DNA of 42,670 nucleotides from Anaerolineales bacterium (GTDB taxonomy: Bacteria > Chloroflexota > Anaerolineae > CG2-30-64-16). A model generated the notes under the pieces. The model was given only the letters and a program-made list of their open reading frames with translations, ran no database searches and was not told the DNA's origin. A program made the position numbers and the translations under genes. Of this stretch, positions 1 through 42,670 are shown piece by piece (within the stretch, counting starts at the first letter, position 1; each line of letters opens with the position of its first letter). The stretch is taken from the NCBI GenBank assembly GCA_017882045.1, contig JADGQF010000008.1, forward strand, positions 1-42,670, in the 5' to 3' direction.

Positions 1-891
1 TCCGGCCGCGATGCGATGTACGGCCCCGTCGACCAGGCAGTTGACGTAGATATTACCGGCGCCGTCGACGATCACGTCATCGGGTTGGGGCAGCCGGGCA
101 ACGGTACCGATCTTGCCGTCCGGCCGGACGCGTTTCAGCGCGTTCCCGAACTCATCGGCGACCAAAATGCTGCCATCTTTCTCGGCCCAGGCCGCAACCG
201 GGCGGACGAAGCCGCGTGCGATCTCCCGGACCGTACTGCCGTCCAGGCTGACACGCAGCAGCGTCCCGTTCGGGCTGTCCGGCACGAGCAGGCTGGGGCC
301 GGCCGGGTCGTGTCTATCCAGCGCGATGCTGTCCAGGCCGGCGCTCGCGGTGCTGTTCCCGAGCGCAAGGAAAGGCGTGATCAGCCGGCTCGCCGGATCA
401 TAGCGCACCAGTCGGTCCTTGCCCTGTTCGGCGATAATTAAGTCCCCGCCGGGCAGCACCAGGATCCCCTCTGGTATACTCAGCCCCGTGGCGATCACGC
501 TTGGTGCAGCGCCGGAGACATAGCGCAGCAAGGCACCGTCGCTGGCATCCGTCAGGTACATCGAGCCGTCGGGCGCCAGCGCCAGGTCATCGGGGCTGGT
601 AAGGCCCTGCGCGAGGATTACGAAGTTGTCGCCCGGCGTTGCGCTCAGGGTGGGGGTGACAAGATCGCCGGCTGATCCCAACGGCTGCGGGGTGACATCT
701 CGGGCGACGATCGGTGGCGCCGGCGCGAGGGTGGCCTCTGCTGGGGGTCGCGGAGTTGTGGTTGGCAGGGGTACGACGGTTCCGGCGCCTGCCGCCCCGG
801 CGCCTGCCGCCGGGGGTGGTACCGCAGGCACATTTGTGCAGGCGGCAAGGGCCAGCAGCAGGAGCAGGCAGAGCAGACTTTTCATTCTCAT
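1..891 (-). CDS. Secreted lipoprotein with SMP-30/NHL-like beta-propeller (3' end outside window)
   Basis: The frame stays open for 297 codons from ATG 891 to the left edge, so the C-terminus is missing. The N-terminus is a lipoprotein signal (MRMKSLLCLLLLLALAAC) with lipobox LAAC, then a Pro/Ala/Thr-rich linker of about 60 residues. The rest shows repeated propeller-like strands of the SMP-30/gluconolactonase or NHL type: LTSPDDLALAPDGSMYLTDA, IPEGILVLPGGDLIIAEQ, AAWAEKDGSILVADEFGNAL and LPQPDDVIVDGAGNIYVNC. ATG 885 is an equally good start, with GGGG six bases upstream. It lies 64 bp after the transporter on the same strand and could be the last gene of that sugar operon. Ligand or reaction cannot be told; such propellers may be lactonases or sugar sensors. 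The fold call is fairly safe, the function is not. Confidence 0.75.
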   Translation of the reverse strand, partial: MRMKSLLCLLLLLALAACTNVPAVPPPAAGAGAAGAGTVVPLPTTTPRPPAEATLAPAPPIVARDVTPQPLGSAGDLVTPTLSATPGDNFVILAQGLTSPDDLALAPDGSMYLTDASDGALLRYVSGAAPSVIATGLSIPEGILVLPGGDLIIAEQGKDRLVRYDPASRLITPFLALGNSTASAGLDSIALDRHDPAGPSLLVPDSPNGTLLRVSLDGSTVREIARGFVRPVAAWAEKDGSILVADEFGNALKRVRPDGKIGTVARLPQPDDVIVDGAGNIYVNCLVDGAVHRIAAG

Positions 892-955
892 CCCCTATCT
901 CTCACTCGCAACTTGCACCCATTCTCGCGCTCCGGCCTGCTTCTGTGGGTGAGCT

Positions 956-2461
956 CTATTCCGCAAACCTTGAACCGGTATCTTGCCAGGGCACGGCCGG
1001 TGCTGGGCCAATCTCGGCCTGCAACCTCGTCCGCCGCACGCCCACCAGGGTTACACTGCTCAGGAGGAAGAGGACGCCATAGCACGCGAAGATGGCAAAG
1101 TAGCCCAGCCCCGCCCGGTAGTTGTTGAGGTAATCGGCCAACGGGCCGCCGATGCCGGCGCCGACCATCCCCGCGCCCGCACCGGCCAGGTTGGAAATAC
1201 CGAGGAAGCGCCCGGCCTCCGGACCGGGCACCAGTCGGGTGCCCAGCGCCCAGTTGGCGGTGGTAAACAGCCCGGTTGCCAGCCCGATGATGCTGCCGGC
1301 CACGTAGATCAGGCGCAGATCGGGGACCCAGGTGGTGCCCAGAAGCAGGAAGGCCCCCAGCGCGGCCAGCAGGCCGCTCAGACCGACGATCATCCGGTGG
1401 CCGAAGTGGTCCGAGAGCCAGCCGCCGGGGATGGCCGTCAACAGGGTGAAGATGCCGACCACCAGCATCAGGTTGCCTGTCAGCGCGGCTGCCGCTTCAC
1501 GCGTCATCGCAAAAGCGTACATCAGGAAGTACGGCGCGAAGCCCTGGATCGAGGTGACCGCGGCCAGGAACATGAGCCGGTTGACCACCCACCAGGTGAA
1601 GGAAGCGTGCCGTCGCGAGTCGTCGCGCCCCAGTGTGCCGGCTACTCCGGCCCACACGCCGACGACCACGGCAACTACCATCGCGACCAGCCCACCCAAG
1701 CCCACGCCGGTCGCCTTGGCCGCGGCCGCTCCGACGAATGGCCACGCGATCAGCCCTGCCAGTCCTCCGACCAGGCCACCGCCGGCCAATCCCGCGGCCG
1801 CACCCACGCCGATGCCGCCCAGCATGCCGAGCACGCGCAGCATCGGTGGGCCGAGCTGGCTTTCGGGCCTGACCTGCAGCGGCCGCTCGTGGACCGTGAA
1901 GAGGGTGACGAGCATCGTGATCAACAGCATCCCGCCGGTCGCGCAGATGGCCCAGTTGATCTTGCCCGCTCCGGCCAGCGGCGCGATGGTGAAAGCAATC
2001 AGGATCAGCGGCAGCAGTTCCATGATGGCCTTGACCCCCGAAGCCAGCCCGCGCTGCGCCTCGGGCACCAGGTCGGGGATGAGACCCTGCAGCGGACCGT
2101 GCGAGATGTTCGACGAGAACTGAAGCAGAAGCACCGCCACCAGGAGCGCCCAGTAGTTCCACGAAAGGCCGATCGCCGCCAGGAAAACCAGGTCCAGCAG
2201 GACGCCGATCAGGATGTACGGCCGGCGCCGCCCAAAGCGCAGGGTGCTGCGGTCGCTCAGCAAGCCGGCGGCCGGCTGTACGAGCATCGCGATGATCAGC
2301 CCTGCGGTGCGCATCAGACCCAGCGAGGTGTTCTTGATCTCCGGGCGGGCGAATGCGTCCACCAGGTAAGGCATAAAGATGGCGCCCACCGCGTTGTTGC
2401 GGATGTTCAGACCGAGCCAGAAGAGGTTGATGCTGAGGTAGTCGTACCAGCGCAGGCGCAA
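956..2461 (-). CDS. MFS / GPH-type sugar transporter with glycine-zipper insert
   Basis: A 12-TM major-facilitator protein of about 501 residues. The loop after TM2 reads GLLSDRSTLRFGRRRPYI, the MFS motif A form typical of sugar:cation symporters of the GPH and SLC45/sucrose-transporter kind. I place the start at TTG 2461: AAAGGA lies six bases upstream and overlaps the PIG-L stop, whereas ATG 2512 would overlap PIG-L by about 40 bp without a clear ribosome site. Between the two six-helix halves is a very Gly/Ala-rich hydrophobic stretch of about 80 residues (GVGAAAGLAGGG, GGLAGLIAWPFVGAAAA) resembling glycine-zipper segments; this is unusual for the family. As fourth gene after an oxidoreductase, an alpha-mannosidase and a deacetylase, it probably imports the sugar they process. 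The substrate is inferred, not shown. Confidence 0.85.
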   Translation of the reverse strand: MRLRWYDYLSINLFWLGLNIRNNAVGAIFMPYLVDAFARPEIKNTSLGLMRTAGLIIAMLVQPAAGLLSDRSTLRFGRRRPYILIGVLLDLVFLAAIGLSWNYWALLVAVLLLQFSSNISHGPLQGLIPDLVPEAQRGLASGVKAIMELLPLILIAFTIAPLAGAGKINWAICATGGMLLITMLVTLFTVHERPLQVRPESQLGPPMLRVLGMLGGIGVGAAAGLAGGGLVGGLAGLIAWPFVGAAAAKATGVGLGGLVAMVVAVVVGVWAGVAGTLGRDDSRRHASFTWWVVNRLMFLAAVTSIQGFAPYFLMYAFAMTREAAAALTGNLMLVVGIFTLLTAIPGGWLSDHFGHRMIVGLSGLLAALGAFLLLGTTWVPDLRLIYVAGSIIGLATGLFTTANWALGTRLVPGPEAGRFLGISNLAGAGAGMVGAGIGGPLADYLNNYRAGLGYFAIFACYGVLFLLSSVTLVGVRRTRLQAEIGPAPAVPWQDTGSRFAE

Positions 2462-2471
2462 TCTGGTTCCT

Positions 2472-3332
2472 TTACCGGAGACCGGCGAACAAATCGGCGT
2501 GTTTGCGTCCATTCGGCGGGTAAGCTTGCATGTATAGCTCGTAGCGCTGCGCCTGCCGGAACAGCAATCCCAGGATGCCACGCGCGCGGCCGGGTCCGCC
2601 CCCCTGGCTGCAGTGGCAGGCGCCCGCGTCTTGCTTTATCGTCCGGTAGGCGCGGATGTCGAGACGCACGTTGATCTTATCGTCCCGCACGCCCACCTGG
2701 GTCATGTCGATGTCGCCGTTACGCCCGAAGTGTCGCGGGTCCTTGCCTGTCAGGCGCATGAAGAGCAGCATCCAGCGCAGACTGCTGCGGGGCAGCACCC
2801 CGTAATATAGCCGGTCCGGCAGCCAGGGCGTGCAGTTATCGGGCAGCAACGCCGGGTAGGCGGGCGGGTTGGTCAGGGCCTGCCAGGCCCGGTTGACGGC
2901 ATGGTTCACCCGGATATGATCGGGATGGAAGTAGCCACCCGTCGGGTCGTGGGCGACGATCACCTGCGGCTTGATCTCGCAAATCAGGCGCAGGACATCA
3001 CGCGCCACGTCGTCGAGATCGGCCTGGTAAAGGCTTTCCGGGTGATGGTTCTCCGGGCTGCCCTCCATGCCGCTGTCGCGGTACCCCAGCCTATGCAGCT
3101 GCACGCCCAGCACCCGGCAGGCGCATTCCAGTTCCTCCCGGCGCACGGCGACCATGTTGCGCGGCGCATCGGGGCAGGTCGGGTCTGGCGCATAAGAACC
3201 GGCCGCGCCATCGGTGACGATGCAGACGTGCACATCCACGCCTTCGCGCGCATATTTCGCTAACATGCCCCCGGAGCCGAACGACTCGTCGTCCGGGTGG
3301 GCAAAGAATCCCAACAAACGATACTTAGACAA
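2472..3332 (-). CDS. PIG-L / LmbE family N-acetyl-sugar deacetylase
   Basis: 286 residues, the usual family length. The zinc site is visible: AHPDDE at 11-16 (ligands His12, Asp15; Asp14 the likely general base) and HPDH at 136-139 (third ligand His139). The family removes N-acetyl groups from GlcNAc-type sugars or hydrolyses mycothiol/bacillithiol-like conjugates. TSxPAH-like spacing and the C-terminal QAYPPNGR segment resemble mycothiol S-conjugate-amidase-like members, but here the neighbours are sugar catabolic genes, so an N-acetylated saccharide is as likely. Start is TTG 3332, with GGAG seven bases upstream; no better start lies between it and GH38, 53 bp away. Co-transcribed with GH38 upstream and the transporter downstream. 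Confidence 0.9.
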   Translation of the reverse strand: MSKYRLLGFFAHPDDESFGSGGMLAKYAREGVDVHVCIVTDGAAGSYAPDPTCPDAPRNMVAVRREELECACRVLGVQLHRLGYRDSGMEGSPENHHPESLYQADLDDVARDVLRLICEIKPQVIVAHDPTGGYFHPDHIRVNHAVNRAWQALTNPPAYPALLPDNCTPWLPDRLYYGVLPRSSLRWMLLFMRLTGKDPRHFGRNGDIDMTQVGVRDDKINVRLDIRAYRTIKQDAGACHCSQGGGPGRARGILGLLFRQAQRYELYMQAYPPNGRKHADLFAGLR

Positions 3333-3385
3333 AGACTTGCTCCATTATGGCGTTGCCCATCGCCCGTCGCCGGGCTCCTGGCACT

Positions 3386-6274
3386 CTATCCGAACCTGAC
3401 GGTCACGATTTCGTGCGGGCGGGCCGAGAAAGTGACGCTGCCGTCGGGGTCCACCACCAGAGGGGCGCCTCCCTGTTCGTCCAGGCGCACGCGTGCCGCA
3501 GACGCGAATCTTAGCCAGGGCGCCAGGCGCACTTCAGTTGGCTGGCTCTCTATGTTATAACCGCGTACGACCAACCCATGGCTGTCCTCGGCAGTTTTGA
3601 CGGCGCTGATGACAAACGACGCCGGTTCGCTGCTCAGCAGCGAAGCCCGCGCGGGCAAGCGCCCTGCATGCAGCGGGACGGTAAGGGTCTGCAATGGCGC
3701 GTCAAAGGCGTACGCCTCCAGGTACGCGCCGGTCGCGAGCCAGTCACCGGCATGTGGGATGATGGAGTATTCGAAGCGATGGCGGCCCGGCTCCTGGGCG
3801 CCGGGGGTGGCGATGGCCGGGCCGGCGTGACCGCGACGCGTCGCAAAGTCATCGCGCGACAGCCAGCCGACGCAGCGTAGCAGCGTCAGCGCAATCTCGC
3901 ACCCGCCGCCCTCCGGCGCCCTGACTTCCACTTCCGGCAGCCCCTTGGCGGCGACCATTAGGCCCGCTCCGCCGTCTGACACATCCGTCCATATCCGTTG
4001 CGGCACTTCTGGCCGGGGCTGCTCGGCCCAGGTCTCATCTGCCAGGGGCAGGGCGACCGGGCGGCGCACGACCTGGAAGTGCCCGTCGTAGTCGGCCGCC
4101 TTGACCGCAAATGGCGCCGGGAAGTGGACCCGCAGGCGATGGTCGCGTGACCGGTTATCCAGTTCCGTGATCACGTCGACCCGTGCGCTGCCCGGCGCCA
4201 GAGTGGCCGTGGTGCGGACGGAAAGCGGCGCTTCTCCGGCCCGGCTACGCCGATCAGCGGCGAGCCCGGCGGGGACGGGCAGGGTATACGAGAACTCCAG
4301 CGTCTGGCGCACACCGTCATCGCTCATCTGCACGCTGACCGGTGCAAGGGGCTCGGTGTTGCCCAGGCTCACCGGCCGGTCGCCGGCCGGGGGCGAGTAG
4401 TTGTACTCATCGCCGCTGTCGCCACCGTCGACCAGCAGATTGAGGCCCAGGTAGCGCAAGCCGCTGCGCTTATCGGTTATGCTGAGTGTAGCATCCGCCC
4501 GGCCGGCTTCAACCAGCAGGAACTCGTTTTCGATTGAGGAGCCTGCCGCCGGCCGGCCGCTGCCGGCGCCCGCATTTGGGGCGCGGCCGGTCAGCCAGAA
4601 GGTGCGGTAGCCGTGACCGGGCACGTCCTGGGCCAGAAACTCCACGCTGGTGACCACAGCCACGGCATGCGCGATAAAGGTGCTGATGCCTTGATCGGCC
4701 AGAAAGTGCGGAAGGGCTTCCATGCCCCGGCCGAGCGCTTCGTAGTTCGGCTCGGACACCTCGCCCAACACGGCCTCAATACGCACGGTCGAGCCCTCGC
4801 GCCGGAAATCCAGGTCGACCAGGTTCAGGCCGCCGGCGGAGCCGCCCTGCACCATGCCGAAAAGCTGCATCAGGCTGTCCCGATCCAGCACTTCGTAGGC
4901 TATCTCGGTTGTCTCGCTGCCCACCACGCGCAAGGGTAGCGCCTGGCCGCGTTCGTCCACAACCGCGTACTCCTCGGCGCTGGCTAGTTGCAGCGCCGCC
5001 CGGACCACCCCGCTGCGCTGCCCGGACACGGGGTTAAAGACGACGATGGCCGATGCGGCGTTACCTGCCGGAAAGCCGGCGGGAGTTTGGGTGTCTACTG
5101 CCGCGCCCAGTGAGGCCAGGCTCTGGCGTGTGATCTGCTCGGCGATCTGTTCGACCTGGTCGAAGCGCGGCCGCATCTCGTCGTGCACCTGATCGATGCC
5201 GCAACCACAGATCGAGTCGTGCGGGTGGCATTCCAGCAGCATGCGCCAGGCCTCGCGCAGGATGGGCGCCGGGTCCTGCAGTGCCTGGGAGGCAGGACCG
5301 GTGACACCCAGCAGGCTCGCCCACGCGCTGAACGGCTCGGCCCATTTCTCCAGCAGTGACTGGCAGGCATGGTTGCGCTGCTTGATCCACATGCGTGTCG
5401 ACAACACGTTGGGCAAGAGGGGCGAATGCTTGGAACTGCGCAGCTCGCCGCTCACCGTAGGAATCGGCAGGTGCTCGGCCTGGATCTTGGACCGTACGGC
5501 AGCGAAGTAGGCCGGCAGGGTGGAGTGGACGAGCCGGTCACCGCCAAGCTTGTCCTGGAGGTAGGCGACGGCTGCGGGCGTCGCGGGCTGCGGCTCGACG
5601 TGGTCGCCGCCCTGCATGAGAAGGATTTCCCCGGCTGCGCTGTGGGCAGCCAGCGAATCGCGCCGGCGGATCACCTCTGCCACCAGGGCGGCGCGGGCGG
5701 CAGGGTCATCGCTTGCGACTGTGACGACTGGCAGGCCGGCCGCGTTGGCATAGTTGTCACGCAGGAAGGACAGCAGCACGCGCGACCCGTCCGGCGCCGC
5801 CCACCAGAGCTCGACAGGCTCGTCGGCCAGCCCGCGCCAGAGGGCCGCCGTGTCAATGCCGAAGCCTTGCAGGATCTGCGGTAATTGACCGATATGGCCG
5901 AAAGGGTCCGGCGTGTAGCCAACCTGCATCGTGAGGCCGAAGCGGCGGGCCGCGCGGTCGCCCTGCAAGAGGTTACGCAACAGTGATTCCGGGCTGACCA
6001 GGAACTCGTCGGGCATCACATACCACGGGCCGATCAGCAGGCGCCCGCTCTGGACGTAGCGGCGAATTTCCTCGGCTCGCTCCGGACGCATCTGCAGATA
6101 GTCGTCCAGCACGATGGTTTGGCCATCGAGCATAAAGTGGCGGTAATCCGGGTCGCGCGCCAAAATCCCCAGCAGTTCGTCGACCAGGTGCACCAGTTTC
6201 AGGCGAAAAACCTGGAACGGCAGATACCATTCGCGATCCCAGTGGGTATGCGAGATAAGATGGATCGTGGACAT
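3386..6274 (-). CDS. Glycoside hydrolase family 38 alpha-mannosidase
   Basis: 962 residues, full length for GH38. The N-terminal catalytic domain opens with ISHTHWDREW: His11 and Asp13 match the zinc ligands of the family. YTPDPFGH follows, with Asp123 as the expected nucleophile, and HPHDSICG has His352/Asp353 at the fourth ligand position. The three-helix segment and large beta-sandwich C-terminal part (residues 400-960) are present. There is no signal peptide, so it probably acts in the cytoplasm on imported manno-oligosaccharides. GTG 6280 is in frame just upstream, but ATG 6274 has GGGAG five bases before it. It lies 20 bp after the Gfo/Idh gene, so they are likely co-transcribed. Substrate linkage is inferred from family only. 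Confidence 0.95.
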   Translation of the reverse strand: MSTIHLISHTHWDREWYLPFQVFRLKLVHLVDELLGILARDPDYRHFMLDGQTIVLDDYLQMRPERAEEIRRYVQSGRLLIGPWYVMPDEFLVSPESLLRNLLQGDRAARRFGLTMQVGYTPDPFGHIGQLPQILQGFGIDTAALWRGLADEPVELWWAAPDGSRVLLSFLRDNYANAAGLPVVTVASDDPAARAALVAEVIRRRDSLAAHSAAGEILLMQGGDHVEPQPATPAAVAYLQDKLGGDRLVHSTLPAYFAAVRSKIQAEHLPIPTVSGELRSSKHSPLLPNVLSTRMWIKQRNHACQSLLEKWAEPFSAWASLLGVTGPASQALQDPAPILREAWRMLLECHPHDSICGCGIDQVHDEMRPRFDQVEQIAEQITRQSLASLGAAVDTQTPAGFPAGNAASAIVVFNPVSGQRSGVVRAALQLASAEEYAVVDERGQALPLRVVGSETTEIAYEVLDRDSLMQLFGMVQGGSAGGLNLVDLDFRREGSTVRIEAVLGEVSEPNYEALGRGMEALPHFLADQGISTFIAHAVAVVTSVEFLAQDVPGHGYRTFWLTGRAPNAGAGSGRPAAGSSIENEFLLVEAGRADATLSITDKRSGLRYLGLNLLVDGGDSGDEYNYSPPAGDRPVSLGNTEPLAPVSVQMSDDGVRQTLEFSYTLPVPAGLAADRRSRAGEAPLSVRTTATLAPGSARVDVITELDNRSRDHRLRVHFPAPFAVKAADYDGHFQVVRRPVALPLADETWAEQPRPEVPQRIWTDVSDGGAGLMVAAKGLPEVEVRAPEGGGCEIALTLLRCVGWLSRDDFATRRGHAGPAIATPGAQEPGRHRFEYSIIPHAGDWLATGAYLEAYAFDAPLQTLTVPLHAGRLPARASLLSSEPASFVISAVKTAEDSHGLVVRGYNIESQPTEVRLAPWLRFASAARVRLDEQGGAPLVVDPDGSVTFSARPHEIVTVRFG

Positions 6275-6294
6275 TACCACTCCCGTTGCGTCGC

Positions 6295-7278
6295 TTATAG
6301 GTTGACCGGCTTCCCCTCTTTCGCGGACGTGAGCAACGCCACGATGGCCGCCGCGTTACCGCGGCTGTCGGCGTACGAAACGCGCGGCGCCTTGCCTGTC
6401 AGGATGCAGTCCGCCATGTCCTCGATTTCGCCCGCGTATAGCTCCGGACTGCTGATATCGATCGCTTCCGGTTCCGCGTCGCCGTGCGTCAGCCAGATCT
6501 GCGCGCGCGTGGCCGGCTGGAAGGGCACAGGCACGCTGATCGTGCCCTCGCTGCCGACAACCTCGAAATGCTGGCGGTGGGGCACCCGGAAGCCGCAGTC
6601 GAACTGCCCGGCTGCGTCGCCGTTAAATCGCATCTGCCCGGCGAACATCTCGTCCACTCCGTGCACGCCCGTTGTCTGCCGTCCGAAGACCTCCACGGGC
6701 TCCTGTCCGAGCAGGTAACGCGTGTAGCTGATGGGATAGCAGCCGACATCCCAGATGCTGCCGCCACCGAGAGCGGCGTTCAGCCGCACGTTGCCTTCGT
6801 CCGCGATCTGAAAGCTGAAAGACCCCCGGATGAGTCGCACTTTCCCGATGGCCCCGCCGTCGACCAGTTCTTTGACCTTGAGGGTCTGCAGGTGATGGCG
6901 GTACATGAACGCTTCCGCGACCACCACACCGGCGCCGGTTGCGGCAGCCGCAATTTCGTCCACCTGTGCAGCCGTCTGGCCCATCGGCTTTTCGCAGAGG
7001 ACGTGTTTGCCGGCTTGCGCCGCCCGGATGGCCCAGGGAGCGTGCAGACTGTTCGGCAATGAAACATAGACCACGTCGATGTCCGGATCGGCAAGCAGCG
7101 CCTCATAGCTGTCAAAAGCGCGCGGGATGTCCCATTCACGGGCATAAGCGCGCGCCCGCTCGCCGTCGCGGCTGGCCACCGCCGCCAGTTCGTTGCGTTG
7201 CGATGCGCGCAGCGGTGGAATCACGGAGCGATTGATGTGGCCGGTACTGAGAAGACCCCAACGAAGACGTTCAGGCAT
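6295..7278 (-). CDS. Gfo/Idh/MocA family NAD(P)-dependent sugar oxidoreductase
   Basis: 327 residues. The N-terminal Rossmann fold starts WGLLSTGHIN (dinucleotide loop), followed by VYVSLPNSLH and HVLCEKPMG, whose EKP lysine is conserved. The C-terminal alpha/beta domain has GGGSIWDVGCYPIS, the usual catalytic-site segment. The family oxidises or reduces sugars, inositols and related polyols. ATG 7278 is chosen over ATG 7284 because AGGAG is seven bases upstream of the first but only one base from the second. It is the first gene of a minus-strand operon with GH38, PIG-L and a transporter, so it likely works on the sugar released or imported by these. A 180-nt leader separates it from a TATAAT box at 7463-7468. 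Confidence 0.92.
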   Translation of the reverse strand: MPERLRWGLLSTGHINRSVIPPLRASQRNELAAVASRDGERARAYAREWDIPRAFDSYEALLADPDIDVVYVSLPNSLHAPWAIRAAQAGKHVLCEKPMGQTAAQVDEIAAAATGAGVVVAEAFMYRHHLQTLKVKELVDGGAIGKVRLIRGSFSFQIADEGNVRLNAALGGGSIWDVGCYPISYTRYLLGQEPVEVFGRQTTGVHGVDEMFAGQMRFNGDAAGQFDCGFRVPHRQHFEVVGSEGTISVPVPFQPATRAQIWLTHGDAEPEAIDISSPELYAGEIEDMADCILTGKAPRVSYADSRGNAAAIVALLTSAKEGKPVNL

Positions 7279-7307
7279 GTGCATGCTCCTGCTCAGAAAT
7301 AGCCTGC

Positions 7308-7460
7308 CTACTTGCTCACCTGGTTTACCCAGGCCGCAATGGCTGAGGTATCGGCGTAGTCGGGCGTCAAGGCCACGACGCGCCATTGATACGACGCAAG
7401 CTTGCCTTGCGTGTCACAGTGCCCCAGCGGACTCTGTGGAGTCCGTAGACTCCGTGGGCT
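7308..7460 (-). other. Possible coding remnant (C-terminal tail) in operon leader
   Basis: About 50 open codons end in TAG 7308-7310, with no convincing start. The last 32 (GKLASYQWRVVALTPDYADT then SAIAAWVNQVSK) have high GC at third positions and protein-like composition, unlike random leader DNA. It could be the 3' end of a lost gene, left when DNA upstream was deleted, or a chance frame. I cannot assign a family. It shares its space with the dyad repeats and the TATAAT box of the oxidoreductase operon. Confidence 0.25.
7429..7453. repeat. Interleaved inverted repeats (two competing hairpins / operator-like)
   Basis: Three 6-bp blocks make two overlapping dyads. GGACTC (7429-7434) pairs with GAGTCC (7439-7444) across TGTG; GGAGTC (7438-7443) pairs with GACTCC (7448-7453) across CGTA. 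They cannot form together in RNA. They lie just downstream of the minus-strand TATAAT, where either a repressor site or a switching leader hairpin would act. Confidence 0.5.
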
Positions 7461-7462
7461 CT

Positions 7463-7468
7463 ATTATA
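7463..7468 (-). promoter_or_regulatory. -10 element TATAAT for the GH38 sugar operon
   Basis: On the minus strand the sequence is a perfect TATAAT. No good -35 lies at 16-18 bp (a TTGAGG is 21 bp away), which suggests dependence on an activator or an extended element. It would give a leader of about 180 nt before the oxidoreductase ATG 7278. Confidence 0.45.
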
Positions 7469-7491
7469 CCATGCTGATAACACGCCCAGCC

Positions 7492-8804
7492 TCAACCTAA
7501 GGCTTCGCCAGGCGCCAGGCTGACCTTCTCGGCGGTGAGCGTGCGCGCCTCTTCGACTGCTGCCGGACGGATGTCGATCGGGACGCGCCCGTGGAGCGGG
7601 CTGAGACGGACCCCGAACGTCGAGGCGCTCCAGAAGAGGCGCGCAAATGGCCGCATGAAGCCGGCGAGATCTGCGCTGCGTCGCAACTCCGCCAGGGTGG
7701 CGTCATCCCAGCCGCCGAAGAGGGCGTACAGGAAGGCGAACGGCGGAAAACTGAGCAGGATGCCGATGAAGAAAATGATCACGCTGGTTATCTGTTCGCC
7801 CTGCCAGATCAGGCCCGTCAGCCAGCGCAGGATAACATAGTGGACCGCGCCGGCCAGCAGAGGCGCGCCGAGAGATTGCCAGAAATAGAAGAGCTGGCGG
7901 AAACACATTTGTAGGCCTGGGCCGAGTAGTATTGGCTGAGCACTCGACGGTCGTGCGAGATGGCCTCGGAGATCGAAGGCATCAGGTTGCTGTAGAGGGT
8001 AGCGAGCACGTTGAACGAGAAGATGAAGTTGTGCGCCAGGCCCCAGTTGCCCCAAATCTCGGCGTAGTTGATCAGCCTTGCCTGTGTGATCCATATCTCG
8101 GCGGCCTGGCCGAGACCCCAGGCCATCGAGCCCAGCATCTCGAAGACCCCGAAGCGGAAGCCGTTCTTGATCACCTCCCAATCGAAGTGGGCCAGAAAGA
8201 GCACCCGTAACCCCAGGCCCAGCCGACGGTAGAGCCAGACGCCGACCACGAACACGAGCACCTCCGCCGCGTAGGCCGCCACTCCCAGGCCCAGCAGCCC
8301 GACCATCGCCGCGCCGAAGACCGGATGGGCGCGCCCCCAGGCGTAGCCAATGGTGACAATGACCGGCTGAGTCAGCATCGGAAAGACGAGACCGAGCCCC
8401 AGGTCCAGGATCTGTGCGTAGTCGAAGCGTTGGAAACCGGTCAGGGCGTAACGCATCACCTCCAGAAAGCCGGGGATCTGGATGAAGGTGTGGATGATGA
8501 TGCTCCAGGAATAGAGTGCATACGCCGAGCGCGGCACAACGGTGCTGGATAGCGCGACCACCAGGGCCACCTGAATCACGCCGGAGAGCGCTTGCCACCA
8601 GATGAATAACTGCCCGTACTGGATGCCGCGGCGCGGGTCGTGGACGCGGTATTCGGAGAGGAACTTGACGAAGGCCGCGCTGGTGCCTATATCGAAGAAC
8701 AACCACGCGACGTTGAAGAATTGAGTCGCCCGCCCCCAGATGCCCAGCGACTCAGCGGAGGGCAGGATGTAGACGGGCAGGATCAGGTTCTGATAAATGA
8801 TCAA
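7492..8804 (-). pseudogene. Wzx/MATE-like polysaccharide flippase, N-terminally truncated and frameshifted
   Basis: A polytopic membrane protein of the oligosaccharide flippase (MVF) type. The first frame reads from 8804 (IYQNLILPVYILPSAESLG, then many TM helices) to about 7911. There the frame changes at TACAAATGTGTTTCC: one frame ends in an Arg/Ser-poor tail, while the other continues a natural protein (FRQLFYFWQSLGAPLLAG, then two more TM helices) to TGA 7492. Two extra or one missing base in the TGTG run would repair it. The N-terminus is also abnormal: only TTG 8804 can start it, with no ribosome site, and the usual first helix and preceding 30-40 residues are absent. It directly abuts the cut-off reading frame of another gene (8801-9034), so a deletion junction lies near 8805-8815. 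The frameshift alone could be a sequencing error; the missing front is harder to explain that way. Confidence 0.75.
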
Positions 8805-9034
8805 AGGCGGGAGTCTGGCTGCGGCGCGTCGTCGTTAAGGACCAGCACCTGCGCGTGCGTCGGATCGTCGACGAGCGTGAAGTGCGCCATGACCAGCGCC
8901 TGGCGCACGCGGCCGTCGGGTCCCGCATAATAGACGGATGGCGCGGCGCCGGGTTGAACCGACTGGGCGCACGCAGGGTAAACGCCGAGGAAGACAAGAA
9001 CGAGGGCAATCAAAACGGCAGTGTTTCGGCGCAT
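8801..9034 (-). pseudogene. Truncated N-terminal piece of a secreted protein
   Basis: 77 codons from ATG 9034. A clear signal peptide (MRRNTAVLIALVLVFLGVYP then ACAQS) is followed by about 55 residues containing VYYAGPDGRVRQAL and THAQVLVLNDDAPQPD. The latter looks like the start of a Rossmann-like strand-turn in a larger extracytoplasmic protein, and the frame then stops after seven more codons exactly where the flippase begins. I read it as the front of a gene whose body was deleted together with the front of the flippase. A real 77-residue secreted protein cannot be excluded. Divergent from the glycosyltransferase at 9232. Confidence 0.5.
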
Positions 9035-9116
9035 GTGGCCTCGCTGGCATCGGGATGTTCCGAGTGTAACCGCTTCGTCCCGCTTTCGCAAGCTCACATA
9101 ACGCAGCCCGGAGGGT

Positions 9117-9144
9117 TTGCGAATCGAAGCTAATTGCGTATAAT
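9117..9144 (+). promoter_or_regulatory. Sigma70-type promoter of glycosyltransferase gene
   Basis: TTGCGA at 9117-9122, a 16-bp spacer and TATAAT at 9139-9144. Transcription would start near 9151 and produce a leader of about 80 nt that carries the hairpin at 9174-9208 before the ribosome site GGAGG at 9218-9222. Confidence 0.7.
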
Positions 9145-9173
9145 GCCCCAAAGGCAATCAACTTCGGCTCGAT

Positions 9174-9208
9174 GGCGACCGGACCCGAGACAGTGGCGTC
9201 CGGTCGCC
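9174..9208 (+). promoter_or_regulatory. 11-bp perfect hairpin in the glycosyltransferase leader
   Basis: GGCGACCGGAC (9174-9184) and GTCCGGTCGCC (9198-9208) are perfect complements with a 13-nt loop. It lies inside the predicted 5' leader, 9 bp before GGAGG. No T-run follows, so it is not a standard terminator; an mRNA-stabilising stem, protein site or translation control element are possible. Confidence 0.6.
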
Positions 9209-9231
9209 TATTTCATTGGAGGTAGAATCTC

Positions 9232-10668
9232 TTGGCGCGGATTCTCTACATTCTGATTGCCTTGTGGCTCAGCTTATACGGCATACAAGCCCTGATCCTG
9301 ACCTTTCTGTACTTGTGGCACCGTAGCAATCACAGCCGCGCCCGGACTCCTGTCCTGGCGATTCCCGCAGCCTGGCCGCACGTGGTCGTTCAACTGCCCG
9401 TTTATAACGAACGGTTGGTGATTGAACGCTTGATCGACGCGGCTGCCGCGCTGGATTACCCGCACGATTGCCTGGAAGTGCAGGTGCTCGACGATTCGAC
9501 TGACGAGACGTCGCAACTGGCCGAAGAACGCGCCGCTTATCAGCGCGCGCGTGGTGTGGATGTGCGGGTCTTGCACCGGCCGGTGCGAGACGGTTTCAAG
9601 GCCGGAGCGCTGGCCTGGGGGATGGGCCAAACTGATGCTGAGTTACTGGTAATTTTCGACGCCGACTTCAGTCCGCCGGCCGACTTTCTGCGCCGAACGG
9701 TGCCATCCATGGCGGACCAGCGGGTGGGGATGGTGCAGACGCGTTGGGCGCATCTGAACGAAGCCTATTCCACCCTGACGTTGGCTGAATCGATCTTCAT
9801 CGATGGGCACTTTGTGGTGGAGCAGTTTGCCCGCAACCAGTCCGGGCTGTTGATGAGCTTTAATGGCTCAGGTGGTGTGTGGCGGCGGCGCTGCATCGAG
9901 GAGGCCGGCGGCTGGCAGTCCGACACGATGACCGAGGACATGGATCTGAGCTACCGGGCCCAATTGGCCGGCTGGCGCTGTCTGTACTTGCCGGATGTCT
10001 CGGCGCCTGCCGAGCTCTCGCCGCAGATCGTGGCCTTCAAGCAGCAGCAGGCGCGCTGGGCAGAGGGCTCGGTGCAGTGCCTGCGCAAACTCGGGCCGGC
10101 GATCCTGAGCAGCCGCTTGAGCGGTGTACAGAAGCTGATGGCCCTGGCGCACATCAGCAATTACCTGGCGGCGCCCCTGTTCGTGATCCTCGTGCTGGCT
10201 ACCCTGCCTGTTATCTGGTTCGCCCAACCCATGCCCAGCGACTTGACCGCGGTCGGCTTCGCCAGCCTCGGCCCGCCGCTCTTGCTGACGGTGGCCCAGG
10301 CAGCGTTGCATCGCGATTGGGCGCGCCGTATCCTGTACATGCCCGTGTTGATCCTGATTGCCATGGGCATTGCCTGGAACACGAGCCGCGGGGTTTGGCG
10401 GGGCCTGACACACTGGGGTGGCACGTTCAACCGCACGCCCAAATACCGCCTCGAAGGACGGCAGGGGCGTTGGAACGGCAGCCTCTACGCGCTCCTGCCT
10501 GATCGGGCGATCCTCGGCGAGATCGCGTTGATGCTGTATGCCCTGCTAACCGTCGCAGTCGCATGGCTGCGCGGCAGCTATGGCGCTATGCCTTACCTGC
10601 TGGTTTACGCCACCGGCTTTGGGCTGGTCGCAGCGATGGGCCTCAGGCAACGGGCGGGCCTCGGGTAG
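9232..10668 (+). CDS. Family 2 processive-type membrane glycosyltransferase (cellulose synthase-like)
   Basis: 478 residues. One N-terminal TM helix (5-28), a GT-A domain, then four or more C-terminal TM helices (from about 305). All landmark motifs are present: VLDDSTDET (Asp87-88), FDADF (143-145, DxD), NGSGG (211-215), TEDMDLS (234-240, catalytic base region) and QQARW (272-276, QxxRW). It transfers a sugar from a nucleotide donor to a growing glycan or lipid acceptor at the membrane. The donor is not readable from sequence. Start is TTG 9232, nine bases after GGAGG; no ATG is better placed. Followed after 51 bp by the VKOR gene, probably in one transcript. Divergent from a broken flippase, so the two may once have formed a surface glycan locus. 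Confidence 0.92.
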
Positions 10669-10719
10669 AAAGATCGTTCGGGGCTCCTGCCCTGCGGCAA
10701 GAAAGAGAGAACGGGATCC

Positions 10720-11505
10720 GTGGGAAAGACCCTACTTACTGCAATCGCGCTGTTCCTTGTTCTGGCCGGCCCGGCCTTGGCTGCCACGCCCGCGCCCGGC
10801 TTGGGCGCACAGGTAGCGCTCACGAATACCGGCGCCTGCGCAGCGTCGGCTCCGTGTCCCGGGCCGGCCCTCGCGCTGGTTCTGGCCCGCGCCGTCGCGT
10901 CCGCGGCGGCCCCGCTCCAGACCGAGCCGGCTAACAACGGTTTTGCCCTTGCCTGGGTGGTCGTGGCGCTGATGGTCCTGGCGCTCCTGTACGTGTTGTT
11001 GACCTCCGTGCAGCTTAACCGCGGGGCGGCCTGGCCCTTGCCGGCCGACTGGGCCAGCGTCTTGCTGCCTGTCTTGGCGCTCCTCGGGCTCGGCGTCGCG
11101 CTCTACCTGACCTACGTCGAGACAAGCCAGGTGAACGCGGTATGCGGCCCTGTGGGCAACTGCAACGCCGTGCAGTCCAGCCCCTATGCTAAGCTATTTG
11201 GCGTCCTGCCGGTAGGCCTGTTGGGCGCGTTGGGCTACGTGGGCATCCTGGCTGCGTTCGCCCTCAGCCGCTGGAACACGGGAACGCTGGGCGACATCGC
11301 TCCCCTGGGGCTGCTCGGCATGGCGGCGTTCGGCGTCATTTTCTCGCTTTGGCTGACGTACCTTGAGCTGTTCGTCATCCGGGCGGTCTGCATCTGGTGC
11401 CTGAGCTCGGCAGTCATCATGAGCCTGATCCTGGTGCTCTCGATCGGTCCGGCCATGGCTGTCATGGCGCCGGAAGAGGTTGAGGAAGAAGAGCTACTTC
11501 CTTAA
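10720..11505 (+). CDS. Vitamin K epoxide reductase (VKOR) family membrane protein
   Basis: 261 residues. Its VKOR four-helix core covers about residues 112-245, with the loop cysteine pair CGPVGNC (Cys142, Cys148) and the quinone-side CIWC (Cys224, Cys227). These shuttle electrons from periplasmic dithiols to the quinone pool, supporting disulfide formation. Ahead of the core are a signal-like helix (3-21), an exported segment with a further cysteine pair (Cys40, Cys46) and an extra TM helix (75-95). No fused thioredoxin domain is present, unlike many bacterial VKORs, so a separate DsbA-like partner is expected. The tail is acidic (EEVEEEELL). Start GTG 10720 follows a weak purine-rich site. 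It converges with the GH-A gene, overlapping by 12 bp. Confidence 0.9.
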   Translation: MGKTLLTAIALFLVLAGPALAATPAPGLGAQVALTNTGACAASAPCPGPALALVLARAVASAAAPLQTEPANNGFALAWVVVALMVLALLYVLLTSVQLNRGAAWPLPADWASVLLPVLALLGLGVALYLTYVETSQVNAVCGPVGNCNAVQSSPYAKLFGVLPVGLLGALGYVGILAAFALSRWNTGTLGDIAPLGLLGMAAFGVIFSLWLTYLELFVIRAVCIWCLSSAVIMSLILVLSIGPAMAVMAPEEVEEEELLP

Positions 11506-13467
11506 AGCTCCGGCCTGTCGGATGGTGAAGACGATGGCATCATTGGCGGGGAACGCCGCACGCAGGCTGGCGGGTCCGCTCGCCGGCTCTGGGCCATGCA
11601 GAGTCTCTGCCAGGTGCCAGCCTTCAGCCAGGCTCAGCGTGGCCTGCTGCGCGTGCGGGCTGTAGTTGATCGCCACCACCACCCTCCGCCCATCGTCCAG
11701 CGGGTGTTCGGTGAGACCGATCTGCGGCAGGGCCTTGGTCACCGCTCGCCGGCCAGTCACCGCTGTGGCCAGGTGCCGGTAGATCTGCCAGAAGGGTTGC
11801 GCAGCGGCGGCGTCGAACGCGCCGGGCATCCCGGCGAGGTAGGTTTCGATCGGCACGCCGAGGAAGCATACCTGGCCTTGACCGTACGCTGCGCTGGTGA
11901 ACACCGGATTGCCGTCGCTTTCGCGGCCCAGCACCCTAGCGCCCGCGCTGGCTAGTTCTAGCCTGAACGGCGCTTGCATGCCGAACGACGGGCAGCCGGC
12001 CAACCCATCCATCCGCATACTGACCGGTCCGCTGCGCCGGCGCCGCGTCTGCACCTGGAGCCCGAACGGTTCGTTGAAGGGTGACAGCATGCAGTCCTGG
12101 TGCGAAACGTAAAGCGTCGCGCCGGCGCGCGCCTGTTCGAGGAGTTCGAGCCAGCGGTGGCGCGGCAAGGAACCACCGCCGCTGAGCGAAGGCAACAAGT
12201 AGAGCCGCGCGGCTTTCAGAGGTTGGCCGGCGTACTGGAATTCCAGGTCGAAGCCGGCCTGCTTTGCCAGGACAAAGCTGCTGTAGGCGGCGCCCCACTG
12301 GTCCTGACCCTCAGTCAGGATACAAACCGCCTCGGTTATGCGCGGCGGCAACACCGTGAACGGCAGACTCGCGAGGAAGCGCCCGAAATGGCCGATCTCG
12401 CCCAAGACCGGCTTCTCGCTACGATCGCCACGCACCAGGCCCAACTCGCGCTCGAAGGCAGCCCAGTCGTAGGGCGCATGCGCCAGGCCGAGCTGATCGA
12501 ACGCGCACCACCACAATAGACCGTGACAGTCGTGCGCCCACAAGGAAAAGAGCACGCTGCGGACAAAATCCGCCGCGATGGGCTCGCTGGCCACCATCGG
12601 GCCGAGCGTGCCGATCTCCTCGACCAGGCATGGCTTGCTGCCGATGTCTGCGTAGAAGCGCGATTCGGCAGTCGAATGGAGAAGGGTGCGTATGCTGTTG
12701 AGCGGGTCCTGGTCGGTATGCGGCGTGAAATAGGGATAGGGGTGCGTTGTCAACAGGTCGGTCAATTCGCCCTGGTCCTGCATGGTCCACGCCGCCTCGC
12801 GCCCCGGCAGGAGGCTGTGCATGCCCGAGACGACCGGCCGCGATGGGTCCTCGACACGGATTGCGTTGGTGATGGCCGATGTCCACACCCACGCCGCCTC
12901 GCGCGAGACGGGCGCCATGCAGTTGCATTCATTGCCCAGATCCCAGGCGGCGATGGCCGGGTGGTTCTTGAAACGGCGCACGAAATAGCGCACCAGGCGC
13001 ACTTCCCATTGGATGGCCCGCGGGTCGGTCAGGACGTTCAGACCCTCCAGGGCCGGCGGGACGAACAGGCGCCCGCTCATCCAGCCGGTCAGCAGACCGG
13101 CGATCAGGCGCAGTCCGTACTTCTCCGCCAGGCGGGCGAACTCCGCAAAGTGTTCCATGGCAAGCGCGGAAACGCCCGCCTCGCCCTCAGCGTCTTCCGG
13201 CAGCCGCGCCTCGCCGTGGCGGAACTCCACCGGCTCGCCTGAGCCACCCCGCAACAGAGTCAAGGGTTGAAAATCGGGCCACAACGGGAACACGCGCAAC
13301 ACCTGCAGCCCGGCCGCGGCCAGCTGGCGCAGGTCCTCTTCCACGATCTCCGGGCGCCAATCGGACCACATAGCAGTCCCGGCGTGCGAGGCCCAATAAT
13401 TGCAGCCGACCACGAAATGGCCGGGGCTGATCAGGTCCGGGGGCGAAACCTCTTTGTTTGCGTTCAT
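11494..13467 (-). CDS. Clan GH-A glycoside hydrolase (GH5-like barrel plus C-terminal domains)
   Basis: 657 residues, no signal peptide. Residues 15-400 form a TIM barrel: GCNYWASHAG, LRVFPLWPDF, AWDLGNECN with Glu180 as the acid/base, then CLVEEIGTLG with Glu284 as the likely nucleophile. Both catalytic glutamates are thus present. Residues 430-590 resemble the glutamine-amidotransferase-like domain seen after GH42 and related barrels (VCILTEGQDQWGAAY, GATLYVSHQDCML, GQVCFLGVPIETYL). The C-terminal 70 residues look like a small beta-sandwich. Family (GH5, GH42-like or an unnumbered clan member) cannot be fixed by eye. ATG 13467 overlaps the RidA stop in ATGA, indicating coupled translation; no ribosome site supports an upstream start. 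Confidence 0.88.
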   Translation of the reverse strand: MNANKEVSPPDLISPGHFVVGCNYWASHAGTAMWSDWRPEIVEEDLRQLAAAGLQVLRVFPLWPDFQPLTLLRGGSGEPVEFRHGEARLPEDAEGEAGVSALAMEHFAEFARLAEKYGLRLIAGLLTGWMSGRLFVPPALEGLNVLTDPRAIQWEVRLVRYFVRRFKNHPAIAAWDLGNECNCMAPVSREAAWVWTSAITNAIRVEDPSRPVVSGMHSLLPGREAAWTMQDQGELTDLLTTHPYPYFTPHTDQDPLNSIRTLLHSTAESRFYADIGSKPCLVEEIGTLGPMVASEPIAADFVRSVLFSLWAHDCHGLLWWCAFDQLGLAHAPYDWAAFERELGLVRGDRSEKPVLGEIGHFGRFLASLPFTVLPPRITEAVCILTEGQDQWGAAYSSFVLAKQAGFDLEFQYAGQPLKAARLYLLPSLSGGGSLPRHRWLELLEQARAGATLYVSHQDCMLSPFNEPFGLQVQTRRRRSGPVSMRMDGLAGCPSFGMQAPFRLELASAGARVLGRESDGNPVFTSAAYGQGQVCFLGVPIETYLAGMPGAFDAAAAQPFWQIYRHLATAVTGRRAVTKALPQIGLTEHPLDDGRRVVVAINYSPHAQQATLSLAEGWHLAETLHGPEPASGPASLRAAFPANDAIVFTIRQAGALRK

Positions 13468-13925
13468 GCTTTCAACTCGACAATCATCTCGATTTCCACC
13501 GGGATGTCGCGCGGCAGCTCGTTGACGCCGATGGCGGAGCGGGCATGGCGCCCGCGCTCGCCAAAGACCTGTTGGAGCAGTTCCGAGGCGCCGTTCATCA
13601 CCAGGGGTTGGTCGTTGAAGCCGGGCGCACTGGCCACGAAGCCCAGCACTTTTACCACCCGCTCCACCCGGTCCAGGCTGCCCGCCCCCTGCTTGATCAG
13701 GCTCAGCAGGTTCAGCATGCACAGCCGGGCCGCCGCGCGCCCTTCATCCACGGTCACGCCGGCGCCGACCTTGCCCCGGTATGGGAACTGCCCGCGCTCC
13801 TGCGGGCCGATGCCCGACGTGTAGAGCAGATTGCCGGTTTGCACCCAGAGCACGTACGCGCCGATGGGTTGCGGAAGCTCCGGCAACTCGATGCCCAGCT
13901 CGGCCAGGCGTTCGTCGATGGTCAT
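13464..13925 (-). CDS. RidA/YjgF/Rid family protein
   Basis: 153 residues. Core features: LLYTSGIGPQ, a conserved Arg in HARSAIGVNELP, and the PVEIEMIVEL closing strand. Rid proteins hydrolyse reactive enamine/imine intermediates from PLP enzymes; longer members like this one (an N-terminal MTIDERLAELGIELPE segment) form a Rid subgroup of less certain role. It overlaps the GH-A gene by four bases and follows a decayed Gfo/Idh gene by 15 bp, so it was part of a sugar or amino-sugar catabolic operon. AAGGAG sits about ten bases before ATG 13925. Confidence 0.9.
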   Translation of the reverse strand: MTIDERLAELGIELPELPQPIGAYVLWVQTGNLLYTSGIGPQERGQFPYRGKVGAGVTVDEGRAAARLCMLNLLSLIKQGAGSLDRVERVVKVLGFVASAPGFNDQPLVMNGASELLQQVFGERGRHARSAIGVNELPRDIPVEIEMIVELKA

Positions 13926-13939
13926 GCCTTATCATCTCC

Positions 13940-14252
13940 TTACTGATGGCGCACAGTCCCGCGGCGCAGGCCCTCCAGCAGCGCGGCGTAAGAGGCCCGC
14001 TCGAGGGGCAATGGGATGACCTGGCCTGTGTAGCTGGAGTAGATCATCGCGTTCGCCAGTTCGAGCGACATGCGCGCCTCACGCGCCGGGGCGGCCAGGG
14101 GCTTGCCCTCCAGGATTGCCGCGTGCAGGTTCCGGATCGCAGACCGCGACGAGCTCGGCGGTGGGGAGCGCGAGGGCCGGGCGGTGCGCGCCGAAAACGG
14201 TGGCGCCGGCGCCGATGACCACGTGACGGAGTTTCGCGACAGGTTGAGTCAT
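13940..14252 (-). pseudogene. Gfo/Idh/MocA oxidoreductase with internal deletion
   Basis: The front 42 codons from ATG 14252 are a normal Rossmann start (LRHVVIGAGATVFGAHRPAL then ELVAVCDPEP). At about 14131-14140 (TCCGGATCGC on the plus strand) the frame changes, and the next 63 codons are a normal C-terminal end of the same family: NLHAAILEGKPLAAPAREAR then SLELANAMIYSSYTGQVIPL and a TAA at 13940-13942. Everything between, including the EKP motif and the catalytic domain (about 250 or more codons by family length), is missing. The joint also shifts frame, so no product can be functional. Both ends are well conserved, so the deletion is recent or artefactual. Confidence 0.8.
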
Positions 14253-14292
14253 AGAAGTATCGTCCTCTCCCAGATCCAACCTTTATCTTACC

Positions 14293-15141
14293 TTACAAGT
14301 CGCGTTGCTGGAAAACCCAGACGGCGACGCCGAGGGCAACCGCGGCGTAGATGACGGCGTAAATGACCATGGCCGGGCTGGGCACCGATGTGCTGATGAA
14401 CGGCGAGTTGAACAAGCCGCTCAGCGAGGAGGGTTGCATCAGGGCGGCGGCGCGTCGCCACAGCGCCTCGGTGGGCATGATCAGGCTACTGACGATACCG
14501 ATGTTGAGCGCGGTGTCATTGTGGATCGCCGCGCCCACCTGCTCGGTCCAACCGCCCATGAACGCGAGGATGAAAAGCATGCAGACGAGCACGCCATTAG
14601 TGATGGTCGAGAACAGGGTGCCACCGAGCAGCGTCAGCGTCAGGAGCACCCACCCGACCATCATCATCAGAATCAGGCCGGCGATCAGGTTGTTGGCCAC
14701 GAAGCCGCTGATCAGGAACGAGATGAGGAGCACGCCGCCTGCCAGGAACAGGACCGTCGCACTCACCATGAGCGCGTAGCCCAGCCACTTGCCCAGCAGT
14801 ACCTCCCAGCGGGCAAGGGGTTTGGTCACGATGGATTGGATTGAGTGCGAGGCGATCTCGCCCGAGATCGTGTCGACCGAAGATAGCACCGTCACCATGA
14901 CCACAAGGAAGTTAACGGCGTAGAGGCCCATCATGGTGAAGGTATTGCTCATTTCGCGGGCCGCCAGCGGACCCGGGCCGTTTGCCCCCGCCTGGCTCGC
15001 GCGCAGGATGTCCCGGTGCAAGAAGTAGAAGCCCAGCCCGTAGAGGACCAGGAAAGCCAGGCCGAGGACCAGGCCGACCAGCAACAGGCGGCGCCGGCGG
15101 GCCTCGCGGAAGGTCAGCCAGGCGATGTAGGGCACCTTCAT
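14293..15141 (-). CDS. ABC-2 type transporter permease
   Basis: 282 residues with six predicted TM helices: about 20-40, 75-95, 118-140, 150-172, 182-200 and 258-278. The segment VDTISGEIASHSIQSIVTKP just after TM2 is the classic ABC-2/NosY-type signature ahead of the second helix pair. It is the membrane half of an exporter with the ATPase encoded immediately upstream; start ATG 15141 overlaps the ATPase stop in ATGA. Cargo is unknown. Its place behind an ECF sigma/anti-sigma pair suggests envelope-stress or toxic-compound export under that sigma factor, which is inference. Confidence 0.9.
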   Translation of the reverse strand: MKVPYIAWLTFREARRRRLLLVGLVLGLAFLVLYGLGFYFLHRDILRASQAGANGPGPLAAREMSNTFTMMGLYAVNFLVVMVTVLSSVDTISGEIASHSIQSIVTKPLARWEVLLGKWLGYALMVSATVLFLAGGVLLISFLISGFVANNLIAGLILMMMVGWVLLTLTLLGGTLFSTITNGVLVCMLFILAFMGGWTEQVGAAIHNDTALNIGIVSSLIMPTEALWRRAAALMQPSSLSGLFNSPFISTSVPSPAMVIYAVIYAAVALGVAVWVFQQRDL

Positions 15142-16064
15142 CCGGCTTCCTCTCCTTCCATCACGCGCATGAAGAATTCCTCCAGCGACAGACGCCGCGG
15201 GATCACGCTGTAGATGCGGACGCCCTGCGCGCTCAGCCAGGCTACCAGGTCCGGCACCTGTGCTTCGGACTCCAGCCGCACCACCAGGCGGCCGGCATCC
15301 AGCTTTTCGCAGGGACCGAAGCGGCTCAGGCCCTGCATGCTCTCGGGGGAGAGGCCCTCCAGGCGCAACTCCACCTCGGCCCCGGCCGCCAGCAGCTCGT
15401 CCAGCCGGCCGGTCTGCACCACCTCACCCTGGCGAATGAACGCGACCCGGTCGCAGGTGACCTCAATCTCGCTCAACAGGTGCGAGTTGAGGAAAACTGT
15501 GATACCCCGTGCGCGCAATGAGCGGATAATGTCCCGCACGAGACGCCGTCCCAGGGGGTCGAGGCCAGAGGTGGGCTCATCCAGGAATACCAGTTCAGGT
15601 TCGTTGAGCAGCGCCTGCGCCAGGCCGATGCGCTGCAGCATGCCCTTGGAGAAGTCCCGCAGTGGCTTATCTGCATGGCGCGCCAGGCCGGTGAGTTCCA
15701 GCAACTCGGGCACGCGTTGGCGCGAGACGGCGGGCGCCACACCGTAGAGGTGGGCATGCACCTCGAGGAACTCGGCCGCACGCAGCCATTCCTGAAAGCG
15801 GAAGTGCTCGGGCAGGAAGCCGACGCGCGTCCGCGAATGCCAATCGGACGGTGTGCTGCCCAGGATATGCGCGGCGCCGGCCGTGGGACGCACCAGGCCC
15901 AGGAACATCTTCAGCGAGGTCGTCTTGCCGGCGCCGTTCGGTCCCAGGAAGCCAAAAACCTCGCCGCGTTCGACGGCGAGGTTGAGATTGGCGACGGCCA
16001 CCGTTCGGCCATATTCCTTCCGCAGCCCCTCGGCGCGAATGGCCAGGTCGGACGGGCCCGTCAA
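15138..16064 (-). CDS. ABC transporter ATP-binding protein
   Basis: 308 residues. Walker A GPNGAGKTT (41-49), signature FSKGMLQR (138-145; the common LSGGQ is replaced, as often in ABC-2/NosF-like exporters), Walker B LVFLDEP (158-164), D-loop SGLDP and H-loop NSH (193-195). A C-terminal domain of about 80 residues follows, as in DrrA/NosF-like exporters. It pairs with the ABC-2 permease whose start overlaps its stop. Its own ATG 16064 overlaps the anti-sigma stop, so the sigma, anti-sigma, ATPase and permease genes are all translationally coupled. Confidence 0.95.
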   Translation of the reverse strand: MTGPSDLAIRAEGLRKEYGRTVAVANLNLAVERGEVFGFLGPNGAGKTTSLKMFLGLVRPTAGAAHILGSTPSDWHSRTRVGFLPEHFRFQEWLRAAEFLEVHAHLYGVAPAVSRQRVPELLELTGLARHADKPLRDFSKGMLQRIGLAQALLNEPELVFLDEPTSGLDPLGRRLVRDIIRSLRARGITVFLNSHLLSEIEVTCDRVAFIRQGEVVQTGRLDELLAAGAEVELRLEGLSPESMQGLSRFGPCEKLDAGRLVVRLESEAQVPDLVAWLSAQGVRIYSVIPRRLSLEEFFMRVMEGEEAG

Positions 16065-17251
16065 TTCAGCGAGTTAGCGATGCCTACCAGGGCCTGGAGG
16101 CTAAAGTTGCCCTGGATGGCATACAACATGCCGTTCGTTTCCCATACGAGGGTCGGACCGCTAGCCTGGTCGCCGCCTTTCTCGCTGCGGGCGCTGCTGG
16201 GGGCGCTCTTTTGCTCGGTCAGCAGATAACCGGTCGTGCCGCGCACGTTGACCTGCTGCACGGTCGCCGCATTCTGCGGCACCGGCACGACCAGTGTGGT
16301 GGCCCAGTCGATGCTGTTACTGAGATCGGCGGCCTGGCCGGCCGGCAGGCCCATTAGTTGCAGCCCGGCTTTCCCCAGCGCTTTGGTATCAAGCCCATCG
16401 GGGACGTCGACCTCCGGGCTGGGCGCCTGGACGATGGTCACCGCCGTTGCGCCAGACCCGTAACGCATCGTGACTACTGCCGGGATGCGCGCCGTCAGCG
16501 GCAGGCTGTCCTTGCCGGCCGGAATCGCGTCGGTGGACAAGCCGGCTGACTGCAGCAGTGCCCGGGCCGCAGCCAGGTTGACGGTGGTGCTCGCCGTGTA
16601 AGCGCCTTCGACGGCGAACTTGGTGCGTGGGCCGGCGATCGCCTCGAGTTTGTCCGGCATCAGAACCTTGAACCCGGCTGCCCGGTCAGCCGCGTCGGGG
16701 CCGGAGACATCCGCCGCCTTAGAGGGAGTCACCTGTGGCTTGCTGAAGATCTGCTCCTGGAAGCTCTGCAGGCTGTCCATCTTGGACGGGTCGAACTGGA
16801 TAACGGCAATTTTCTGCACGCGGAAAATACCCAGGAACTGGGCGGCGGCGGTGCGGACCGGATCGATGGCCATGACCGCCACCAGGGCGGCGACCAACAC
16901 CAGACTGGCCAGCGCGACGCGCCAGTGACGGTAACGAAGAGTCTGCCACATAGTAGCTAACCTCCGGTTCAGGGGATGGCTCTGCCGGGCTTGCCGGCGA
17001 GCCTCAAAGCGATGCCAGGCGGCGCGTGTCGCCGGCTCGGGCGCCTGCACGCGACCCAGCGCCTCGTAGACGAGCGCCGAGCCGGCTTGCAGGGTCTGAA
17101 GTTGTGTGACGCAGGGCCGGCAGCCGGCCAGGTGAGCTTCGACGGTGCTCAGCTCGACGTACGTCAGCTCGTGGTCCAGGTAAGCGCACAGCGCGCCTGC
17201 CGGCGGGCAACGATCCGGGCGGGATATCGGGTCAAGGGTTCGATCAGGCAT
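16061..17251 (-). CDS. Membrane-anchored ZAS-type anti-sigma factor
   Basis: 396 residues. The cytoplasmic N-terminus holds a zinc-finger anti-sigma motif, HLAGCRPC (His40-x3-Cys44-x2-Cys47) with Cys22 further upstream. One TM helix lies at about 111-129 (VALASLVLVAALVAVMAI). The remaining 265 residues are outside the membrane and of a type seen on Gram-positive and Chloroflexota anti-sigmas (QFLGIFRVQKIAVIQF opening; several beta-rich segments). It should hold the ECF sigma encoded just upstream inactive until a signal reaches the outer domain. Start ATG 17251 overlaps the sigma stop by eight bases; longer upstream frames would run inside the sigma gene. Confidence 0.88.
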   Translation of the reverse strand: MPDRTLDPISRPDRCPPAGALCAYLDHELTYVELSTVEAHLAGCRPCVTQLQTLQAGSALVYEALGRVQAPEPATRAAWHRFEARRQARQSHPLNRRLATMWQTLRYRHWRVALASLVLVAALVAVMAIDPVRTAAAQFLGIFRVQKIAVIQFDPSKMDSLQSFQEQIFSKPQVTPSKAADVSGPDAADRAAGFKVLMPDKLEAIAGPRTKFAVEGAYTASTTVNLAAARALLQSAGLSTDAIPAGKDSLPLTARIPAVVTMRYGSGATAVTIVQAPSPEVDVPDGLDTKALGKAGLQLMGLPAGQAADLSNSIDWATTLVVPVPQNAATVQQVNVRGTTGYLLTEQKSAPSSARSEKGGDQASGPTLVWETNGMLYAIQGNFSLQALVGIANSLN

Positions 17252-17825
17252 CGTGTTCCATCTCCTCGAGCTCGCCATACAGGTCGCGGAAAGCTCGCTC
17301 CGCCCGGGCCAGCAGGGTGCCGATGCTCCCCGGCGCCACGCCCAACGCGCCGGCCAACTCCGCGTAGCTGAGGCCGGCCTGGCGCAGCAGCAGCAATTGT
17401 ACCTGGCGCTCGGGCAGGCGGGCCAGAACCCCCCGCACCTTCGCCGCTGTGTCCGCCGTGGCCGCAACCATCGAGTCGCCCGCGGCGGGCTGGCCCGCGC
17501 TCTGTGCTTCTGTCAGCGCTCGCTCCTCGCGTCGCCGCCGCCGTCCCCGGCTGCGCAAAGCATTGTAAGCCAGGTTCGTTGTCACCCGCAGTAACCAACC
17601 CCGCAGGTTGTGGTTACGGCCGGCCGGCAGCGGGTGCTCGTAGAGGCGCAGAAACGCTTCCTGGGCTGCATCTTCAGCTTCGGACGCCGAGCCAAGGAGC
17701 CGGTAGGCCACTGCGAAGACCTGCGCATAATGTTCGCGAAAGATGGTCTCGAAGGCTTCCTGGCTTCCGGCCCGCAGCCCGGCAAGCAGCGCCTCGGTTT
17801 GCGACAACGGCTCACGCCCTGGCAT
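17244..17825 (-). CDS. ECF-type RNA polymerase sigma factor
   Basis: 193 residues with region 2 (FREHYAQVFAVAYRLLG, then EAEDAAQEAFLRLYEH for core binding and melting) and region 4 (LPERQVQLLLLRQAGLSYAE then LAGALGVAPGSIGTLLARAE for -35 recognition). It heads the four-gene operon with its anti-sigma and an ABC exporter, and probably drives that operon and further stress genes. Two GTG codons precede ATG 17825 in frame; no start has a strong ribosome site. Arg-rich linker RSRGRRRRREER lies between the domains. Confidence 0.92.
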   Translation of the reverse strand: MPGREPLSQTEALLAGLRAGSQEAFETIFREHYAQVFAVAYRLLGSASEAEDAAQEAFLRLYEHPLPAGRNHNLRGWLLRVTTNLAYNALRSRGRRRRREERALTEAQSAGQPAAGDSMVAATADTAAKVRGVLARLPERQVQLLLLRQAGLSYAELAGALGVAPGSIGTLLARAERAFRDLYGELEEMEHDA

Positions 17826-17894
17826 CACCACATCTCAACTTATTAACACCGCGCGCCGGCGGAATGTGACAGTGCCCTCGCCGGCCAGAGTCTA

Positions 17895-20800
17895 TCATGT
17901 CCGTCCTGCTGGCTTGCCGGCCTCTCCGGCGTTCATCACTTGTTCGGCCTGCAGCCAGAAGGTCCCCCAGCCGTCGCCGATCCAGCGCCCTCGTATCAGC
18001 AGTGGCTGCCAGGCCGGGCGCGTTTTCAGTGATTTGTCCCCCTTGACGACCACAAAGGTCTGCCCGTCTCCCAGGAAGAAGCCGTCCCCTCCCGTCCAGC
18101 CGGGCAGGCGTGCGCCCGCGACCAGGGCCGGGCGGCCCGGCTGTTCGGGCAGGCGAGCCAGCGGCAGGTGCGCGGGCAGGCTATCACGCAGCGCGTCCAG
18201 CGGATGAACACTCAGCGGCTGGCCCAGCAGCTCCATCTCCCAGGCCAGGCGTTGCCCGGGCGCCTCCGCCGCAACGTCGGGTTCCTCGAAGGGGAAGGCC
18301 ATCTGCAACGCGCTGCCGGCGTGCCGCACGTCCTCGGCCTCAAGCAGCAGGGCCGCCCGGCTCGAGCCCAGGCCATCCAGGGCGCCGCACTGGATCAGAT
18401 GGGTGATCTCCTTGGGCTGCAGCGGCACTCGCGCCAGCAGATCACGCAGGCCGGCGTACGCTCCGCCCTCGCGCTCCTGGATAATGGCTTCCGCTGAGGC
18501 GCTGCGCAGCTCGCGCACCTGGCCCAAGCCCATCCACAGGGTCTTGGGTTCGGTCAGCGTGAACAGCGCGCGGCTGTAGTTCACGTGCGGCGGCCGGACG
18601 GGGATGCCGAGCCGGATGGCCTCCGCGATGTAGATGGATTGGTGATGGAAGCCGCCCCAGCCCATCAGGCGGGCGCAGAGGAACTCGGCCGGCCAGTGGG
18701 CTTTCAGGTAAGCCGAGCGGTAGCTGACGTCGGCATACGCGGTAGCGTGGCCCTGGTTGAAGCCGTAGCCGGCGAAGGCGACGACCTGTTCCCACAGGCG
18801 CGTAGCCTGTTGGGGTGTGAAGCCAGGACCTTGCGGGGCCGGCCGCCGGCAGCCCTGCACGAACTCCTCGCGCATGGTTTCCATCTCGGCCGCGCCGAAC
18901 TTGCTCGCGCCCCGCCGCAGATGGTCGGCCTGCTTCCAACTGAAGCCGGCAATCTCGCGCGCCACGCGCAGGATCTGCTCCTGAAAGATCAGCACGCCGA
19001 AGGTCGGGCCGAGGATGGGGGCGAGCGAGGGGTGCAGGTAAGCCACCGGTTCTTCGCCCCGGTAACGGCGGACGAAGGTCGCGGCCATGCCGCCGGTCGC
19101 CGGGCCGGGCTTGAAGAAGGCATTGGCAATCGCCAGGTCGCGCACGTTGTGTGCGCGCAGCTTGCGCAGCGTGCGCTGGGCGCCCTCCGACTCGCATTGG
19201 AACACCCCGATGCTTTCGCCGCGCGCCAACAGGTCGCCGGTGGCCGGGTCGTCCAGGGGGATGTCTTCCAGGCGGAAGGCCGGGTCCTCGTTGCGGCGTA
19301 CCAGGTCGGCGGCGTCGGCCAGGACGGTCAGTGCGCTGATGCCCAGCAGATCCATCTTGGGCAGGCCGAGGGCTTCGACGTCCTTGTGGTCGAACTGAGT
19401 GATGAGGAAACCCTTTGGCGCCCACTGCACGGGTACGACGTCGGTGAGCGGCCCGGGAGTGATGACCACCCCGCCGGGATGGACGCTCAGATGGTGCGGC
19501 TGGCCGACGATCGCGTAGGCCGAGCTGACGACTTCTTTCAGCCGAGGATCGTCCAGCTCGGCCAACACGTCATCCACGGTCCGCTTGTCGCGCCGCCTTG
19601 GGTCCGGATGCCAGTCGCGCGGCAGCTTCGCCACCAGGCGCTTGATCTCCCCCTCGTCCAGCCCGTAAGCCTTGCCCGCTTCCCACACGGCCGAACGCGG
19701 GCGCATGGTGCTGACGGTGCCCACCAGGGCGACGTGATCGGCTCCGTAAGCGCGCCGCACGTATTCCAGCACCTCGTCCCGGCGGCGGCTGCAAAAGTCC
19801 AGGTCGATATCCGGCACATCGGCGCGGGCCGGGTTGAGGAAGCGCTCGAAGAGCAGGTCGTGCAGGAGCGGGTCGACGGCCGTGATGCCGATGCAGTAGG
19901 CGACCAGCGAGTTGGCAACGCTGCCCCGCGTGCTGACGGGCACGCCGGTCTCGCGGGCAAAGCGCACGATGTCCGCCACGATCAGGAAGAGCGGGGCGTA
20001 GCCGTAGGTGGTAATCGCTGCCAACTCGCCGGCCAGGCGCTCTGACGCGCCGGCAGGAGCCTGCAGGCCGTACTTGGTGGACAGCCCGCGGTGCGCGGCT
20101 TCGGCCAGCGCCTCGTCGGGCGTCTGGCCCGCGGGGAGCTTGAGCGCCGGCCAGATCGGTCTGCCATCGGGGAGGGCCGGTCCGCAGCGGGCCGCGATCT
20201 CGCCGCTGGCCGCCAGGGCGTTCTCGAACCCGGCAAAGCGCTCCGCCACCTGCGTGGGGCTGAGCCAATGGATATCCACCTCCCGGTCGCCGCCCCCCGG
20301 CAGCGCGTCGGGCGGGACCGCCTCAAGCCGGCAGTTGCGGTCTACCGCGGCCAGCAGGCGCAGACGCGAGGTTTCGCCGGGCGCCAGGCAATAGACAGGC
20401 TGCACTGCAACCGTGGGCAGGCCCAATCGCCGGGCCAGCGCGGCCACCTGGCGCGTGATGCCCAGATCGGCTGGCGCATGGATCTCGAGAGTCAGGTAGG
20501 CGTTCTCGCCGAAAATGCCCGCCAGCCGCCCGGCATACAGGTGCGCGGCCGCGCCATCCCCTGCCCGCAAGTAGCGTTCCAGCCAGCCCATGCGCCCGCC
20601 GCTGAGGCAGATCAACCCCGCCCGCTCGGCTTGCAGGTCTTCCCAGGCCAGGCCGCGGGCCGCCAATGTCTCCCTTGCCGGGCTGTCCTGCAGACGCGAC
20701 GACAGCCGGCAGAGCGAGCGATAGCCGGCCGGGCCGCTGGCCAGCAGAACCAGCCGGCCGGGCGGCTCGCCCTCGCGGCCCGGTTGCGGCGCCGCCATCG

Positions 20801-21020
20801 TGACGGCCATGCCGAGTATCGCCTGCACGCCGGCTTCCCGGCAAGCGCGCGCGAAGGCCACCGCGCCGTACAGGACGTTGGTGTCGGTCAGCGCAAGGTG
20901 GGAAAGGCCATCGGCTGCGGCGCGCGCGGCCAGGCTGCCGACCGAGGCCGTGCCCCCGAGCAGCGTGTAGTGAGAATGGACTTCCAGGTGAGTGAATGTG
21001 CCCACCGTGCCGTCGGACAT
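17895..21020 (-). CDS. DnaE-family DNA polymerase III alpha subunit (short, DnaE2/error-prone-like length)
   Basis: 1041 residues. N-terminal PHP domain (HLEVHSHYTLLGG at 11-23, ALTDTNVLYGA; the usual HxHSxYS histidine/serine pattern is altered). Polymerase palm with PDIDLDF at about 404-410. Fingers carry FGVLIFQEQI, RRGASKF and AGYGFNQGHATAYA. A helix-hairpin-helix/OB-like tail ends in FVVVKGDKS and WGTFWLQAEQV. The replicative DnaE is usually 1150 or more residues, whereas DnaE2/ImuC-type enzymes are about this length and have the GFHHQSIYIAEAIRLGIPV type segment, so translesion or repair synthesis is likely; no imuA or imuB lies here. ATG 21020 has no ribosome site but sits seven bases after a good -10, so the mRNA is probably leaderless. 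Confidence 0.9.
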   Translation of the reverse strand: MSDGTVGTFTHLEVHSHYTLLGGTASVGSLAARAAADGLSHLALTDTNVLYGAVAFARACREAGVQAILGMAVTMAAPQPGREGEPPGRLVLLASGPAGYRSLCRLSSRLQDSPARETLAARGLAWEDLQAERAGLICLSGGRMGWLERYLRAGDGAAAHLYAGRLAGIFGENAYLTLEIHAPADLGITRQVAALARRLGLPTVAVQPVYCLAPGETSRLRLLAAVDRNCRLEAVPPDALPGGGDREVDIHWLSPTQVAERFAGFENALAASGEIAARCGPALPDGRPIWPALKLPAGQTPDEALAEAAHRGLSTKYGLQAPAGASERLAGELAAITTYGYAPLFLIVADIVRFARETGVPVSTRGSVANSLVAYCIGITAVDPLLHDLLFERFLNPARADVPDIDLDFCSRRRDEVLEYVRRAYGADHVALVGTVSTMRPRSAVWEAGKAYGLDEGEIKRLVAKLPRDWHPDPRRRDKRTVDDVLAELDDPRLKEVVSSAYAIVGQPHHLSVHPGGVVITPGPLTDVVPVQWAPKGFLITQFDHKDVEALGLPKMDLLGISALTVLADAADLVRRNEDPAFRLEDIPLDDPATGDLLARGESIGVFQCESEGAQRTLRKLRAHNVRDLAIANAFFKPGPATGGMAATFVRRYRGEEPVAYLHPSLAPILGPTFGVLIFQEQILRVAREIAGFSWKQADHLRRGASKFGAAEMETMREEFVQGCRRPAPQGPGFTPQQATRLWEQVVAFAGYGFNQGHATAYADVSYRSAYLKAHWPAEFLCARLMGWGGFHHQSIYIAEAIRLGIPVRPPHVNYSRALFTLTEPKTLWMGLGQVRELRSASAEAIIQEREGGAYAGLRDLLARVPLQPKEITHLIQCGALDGLGSSRAALLLEAEDVRHAGSALQMAFPFEEPDVAAEAPGQRLAWEMELLGQPLSVHPLDALRDSLPAHLPLARLPEQPGRPALVAGARLPGWTGGDGFFLGDGQTFVVVKGDKSLKTRPAWQPLLIRGRWIGDGWGTFWLQAEQVMNAGEAGKPAGRT

Positions 21021-21027
21021 GGGGTTT

Positions 21028-21056
21028 ATGATAGACGCGCGGCAGGGAAATGGCAA
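21028..21056 (-). promoter_or_regulatory. Promoter of the DnaE gene, leaderless geometry
   Basis: On the minus strand: TTGCCA (21051-21056), exactly 17 bp, TATCAT (21028-21033), then seven bases AAACCCC and ATG 21020. The expected start of transcription coincides with the start codon. Confidence 0.65.
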
Positions 21057-21078
21057 GGGTAGTCAGACTGCATCTGGC

Positions 21079-22167
21079 TCAAATGCTCTGCAGCACGTCC
21101 TGCAACACTTCCAGGCCGCGATCGACCAGCGCCAGGCTGGCCTGCGCGCCCATGTGGCCGATGCGGAAGACGCTGCCGGCCAGCGGGCCGAGCGAGCCGC
21201 CGACTGCCAGGCCGCGCGCCCGCAAGGCGCGGTCGAGGGCCGGCCAGCCGATGCCCTCGGGCATACGGACGGCGGTGACCGTCGGCGAGCAGTCGTGGTC
21301 GCTCGCGGGCAATAGGTCCAGGCCCAGCGCGCGCAGGCGCTGCCGGCAGTGTGCCGCTACTACCGCGTGCCGGCCAATGACCGCCTCCAGCCCTTCCTCG
21401 AGGACCAGGCGGCAGGCCACGTCCAGCGCGGCTGTGCTCTGCCAGGCCGGGATGTAGGGGAACCAGCGGTCGGCGAGGGCGGTGCGCCAGGGCTTGAGCG
21501 CATCGTAGCCGGCATAGTCGACCTCGTCAATGATCTGCCAGGTACGCTGGCTCACGGAGACGATCGACATGTCCGGGAAGGCGGTGAGGCACTTCTGCGA
21601 GCCGGCCAGGCACAGGTCGATTCCCCAGTCGTCCACCCGCAGGGGCGCCCCGCCCGCGCTGGCCACCGCGTCGACGTAGAACAGGGGCACGCCGTAGGCG
21701 CGCACCAGGCCGCCGATTTCCGCGACCGGGTTGAGCGTGCCGGAAGGTGTCTCGCAATGGATCGCAGTGACCAGCTTGGGCCGGAACGAACGGATCGCTT
21801 CCTCGACACGCCCCGGATCGGCGGTCGCGTTGAAGGCGAAGTGTACGGTCTCGACCTCTGCGCCGATCTGGCGCGCCATATCACCCACGCCGGCGCCGAA
21901 GACACCGGTCGAAACCGCCAGCACGCGCTCTCCTGGGCGCAGGCAGGACTTGAGGGCGCCACACAACGCCAGCATGCTCTCGCCGGTCATGATCGCCAGC
22001 TGGTTGCCGGTTCCGAGGATCTGCTGTAGGCGGATCTGCAGGCAGGTGTAAAGCCCGGCGTACTCGGGCTCCAGGTCCGCCGAGCCGTAGTCGGTCAGGT
22101 AAGCTTCGCGCACGGTCTGCGGCGCCGTCGTCGGCCCGGGCACGAGCGGAATCGCATACGTCTCCAT
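21079..22167 (-). CDS. Class V PLP aminotransferase (alanine/serine-glyoxylate type)
   Basis: 362 residues. N-terminal IPLVPGPTTAPQTVREA is typical of the alanine-glyoxylate/serine-glyoxylate/pyridoxamine-pyruvate group. YVDAVASAGG supplies the PLP-ring aspartate and GSQKCLTAFPDMSIVS the Schiff-base lysine. The end (GSVFRIGHMGAQASLALVDR) is also standard. It moves an amino group to glyoxylate or pyruvate; the exact amino donor is open. ATG 22167 has GGAGG seven bases upstream. It lies 50 bp after the TIM-barrel gene on the same strand, and both may serve the same small catabolic route. Confidence 0.92.
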   Translation of the reverse strand: METYAIPLVPGPTTAPQTVREAYLTDYGSADLEPEYAGLYTCLQIRLQQILGTGNQLAIMTGESMLALCGALKSCLRPGERVLAVSTGVFGAGVGDMARQIGAEVETVHFAFNATADPGRVEEAIRSFRPKLVTAIHCETPSGTLNPVAEIGGLVRAYGVPLFYVDAVASAGGAPLRVDDWGIDLCLAGSQKCLTAFPDMSIVSVSQRTWQIIDEVDYAGYDALKPWRTALADRWFPYIPAWQSTAALDVACRLVLEEGLEAVIGRHAVVAAHCRQRLRALGLDLLPASDHDCSPTVTAVRMPEGIGWPALDRALRARGLAVGGSLGPLAGSVFRIGHMGAQASLALVDRGLEVLQDVLQSI

Positions 22168-22217
22168 GCTGTTACCTCCACCGCCCATCGCACCCTGGCG
22201 GAGCGCCGCGTCAGTCG

Positions 22218-23114
22218 TTACCCTTCGAGGACGCCTGGCCGCAGGCGGCGAACGACCTCCAACGAGGCGCGCGCTTCCTCGACCGTCAGCTCGAAGATGA
22301 GCGGGCCGCCGAAGTTCGCTGCGCTCAGCCGATCCAAGAGGCGGCCGGTGTCCAGGTCGCCGGTCCCGAGCGTCTGGTGGTCCTTACCGTAGCCCAGTAC
22401 CATTTCCGGACCTTGCCAGGGTGCATCGTGCAGGTGTAACTGGGCCAACCGGGGCAGGGCGCGCTCCAGGACATCAAAAAGCTCCACTGGCCCCGAGAAA
22501 CCCGCCAGGACGTGGCCGGTATCCAGGCAGATCGACAGATCCAGGTTGTTGGCCAGCTCCAGGGTCAGATCGAACGGGAACTCGATGGTCTCGATGGCCA
22601 GCCGGCGGCTGGGCAGCCCGGTCTCGGCCAGGATGGTCTGAATGCTTTGCGCGGCGTTGGCCTGGAACAGGCGCATGAGCAAGCCGCGCGCGGTCTCGGG
22701 CAGGCGCATGTGGTAGAACTCCGCCGCCAGTGGCCCGGTGGCGTGCAGCACGTAGTTCTCGACGCCCAGCGGCAGGGTGGCCTGTATCACCTGGATCAGG
22801 GCGCGTACCGAGCCTTCGCGCACGGGCGCGAGCGGGGTCGACGGTTCGACCGACCAGAGCGGCAGGTGCAGCGTGTAGCTCAGGCCCAGCTCGGCCTTGA
22901 GCTCCGCCAGGGCCTGCACCGACTGCGGACTATAGCTGTTCGGGAAGAACAGGAGCAGGTCGCCGCCGAGCTCGATGGTCTTGAAACCCTGTGCGGCGAT
23001 GCCGCGCACATGGGCGGCGTGGTCGAAGCCCCTCAGATGCGCCATTGCACCCTCGGCAGTCAGCCCCGGCGGCGCCAGGGCGCCGATTTGCATGGCCATG
23101 ATACCGAAACGCAT
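22218..23114 (-). CDS. Xylose isomerase-like TIM-barrel protein (sugar phosphate isomerase/epimerase family)
   Basis: 298 residues. AP-endonuclease-2 type barrel: FKTIELGGDLLLFF, LSYTLHLPLWS, ENYVLHATGPLA, LAIETIEFPFD, ICLDTGHVLAG, AQLHLHDAP, and HQTLGTGDLDTGRLLD. Acidic and histidine residues at the strand ends (Glu, Asp-x-Gly-His, His-x-His-Asp) match the metal site. The family includes hydroxypyruvate, inosose and ketose isomerases/epimerases; the aminotransferase next door would fit a hydroxypyruvate or glyoxylate link, but that is speculation. AGGAG lies six bases before ATG 23114. Confidence 0.88.
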   Translation of the reverse strand: MRFGIMAMQIGALAPPGLTAEGAMAHLRGFDHAAHVRGIAAQGFKTIELGGDLLLFFPNSYSPQSVQALAELKAELGLSYTLHLPLWSVEPSTPLAPVREGSVRALIQVIQATLPLGVENYVLHATGPLAAEFYHMRLPETARGLLMRLFQANAAQSIQTILAETGLPSRRLAIETIEFPFDLTLELANNLDLSICLDTGHVLAGFSGPVELFDVLERALPRLAQLHLHDAPWQGPEMVLGYGKDHQTLGTGDLDTGRLLDRLSAANFGGPLIFELTVEEARASLEVVRRLRPGVLEG

Positions 23115-23132
23115 GTTTGTCTCCTTTTCCCC

Positions 23133-24206
23133 TCAGGTGGGCACGGCACAACCCGTTAGCGCGGCTGTTTCGTCCGCGCGCAGGGCCATGCAATTGACAC
23201 CCTGCACGACACCCTCCTTGGGCGGCGCCTCGTCGGCCTGGAAGCGGATGATCTTGCCGAGTTGCGAGATGATAAAGATGTCGTGCTCGACGCCGGTGGC
23301 GACGGCGCCCACCAGCCGGTCCGTCTTGAATGCCACCTTGCCACCCGAGCCGGGCGCCTTATTTAGCGCGAATCCGGCCATCAGGCGGATGCTGCCTTTG
23401 CCGTCATTGCCCAGCAGGAAAACGCCGCCGTCCGGGCGGACAGGCGTGACGGCCACGACGGCGTCGTCGGGATCGACGCGCAGGCCGAGGCAGCCGCGCA
23501 CAGGCACCTGGCGCTCGGCGAAGCGGATGGCGTCACCCTTGCGGGTCGCGATGAAAAGCTCCGCGTCCCCGTCGCTCCAACAGGCCGCCGCCGGCGCCCC
23601 GCCCTCCTTGGGATCGAACATGAGGGTGCCGGGCGACAGGCTCGGCCCGAAGTAATGGTAACGCATGCGCCGGACCTGGCCGCGTTGCGTGACCAATGTC
23701 AGGTAGGCGCCGCCGGTGTCGGGGAAGACAACCGCCAGCCGTTCGTTTGGCAATAGCGACAGGCGCCCCGCCAGCGACTGCCCGCGCGCGTGCACCGGGG
23801 ACTCGGGCAGGTCGGCCACCGGGATGCGGAAGGCGCGCCCCTGGTCTGTGAGCAGCACGATCGCCTGGGCGGCGTCTGCGATGGTAAGAAAGGCGGGCGG
23901 GTCGCCGTCCAGGTTCTCAAGATCAAAGATGCCCATTCCGCCGCGGCGCTGACGATAGTACAGGTGGCGTGGGGTACGCTTGGCCCGGCCGGCTGCGCTG
24001 ATGCTGATCAGATTGAGCGTGGTGGGCGGTTCGCTCGGTTCGCTCGACAGGGCCGCTTCACCTTCTGCTTGGCTGTAGGCCGGCTCTGTGCTGCGCGTGG
24101 CTGGCCGGCCGGACGAGCGCAAACGCGCGAGCTCGGCCTCGAGGGCTTCGACGTAGGCGACGACGGCGGGATCGGCTCCGTTCAAGTCGGGGCGTTCAGA
24201 ATTCAT
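23133..24206 (-). CDS. Stand-alone GyrA/ParC C-terminal beta-pinwheel protein with a GyrA box
   Basis: 357 residues with no topoisomerase catalytic domain. Residues 12-33 look like a short helix or coiled coil (VVAYVEALEAELARLR); 34-62 are a Ser/Pro/Glu-rich linker. From 63 on there are six blade-like repeats, each with a strand pattern such as AIVLLTDQGRAFRIPVADLP, LVTQRGQVRRMRYHY, FIATRKGDAIRFAERQVP, VFLLGNDGKGSIRLMAGF and FIISQLGKIIRFQADEAP. QRRGGMG at 86-92 is close to the GyrA box (QRRGGKG) that lets gyrase wrap DNA. So it can probably bind and bend DNA without cutting it. It may assist gyrase or organise the nucleoid; no partner is encoded nearby. Confidence 0.87.
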   Translation of the reverse strand: MNSERPDLNGADPAVVAYVEALEAELARLRSSGRPATRSTEPAYSQAEGEAALSSEPSEPPTTLNLISISAAGRAKRTPRHLYYRQRRGGMGIFDLENLDGDPPAFLTIADAAQAIVLLTDQGRAFRIPVADLPESPVHARGQSLAGRLSLLPNERLAVVFPDTGGAYLTLVTQRGQVRRMRYHYFGPSLSPGTLMFDPKEGGAPAAACWSDGDAELFIATRKGDAIRFAERQVPVRGCLGLRVDPDDAVVAVTPVRPDGGVFLLGNDGKGSIRLMAGFALNKAPGSGGKVAFKTDRLVGAVATGVEHDIFIISQLGKIIRFQADEAPPKEGVVQGVNCMALRADETAALTGCAVPT

Positions 24207-24222
24207 CGGCGATGCATCCTAA

Positions 24223-24948
24223 TCAAGTGAGCATGTCGGGCGGCAAGAAATCCGCCCGGTTCAGATAATTGCAGATCAGCAAGCCGTCCGCACGGAACTC
24301 AAGGCGCGAGATGGCCGCGTTGTAGTGTTGATGGAAGACGAGCCGGCCGGCCGGCTCGTTGAAAAGGTACTTGATCAGCCTGCTCAGGAAACCACCGTGC
24401 GTGACAATGGCGATCCGTTCGTTACTCTGGCTCCATTGCCGCAGCCGAACGGCAACCCGCAGCGCGCGTGCGTCGCGCGCCGTCACTTCTTCCAGACCGC
24501 TGGTCCACCATCCCTGGTCGGTCACAGCCTCGGGGATCAGATAGTCGGGGTACTCGGCCAGCAGGTCCTGGCGCGTCTTACCACCGTAGCCAACGATGCC
24601 GGCCTCTTCCTCCAGGAAGAGGCCGCCGACCTCGTGAATGTCGATCCAGATTTCGGGCTTGAGGCCCAGGGCGCGTGCGATCGGTTCGGCGGTCTGTAGC
24701 GAGCGCCACATCGGGCTGCACAAGAGGCGCGTGATCCCGTAACCGGGCTCCTGGCGCGGATTGGACATACTGTAAGCCCAGGCGATCTGCGGCAGGTCGG
24801 CCAGGTCTCGCCGCGTGGCCAGGTGCTGCGCCAGCGTCTCGGCCTGTCGGATACCCAACTCCGTGAGCGGGGGATCGGCCACGCGCGTGCTCTGATCGAC
24901 CAGGGCATTATTCGTCGATTGGGCGTGACGGATAATGTATAGTTCCAT
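24223..24948 (-). CDS. Histidine phosphatase superfamily protein (phosphoglycerate mutase-like)
   Basis: 241 residues. RHAQST at the N-terminus gives the phospho-accepting histidine (family RHG/RHA), PLTELGIRQAETLAQHL follows, LLCSPMWRSLQTAEPIA has the second arginine, and IVTHGGFLSRL the second histidine. A 40-residue insert around DIHEVGGLFLEEEAGIVGYG carries the acid residue. Substrate is not predictable. ATG 24948 is the natural start, with a TACAAT box nine bases before it and no ribosome site, so the mRNA has little or no leader. Upstream DNA holds only gene remnants. Confidence 0.88.
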   Translation of the reverse strand: MELYIIRHAQSTNNALVDQSTRVADPPLTELGIRQAETLAQHLATRRDLADLPQIAWAYSMSNPRQEPGYGITRLLCSPMWRSLQTAEPIARALGLKPEIWIDIHEVGGLFLEEEAGIVGYGGKTRQDLLAEYPDYLIPEAVTDQGWWTSGLEEVTARDARALRVAVRLRQWSQSNERIAIVTHGGFLSRLIKYLFNEPAGRLVFHQHYNAAISRLEFRADGLLICNYLNRADFLPPDMLT

Positions 24949-24957
24949 GAGTTGCGT

Positions 24958-24963
24958 ATTGTA
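24958..24963 (-). promoter_or_regulatory. Possible -10 (TACAAT) of the phosphatase gene
   Basis: TACAAT on the minus strand ends nine bases before ATG 24948. No convincing -35 is seen at 16-18 bp, so the call is weak. Confidence 0.35.
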
Positions 24964-25035
24964 GCACAAGATGAACCGTTGGGTAGTTTTCCAGCGCCCT
25001 GGACCTCGGTGATGAGGTTGGCGATGATCGGCGAG

Positions 25036-25107
25036 AATGGCGAGATCCAATTTGTCTAGCGCCAGGATGCGACCGTAGCGCTTGCTGAGGCCAACCACGC
25101 GCAGCAT
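25036..25107 (-). pseudogene. ABC transporter ATPase, N-terminal 24 codons only
   Basis: ATG 25107 opens LRVVGLSKRYGRILALDKLD, the stereotyped first strand pair and Y-loop of an ABC ATPase. Around 25030 similarity ends: the Walker A that should come about 15 residues later is absent and the frame runs into the phosphatase leader. The joined sequence downstream (a different frame reads SPIIANLITEVQGAGKLPNG) might be the tail of another protein, but I cannot name it. This is a gene front left at a deletion joint. Confidence 0.6.
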
Positions 25108-25358
25108 GGCTGCGGCCTGCGCAGGTAGCGGGCGCGCGCCGACACGCCCGCGGTCAACCGGCAGGCGCGCGCCGCCGCGGCCACCGGCAGGGTGCCGAGG
25201 CCGCACGAGGCGGTTATCAGGGCGCGTTGCATCAGGTCAGCGCGCGCGAGCTCTTTTTGCACCACCAGGTCCAGCGCCAGCTCGCATGCCTCGTGCGGGT
25301 CGGTCAGCGGCAGGCTTCCCAGGGCGGCCGGAAGGCAGCCAGGCTCGAAAGCGGCCAT
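25056..25358 (-). pseudogene. MetE/UROD-like methionine synthase family gene with central deletion
   Basis: ATG 25358 starts an N-terminus with GSLPLTDPHEACELALDL, which resembles the opening of cobalamin-independent methionine synthase/UROD-like proteins (IGSLPHTDPEEAC type). After about 32 codons, near 25262, it jumps in frame to LARADLMQRALITASCGLGT, which is the C-terminal end of the same family (the LITPSCGLG zinc-cysteine strand). About 250-300 residues holding the barrel core are missing. The tail after residue 75 runs out of frame with family ends and overlaps the ABC remnant. It starts four bases after the flavin reductase stop, so these were one operon. Confidence 0.65.
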
Positions 25359-25361
25359 CCG

Positions 25362-25892
25362 CTATGTCTGCTGCGCCTGGCCGGCCAGGGCGCGCACCGC
25401 CAGGATCTCGCCGAAGTAGACCCGGTGGAAGTCACCTTGCGGGTAGAAGCGTTCCTGGATCTGCGCGGTCAGCGCCTCGGGTTGAAGATCGTTGAAGTGG
25501 ACCGGCTGGCATTCGTAAATGACGGAGGAGCCGGCAATGCCCGGCACGCTGATCTGAGTAGACGGCACTGTCGACAGGTTAAGCTCACGAAACTTGTCGT
25601 GACTGCGCCCCGACTTGCTGCCACAGACGTCGATGATAGGACGCATATCGGGCGCCGGGACGCAGACTGTGAAGGCGCTGCCTTCCTCGAGCAACTGGTA
25701 GGTAAAGCGGGACGGTCGCACCATCACGATGAAGATCGCCTTGTTCCAGATGGCGCCGATTGTGCCCCAGCCGATCACCATGGCGTTCAGGTAGCCCTCA
25801 TTGCCCTGGGTGACCAACAGGCAGCCGGGCTCGTCGAGCGCAGCCACTGTCTCTTTGAAGCACGCCGTGTATGGGACGTCGATGTATTCCAT
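25362..25892 (-). CDS. Flavin reductase-like FMN-binding split-barrel protein
   Basis: 176 residues. Segments NAMVIGWGTIGAIWNKAIFI and MVRPSRFTYQLLEEGSAFTV are the flavin reductase-like split barrel, which binds FMN at the dimer face. The central GSKSGRSHDKFRELNL and the closing HRVYFGEILAV strands also match the family. Members reduce flavins with NAD(P)H or act as small flavoproteins passing electrons. GGAGGAG stands just before ATG 25892. It is divergent from the aldo/keto reductase gene at 26071, with 178 bp between. Confidence 0.9.
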   Translation of the reverse strand: MEYIDVPYTACFKETVAALDEPGCLLVTQGNEGYLNAMVIGWGTIGAIWNKAIFIVMVRPSRFTYQLLEEGSAFTVCVPAPDMRPIIDVCGSKSGRSHDKFRELNLSTVPSTQISVPGIAGSSVIYECQPVHFNDLQPEALTAQIQERFYPQGDFHRVYFGEILAVRALAGQAQQT

Positions 25893-26026
25893 GATCTCCT
25901 CCTACTCCATCTATTGTACCAGGGAACAGGTGAATGGGCGAGTATGCGCCGTTCGGGTTGAGATTCCGTATGCTGAATCACCCCCATCTTATGACCCAGG
26001 TCATGTGGCCCGGACGGATGCCGTCC

Positions 26027-26032
26027 TATAAT
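26027..26032 (+). promoter_or_regulatory. -10 element (TATAAT) of the aldo/keto reductase gene
   Basis: A perfect TATAAT lies 38 bp before ATG 26071, with a poor -35 (ATGTGG region). The ribosome site GAGGAGGGG at 26057-26065 follows. The rest of the 25893-26070 spacer shows no other structure. Confidence 0.5.
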
Positions 26033-26070
26033 GGAGCGATATCAATGGCGCCACATGAGGAGGGGATAGG

Positions 26071-27237
26071 ATGCAATACCGCAATTTCGGCAAGTTGGAT
26101 TGGAAGGTTTCCGCGTTGGGCCTTGGCGCCATGCGCCTGCCGGTCATTGACGCGGACGCCGGGCACATCGACGAGGCGAAGGCGACGAAGCTGGTACGCT
26201 ACGCCATCGACCACGGCGTCAACTACGTCGACACGGCCTATCCGTATCACCTCGGCAACTGCGAGTCGTTCCTCGGCCGGGCGCTGAAGGACGGCTACCG
26301 CGCGCGCGTCAAACTCGCGACCAAGCAGCCGTGCTGGCTGGTGAAGGAGCGGGCCGACTTCGACCGTTTGCTGGATGAGCAGCGGGCGCGACTGGATACG
26401 GCGACGATCGACTTCTATCTGCTGCATGCGCTGGATGCCGAACGCTGGCACGCGGTTCGCGACCTGGGCGTACTCGACTGGGCTGAACGGGCCATGGCCG
26501 ACGGCCGCATCGGGCATCTCGGCTTCTCCTTCCATGACAACTACGACGTGTTCCAGGAAATCGTCGACGCCTACGCTGGCTGGACGTTCTGCCAGATTCA
26601 ATACAACTACCTGGATGAGGACCGCCAGGCCGGCACGCGCGGGCTGGAGTATGCCGCCGACAAGGGGTTGGGTGTGGTCGTGATGGAGCCGTTGCGCGGT
26701 GGCTTGCTGGCCGGCAGAGCCGGGCAGCGTCCGGGCAAGGGGCTGCCGCCCACCATCCAGGCGCTGTGGGATTCTGCAACTCAGCGCCGCAGCGCAGCCG
26801 GCTGGGCTCTGCAGTGGCTATGGCACAAGCCGTCGGTATCGCTGGTATTGAGTGGCATGAGCACGCTGGCGCAGGTTAAAGAAAATGTGGCTAGCGCTAA
26901 TGGCTCACGTCCCGGCCTGCTGACGAGCGAGGAACTCACCCTGGTCAGCCGCGTACGCGACGAGTACCGCCGTCTCACGCCGATTCCCTGTACGGAGTGC
27001 AAGTATTGCCAGCCCTGCCCGAACGGAGTCAACATCCCGACGATCTTCGCGTTCTACAACGCGGCGATGATGTTCAACGCGCCGGGGCACGCCCGCCATA
27101 GCTACAGCAACTCGGTGCCGGAGGCTGAACGCGCGGATAAGTGCCTGCAGTGCGGGGAGTGCGAGAGCCAGTGCCCACAGAAGATCGAGATCATGCAGTG
27201 GCTGCCCAAGGTGCACGAGTACCTGACTGCACTATAA
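26071..27237 (+). CDS. Aldo/keto reductase with C-terminal 2x[4Fe-4S] ferredoxin domain
   Basis: 388 residues. AKR barrel residues 1-285: GLGAMRLP, VDTAYPYH (Asp54, Tyr59), KLATKQ (Lys85) and FYLLHALD (His) form the usual Asp-Tyr-Lys-His tetrad. After a helical linker come two cysteine motifs, CTECKYCQPCPNG and CLQCGECESQCPQ, each with the spacing of a [4Fe-4S] site. This AKR-ferredoxin architecture is common in anaerobes and may let the enzyme exchange electrons with ferredoxin as well as NAD(P)H. Substrate unknown. It stands alone on the plus strand with a strong ribosome site. Confidence 0.93.
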   Translation: MQYRNFGKLDWKVSALGLGAMRLPVIDADAGHIDEAKATKLVRYAIDHGVNYVDTAYPYHLGNCESFLGRALKDGYRARVKLATKQPCWLVKERADFDRLLDEQRARLDTATIDFYLLHALDAERWHAVRDLGVLDWAERAMADGRIGHLGFSFHDNYDVFQEIVDAYAGWTFCQIQYNYLDEDRQAGTRGLEYAADKGLGVVVMEPLRGGLLAGRAGQRPGKGLPPTIQALWDSATQRRSAAGWALQWLWHKPSVSLVLSGMSTLAQVKENVASANGSRPGLLTSEELTLVSRVRDEYRRLTPIPCTECKYCQPCPNGVNIPTIFAFYNAAMMFNAPGHARHSYSNSVPEAERADKCLQCGECESQCPQKIEIMQWLPKVHEYLTAL

Positions 27238-27244
27238 GCAGATT

Positions 27245-27454
27245 GTGATCAAACGAGGCGCCGACTTGGTGCCGGTCAGGCTGGGTAAGCCCCTGGATAA
27301 GCGCCTGGCCGGCCGCGAGGCCGTGGTCGTCGTCAGGGTCGAGAAGGCCGCGGCCTACGAGGTGACGGGCATCCAGCGAATGAGCGGCGGCGCACGGCGT
27401 TTCAGCTTCGCCGAGGAACTCGTGAGCGAAGCTATTCCCGACCCGGCCGCCTGA
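27245..27454 (+). CDS. Small hypothetical ORF or C-terminal gene fragment
   Basis: 69 codons from GTG 27245 to TGA. Third positions are strongly GC-rich and the product (DLVPVRLGKPLDKRLAGREA, VVVVRVEKAAAYEVTGIQRM) is protein-like, so the plus frame beats the minus frame over the same DNA. There is no ribosome site, and the frame is open back into the reductase gene, so it may be the tail of a gene cut by deletion. It overlaps the 3' end of the GH51 pseudogene by 23 bp, convergently. I recognise no family. Confidence 0.4.
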   Translation: MIKRGADLVPVRLGKPLDKRLAGREAVVVVRVEKAAAYEVTGIQRMSGGARRFSFAEELVSEAIPDPAA

Positions 27455-29025
27455 GCTCAACCTCGATCCAATTGACCGAGCTGGGCCGCAGCAACATGCT
27501 CACGATGCCTCCCGTGGCCATCACTCGCCACTGTTGCAGAGCAAAACGCTGCGGATCAGCCGGTGAAGTTATGGCTGAGTAGTCCGCGAAGGCCAGCGTT
27601 CTCACTTCAACCGGCCCTTCGATGCGCTCGCCGGCAACCTCCACGCTCAGCGGGATCTCTTTCGACAGGTGTACGTTGACCGCCGCGACGATCATCCGCC
27701 GGCGCTGGGCGACGTTGTCGGGTTGGGTGAGCAGGACGGCGGGCGCTCTCCTCGCTGCCGTGATAGCCCCCTTGCCAGGCCCCGTACGACTCATTGCCCA
27801 CTTCTCACAGCCGCACATTGTAAGGCATTTCGTCGCCGTGGCGCGCCCGCAGGCAACCCATGGGCGTGTCTGCCGCGCCGTTGCAGTATTCCACCCAGGC
27901 CGCGGCTTCCTCTGCCGAGCCCGTCCCTGCATTGACGGTGATCTGCGGTTCGGCCCCGATCAGCCGGCAGAAGTGGAGGAAGTCGGCGCTGCCGAAGGTG
28001 TTGTACTCGAGCCCACCCCAGGCCGGGTTAGGGCGGACAGGGCGTAGGTCCGCAGGCCCGACCCCGTCGCGCCAGTGGTAGTAGCTGACGAAATTGCCGC
28101 CGGGCCAGCGCAGAAGGGGACGTGCCAGTCGCCTGCCAGGCGGAGCACATCCGGGTCCAGCCCGTCGACGTGGTCCGCCGGGAGCAGTTGGGCTCGATCG
28201 ATCAGCAGATCGACAGCTTCGTTGGCATCCGCCGGGTTCCAGCGTATGTAGAAGTCGACTGGCTCGCCCTCCGCGACCGCGCCGGGGGGCAGCTCCAGCC
28301 GGAAGGGCAGCTTGTGCCAGGTGTTGGCGGCAACGGGCAACTCCTGGTGCGCGAGGCAGGATCCGGCGGGGGAACCAGGTCCTCCCAGCCGGCGCCGGAT
28401 ACCTATCTCCACCGCCCCGTAGGCCGCTTCCAGGCGGGGTTGCGCCCGCTGCGTGGCCGCGCGCAGCCACAGGTCGCCCGTGCAGGCGGACACGCGCTGC
28501 GTGGGCAGAAAGACGCCCTGACGCACGCCCGCCGGCCCATCGTCCAGCGGGACAGTGTCCAGATCTGGCGCGGCCGGACTGCCGGCGCGCAGCCGCACGG
28601 CGCCGCCGATCCGCCCCACCGAGGCCGAGACCGCGCGGTAATGGCCGAGCGGCGCCCAGGACAGCGGTACGCCCTCCGCAGTGTGGTCGTCGAGGATCGT
28701 CACCCCGAAGCCGGTCGCGCCTGTGCCGGGTGTCCAGCGCGGGGGGAGCGAGCGCGGGTTGCGCCGGGAGACAAAGAAGTCGGTCAGGTAGCGGCCTGCC
28801 CGCTCTAGCTGGTGCAGCGAGCGGCGCGAGAGGTTGGCGTCGCGCTCGAAACCGGGGTTGGATAGGACCTGGGCCCACACCCCGCCGTAGATGGCGAAGC
28901 CCGGGTGTTCCAGGAAGTTGCCGAAGATGCGCGCTGGCGAGGTCGGCCACCAGACGGGCCGTCCGGCTATCTTCCCCAGTCCGCTGAAACCGGGTGGGAA
29001 CTCCGCCGTAGGTTAGCTCAGCCAT
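27432..29025 (-). pseudogene. GH51-type alpha-L-arabinofuranosidase, multiply disrupted
   Basis: ATG 29025 has AGGAGG six bases upstream, but the frame soon shifts; from about 28960 another frame carries RIFGNFLEHPGFAIYGGVWA, the GH51 opening. A long middle section is normal until about 28111-28120, where a base lost near AGGGGA shifts frame to LLRWPGGNFVSYYHWRDGVG. That runs to YNVRL, then TGA at 27805-27807 stands exactly where the family has Trp in WEVGNE, just before the acid/base glutamate. After GYHGSEE (about 27750) the sequence jumps with a frame change to the C-terminal sandwich (MIVAAVNVHLSKEIPLSVEV to TAG 27432). The nucleophile region is deleted. Four independent lesions make this a true pseudogene or a very error-rich stretch. 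Confidence 0.85.
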
Positions 29026-29124
29026 GTCAAGCCTCCTCGCTCGTCTACCATGGCGCTCATCATAGCCCTCGACTACCGGATGGTCTAAATATCGTTCTCC
29101 ACGTACTGTTACATTACGGGTATA

Positions 29125-30237
29125 TTACGGGCCGATCTTTGGCGCCGGCTGGGGATCAGTAGTCGGGCCGTTGAGGACAGGTTTACCGTTCCGCCAATCC
29201 AGCCGATCCAGCCACATATAGCGGCTGTCGCCGCGCGTGCCGCCGACGATGTTCCACGCATGGTAGAACATCCAGGTTTGCCCGCCGCTGTCCAGAATGG
29301 ACTCGCCGCCCGGGCCGATAACCAGTGGCGGCTGCAGCCGGCTCTTCAAAATCGGGTTCTCTTTGGCCTGCTCGCAGGGACCGAGGGCCGACTGGCACAG
29401 CGCGTAGCCGACGGCGTAATTGGCCGAGCCATAGTCGTTGGCGGAGAAGAACAGGTAGTAGCCGCTGCCGTGCTTGACCATGAACGGCGCTTCGATCAGG
29501 TGGCCTTCCCAGAGTTCCTGGTTTTGGGTCAGCCGTTTTGGCTGTCCGCTCAGGCTCAGCCCATCCGCGCTCAGCTCCTGAACGTAGAGATAAGTTGTGA
29601 TCCCGCAGCAGTTACCGTCGTTCTTCCAATAGAGATACAGCTTGCCGCCGTCCGCCAAGGGCTGAGGATCGATCGAGCCGCCCTCATCGGCCTGGCATAC
29701 CAGCGCTTTCTGGCTGTTGTCCTTGAAGATGTCTTCCGGCTTGTCGCTGGTTGCCACGCCCACGCATTGCTTGTTGCTCGCAGTGTCGCGCGCCGTGTAA
29801 TACATGGCGTAGCGGTTTGCGATCCGGATGACGCCCGGCGCCCAGACGAGCGAGCCGCCGAGCTGCGCCCAAGCGGGCAAGGCAGGCAGAGCGTCGTTGA
29901 GCAGGTCCCAATGGATGAGGTCGGTGGAGCGCGCGACCTGGATGTTCTTGCCTGCTCCATTCGTGGCGTAAGCATAAAAGGCGTTGCCGGCCTGTATCAC
30001 GTCCGGGTCCGGGAAGTCCGCGTTGAGGACCGGGTTCTGGAACGAACCGGCCGGCGTTGTGGCGGCTTGCGTCGTCGCGGCGGGCTGCGCCGTGGTTGCC
30101 GGGGCCGCCTGCGCGCCCTGGTCGCCCGTCCGGGCCGGCCCACACGCGCCGGCGAGGAGGAGGAGCACCAGGAGTGGCAGGAGTCTGCCAATAATCTCAG
30201 GGCGACGGCGCAGCGGATGGGAACGGATAATCGGCAC
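29125..30237 (-). CDS. GH43-like secreted glycosidase lipoprotein
   Basis: 370 residues. Signal peptide LLPLLVLLLLAGAC with lipobox cysteine at about 32, then an Ala/Thr-rich linker to residue 63. The five-bladed GH43 propeller follows: NADFPDPDVIQAG (first catalytic Asp), GSIDPQPLADGGK (second Asp, pKa modulator) and HLIEAPFMVKHGSGYYLFFS (catalytic Glu). All three acids are present. It probably trims arabinose or xylose side chains outside the cell, which would have fed the GH51 enzyme whose broken gene follows on the same strand. Start GTG 30237 has AAGGA nine bases upstream. Confidence 0.92.
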   Translation of the reverse strand: MPIIRSHPLRRRPEIIGRLLPLLVLLLLAGACGPARTGDQGAQAAPATTAQPAATTQAATTPAGSFQNPVLNADFPDPDVIQAGNAFYAYATNGAGKNIQVARSTDLIHWDLLNDALPALPAWAQLGGSLVWAPGVIRIANRYAMYYTARDTASNKQCVGVATSDKPEDIFKDNSQKALVCQADEGGSIDPQPLADGGKLYLYWKNDGNCCGITTYLYVQELSADGLSLSGQPKRLTQNQELWEGHLIEAPFMVKHGSGYYLFFSANDYGSANYAVGYALCQSALGPCEQAKENPILKSRLQPPLVIGPGGESILDSGGQTWMFYHAWNIVGGTRGDSRYMWLDRLDWRNGKPVLNGPTTDPQPAPKIGP

Positions 30238-30298
30238 GCTAATCGGTCCTTCCTATTTCCGCTATTTCTCTTATCTGGCCAGCCGGAGCTTCAGCCGC

Positions 30299-30799
30299 TC
30301 ATGGGCTTGGGGCATCCGCCAGCGCGTTCTGCTTACCTGTCAGCGTTTCGACCCGGATACGGCCGATGGTTATGGCCGCGACCTTGAGGTCGGTCAGCAG
30401 CCGGGCCTTGACGGCGGCCGGGTCCGGCTCGAAACGGTCGATCATGAGCGCCAGGATCCGCCGCTTCTCGTCCGCTTCCTCGACAAACTCGGCACGGCCG
30501 GCAAAGTGCACCGAGCGGTAAGCGTGGTCGCACCTGTCAACCACGTAACCGCGGTCCTCGACCACCTGCCCCCATACCAGCGGGTTGGAGTGCAAATAGT
30601 CGATCTTTTTGCCGTGGTCCGCCGAGTGGAAGAAGAAACAGTTTTCCGCCGGGTCATAGGCGAAGTCGACGGTGACCAGGTAAGGCCGGTTGTCCTGGCA
30701 GAGGGCCAGGGTCATGACTTGCTGCCCGGCAATGATTTCGAGCAGTTCGGCCTGGTCGTCGATCATCAACTCGGGACGGCGAAAGTGGAATTCGCTCAT
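30299..30799 (-). CDS. Pyridoxamine 5'-phosphate oxidase-related flavin split-barrel protein
   Basis: 166 residues. MTLALCQDNRPYLVTVDFAY then FFFHSADHGKKIDYLHSNPL is the NimA/PNPOx-like split barrel, and SVHFAGRAEFVEEADEKRRI closes the flavin site. Such proteins bind FMN, F420 or heme and reduce small molecules. Its ATG 30799 overlaps the P450 stop in ATGA, so the two are co-translated and may act as redox partner and oxygenase, or in linked detoxification. That link is inference. Confidence 0.88.
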   Translation of the reverse strand: MSEFHFRRPELMIDDQAELLEIIAGQQVMTLALCQDNRPYLVTVDFAYDPAENCFFFHSADHGKKIDYLHSNPLVWGQVVEDRGYVVDRCDHAYRSVHFAGRAEFVEEADEKRRILALMIDRFEPDPAAVKARLLTDLKVAAITIGRIRVETLTGKQNALADAPSP

Positions 30800-32196
30800 T
30801 GGTGTTGGCTCAGCTCCTTCGGACCTTGTTTGACCTCAGCGCGAGGCATTGTAACGGTGTCGGGGCGGCGCTGCAAGGTCATTGGCAAGCCGTCGCGCGG
30901 CCGCAGGGTGATGAGAGGGCGCAGCTCGACCGGCCGGCCCGCTACCGGGCGCAGCTGCCAGCGGCGCGCCAGCGTGGCCAGCATGAGGATGCCCTCCGTC
31001 CAGGCGAACTGCTCGCCGATGCACATGCGCGGCCCACCGCCGAACGGGAAGTAGCTGAACTTGGGGCGGGCCGCTTCGGTCTCCGGTGTCCAGCGCTCGG
31101 GATCGAAGCGGTACGGATCAGGATAGTAGCGCGGGTCGTGGTGCATCACCCATTGGCTCGCCAGGATCCCCGAACCGGCCGGCACGACGTAGTCGCCCAC
31201 CGGGTAGTCGGCGAGCGCCATGCGGCCCACCACCCAGGCAGGCGGATAGAGCCGCATGGCTTCGCACATGATCCGGCGCGTATGTTGCAGCCTGGGCAGG
31301 TCGTCAAAGGTGGGCAGCCGGTCTCCCAGGGTCCGGTCCACTTCCTGGTGCAGCCTGGCCTCGGCTTCCGGGTGCCGGCCGAGCAGGTACCACATATAGG
31401 TCAGAGCGTTGGCCGTCGTCTCGTGGCCTGCCAGGAACAGCGTCATCGCTTCATCGCGCACCTGCCGGTCGGTCATCCCGCTGCCGTCCGTATCCTGGGC
31501 CAGCAGCAACATGGAGAGCAAGTCGCCCCGGTCCCGGCTGCCGGCGCGGTGTTCGTCGATGATGCGGTAGATGGTCGCATTCAGCCGTGCCTGGGCCTCT
31601 CGGAAGCGCCGGTTGCTGGGCAAGGGCAGGCGGTCGAGCAGCGGGCCGAAGAGCGACAGGCGCCGGCCAAACAGATCCAGCGCCTGGGTCAGGGCGCCGC
31701 CGATCTCGTCGGCCTCACCCTCTACATCCGCATCGAAGAGCGTCGTGCCGACCACGGCCAGGGTCAGGCGCATCATCTCGTGGTGAATATCGACCTGGGC
31801 GCCGTCCTGCCAGCGATCGCTCGTGCGCGCCGCGCAGTCCGCCATCACCCCGGCATAGCCGGCCAGGCGTTGGCGGTGGAAAGCGGGCTGCACCAGGCGG
31901 CGCTGGCGCAGGTGTGACTCGCCCTCGTTGGTCAGCAGGCCATTGCCCAGGAGCGCATTCGCCCGCTTGAGGGCCTTGCCCTTGTGGAAATTGCGGCTGT
32001 CCGTCACCAGCAGGTCCCGGATGTAGTCCGGGTGATTGAACAGATACAGGTGGTCCGGCCCGAGCCGGAAGTGCACGATATCGCCGTACTCGTGCGCGGC
32101 GTTCTCAAGAAACGCCAGCGGATCACGCTGAAAGCCTTGCATCTGTCCCAGCGGTGACAGCGAGCGAGGTCCGGGCGGGTAGCGTACCTTCGCCAT
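30796..32196 (-). CDS. Cytochrome P450
   Basis: 466 residues, soluble bacterial type. I-helix LFLAGHETTANAL (oxygen activation), K-helix EAMRLYPPAWVVGR (ExxR), PERW segment FDPERWTPE, and heme loop FPFGGGPRMCIGEQFA with ligand Cys392. No membrane anchor and no fused reductase. It looks more like the CYP4/CYP102-clan style proteins of bacteria (PPGPRSLSPLGQ proline-rich front) than the class I CYPs. Substrate is unknown. AGGAG lies four bases before ATG 32196. A palindrome at 32216-32237 lies just upstream and may be its operator. Confidence 0.95.
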   Translation of the reverse strand: MAKVRYPPGPRSLSPLGQMQGFQRDPLAFLENAAHEYGDIVHFRLGPDHLYLFNHPDYIRDLLVTDSRNFHKGKALKRANALLGNGLLTNEGESHLRQRRLVQPAFHRQRLAGYAGVMADCAARTSDRWQDGAQVDIHHEMMRLTLAVVGTTLFDADVEGEADEIGGALTQALDLFGRRLSLFGPLLDRLPLPSNRRFREAQARLNATIYRIIDEHRAGSRDRGDLLSMLLLAQDTDGSGMTDRQVRDEAMTLFLAGHETTANALTYMWYLLGRHPEAEARLHQEVDRTLGDRLPTFDDLPRLQHTRRIMCEAMRLYPPAWVVGRMALADYPVGDYVVPAGSGILASQWVMHHDPRYYPDPYRFDPERWTPETEAARPKFSYFPFGGGPRMCIGEQFAWTEGILMLATLARRWQLRPVAGRPVELRPLITLRPRDGLPMTLQRRPDTVTMPRAEVKQGPKELSQHQ

Positions 32197-32215
32197 AGGA
32201 CTCCTTCACGCACAA

Positions 32216-32237
32216 ACCCGTGCACGGACCCGTGCAC
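32216..32237. promoter_or_regulatory. Operator-like palindrome / tandem repeat upstream of P450
   Basis: ACCCGTGCAC occurs twice (32216-32225, 32228-32237). The inner part is also an inverted repeat, GTGCACGG-AC-CCGTGCAC (32220-32237), with 8-bp arms. It lies 20-41 bp before the P450 start and next to the RsgA remnant's stop, the right place for a regulator site. Confidence 0.5.
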
Positions 32238-32241
32238 AAGC

Positions 32242-32713
32242 CTACTCAGCCAGCGACTCGTAGATCTTGGTATAGCTGTCGTAGCGCACTGCCGAGATCC
32301 AGCCGGCCTGTACGGCCGGTCTGACGGCGCAGCCGGGCTCGCCGGTGTGCGAGCAGTCGTCGAAGCGGCAGTGTTCGCCGATGAGCGTGAGCTCGCGGTA
32401 AAACGCGCTGAGCTCGCGCCGCGGGCGCTTCTTGGGCCGGCCGGTCCGGCTCGCGCTGTTGCGTGAGCGCGCTCGTCAGGAGAGTGCGCCGCCGCTCGCG
32501 CTCGCCGCGCGGCATCAACCTTTCTTCCGCGCTCACGTCCAGGTCATAGAACGCATCGAGGTTATCGGTATCGAAATTCCAGTCTTTGCGCCGTGTCTCG
32601 TCCGGCTTGCGGTTGCGTTTCACTTGCTTGCGCACCGTGAGCACGCTGCGCACCGTGTGCAGCGTCTTGTTCTCTTCGATATGCCGGCAGGTTAACTCTT
32701 CACGAGTAGGCAC
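32242..32713 (-). pseudogene. rsgA: RsgA ribosome-assembly GTPase with GTPase domain deleted
   Basis: The front, from GTG 32713 with GGAGG eight bases upstream, reads EELTCRHIEENKTLHTVRSV, then a basic stretch, RRKDWNFDTDN and ERLMPRGERERRR; such charged extensions precede RsgA in some Chloroflexota (from memory, moderate trust). After about 80-85 codons, near 32440-32465, the frame changes and the RsgA C-terminal zinc domain follows: LSAFYRELTLIGEHCRFDDC, SHTGEPGCAV and GWISAVRYDSYTKIYESLAE, then TAG 32242-32244. The C-terminal identification is strong (C-x5-C-x-H-x5-C pattern). The OB domain and the permuted GTPase domain between are absent, so 30S maturation activity is lost unless a second copy exists. 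Confidence 0.75.
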
Positions 32714-32742
32714 TGCAGGGTCCTCCACAGGATGCCGGGCCG

Positions 32743-32773
32743 GCGAGCGAGTCTCTGTCAGAAACTCGCTCGC
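32743..32773. repeat. 10-bp inverted repeat just upstream of rsgA
   Basis: GCGAGCGAGT (32743-32752) and ACTCGCTCGC (32764-32773) are perfect complements around an 11-nt loop, and the loop itself (TCTG-A-CAGA on the minus strand) can extend the stem. It lies about 18 bp before the rsgA ribosome site, in the leader. Confidence 0.6.
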
Positions 32774-32791
32774 TGCCGGACCAAAGGCAAC

Positions 32792-32832
32792 AAAAAAACC
32801 ATGAGCAACAGGTGAAACTCACCGGCTCATGG
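32792..32832 (-). terminator. Intrinsic terminator or attenuator with U-tract
   Basis: On the minus strand CCATGAGC (32825-32832) pairs with GCTCATGG (32799-32806), an inner GGTGA/TCACC stem stacks within it, and seven T residues follow (32792-32798). This is a textbook Rho-independent terminator, about 80 bp ahead of rsgA and about 250 nt after the promoter at 33049-33077. Confidence 0.75.
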
Positions 32833-32907
32833 CCTGAAGCCTGGGCCCGAAGACTGGGCTCGGAGCCTCTGCAAAACGGCTGTGGAGGGCGGGGTACGAA
32901 CGAGGAG

Positions 32908-32994
32908 TTACGAACCCGAGCCCAGCCGAGCGCGGCGAGCAGTGTCGACACAAAAGCGGCGCGCGCCAACAGGCGCTTTTGGCATGTGTTCCAT
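32908..32994 (-). CDS. 28-codon leader peptide / small-protein ORF
   Basis: ATG 32994 follows GGAGCAGGAGG with good spacing. The product starts MEHMPKAPVGARRFCVD and is Arg-rich; it ends at TAA 32908-32910. It lies between a near-consensus promoter and a strong terminator. It has no run of one amino acid typical of biosynthetic attenuators, apart from several arginines. Part of the frame (AAAAGCG...CGCTTTT) can fold on itself. It may be a leader peptide for rsgA, a free small protein, or simply part of a non-coding RNA. Confidence 0.4.
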   Translation of the reverse strand: MEHMPKAPVGARRFCVDTARRARLGSGS

Positions 32995-33048
32995 TGTGCT
33001 TACCTCCTGCTCCGGATAGGCCGGCGCGTGGGCACCGAACCAGTCGAG

Positions 33049-33077
33049 AATATACACTATTCTTCTCAGCCTGTCAA
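33049..33077 (-). promoter_or_regulatory. Near-consensus sigma70 promoter of the 32.8-33.0 kb transcript
   Basis: On the minus strand TTGACA (33072-33077), exactly 17 bp, TATATT (33049-33054). It overlaps the last codons of the methyltransferase gene and points to the 28-codon ORF, the terminator and rsgA. Predicted start near 33042. Confidence 0.7.
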
Positions 33078-33985
33078 GCTTTCGAGCTCGCAAGCTTTGA
33101 GCTCGCGAGCTCGAAGCTCGAAATTCGCTTCCGCGCCAGCGCGCAGTATTCCTCCGATATTTCGAAGCCCACGAAATGGCGCCCGAGTTGCGCGGCGGCC
33201 ACGCACGTCGAACCGGAACCGGCGAAGGGATCGAGGACCACGTCGTCAACGTACGACAGGAGCTTGATGACCCGCGCCGCCAGTGCGACGGGGAAAGGCG
33301 CCGGGTGGCCGACCTTGCGCGCCGACTCGGGCGGGATCTCCCAGATCGATAGCGTGGCCTCCATGAACTCCTCGCCGCTCATGTCCGATACGCCCCGGTC
33401 GGGACGCGAGGCCTGCTCTTTGGCCAGGACCAGCAGGTATTCGTGAATGTCTCTCAGCCGCGGCGATTTGGCGCTGCGCCAGCTTCCCCAGGCGCAACTG
33501 CTGTTGGCGCCCTTGGCCTTCTTCCAGATGATCTCGCCCATCGGCAGGAAGCCGACGTCCATGTGTAACTGGTAGAAATGCGCATGCAGGGGGATGTAGG
33601 GCTTGCGGCCCAGGTTGGCGATGTTTATGACATAGCGCCCGCCGGGCACGAGGACCCGGTAAACCTCGCGCGCCACCCGCCGTATCAGCGCCAGGTAGTC
33701 CTCCAACGACATATCCTGGTCGTACTCTTTGCCATTGTTATAGGGGGGAGAAGTGAAAGCCAGAGCCACGCTGTTGTCGGGAATCGCCATCTGCTCCGAT
33801 GAAGTGCAGTAGATGCGATCGAACCAATTCTCGTGCACCGCGGGCGGGATCTCCTGCTCTTCGGCGCATTCTGTCGGCGCCTCGGTCACGCCGGGCTGGT
33901 ACAGGTTGCGGCTGTAGAACTTCGAGGCGTCATGCCCTTCCCGTTTTGTGGTGCCAAACGAGGATGTTGTGGTTTTCCGGGGCAT
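33074..33985 (-). CDS. Orphan DNA methyltransferase, beta class (N4-cytosine or N6-adenine)
   Basis: 303 residues. Catalytic motif [10 protein letters not shown] (about 78-85) comes first and the AdoMet motif [14 protein letters not shown] (about 262-274) last, the beta-class order. TSPPY is commoner in N4-cytosine enzymes. The front ([16 protein letters not shown]) matches orphan methyltransferases rather than classic R-M pairs, and no endonuclease gene lies beside it. So it may serve regulation or protect against other nucleases. The last 13 codons ([15 protein letters not shown]) are encoded by a short DNA repeat that runs past the stop and look like an accidental extension. GGAGG lies nine bases before ATG 33985, and a promoter is at 34037-34065. 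Confidence 0.93.
33076..33127. repeat. Short AAGCTT/GAGCTCG tandem repeat overlapping a gene end
   Basis: AAGCTTTCGAGCTCGC (33076-33091), AAGCTTTGAGCTCGC (33092-33106), then GAGCTCG, AAGCTCG and AAATTCG. The units are largely self-complementary. They encode the ELASSK-like tail of the methyltransferase and reach its stop codon and the -35 of the next promoter. Confidence 0.65.
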
Positions 33986-34036
33986 GAACCATTCCTCCGC
34001 GAGACGCTGCCGCTGTTCACAAGCTGTCTGTCGCTT

Positions 34037-34065
34037 AGTGTAACACGCCGCGCGCGCAGCGCCAA
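34037..34065 (-). promoter_or_regulatory. Promoter of the DNA methyltransferase gene
   Basis: On the minus strand TTGGCG (34060-34065), 17 bp, TACACT (34037-34042). It gives a leader of about 45 nt to ATG 33985 with the GGAGG site. Confidence 0.55.
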
Positions 34066-34089
34066 TACCGCAGGGGTGACGTTGGCCGG

Positions 34090-34740
34090 TTACGGCAATT
34101 CCAGACGGAACCCATAGCCGCGCACGGTCACAATGAAGTCGTGCTTCGGTTGCAGCTCACGCAGACGTAGGCGCAGGCGGTGCACGAGGGCATTGATGGC
34201 ATCGTCCGAGATGCCGCTGGCTTCTTCTCCCGGCCAGACGGCATGGATTACCTCGTCCCGGTTGTAAGCGCGGCCCGGCTCGCTCAGCAGGAGAGCCAGA
34301 AAATCGTACTGGACCTGCGACAGGGGTGGGTCCAGGCGCTCCCCGCGCACCCGCAGGTCGCGCGTCTCGGGCGTCAGCTCCAGCGGCCGCACCCTCTGCC
34401 CGGGTAATGGGGCGGTGGCGGCATAGTCGACGAAAGTGAGGACGTGCAAGGGCGCGACGCTGATCTGGTCGCCGTCCACCAGCGGATGCGGCGCGCTGAT
34501 CAGGCGGCCGTTGAGGTAGGTGCCGTTCTTGGATCCCAGGTCGTGGATTGTATAGGTCAGGCCCTCACGCCGGACTTCGGCGTGGTAGCGCGAGACCCAG
34601 CGATCCTCCACCACGACGTCGTTATCCGGCCAACGTCCGATGCGCACCACCGTCTTGTTGAGCGTCCACTGCTGGCGGATGATCCCACCCTCAAAACGCA
34701 CCAGCAAGGCCGATTCGCTGCCGTTCTCCGTGATTGACAT
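34090..34740 (-). CDS. FHA-winged helix transcription regulator
   Basis: 216 residues. FHA domain at about 30-98: [24 protein letters not shown] and [12 protein letters not shown] hold the Arg, Ser, His and Asn residues that read phosphothreonine. From about 130 an OmpR/PhoB-type winged helix follows: [40 protein letters not shown] and [12 protein letters not shown]. There is no receiver or BTAD domain. This resembles EmbR with the domain order reversed. It would be switched by Thr phosphorylation, most likely by the kinase encoded 84 bp away and divergent. GAGGAG stands four bases before ATG 34740. A TAAAAT at 34774-34779 may be its -10, with a poor -35. Confidence 0.93.
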
Positions 34741-34787
34741 GAAACTCCTCAGAACGCGACGACGGAAGATGGCATTTTACGCGAGGT

Positions 34788-34816
34788 TTGACACTCTCCC
34801 CATTTGCCCGTTAAAC
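34788..34816 (+). promoter_or_regulatory. Promoter of the Ser/Thr kinase gene, leaderless geometry
   Basis: TTGACA (34788-34793), 17 bp, TTAAAC (34811-34816). Transcription would start at about 34823-34825, on or next to GTG 34825, where no usable ribosome site exists. It overlaps the upstream region of the divergent FHA regulator. Confidence 0.55.
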
Positions 34817-34824
34817 TAAGGACC

Positions 34825-35823
34825 GTGTCCAACTCTCTCTCCGCTGGCAGTGTCATCCGCGAGCGCTACCAGGTCGAAGCCCTGATCGGGCAGGGCGGCA
34901 TGGGCGCCGTCTACCGCGTGGCCGACTTGCGTCTGCCGGGGCGTACTTGCGCGCTCAAGGTGCTGCAGACGCAGCTACGCGGCCTGGCGGTCGAAGGGGA
35001 ATTTGGCGACGGGCGCCGGCAGTTTCTGGTCGAGGCCAACACCCTCGCTCGCCTGGACCACCCCAATCTGCCGAAAGTCTCCGACTACTTTGCCCTGGAA
35101 GACTACGACTGCCTGGTGATGGACTATGTACCCGGCCAGGACTTGCAGCAGTGCATCCAGGAGGCGCGCCGCCAGGGGCGCTTCCTGCCGGTAGCAGACG
35201 TGCTCGCCTGGACGGCACAATTGTGTGACGTGCTGGCCTATCTGCACGAGCAGCAGCCGCCGGTGATCCACGGCGATATCAAGCCCGCCAATATTAAACT
35301 GACCTCAGACGGGCGTGTCAAGCTGGTCGACTTCGGCCTCGTGCGCCCGGGTGACCCCGAGGACCCGCGCACTTTGACGGGTTTCGGCTTGCGTGGGGTC
35401 GCCTCGTTGCCCTATGCGGCCCTGGAGCAATACGCCGGCCCTGGCGGTCGGGTGGACGCGCGCACGGACCTCTACAGCCTGGGCGCCACGCTATATCACC
35501 TGGTGACCAACCGGCCGCCGGCCAGTGCCCACGAACGTTTCCTCGACCCGGCTAACCTGCTGCCCCCCTGCCAGGTCAACCCGGCCTTGCCCGGCAGCGT
35601 GCAGCAGGCAATCCTTACGGCCATGCAACCGCATCCCAAGGACCGCCCGGCGTCCGTCGCGGCCTGGCGCAAGCTGCTGGCAAGCCCCGATCTGCCGGTG
35701 CGGAGCGCTGCCCTCGCAGACACGCCGGAGCCCGCGCGCACGGTCTGGCTGGCAAACCGCTGGTATGCGCTCCTGGCCGGCCTGCTCGTTCTCGCCGCGC
35801 TCATCCTCACGTTTCTGCGCTAA
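34825..35823 (+). CDS. Membrane-anchored eukaryotic-like Ser/Thr protein kinase
   Basis: 332 residues. Kinase domain 12-285: glycine loop IGQGGMGAVY, Lys45 in CALKVL, Glu70, catalytic loop VIHGDIKPANIKL with Asp151, and VDFG with Asp169. HRD is HGD, so the arginine that binds a phosphorylated activation loop is missing and the enzyme may not need loop phosphorylation. A single C-terminal TM helix (313-331, YALLAGLLVLAALILTF) ends in Arg with almost no outside part, so signals must be sensed inside or in the membrane. GTG 34825 is preferred; TTG 34804 lies within the promoter. The divergent FHA regulator is the obvious target. Confidence 0.92.
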   Translation: MSNSLSAGSVIRERYQVEALIGQGGMGAVYRVADLRLPGRTCALKVLQTQLRGLAVEGEFGDGRRQFLVEANTLARLDHPNLPKVSDYFALEDYDCLVMDYVPGQDLQQCIQEARRQGRFLPVADVLAWTAQLCDVLAYLHEQQPPVIHGDIKPANIKLTSDGRVKLVDFGLVRPGDPEDPRTLTGFGLRGVASLPYAALEQYAGPGGRVDARTDLYSLGATLYHLVTNRPPASAHERFLDPANLLPPCQVNPALPGSVQQAILTAMQPHPKDRPASVAAWRKLLASPDLPVRSAALADTPEPARTVWLANRWYALLAGLLVLAALILTFLR

Positions 35824-35843
35824 CCTTTGCGTCCGCTGGGGTT

Positions 35844-38792
35844 CTATGCGTGTCTCTCGACCGCGCCGGCGCGCGCCAGGGGCAGGGTGACCAACCCGCC
35901 AAGCAGCGCCAGGCCGCCGGCTGCAGGGGGGATCTGCCACGCACCGGGCAGCAGCAGGAGGTACAGGATATAGCCGGCCATCCCGCCGCTGATGCACAGC
36001 AACGCCCAACGCACGCGGTGCGCCGGTCGCGCGGCTCGCAGCCCCAGCAACACGAAACCCAGCAACCCGGCCATGGCCATGCCGAGCAGAGCCAGCAGCA
36101 ATCTGCCGGCCCTCGGCCCGAGCGGCAGATTTTCTCCGCCGCTCCCGCCGGGCGACGCTGGCGTCGGGCCGGCGGGTGACGCCGCGGGGGTGACTGTGGC
36201 AGGCTCCGGGACCGGTGAGGGCGTCTGGCTCGCCGTCGCCGTGGGCGTCGGCGGGGGCATCAGCAGCAGGCGCGGACCCTCACCGCGCGCCGAGTCGCCG
36301 CTGCGGGCGCTGAAGACGACGGTGCCTGGTTGGCGCAGGCTGAAGGACACCTGGGCCAGCCCGGCCTTCGTCAGCGCTCCGATAGCGGGCAAATACTGGT
36401 TGCCGGACTCGTAGGCGGCCTCGAAGGTGACTTCCGTCCCGTCGGGCACCAGGTTGCCGTTGTCGTCGATCAAGGGGCCGGCTTGCAGACGCACCGCGGC
36501 GGGGGCCTGCAGGGACTCGCCGCCTGCCGGCTCAAGCAAGCTGATCTCGATCGGCCGGGCCGGGTCAGGCGCGAGTTGGCGCAGCAAGTCGTAGTTGATG
36601 CCTTCGACGTTCACCGGCGAGTGCCCGCGCGGCACGAATTCCCCGAAGAGCGCGCGCACTACCGCCTCGATCGAGGGCGGGGTCTTGCTGTACGCGGCCA
36701 GGTAGAGCGTGAGCTTGCTGATCTGGGTGGTGTCCAGGTAATAAGGTGCATTGAAGGCCAGCACCACCAGCCGGGTGTCGCTCAGGCGGCCGTCGCCATT
36801 GTCGAGGAAGACCCGCACGGCGTCGGCGTTGGCGTCGCGGTCGGTATTACGCATGGCAAAGATGACCCATTTGGCCTGTTCGAGCAGATTCGTGACATCC
36901 GGCCGCGGCGTGGGCGCGGGAGCCGGCTGCGCGGCCGCCGGAGCGGCGGGCGGAGCAGCCGGTTGTACCGTCGGCGTGATCGCCTGGCTACCCTCCAGCA
37001 GTTGGGCCATGTGCGCTTTCAGGTCCATGAACGAGATACTGTGGATGCGCGCCGGGTCGACCTGGCCGGTGCCGCCCGGTCCGTACAGGCGCAGGATGGC
37101 GTCCTGCACGGCAGTCACGGACAGCGGCTCGTACCATGGGCATTCCGGATCGCGGCACTCCTTCACTTGTTCGGAATCGGTGACGATCAGCACGTTCTCA
37201 TTGCGGCGCGGCGGCGTGGGCAGGGTAGCGCCCTGCGGATAGAGCAGGGTCACCGCCTCGCGCGCGATCCTGTTGACAACGGCCGTCCCCTGCCCGGTCA
37301 CCTTGAGAGCGGTGTCGGGCGCCACTTTGACTGCCTGGGGCACGAACTTGCCGCCGTAGAGCTTGATCTTGAGACGCAGGATGCGCGTGACGGCCTCTTC
37401 CACGCGTTGGTGGAACTGCGGGTTAGCCTGGTACTCTTCCTGGAAATAAGCGATCGTATCCGCCAGATTGGCGGTTTGCAGGCTCGCTGCCTGCGGACGA
37501 GCGAACTGGTCGATGCTCAGCAAGTCGTTGCCGGCCATCAGCGCTTCCTTGGCGACCTGTCTGTGCGGGAAGGTCTTCTCACTCGGGTCGAAGTATTTGG
37601 CGACAGCGGGCACGCCCAGCGCGTCGCTGACGATCAAGCCGTTGTCGCGCCAGCGGGCAAACTCGGGCAGGCCCAAGATGCTGTCCATTCCCGCCTCATC
37701 GAAGCTGATAGGCGCGGTAAACTGGCGAATGTTGCCCTGCAGACCGCGGTAGCGGATGTGCGAGGTCATCATCGCGTCGGTGACCGCGCAGTCGCCGACC
37801 GATTCGGCGCCCGTTACGGCGAAGAAGGGCGGCAGCTCGATGCGCTTCAGCTCGGTCAACGACTTGTCGACGGTCGCAATCTCCTGATCGGGCAGGCGAT
37901 CGCTGCCGCCGTGGCCGGGGAAATGCTTGGCGACCGTCGCCACGCGCCCCTGCCCGCCGGCGTGTACCCCGCAAACGTAAGCCCGGCCCATCTGCGCCAC
38001 CCACCACGGATCGCCGCCGAACGTGCGGGTGCCCATGTCGCCGCTGCCCGTCGGGTGGGGGTTATTGAGCACGTCCACGTCGGGACCCAGCAGCAGGTTG
38101 ACGCCCAGGGCGGCCAGTTCTCGCCCGGCGATCTCGCCGACCGCCCTGGCGTTGTCCGGGTTCCAGGTCGCGCCCATCGTCATCGCGTCAGGCAGGAGAG
38201 TCATGCCGCCTGTCACGCGCGTGTAAGGATAGGCGTCCCCCTCGTGATCCAGCGCGACGAAAAGCGGCACCCCTTCACTCTGTAGCGCGACCGCTTGTAA
38301 CGCATCCGTCAAAGTGGCGATCTGTTTCGGCGTCGTGGCGTCGTTGATGAAGTTGTGATTGGTGGAACTGACGATAATCCCGCCCACGTGCTGATCACGG
38401 ACCAGCTTGCCGATGTCGCTGTCCGGCCCGATGTCTCGGTCGCCATAGCTGGTCAGGAAGAGCTGGCCGATCTTCTGCTCCGGGGTCAGCCGTTGCATGA
38501 GCGCGGCGACCGGATCGGCCGCGCCCGCCGGTGAGACTGTCACTGTCGCGCTGGCGGCTACCGTGGGCGCGGGGGTTTCCTCAAGCGTGGATGAAGGTGT
38601 ATTCTGTGTGGGAGCGCTCAGCCCGCCCATCGCGGCCGCCGCGGCGGGCGCAGCGGCGAGCAACGAGGCGCCCGCGCCAGGGAGCGGCAAGGCCAGCGAT
38701 AGGGCGAGCCAGGCGGCCAACAACCACCAGGATGGATGGCGCGTGCCAGGAGCGCCCGTAGTAGCGGGGCCTTGCGAAACTTTCACAAACAC
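35844..38792 (-). CDS. Membrane-anchored GH3 glycosidase (beta-N-acetylhexosaminidase-like)
   Basis: 982 residues. Signal anchor at 22-50 (SWWLLAAWLALSLALPLPG), then a low-complexity linker. GH3 barrel from about 90: KIGQLFLTSYG, VGGIIVSSTNHNF, ALDHEGDAYPYTRV, KHFPGHGGSD (about 289-298) and GLIVSDALG with the likely nucleophile Asp near 392. KHFPGHG is the NagZ signature, but the His/Asp pair in the D-x-H loop is not clear (GHGGSDRLPDQEIAT), so other beta-glycosides are possible. A second alpha/beta domain and a beta-sandwich with a Pro/Thr-rich stalk follow; three TM helices lie at the end (about 905-975). No ribosome site at GTG 38792 or GTG 38786; it is 16 bp after an upstream gene and probably coupled. 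Confidence 0.88.
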   Translation of the reverse strand: MFVKVSQGPATTGAPGTRHPSWWLLAAWLALSLALPLPGAGASLLAAAPAAAAAMGGLSAPTQNTPSSTLEETPAPTVAASATVTVSPAGAADPVAALMQRLTPEQKIGQLFLTSYGDRDIGPDSDIGKLVRDQHVGGIIVSSTNHNFINDATTPKQIATLTDALQAVALQSEGVPLFVALDHEGDAYPYTRVTGGMTLLPDAMTMGATWNPDNARAVGEIAGRELAALGVNLLLGPDVDVLNNPHPTGSGDMGTRTFGGDPWWVAQMGRAYVCGVHAGGQGRVATVAKHFPGHGGSDRLPDQEIATVDKSLTELKRIELPPFFAVTGAESVGDCAVTDAMMTSHIRYRGLQGNIRQFTAPISFDEAGMDSILGLPEFARWRDNGLIVSDALGVPAVAKYFDPSEKTFPHRQVAKEALMAGNDLLSIDQFARPQAASLQTANLADTIAYFQEEYQANPQFHQRVEEAVTRILRLKIKLYGGKFVPQAVKVAPDTALKVTGQGTAVVNRIAREAVTLLYPQGATLPTPPRRNENVLIVTDSEQVKECRDPECPWYEPLSVTAVQDAILRLYGPGGTGQVDPARIHSISFMDLKAHMAQLLEGSQAITPTVQPAAPPAAPAAAQPAPAPTPRPDVTNLLEQAKWVIFAMRNTDRDANADAVRVFLDNGDGRLSDTRLVVLAFNAPYYLDTTQISKLTLYLAAYSKTPPSIEAVVRALFGEFVPRGHSPVNVEGINYDLLRQLAPDPARPIEISLLEPAGGESLQAPAAVRLQAGPLIDDNGNLVPDGTEVTFEAAYESGNQYLPAIGALTKAGLAQVSFSLRQPGTVVFSARSGDSARGEGPRLLLMPPPTPTATASQTPSPVPEPATVTPAASPAGPTPASPGGSGGENLPLGPRAGRLLLALLGMAMAGLLGFVLLGLRAARPAHRVRWALLCISGGMAGYILYLLLLPGAWQIPPAAGGLALLGGLVTLPLARAGAVERHA

Positions 38793-38808
38793 TCGTCGTG
38801 ACGATAGG

Positions 38809-39225
38809 TTACTGGTTCAGACGTGCCACAGGGCGCGGCGCAACCAGGAAATAGCCGAAGCCGATCGCCAGCAGCAGATAGATGACGATCGCGATCCCGC
38901 CAACCACACTGGCCCAGATCGACAGCTGCTGGATAAGCATAATCACGCAACCGAGGGCGTTGGCGAGAAAGAAAGCCAGGTTGATCTCGAAGCGGACGGC
39001 CGATTCGCAGAACTGGCTGCCGGCGTACGCCACCAGGCCAAAACCTACCAGCGTCACGCCCAGGAGACGGACGAAGGTGCCGGCCGTCCAAAACCACATC
39101 ATGTTTTGCTGCGGGATCGTGTTGAGGCCGGAGGCCAGGAGAATGGCCGGCCCCCAGAGTGCGAAAGCGATCCCGAACACCAGGGCCACAACCGCATTGA
39201 TGAGCATCAGGGTCTGCAGCTTCAT
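38809..39225 (-). CDS. Small four-helix membrane protein of unknown function
   Basis: 138 residues, four predicted TM helices: 8-32, 44-68, 82-105 and 108-130. No catalytic motif; single Cys residues in FCESAV and LGCVI. I do not recognise a named family. GGAGG lies six bases before ATG 39225, a strong promoter is at 39264-39292, and GH3 follows after 16 bp, so this is the lead gene of a two-gene operon. It might help insert or regulate the GH3 protein, but nothing in the sequence proves this. Confidence 0.8.
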   Translation of the reverse strand: MKLQTLMLINAVVALVFGIAFALWGPAILLASGLNTIPQQNMMWFWTAGTFVRLLGVTLVGFGLVAYAGSQFCESAVRFEINLAFFLANALGCVIMLIQQLSIWASVVGGIAIVIYLLLAIGFGYFLVAPRPVARLNQ

Positions 39226-39263
39226 TGCTTGCCTCCTTCAACTAATCGTCCGGACCTTGGCTC

Positions 39264-39292
39264 ATGATACGGCAATTGCGGCAAGTTGACAA
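39264..39292 (-). promoter_or_regulatory. Promoter of the DUF membrane protein-GH3 operon
   Basis: On the minus strand TTGTCA (39287-39292), 17 bp, TATCAT (39264-39269), with a leader of about 32 nt to ATG 39225. The rest of the 39293-39374 spacer shows no clear feature. Confidence 0.65.
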
Positions 39293-39374
39293 GTTAGCTC
39301 ACTATAGCCAGCAGGGCAGTTACTACCTGGATGGGTTCGCCTCTCACGTAGCGCTCTCCGCCTTGGGACTAAGA

Positions 39375-39725
39375 CTACTCCGCCGATCCACCATGGGCTT
39401 TGTGCCCACTGTCCTCTCTCTGGAGCGAAGGTCCGCTCTCTCCACCGGCCTGATTGCCCGTCTGCGCCGGTTGCCGGCTCAGTTCGACTGAGTCATCCAC
39501 CAGGCCCGACCAGCGGAACGTGCTGGCCCTCGGCCCGGCGATCAGCCGGGCGCCGGACGCAACAAACAGGCGGGCAACTGAAGGCGTGGGCGCGCCTTTT
39601 AGCGCCGGCCCTTCATAGCTCCTCAGCGCCGACGGCGAAGAGCGCGCCAGCCCGAAGACCGCGATCAGGATCAGGCCGGTTATGAATATGCGGAGCAGGC
39701 TGTCCAGGCTCACGAAACGTATCAT
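39375..39725 (-). CDS. Small single-pass membrane protein downstream of ECF sigma
   Basis: 116 residues. N-terminal TM helix at about 8-24 (SLLRIFITGLILIAVFGLA), then an exported region with GARLIAGPRASTFRWSGLVD and a Gln/Gly/Ser-rich tail. GGAGGAG lies directly before ATG 39725, and it starts 62 bp after the sigma gene, in the place where an anti-sigma is usual. However, there is no zinc-finger motif and no cytoplasmic domain, so it is not a standard anti-sigma. Function unknown. Confidence 0.65.
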   Translation of the reverse strand: MIRFVSLDSLLRIFITGLILIAVFGLARSSPSALRSYEGPALKGAPTPSVARLFVASGARLIAGPRASTFRWSGLVDDSVELSRQPAQTGNQAGGESGPSLQREDSGHKAHGGSAE

Positions 39726-39787
39726 GACTCTCCTCCCGATTAATGACGCCCGGCCGCCCCTTCGGGTTCCCGGTAACACCCTCTTAA

Positions 39788-40402
39788 TCAACGCTCGCTG
39801 CCGCTCCACAGTACTGTCTGGGCAGAGTACTGCCTGGGCAAAAGCTCTTTATGCCCCAGAAGGAAGTCGCGCAGGTGTGCACGCGCCCGGCTCAGGCGCG
39901 ATTTGACCGTTCCCATCGGCATCCCGGTGGCGTCGGCGATCTCCTCGTAGGTCAGGCCTTCCACATCCGATAACAGCACCACCGTGCGTTGGTCAGCCGG
40001 CAAAGCGTGAATGGCGCGCTGGATCAGTTGCCCCAATTCCCGACGCTCGGCGTATTCCGCCGGGCGTTCGCTCCGGTCCACCAACCAGGCTGCCCACTCG
40101 GCCGCGCTATCGTCGTCGTCCAACGACTGGGCCGGGCGCCGCCGGCGCGCGCGCAACTGGTCGTAGCAGGTATTGGTGAGGACGCGCAGGAGCCAGGCCC
40201 TGAACGAGCCTCCCCGGTAGCTGTTTATCGAGCGGTAGGCTTTGAGAAAACTGTCCTGTGTGGCATCGGCCGCGCCGTCGGCGTTGCCCAGGATGTGATA
40301 GGCCACGTTGTAGGCGAGCCCCTGGTATTCGAGCACCAATTGATTGAATGCCCGCAGGTCGCCCTGCTGAGCCGCCGTCACCAACACATCGTCCCGGTCC
40401 AT
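39788..40402 (-). CDS. ECF-type RNA polymerase sigma factor (RpoE/SigW-like)
   Basis: 204 residues. Region 2: FNQLVLEYQGLAYNVAYHIL then AADATQDSFLKAYRSINSYR and FRAWLLRVLTNTCYDQLR. Region 4: LPADQRTVVLLSDVEGLTYE then EIADATGMPMGTVKSRLSRA. An acidic linker (SLDDDDSAAEWAAW) joins them. ATG 40402 has GGGAGA at nine bases; GTG 40408 is too close to it. The gene is followed by a small membrane protein instead of a normal anti-sigma, so its control is unclear. Confidence 0.93.
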   Translation of the reverse strand: MDRDDVLVTAAQQGDLRAFNQLVLEYQGLAYNVAYHILGNADGAADATQDSFLKAYRSINSYRGGSFRAWLLRVLTNTCYDQLRARRRRPAQSLDDDDSAAEWAAWLVDRSERPAEYAERRELGQLIQRAIHALPADQRTVVLLSDVEGLTYEEIADATGMPMGTVKSRLSRARAHLRDFLLGHKELLPRQYSAQTVLWSGSER

Positions 40403-40531
40403 AGCCACTTCTCCCGATCCCTCGTTGTCCGCATTATCGCGCGGGAGTGAGCGGGGCGCTGGTCGCCGGTGTTTCTACTGGGTGACGTCTCGCTGACGGC
40501 GGGAGCGTAAGCTTTTCGTCAGGTTGGCCGG

Positions 40532-41146
40532 CTACATCTCCTGCTCGAACACGAACGGGTAGCGCTTGCGCGCATCCAGCATCGCCCGCCGGATGATCTC
40601 GTGCACTTTCTCGGGATCGATCACGTTGCGTAATACGGCCATGGGTTTGGACGGATCGGCGCTGCGCAATTGAATGTCGCCGAGGTTGAGCATCCGCTCG
40701 CTGACGCCCTGTGTATGGTCGACATCCTTGAGGCGAATGAACTCGATGTCCTCAGTGTTCCGGCCGACCAGGCCGGTGATGATGCGCACGCGCTCGTTGG
40801 TGATGATGTAGCGCTCGCGCAATGACAGGAACGGCCGTCCCTCCCACAGGACCTGTTCGCCACCGGCAGCCGGCGCGGCCGCCGCGCTACTTTGCGCCGC
40901 CGCGATAGCCGGGCTCACCGCTCCGGCCGCCGGGGTTGCGTCCTCAGCCGGCTCCTGCCCCGCGACCTCCACCGGCGCCTCCATTTCGGCGAGCATGGCA
41001 TCGAACTCTACCATGACGGCATCGGCGATCGTGTTGACCACTTTCTCCAGTTGATCCTTGGGGACCATCGCTAGATTGACGCCGCTCTGCGCCAGGGCCT
41101 GCCAGACGCGGCCGGCGATGCGGGTTTTCTGTGCTTCGAGAGACAT
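40532..41146 (-). CDS. Bacterial PH-domain protein with N-terminal helical part
   Basis: 204 residues. Residues 1-60 are helical (AGRVWQALAQSGVNLAMVPK, QLEKVVNTIADAVMVEFDAM), then an Ala/Pro linker. Residues 98-195 form a bacterial PH-like domain (bPH2): VLWEGRPFLSLRERYIITNE, RVRIITGLVGRNTEDIEFIR, VDHTQGVSERMLNLGDIQLR and PMAVLRNVIDPEKVHEIIRR. Such domains usually act in protein or membrane contact. There is no TM helix, unlike most bPH2 proteins. AAGGAG is eight bases before ATG 41146. It follows the M20 gene by 23 bp. Confidence 0.85.
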   Translation of the reverse strand: MSLEAQKTRIAGRVWQALAQSGVNLAMVPKDQLEKVVNTIADAVMVEFDAMLAEMEAPVEVAGQEPAEDATPAAGAVSPAIAAAQSSAAAAPAAGGEQVLWEGRPFLSLRERYIITNERVRIITGLVGRNTEDIEFIRLKDVDHTQGVSERMLNLGDIQLRSADPSKPMAVLRNVIDPEKVHEIIRRAMLDARKRYPFVFEQEM

Positions 41147-41169
41147 AAGAAATACTCCTTTCTGCAGTT

Positions 41170-42515
41170 CTACCGGGCTTCGACGCAAAGCTCGCGGATG
41201 ACATCGTAGACCATCTTCACGCCCAACACCAGGTTGTCGCTGGAGATACGCTCGTCGATGCCGTGGATGCGCCCGATATCGGGCGGGTCGAGCACCGCCG
41301 GGCTGAAGCCGTAGGCCGCGTAGCCCCGCTCGCGCCAGTAATGGCCGTCGGTGGCGCCGGCCATCAGCAACGGGAAGACCCCGGCGCCCGGGACGTGACG
41401 CGCGATCGCGCCTGCCACCGCGCTGTAGAACGGCCCGCTCAGCGGTGCGACCCCGGACGGCGCAGATATGTGAATGCTTTCGACCTTGACCCGCGGGTCG
41501 GCGACGTGTGCGACCAGCCAACTATGGAACTCTTCGGCCTTCGTGCGGGCAGCAGGCGGCAATCCAACTCGGCTTCGGCGCTCTCGGGGATGACGTTGGT
41601 CTTGTAGCCCGCGCGCAGCACCGTCAGGCTGACGGTATCGCGCAGCAGCGCGTTGACCATCTTGTTGGCCGTCAACTGTCCGGCGGCCACCCTTCTCACC
41701 AGGGGATTGCCCAGGTTGTTCAACAGGAGTGAGGTCGGGAATTTCTGCCCTGCCGCGACCGCACGGAACATGCCTGCTGTGATCTCCGTCAGGCGCACCG
41801 GACGCGGCGCGCTCAGCACCCGATCCACGGCCTTCAAAAGAGTGACCGTGGCGTTGTTGTCGTGCGGCATCGAGCCATGCCCCGGGTCGCCGCTGGCGGT
41901 CAAGCGCACCTGGTACACCTGCTTCTCGGCCACCGCTATGCCGTAGAGCACTTGCGGGCCGAACACGCCCCGGTTGCCGCCGGCCCCTTCGTCCCACACC
42001 CATTGCGGGTCGATTTCGCCGGCATATCGCTCGACGAACCAGCGCATGCCCTGGCTGCCGGCTTCCTCATCCGGAACTGCCAGGAACACTACCGGCCGGC
42101 GAAAGCGCGCGCCCTCCCGGACCAGCCTCTGCAGCGCGAGCAGGAACATGACCCCCAGGCTCTTGGTGTCGAGCGTGCCCCGGCCCCAGACAAAGCCGTC
42201 CGCGACGGCGCCGCTGAACGGCGGATAAGTCCACTGCGCCGGATCGGCGGCGACCACGTCCAGGTGATGGTTGACGACCAACGGCTTGAGCGCCTGCTCG
42301 CCAGGGATGCGCGCGACCAGCAGGCCGCGGCCGGGCAGCGGCTCGTGCACCGTCACGTCTTGCGTGATCCCTCGGCTCAATAACTGGTCGCACAGCCATT
42401 GCGCGGCGGCCATCTCCTGCCCGGGAGGATTGGTTGTGTCGAACTGGACGTAGCGACTCATCAGGGCGACAGCGTCGGCCCGCACCGTCTCCCAGTCGGC
42501 CGCGGTCTCGTGCAT
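41170..42515 (-). pseudogene. M20 family metallopeptidase with one frameshift
   Basis: ATG 42515 starts a normal M20 front: VVNHHLDVVAA (zinc His84, Asp86), GRGTLDTKSLG (bridging Asp116) and AVPDEEAGSQG (base Glu150, ligand Glu151), then the dimerisation domain with PGHGSMPHDNN. At about 41541-41555, after ELDCRLLPA, one base appears lost and the family continues in another frame (TKAEEFHSWLVAHVADPRVK to GIDERISSDNLVLGVKMVYD, stop 41170). Both halves together make a complete carboxypeptidase-type enzyme of about 448 residues. With only one single-base lesion in a GC run, a sequencing error is as likely as a true mutation. Confidence 0.85.
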
Positions 42516-42566
42516 GCTTCTGACCTCCTCTGGCTAGGCGGTCATCATAGCACCGGAAACTGCCTC

Positions 42567-42595
42567 TTGAAAATCAGGTGTCGTTCTGCTACAAT
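42567..42595 (+). promoter_or_regulatory. Sigma70 promoter at right edge, leaderless geometry
   Basis: TTGAAA (42567-42572), exactly 17 bp, TACAAT (42590-42595), then six bases and ATG 42602. Transcription is expected to start at the A of the ATG. Confidence 0.65.
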
Positions 42596-42601
42596 GTGAT
42601 C

Positions 42602-42670
42602 ATGCGACACGCAGCTACTCGTTTCAGCGTTCTCTCGCTCCAGGGGCTCCTCCTTACGAGGGGAGATCTT
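42602..42670 (+). CDS. Start of an unidentified plus-strand ORF (partial)
   Basis: 23 open codons from ATG 42602 to the window edge, MRHAATRFSVLSLQGLLLTR and three more. No ribosome site; support comes only from the promoter placed just before the ATG. Too short to name; a non-coding RNA starting here is also possible. Confidence 0.35.
   Translation, partial: MRHAATRFSVLSLQGLLLTRGDL

Follow-up and report, generated by a model that had tools for sequence, protein, structure and literature searches.

The window, which is the whole stretch of 42,670 nucleotides analysed and the entire contig C448, contains four genes on the minus strand that retain both ends and lack a middle of ~740-800 bp compared with intact homologues. 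These hollow genes had been described in a sequence-only reading and are real in the sequence. The joint count of that reading was too low, as five genes contain six in-gene joints in total. The joints probably represent local misassembly or collapsed gaps, judging from the pattern of lesions described below. The MAG comprises 4.85 Mb in 462 contigs, with a completeness of 99.3% and a contamination of 6.13%. Homologues of the window genes point to Chloroflexota, close to Anaerolineae MAGs.

Hollow genes and their joints

Missing lengths were sized by alignment to intact homologues fetched from related genomes. This gave the deletion sizes that the sequence-only reading had proposed to determine, and they fell at ~740-800 bp in all four genes first named. 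The hollow RsgA (32245-32713, minus strand) lacks the GTPase domain. Its N-terminal piece extends up to ~32450 and its C-terminal piece starts at 32421, placing the joint at ~32421-32450. The gap was 740-752 bp by the best-fitting references and ~797 bp by two references. It was the sole rsgA match in the genome, and no second copy was found there. An rsgA match above the family cut-off was present in 13 of the 25 genomes searched, and three of nine family relatives had none. The hollow GH51 arabinofuranosidase-like gene (27435-28934, minus strand) has its joint at ~27735-27750. The N-terminal piece ends at ~27740, the C-terminal piece begins at ~27735 and 246-251 aa (~740-750 bp) are absent. 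The MetE/UROD-like gene (25110-25358, minus strand) is joined in frame at ~25262-25280, with 257-262 aa (~780 bp) missing compared with its homologues. The Gfo/Idh/MocA oxidoreductase (13958-14252, minus strand) has lost its frame at ~14125-14143 along with ~800 bp.

The fifth gene is a flippase (Polysacc_synt-like) gene with an N-terminal domain (7495-9034, minus strand), which is hollowed by two internal joints. The first (8805-8818, minus strand), with ~690 bp missing and the frame lost, had been read as a fusion of different genes at ~8810. This was incorrect, since homologues hold both pieces in one frame of 845-975 aa. In a search with the combined pieces, six genomes had a single gene of that length that united the flippase with the N-terminal piece, ~690 bp apart. 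A seventh homologue, in the related genome G002, ends at 656 aa, where it is cut by a contig end. The second joint (~7908; 7905-7911, minus strand) was absent from the sequence-only reading. Here ~342 bp (114 aa) are lacking compared with every homologue covering the site, and the frame is lost. A plain 1-bp indel at 7906 was rejected, because the homologues carry 114 extra residues at this position. The flippase pieces comprised 431 codons without a stop and were 66-71% similar to intact homologues, which is comparable to many homologue-homologue pairs. The ratio of changes at codon positions 1 and 2 to those at position 3 was also similar to that of intact homologues. The pieces show no relaxed constraint despite the two large gaps. 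For a gene that otherwise looks fully constrained, two large deletions imply that the loss either happened very recently or did not happen.

The only joint between genes lies at ~25030 (25000-25115, minus strand). It leads from the start of an ABC-transporter ATPase (~24 aa) into the region upstream of a histidine phosphatase, and its earlier assignment as a between-gene joint stands from reading of the sequence. The ATPase piece gave no family match, being too short. At least five family relatives have rsgA immediately ahead of the histidine phosphatase, and some of these then carry a stand-alone GyrA C-terminal-like gene. In the window, the histidine phosphatase (24223-24963) and the GyrA-like gene are found together, and rsgA is 7.3 kb away. 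Genes for a P450, GH43, GH51, an aldo/keto reductase, a flavin reductase and the UROD-like protein lie between, with joint 25030 at one edge. The separation of rsgA from the histidine phosphatase may be due to an insertion or a further misjoin. The GyrA-like reading frame (23133-24206) resembles the C-terminal beta-propeller of DNA gyrase A. It is intact, and family relatives carry it close to the histidine phosphatase with 55-63% conservation. Its interpretation as a truncated gyrase was rejected, as relatives hold the same stand-alone protein intact.

Three small lesions accompany the joints, all on the minus strand. In GH51, a TGA replaces a conserved Trp codon (27805-27807) and a 1-base frame change occurs within a C run (28116-28119), both within about 380 bp of the GH51 joint. 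Such lesions would be compatible with true pseudogene status or with low coverage of a stretch close to a contig break. A small frame change in an M20 peptidase gene (~41547; 41546-41549) separates two parts that are contiguous by eye. Relaxed constraint was not visible in the short C-terminal piece of RsgA; GH51 had the one nonsense codon and the one frameshift.

Properties of the joints

The frame is kept at one of the six in-gene joints, that of the UROD-like gene, and lost at the other five. Short sequence overlaps, estimated from protein alignments, could reach ~2-8 bp at 7908, ~5-13 bp at GH51 and ~15 bp at the UROD-like joint. Up to ~19 bp were readable in both frames at the Gfo joint. 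RsgA gave no such estimate, as its N-terminal linker lacks conservation. Long repeats are not a general trait of the joints, as 7908 allows for just ~2-8 bp and Gfo for up to ~19 bp. The statement that the joints share no motif was confirmed, with shared 8-mers not exceeding chance. A shared extreme of GC content or a hairpin was likewise not found; GC ranged from low to high and strong folding was limited to Gfo and RsgA. Collapse in the assembly graph would require a long exact repeat (k-mer) at every joint. None was found at 7908, where the overlap is so small that repeat collapse cannot account for the joints in general. Gap closing without support, or chimeric templates, would have to be invoked, as such joins require no repeat.

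The missing lengths are bounded. They are 342, ~690, ~740, ~740, ~780 and ~800 bp in the window and ~300, ~750 and ~885 bp elsewhere in the genome. A constant deletion size as a signature was rejected: the four genes first named fall at 740-800 bp, but 342 bp are missing in the flippase and ~300 to ~885 bp elsewhere. Some joints are closely spaced, with 25030 and ~25270 lying ~240 bp apart and two joints located inside the flippase gene.

Frequency of joints in the window and in the genome

The sequence-only reading had considered so many joints within single genes unexpected. This did not withstand a simple calculation with random deletions placed over the restored gene lengths of the window. 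The probability that both ends of a deletion fall in one gene was 0.37-0.41 for 740-800 bp and 0.68 for 342 bp, resulting in P = 0.36 for at least four in-gene joints of seven. For at least six of seven, P was 0.03, a value that overstates the case, since in-gene joints are far easier to recognise than between-gene ones. A codon-usage frame model detected four frame switches without a stop in the 42.7 kb window, compared with 13 in 617 kb and nine in 199 kb of other contigs. This corresponds to 9.4 per 100 kb in the window and ~2.7 per 100 kb over 816 kb of other contigs, rates that are not strict tests, as the region was picked for looking odd. The window hence holds more joints than expected with respect to density, and the supposed preference for gene interiors was not upheld.

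A homologue-based survey that covered ~36% of the sequence revealed further joints elsewhere. An amidase on C444 (~2390) lacks ~750 bp with the frame kept, an M20-type amidohydrolase on C454 (~11640) lacks ~885 bp, and ~300 bp are absent from a gene on C105. On contig C440, several damaged genes occur in a row (1682, 9461-11093, 13656). The family matches of a nitrilase and of a cyclase are each split into two parts lying apart. The FAD subunit of a xanthine dehydrogenase continues into the final part of the molybdenum subunit, and the frame of an M24 peptidase changes. Four of the five Aldedh matches in the genome were full length and intact, and the fifth was partial without a stop. Most of the 17 aminotransferase I/II matches had long open frames and one partial match had a stop. 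Since matches to these two families are mostly intact, the damage is concentrated on few contigs (C448, C440). The partial aminotransferase match (G000:C242:18220-18876, profile positions 124-361) contains an internal TAG and is possibly another damaged gene. Control stretches of three related MAGs yielded one clear case and some likely differences in domain architecture. The clear case is a 498-aa frame at position 2408 of G003:C1, which aligns with the two termini of a protein of 1,628 aa and lacks ~3.4 kb.

The genes for dnaE, GH38, GH3 and P450 in the window are whole, and we agree with the previous argument that such neighbours speak against uniformly low sequence quality. The window region 17895-21056 encodes one of the three DNA polymerase III alpha-type genes of the genome (open frames of 1480, 1055 and 1086 aa). 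No N letters were present in the window or in the first 20 other contigs read. Most window blocks fitted the rest of the genome in tetranucleotide composition, with block 14135-25030 at the edge of the background. Block 25030-32200 was normal for the genome, and a foreign origin was rejected for it. The aldo/keto reductase of the window had a best match of 73% among the contigs of other genomes searched, none of which belongs to the same genus.

Origin of the joints

Under local misassembly, a poorly covered stretch would have been joined falsely at the assembly, scaffolding or gap-closing step, or chimeric templates would have formed before it. Both flanks of a joint would be true and in the right order and orientation, with the 0.3-0.8 kb between them dropped, and the organism itself probably carries full genes. 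The joints, their sizes, the loss of frame, the unrelaxed flippase flanks and the intact relatives are observed; we infer that the joins had no read support and at which assembly step they were made. The flanks look functional up to the joints, as the constraint comparison of the flippase showed, with GH51 as the exception. Large internal deletions (six, or seven with 25030) outnumber the three clear point lesions. Published pseudogene spectra are dominated by nonsense mutations and end truncations, with shares of about 74% and 21% in one genome and 26% and 51% in another (PMC1508146). The contrast between these spectra and the lesions of the window is moderate and not decisive. The bounded sizes, the paired joints, a bin of 462 contigs with 6.13% contamination and the clustering on C448 and C440 also favour misassembly. 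Local assembly errors are a documented general problem of MAGs (PMC7111523). The window resembles such errors and the misjoins addressed by metaMIC (PMC7111523; PMC9661791) in its single-point joins that lack the true intervening sequence, in gene models that are damaged although the contig is otherwise good, and in the occurrence of several such cases in a draft genome. Misjoins are defined by missing read support, and the joints of the window are candidates for them. Against misassembly, the nonsense codon and frameshift of GH51 and the frameshift of M20 resemble the decay of a pseudogene, or else may be errors due to low coverage. Moreover, dnaE and several long genes are intact, the short overlaps (up to ~19 bp at Gfo) are also compatible with deletion in vivo, and the xanthine dehydrogenase case on C440 would require a gap of ~2 kb.

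The two explanations offered previously were repeated assembly collapse and rapid deletional decay through short homologies; the sequence patterns lend better support to the former than to the latter. Real and recent deletions are a less probable but tenable explanation. Accessory genes would have lost selection and, through losses of 0.3-0.8 kb by short homology or end joining, become young pseudogenes. The genes hit are mostly accessory, GH51 combines three kinds of lesion, and the frame is kept at just one of six in-gene joints, as expected without selection. The complete lack of rsgA in three of nine family relatives and joint overlaps of a few to ~19 bp would fit as well. This explanation is weakened by flippase pieces without relaxed constraint, few point lesions per deletion, homologues in relatives that are intact except for contig-end truncation, and the marked concentration on few contigs. 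Bacterial pseudogenes with internal deletions (PMC1508146) likewise consist of recognisable family pieces that have lost their frame relative to intact homologues, and to this likeness GH51 contributes its frameshift and nonsense codon. The window differs from them in its excess of large internal deletions over point lesions and its unrelaxed flippase flanks. A deletion-prone lineage, in which a repair defect or end joining repeatedly removes 0.3-0.9 kb with little or no homology, is improbable; accessory genes on one segment would have been hollowed almost simultaneously while their flanks stayed pristine. It is most improbable that the short forms are retained as working mini-proteins, or that a programmed deletion system trims catalytic cores. 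The genes retain both ends of one family and the UROD-like and C444 amidase joints are in frame, yet five of the six in-gene joints in the window are out of frame, the joints have no motif or structure in common, the families are unrelated and the short form occurred in none of the relatives examined.

Altogether, the pattern is most like faulty metagenome joins. Failing this, a few ordinary deletions of recent date would explain it better than a new biological process. If the joins are artefactual, which seems likely, a draft genome of 99% completeness can show odd fused genes and false absences, such as that of RsgA, that arise from assembly alone. Should they be real, this contig would offer an uncommon example of gene loss driven by deletion, caught at its very beginning.

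Follow-up and report, generated by a model that had tools for sequence, protein, structure and literature searches.

The window, that is, the whole 42,670-nt stretch of contig JADGQF010000008.1 that was analysed, carries the gene of a Ser/Thr protein kinase and, divergent from it, the gene of a regulator that joins an FHA domain to a PhoB-type winged helix. The two proteins are referred to here as the window pair. The kinase and the regulator have been duplicated as a pair and are inherited together across a class, often with a GH3 glycosidase gene alongside, so that they probably form a simple signalling circuit. The reading that we prefer, to which we give about an even chance, is that of a dedicated two-gene, often three-gene signalling unit, in which the kinase would phosphorylate the regulator, most likely at T109, and the FHA domain would read the mark. 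The features of the window that the argument needs are as follows.

34090–34740, minus strand: FHA and PhoB-type winged-helix regulator, 216 residues (Pfam domains, AlphaFold model)
34102–34323, minus strand: winged-helix DNA-binding domain of the regulator, residues 140–213 (Pfam Trans_reg_C, E 7e-13)
34414–34416, minus strand: codon of T109, the Thr of an A-T-A-P-L motif just past the FHA domain (alignment conservation)
34456–34647, minus strand: FHA domain of the regulator, residues 32–95 (Pfam FHA, E 4.3e-21)
34741–34824, no strand: shared spacer of 84 bp, between the regulator start and GTG 34825
34788–34817, plus strand: sigma-70-like promoter towards the kinase, TTGACA-N18-TAAACT (spacer pattern search)
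34818–34822, plus strand: AAGGA, ribosome-site-like, only 2 nt before the GTG start
34825–35823, plus strand: Ser/Thr protein kinase, 332 residues, with a C-terminal membrane tail (Pfam Pkinase, E 1e-31)
35269–35277, plus strand: HGD of the catalytic loop, residues 149–151 (the loop reads HGDIKPAN)
35371–35379, plus strand: T183-x-T185 of the activation loop (108 of 108 kinases keep the two Thr)
35761–35817, plus strand: predicted C-terminal transmembrane-like segment of the kinase, residues 313–331 (hydrophobicity)
35844–38792, minus strand: NagZ-like GH3 glycosidase that converges with the kinase and has a predicted C-terminal membrane anchor (NCBIfam, neighbour survey)

A first-pass annotation of the window had placed the regulator gene at these coordinates, with an FHA domain that precedes the wing and no BTAD, and the domain searches agree: the FHA domain spans residues 32–95, the wing residues 140–213, and Pfam gives no match in the protein to a BTAD or to a receiver domain, while NCBIfam regulator models cover the wing part only. 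The wing is of the PhoB type, with 48.9 bits against the Trans_reg_C cut-off of 26.2 and matches to PDB structures. The phosphothreonine-pocket residues of the FHA domain are present as G35 and R36 (GR), S50 and H53 (SxxH), and N72 and G73 (NG), and all six are intact in 130 of 139 aligned regulators; the alignment holds all but one of 140 sequences, L203 being left out since no start was found for it. The AlphaFold model of the regulator has a mean pLDDT of 91.3 and a pTM of 0.58.

The mechanical open reading frame of the kinase begins at TTG 34804. This codon falls inside the kinase promoter at 34788–34817. We prefer GTG 34825 as the start, which yields exactly the 84-bp spacer from which the two genes had been said to diverge. 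The Hanks-type catalytic residues K45, E70, D151, N156, and D169 are all present in the window kinase, and the active-site residues are intact in 108 of 108 aligned kinases (of 110, the truncated sequences of L074 and L180 were left out). The best 19-residue hydrophobic window of the kinase tail leaves one residue after it, in keeping with the earlier description of a kinase with almost no exterior domain. Such a C-terminal membrane tail was called in 106 of the 108 kinases, the other two being L090, which is cut by a contig end, and L134, which has an odd C end. The window kinase is not a PASTA kinase of the PknB/Stk1 type; NF033483 gives 176 bits against 450, in the kinase part only, and there is no exterior.

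The regulator is widespread in the class. In the window's family, ten of ten genomes, its own included, match it at E ≤ 1e-3, and in the class 185 of 249 genomes match at E ≤ 1e-25. In a phylum-wide draw of 301 genomes, the regulator had a match in 36 of the 38 that belong to the class versus 23 of 263 others, with 222 unmatched genomes taken, from table order, as outside the class. The class draws differ, since 36 of 38 exceeds 185 of 249. From the matches listed for the class, the 140 regulator loci with the highest scores were examined. A kinase of this kind adjoins 110 of them, divergently in 99 and co-directionally in 11, all 11 from one genome family (f15). The gap within a pair has a median of 129 bp and stays within 600 bp for 108 of the 110, according to start calls made by a script rule that may be off (one locus, L072, looked convergent by its start call and was counted as divergent). 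Among the 30 regulator loci lacking a kinase, seven either have fewer than 700 upstream bases or lack a start that could be called. In 23 loci, there are at least 2.9 kb upstream and no kinase there; 17 of the 22 genomes that hold these loci encode a member of this kinase family at another place (E below 1e-84), and in three genomes (G041, G073, and G121) that kinase belongs to a second, paired copy. Chance adjacency of the two genes is rejected: the window's genome has four kinases above the Pfam cut-off, yet such a kinase stands beside 110 of the 140 regulators.

In other classes, 19 of 23 matching loci were examined, and 12 of these have a divergent kinase. One of the 12 (L206) is of the window's kind, and the other 11 are longer, with open frames of 543–881 residues. 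The longer divergent kinases (L208, L210, L214–L221, and L223) have a catalytic loop of the form HRD-[VI]-KPHN.

The evolutionary distances among the kinases follow those among the regulators, with r = 0.86 over 106 pairs, where the maximum of 1000 permutations was 0.16. Trees were built for the same 106 pairs, with L072 and L134 left out besides L074 and L180. Congruence of the two trees partly reflects species descent. The window pair lies in a clade of eight loci that is recovered in both trees, with FastTree support of 86 in the kinase tree and of only 63 in the regulator tree, and second copies from five of this clade's genomes fall outside it. Species descent as the sole cause of the congruence is weakened by this jointly duplicated clade. 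The check that the first-pass annotation had proposed, conservation of the pair across genomes, thus came out in its favour, at 110 of 140 loci in the class and with congruent trees, and the two genes are more firmly linked than the sequence of one window could show.

A second, typical pair lies on another contig of the window's genome (C209, locus L067). Its regulator is 46% identical to that of the window, its kinase has HRD in the catalytic loop, and what we take to be a HemW-like gene follows it on the regulator's strand. In the window kinase, HGD does stand in place of HRD, as had been noted (the loop reads HGDIKPAN), so that the Arg found before the catalytic Asp in RD kinases is missing. 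As a feature of the system, HGD did not hold up: it is local, being found only in the window kinase and in L068 (genome G002), with HRD in 106 of 108 kinases. The same two loci are the only ones among 139 with an Asn at position 183 of the regulator, a residue of the wing's long helix. Since HGD and N183 mark the same two loci, the window pair looks recently diverged, with both partners changed. The window copy is a diverged second pair, with an HGD loop and an altered wing helix, in which activation and targets have perhaps changed too. A scan of the genome contigs gave two loci, matching on the FHA side only. FHA matches in the window's genome at E ≤ 1e-5 are two, both of them kinase-paired regulators, so that the wiring would be testable with little cross-talk.

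A GH3 gene adjoins the kinase in 67 of the 110 loci. In 62 of these, it is convergent at the 3′ end of the kinase; in the remaining five, which are co-directional loci, it is upstream on the same strand. In another 12 of the 110 loci, there are fewer than 600 bases downstream of the kinase, and 31 kinases have at least 600 bases downstream with no GH3 gene there, including four co-directional ones (L112, L117, L127, and L140) with little room upstream, where GH3 sits in the other five. Of the 64 such GH3 proteins whose C end is complete, 63 have a predicted membrane segment there. The association extends to kinases without a regulator. Genomes with an unpaired regulator have 14 kinase loci with no regulator in the stretch examined, and GH3 is convergent in eight of these, or in seven of 13, since the kinase of L262 starts at a contig end and its regulator is perhaps only cut off. 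The window's genome has six GH3 matches, two of them at the two pairs. Its other three kinases are a weak control: two (L270 and L271) are cut by the contig end on the 3′ side, and the third (L272) has room downstream and no GH3.

The GH3 domain of the neighbour in the window is confirmed (1.1e-45), and the protein's best NCBIfam match is to the beta-N-acetylhexosaminidase PRK05337, with 74 bits; the NagZ cut-off of 207 is missed. At the place where NagZ enzymes presumably have D-x-H, the window protein carries KHFPGHGGSDRLPDQE, and the relatives shown have D-x-E or E-x-E. The GH3 protein is likely the third member of the unit, and its link to the kinase, though a case of guilt by association, is the best clue to function.

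Other neighbours in the window are the following. An N6/N4 DNA methyltransferase gene (33074–33985, minus strand; Pfam 1.6e-44) lies 104 bp past the regulator on the same strand, and no relative of it was found among the open reading frames of all loci examined beyond the window's own copy. A cytochrome P450 gene (30796–32196, minus strand; Pfam 1.8e-84) adjoins the gene of a pyridoxamine-5-phosphate-oxidase-like protein (30299–30799, minus strand). An ECF-like sigma factor gene (39788–40408, minus strand; Sigma70_r2 and r4_2) overlaps a small downstream reading frame, 39375–39809, which might encode its anti-sigma factor.

Just past the FHA domain, at the position of T109, Thr is found in 135 of 139 regulators: in 110 of 110 that are linked to a kinase and in 25 of 29 that are not. 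The fuller motif, T-x-P-[LIVM], is found in 103 of the 110 linked regulators. The difference between linked and unlinked regulators at T109 is suggestive only, because three of the four regulators without the Thr (L114, L148, and L152) come from one genome family, f33. These three are unpaired, and at that exact place they read L-S-[DE]-E-E. In the loci of other classes, the Thr mostly stays, for example as D-P-E-A-T-V-K-G, mostly without the P-L, as judged by eye. As a wingless control, we used 10 distinct stretches with an FHA domain but no wing, taken from all loci examined and continuing for at least 18 residues. None of the 10 has T-x-P-[LIVM] at the T109 place. A Thr within two residues of that place is found in two of them (L241 and L251) versus 153 of 155 winged FHA proteins, a comparison in which many of the 155 had built the profile and the control is small.

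We suggest, as a best guess from these alignments, that T109 in its T-x-P-L setting is a candidate phospho-switch of the regulator. Many FHA domains favour a hydrophobic residue three after the threonine. The FHA domain might then bind the regulator's own phosphothreonine, in the manner of GarA and OdhI, with the conserved T-x-P-L motif as the feature that points to it. Some observations count against it. Of the 29 unlinked regulators, 22 also retain T-x-P-[LIVM], although 17 of 22 such genomes encode a close kinase at another place. In the AlphaFold model, T109 lies five residues past the last FHA strand (residues 100–104), where the linker to the wing begins, and it is not clearly disordered, as its block, residues 101–110, has a mean pLDDT of 81; that of residues 111–120 is 67.

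In the unit that we propose, the kinase would be held at the membrane by its single C-terminal helix, with almost nothing outside, and would phosphorylate the adjoining regulator, most likely at T109. The FHA domain would bind pT109 in its own or its partner's chain, and this binding would shift how the winged helices are held and alter DNA binding. Through its link to a membrane-anchored NagZ-like GH3 protein, the unit may report on or adjust cell-envelope turnover. Against such a unit count the 23 regulators with at least 2.9 kb upstream and no kinase, the 31 kinases with room downstream and no GH3 gene, the P-L part that is mostly missing in other classes, and spacers in which no operator was found. 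A kinase-to-promoter circuit is the best reading because the pair is co-conserved and co-inherited and because the regulator lacks a BTAD and its FHA domain precedes the wing. It is tempting to go further and to see here a class-wide, three-part envelope-sensing pathway. The kinase would sense wall turnover through its helix and the anchor of the GH3 protein and would write one phosphothreonine beside the FHA domain, to be read by the regulator itself; with FHA in the receiver's place, this would be a two-component system in Ser/Thr currency. We offer this larger picture only tentatively.

The regulator might instead be controlled by docking, with its FHA domain binding the autophosphorylated loop of the kinase (T183/T185) rather than its own phosphosite, and so be held at the membrane. 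T183 and T185 are kept in all 108 kinases, 97 of the 108 have V, I, or L three residues past T183, 106 have the membrane tail, and the FHA domain of EmbR is essential for its interaction with PknH, according to the available text of PMC9239209. The window kinase, however, has G three residues after T183, and docking leaves the T109 of 110 of 110 linked regulators unexplained, so we regard this mode of control as unlikely. It is also doubtful that T109 and P111 have a structural role, namely to close off the last FHA strand, and that the regulator reads phosphothreonines on other proteins. The position of T109, five residues past that strand in a block with a pLDDT of 81, would suit such a role, as would its retention in 25 of 29 unlinked regulators, but none of the 10 wingless FHA proteins has the motif at that place, and a single kinase is indicated by the pairing of the genes and by their duplication together.

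The first-pass annotation had proposed to look in the shared spacer for palindromes conserved among relatives and had suggested that the regulator may control its own shared promoter. An operator in the spacer is rejected. No inverted or direct repeat of at least 8 bp was found in the window spacer, and a gapped k-mer search of 93 spacers returned chiefly words that contain TTGACA or are Shine-Dalgarno-like. Of the 99 divergent loci, the 93 whose gap was called at 10–600 bp supplied these spacers; four were left out for overlapping start calls (L072, L090, L096, and L180) and two for being longer (L153 and L174). The sole strongly conserved element is the sigma-70-like promoter towards the kinase. 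The strict promoter pattern occurs in 67 of the 93 spacers towards the kinase and in none towards the regulator, where shuffled spacers give means of 0.81 and 0.61 and maxima of 5 and 3, respectively. In the columns that flank TTGACA, a hexamer itself fixed by selection in this analysis, there are the −10 box and a weaker signal at a few adjacent positions. A relaxed score, with 20 shuffles per spacer, reaches an empirical p ≤ 0.05 in 86% of 91 spacers towards the kinase and in 26% towards the regulator, so that some regulator-ward promoters are likely. With no palindrome and a strict promoter pattern in the kinase direction only, autoregulation is unsupported; the ideas of a shared palindrome and of HGD do not generalise. 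If the regulator does act on the kinase promoter, repression would be likelier than activation, as the promoter is near consensus. In the window, the −10 box ends 7 nt before GTG 34825. Transcription from the promoter at 34788 would leave AAGGA out of the message, and the kinase may therefore have a leaderless transcript. Of the 67 loci where such a promoter was found, 10 have 6–9 nt between the −10 box and the kinase start.

A constitutively active window kinase (HGD without the RD arginine) together with a regulator that controls the shared promoter would agree with the HGD loop, the intact catalytic residues, and the relaxed regulator-ward signal in 26% of 91 spacers, but it is very unlikely, as HGD occurs in just two of 108 kinases, both of which keep the activation-loop Thr, and the spacer has no palindrome and a strict promoter pattern that is kinase-ward only. 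A non-RD loop does not by itself show constitutive activity, and the loop threonines T183 and T185 are retained.

Most known Ser/Thr kinases of bacteria act on many targets, and for few of them is a transcription factor known that serves the kinase alone. Here, a kinase has been inherited along with its likely reader throughout a class. Should T109 be the switch, the phosphorylation of a Thr would be turned into control of a promoter by a simple rule. The GH3 neighbour offers a first clue to the signal.

Each half of the regulator resembles proteins of known systems. Its wing matches the structures of PhoB, ArlR, and RegX3, but an FHA domain stands where response regulators of the OmpR/PhoB group have a receiver domain. 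The FHA domain matches those of GarA and OdhI in sequence and in structure, and one of the PDB chains matched is named Rv1827 pThr 22. GarA and OdhI bind their own phosphothreonine, which is N-terminal; unlike the regulator, they have no DNA-binding domain. None of the 50 structure matches shown covers both domains of the regulator model, the aligned parts covering about 92–111 columns of the 216 residues. EspM of Mycobacterium marinum is also a transcription factor with an N-terminal FHA domain and a C-terminal helix-turn-helix, but EspM contains a pair of HTH domains along with a helical bundle, and a kinase partner is not mentioned in the available part of the source (PMC11005418).

Kinase and FHA genes as neighbours are known in mycobacteria, as the part of PMC1262709 at hand states, and the available text of PMC4238996 gives PknB-Rv0019c, PknF-Rv1747, and PknH-EmbR as shared loci. 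These differ from the present pair in their partners, and that text does not mention a GH3 neighbour. No description of this kinase/FHA-wing pair was found in the literature searched, a search that had subscription journals mostly outside its scope. The nearest worked-out system is PknH/EmbR of Mycobacterium tuberculosis. EmbR is the top structure match to the regulator model, in the FHA part only. As in the window, a Ser/Thr kinase adjoins an FHA regulator with an OmpR/PhoB-like wing, and the accessible part of PMC9239209 reports that the FHA domain is essential for the interaction of EmbR with PknH and for its phosphorylation by PknH, and that no phosphorylation of EmbR was found in the cell under normal conditions. 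In the same source, EmbR has the order wing-BTAD-FHA and shares an operon with pknH, whereas the window pair has FHA-wing, no BTAD, a mostly divergent arrangement in the class, and a kinase almost without an exterior. To judge from these likenesses, the window pair may work like PknH/EmbR but with another architecture.
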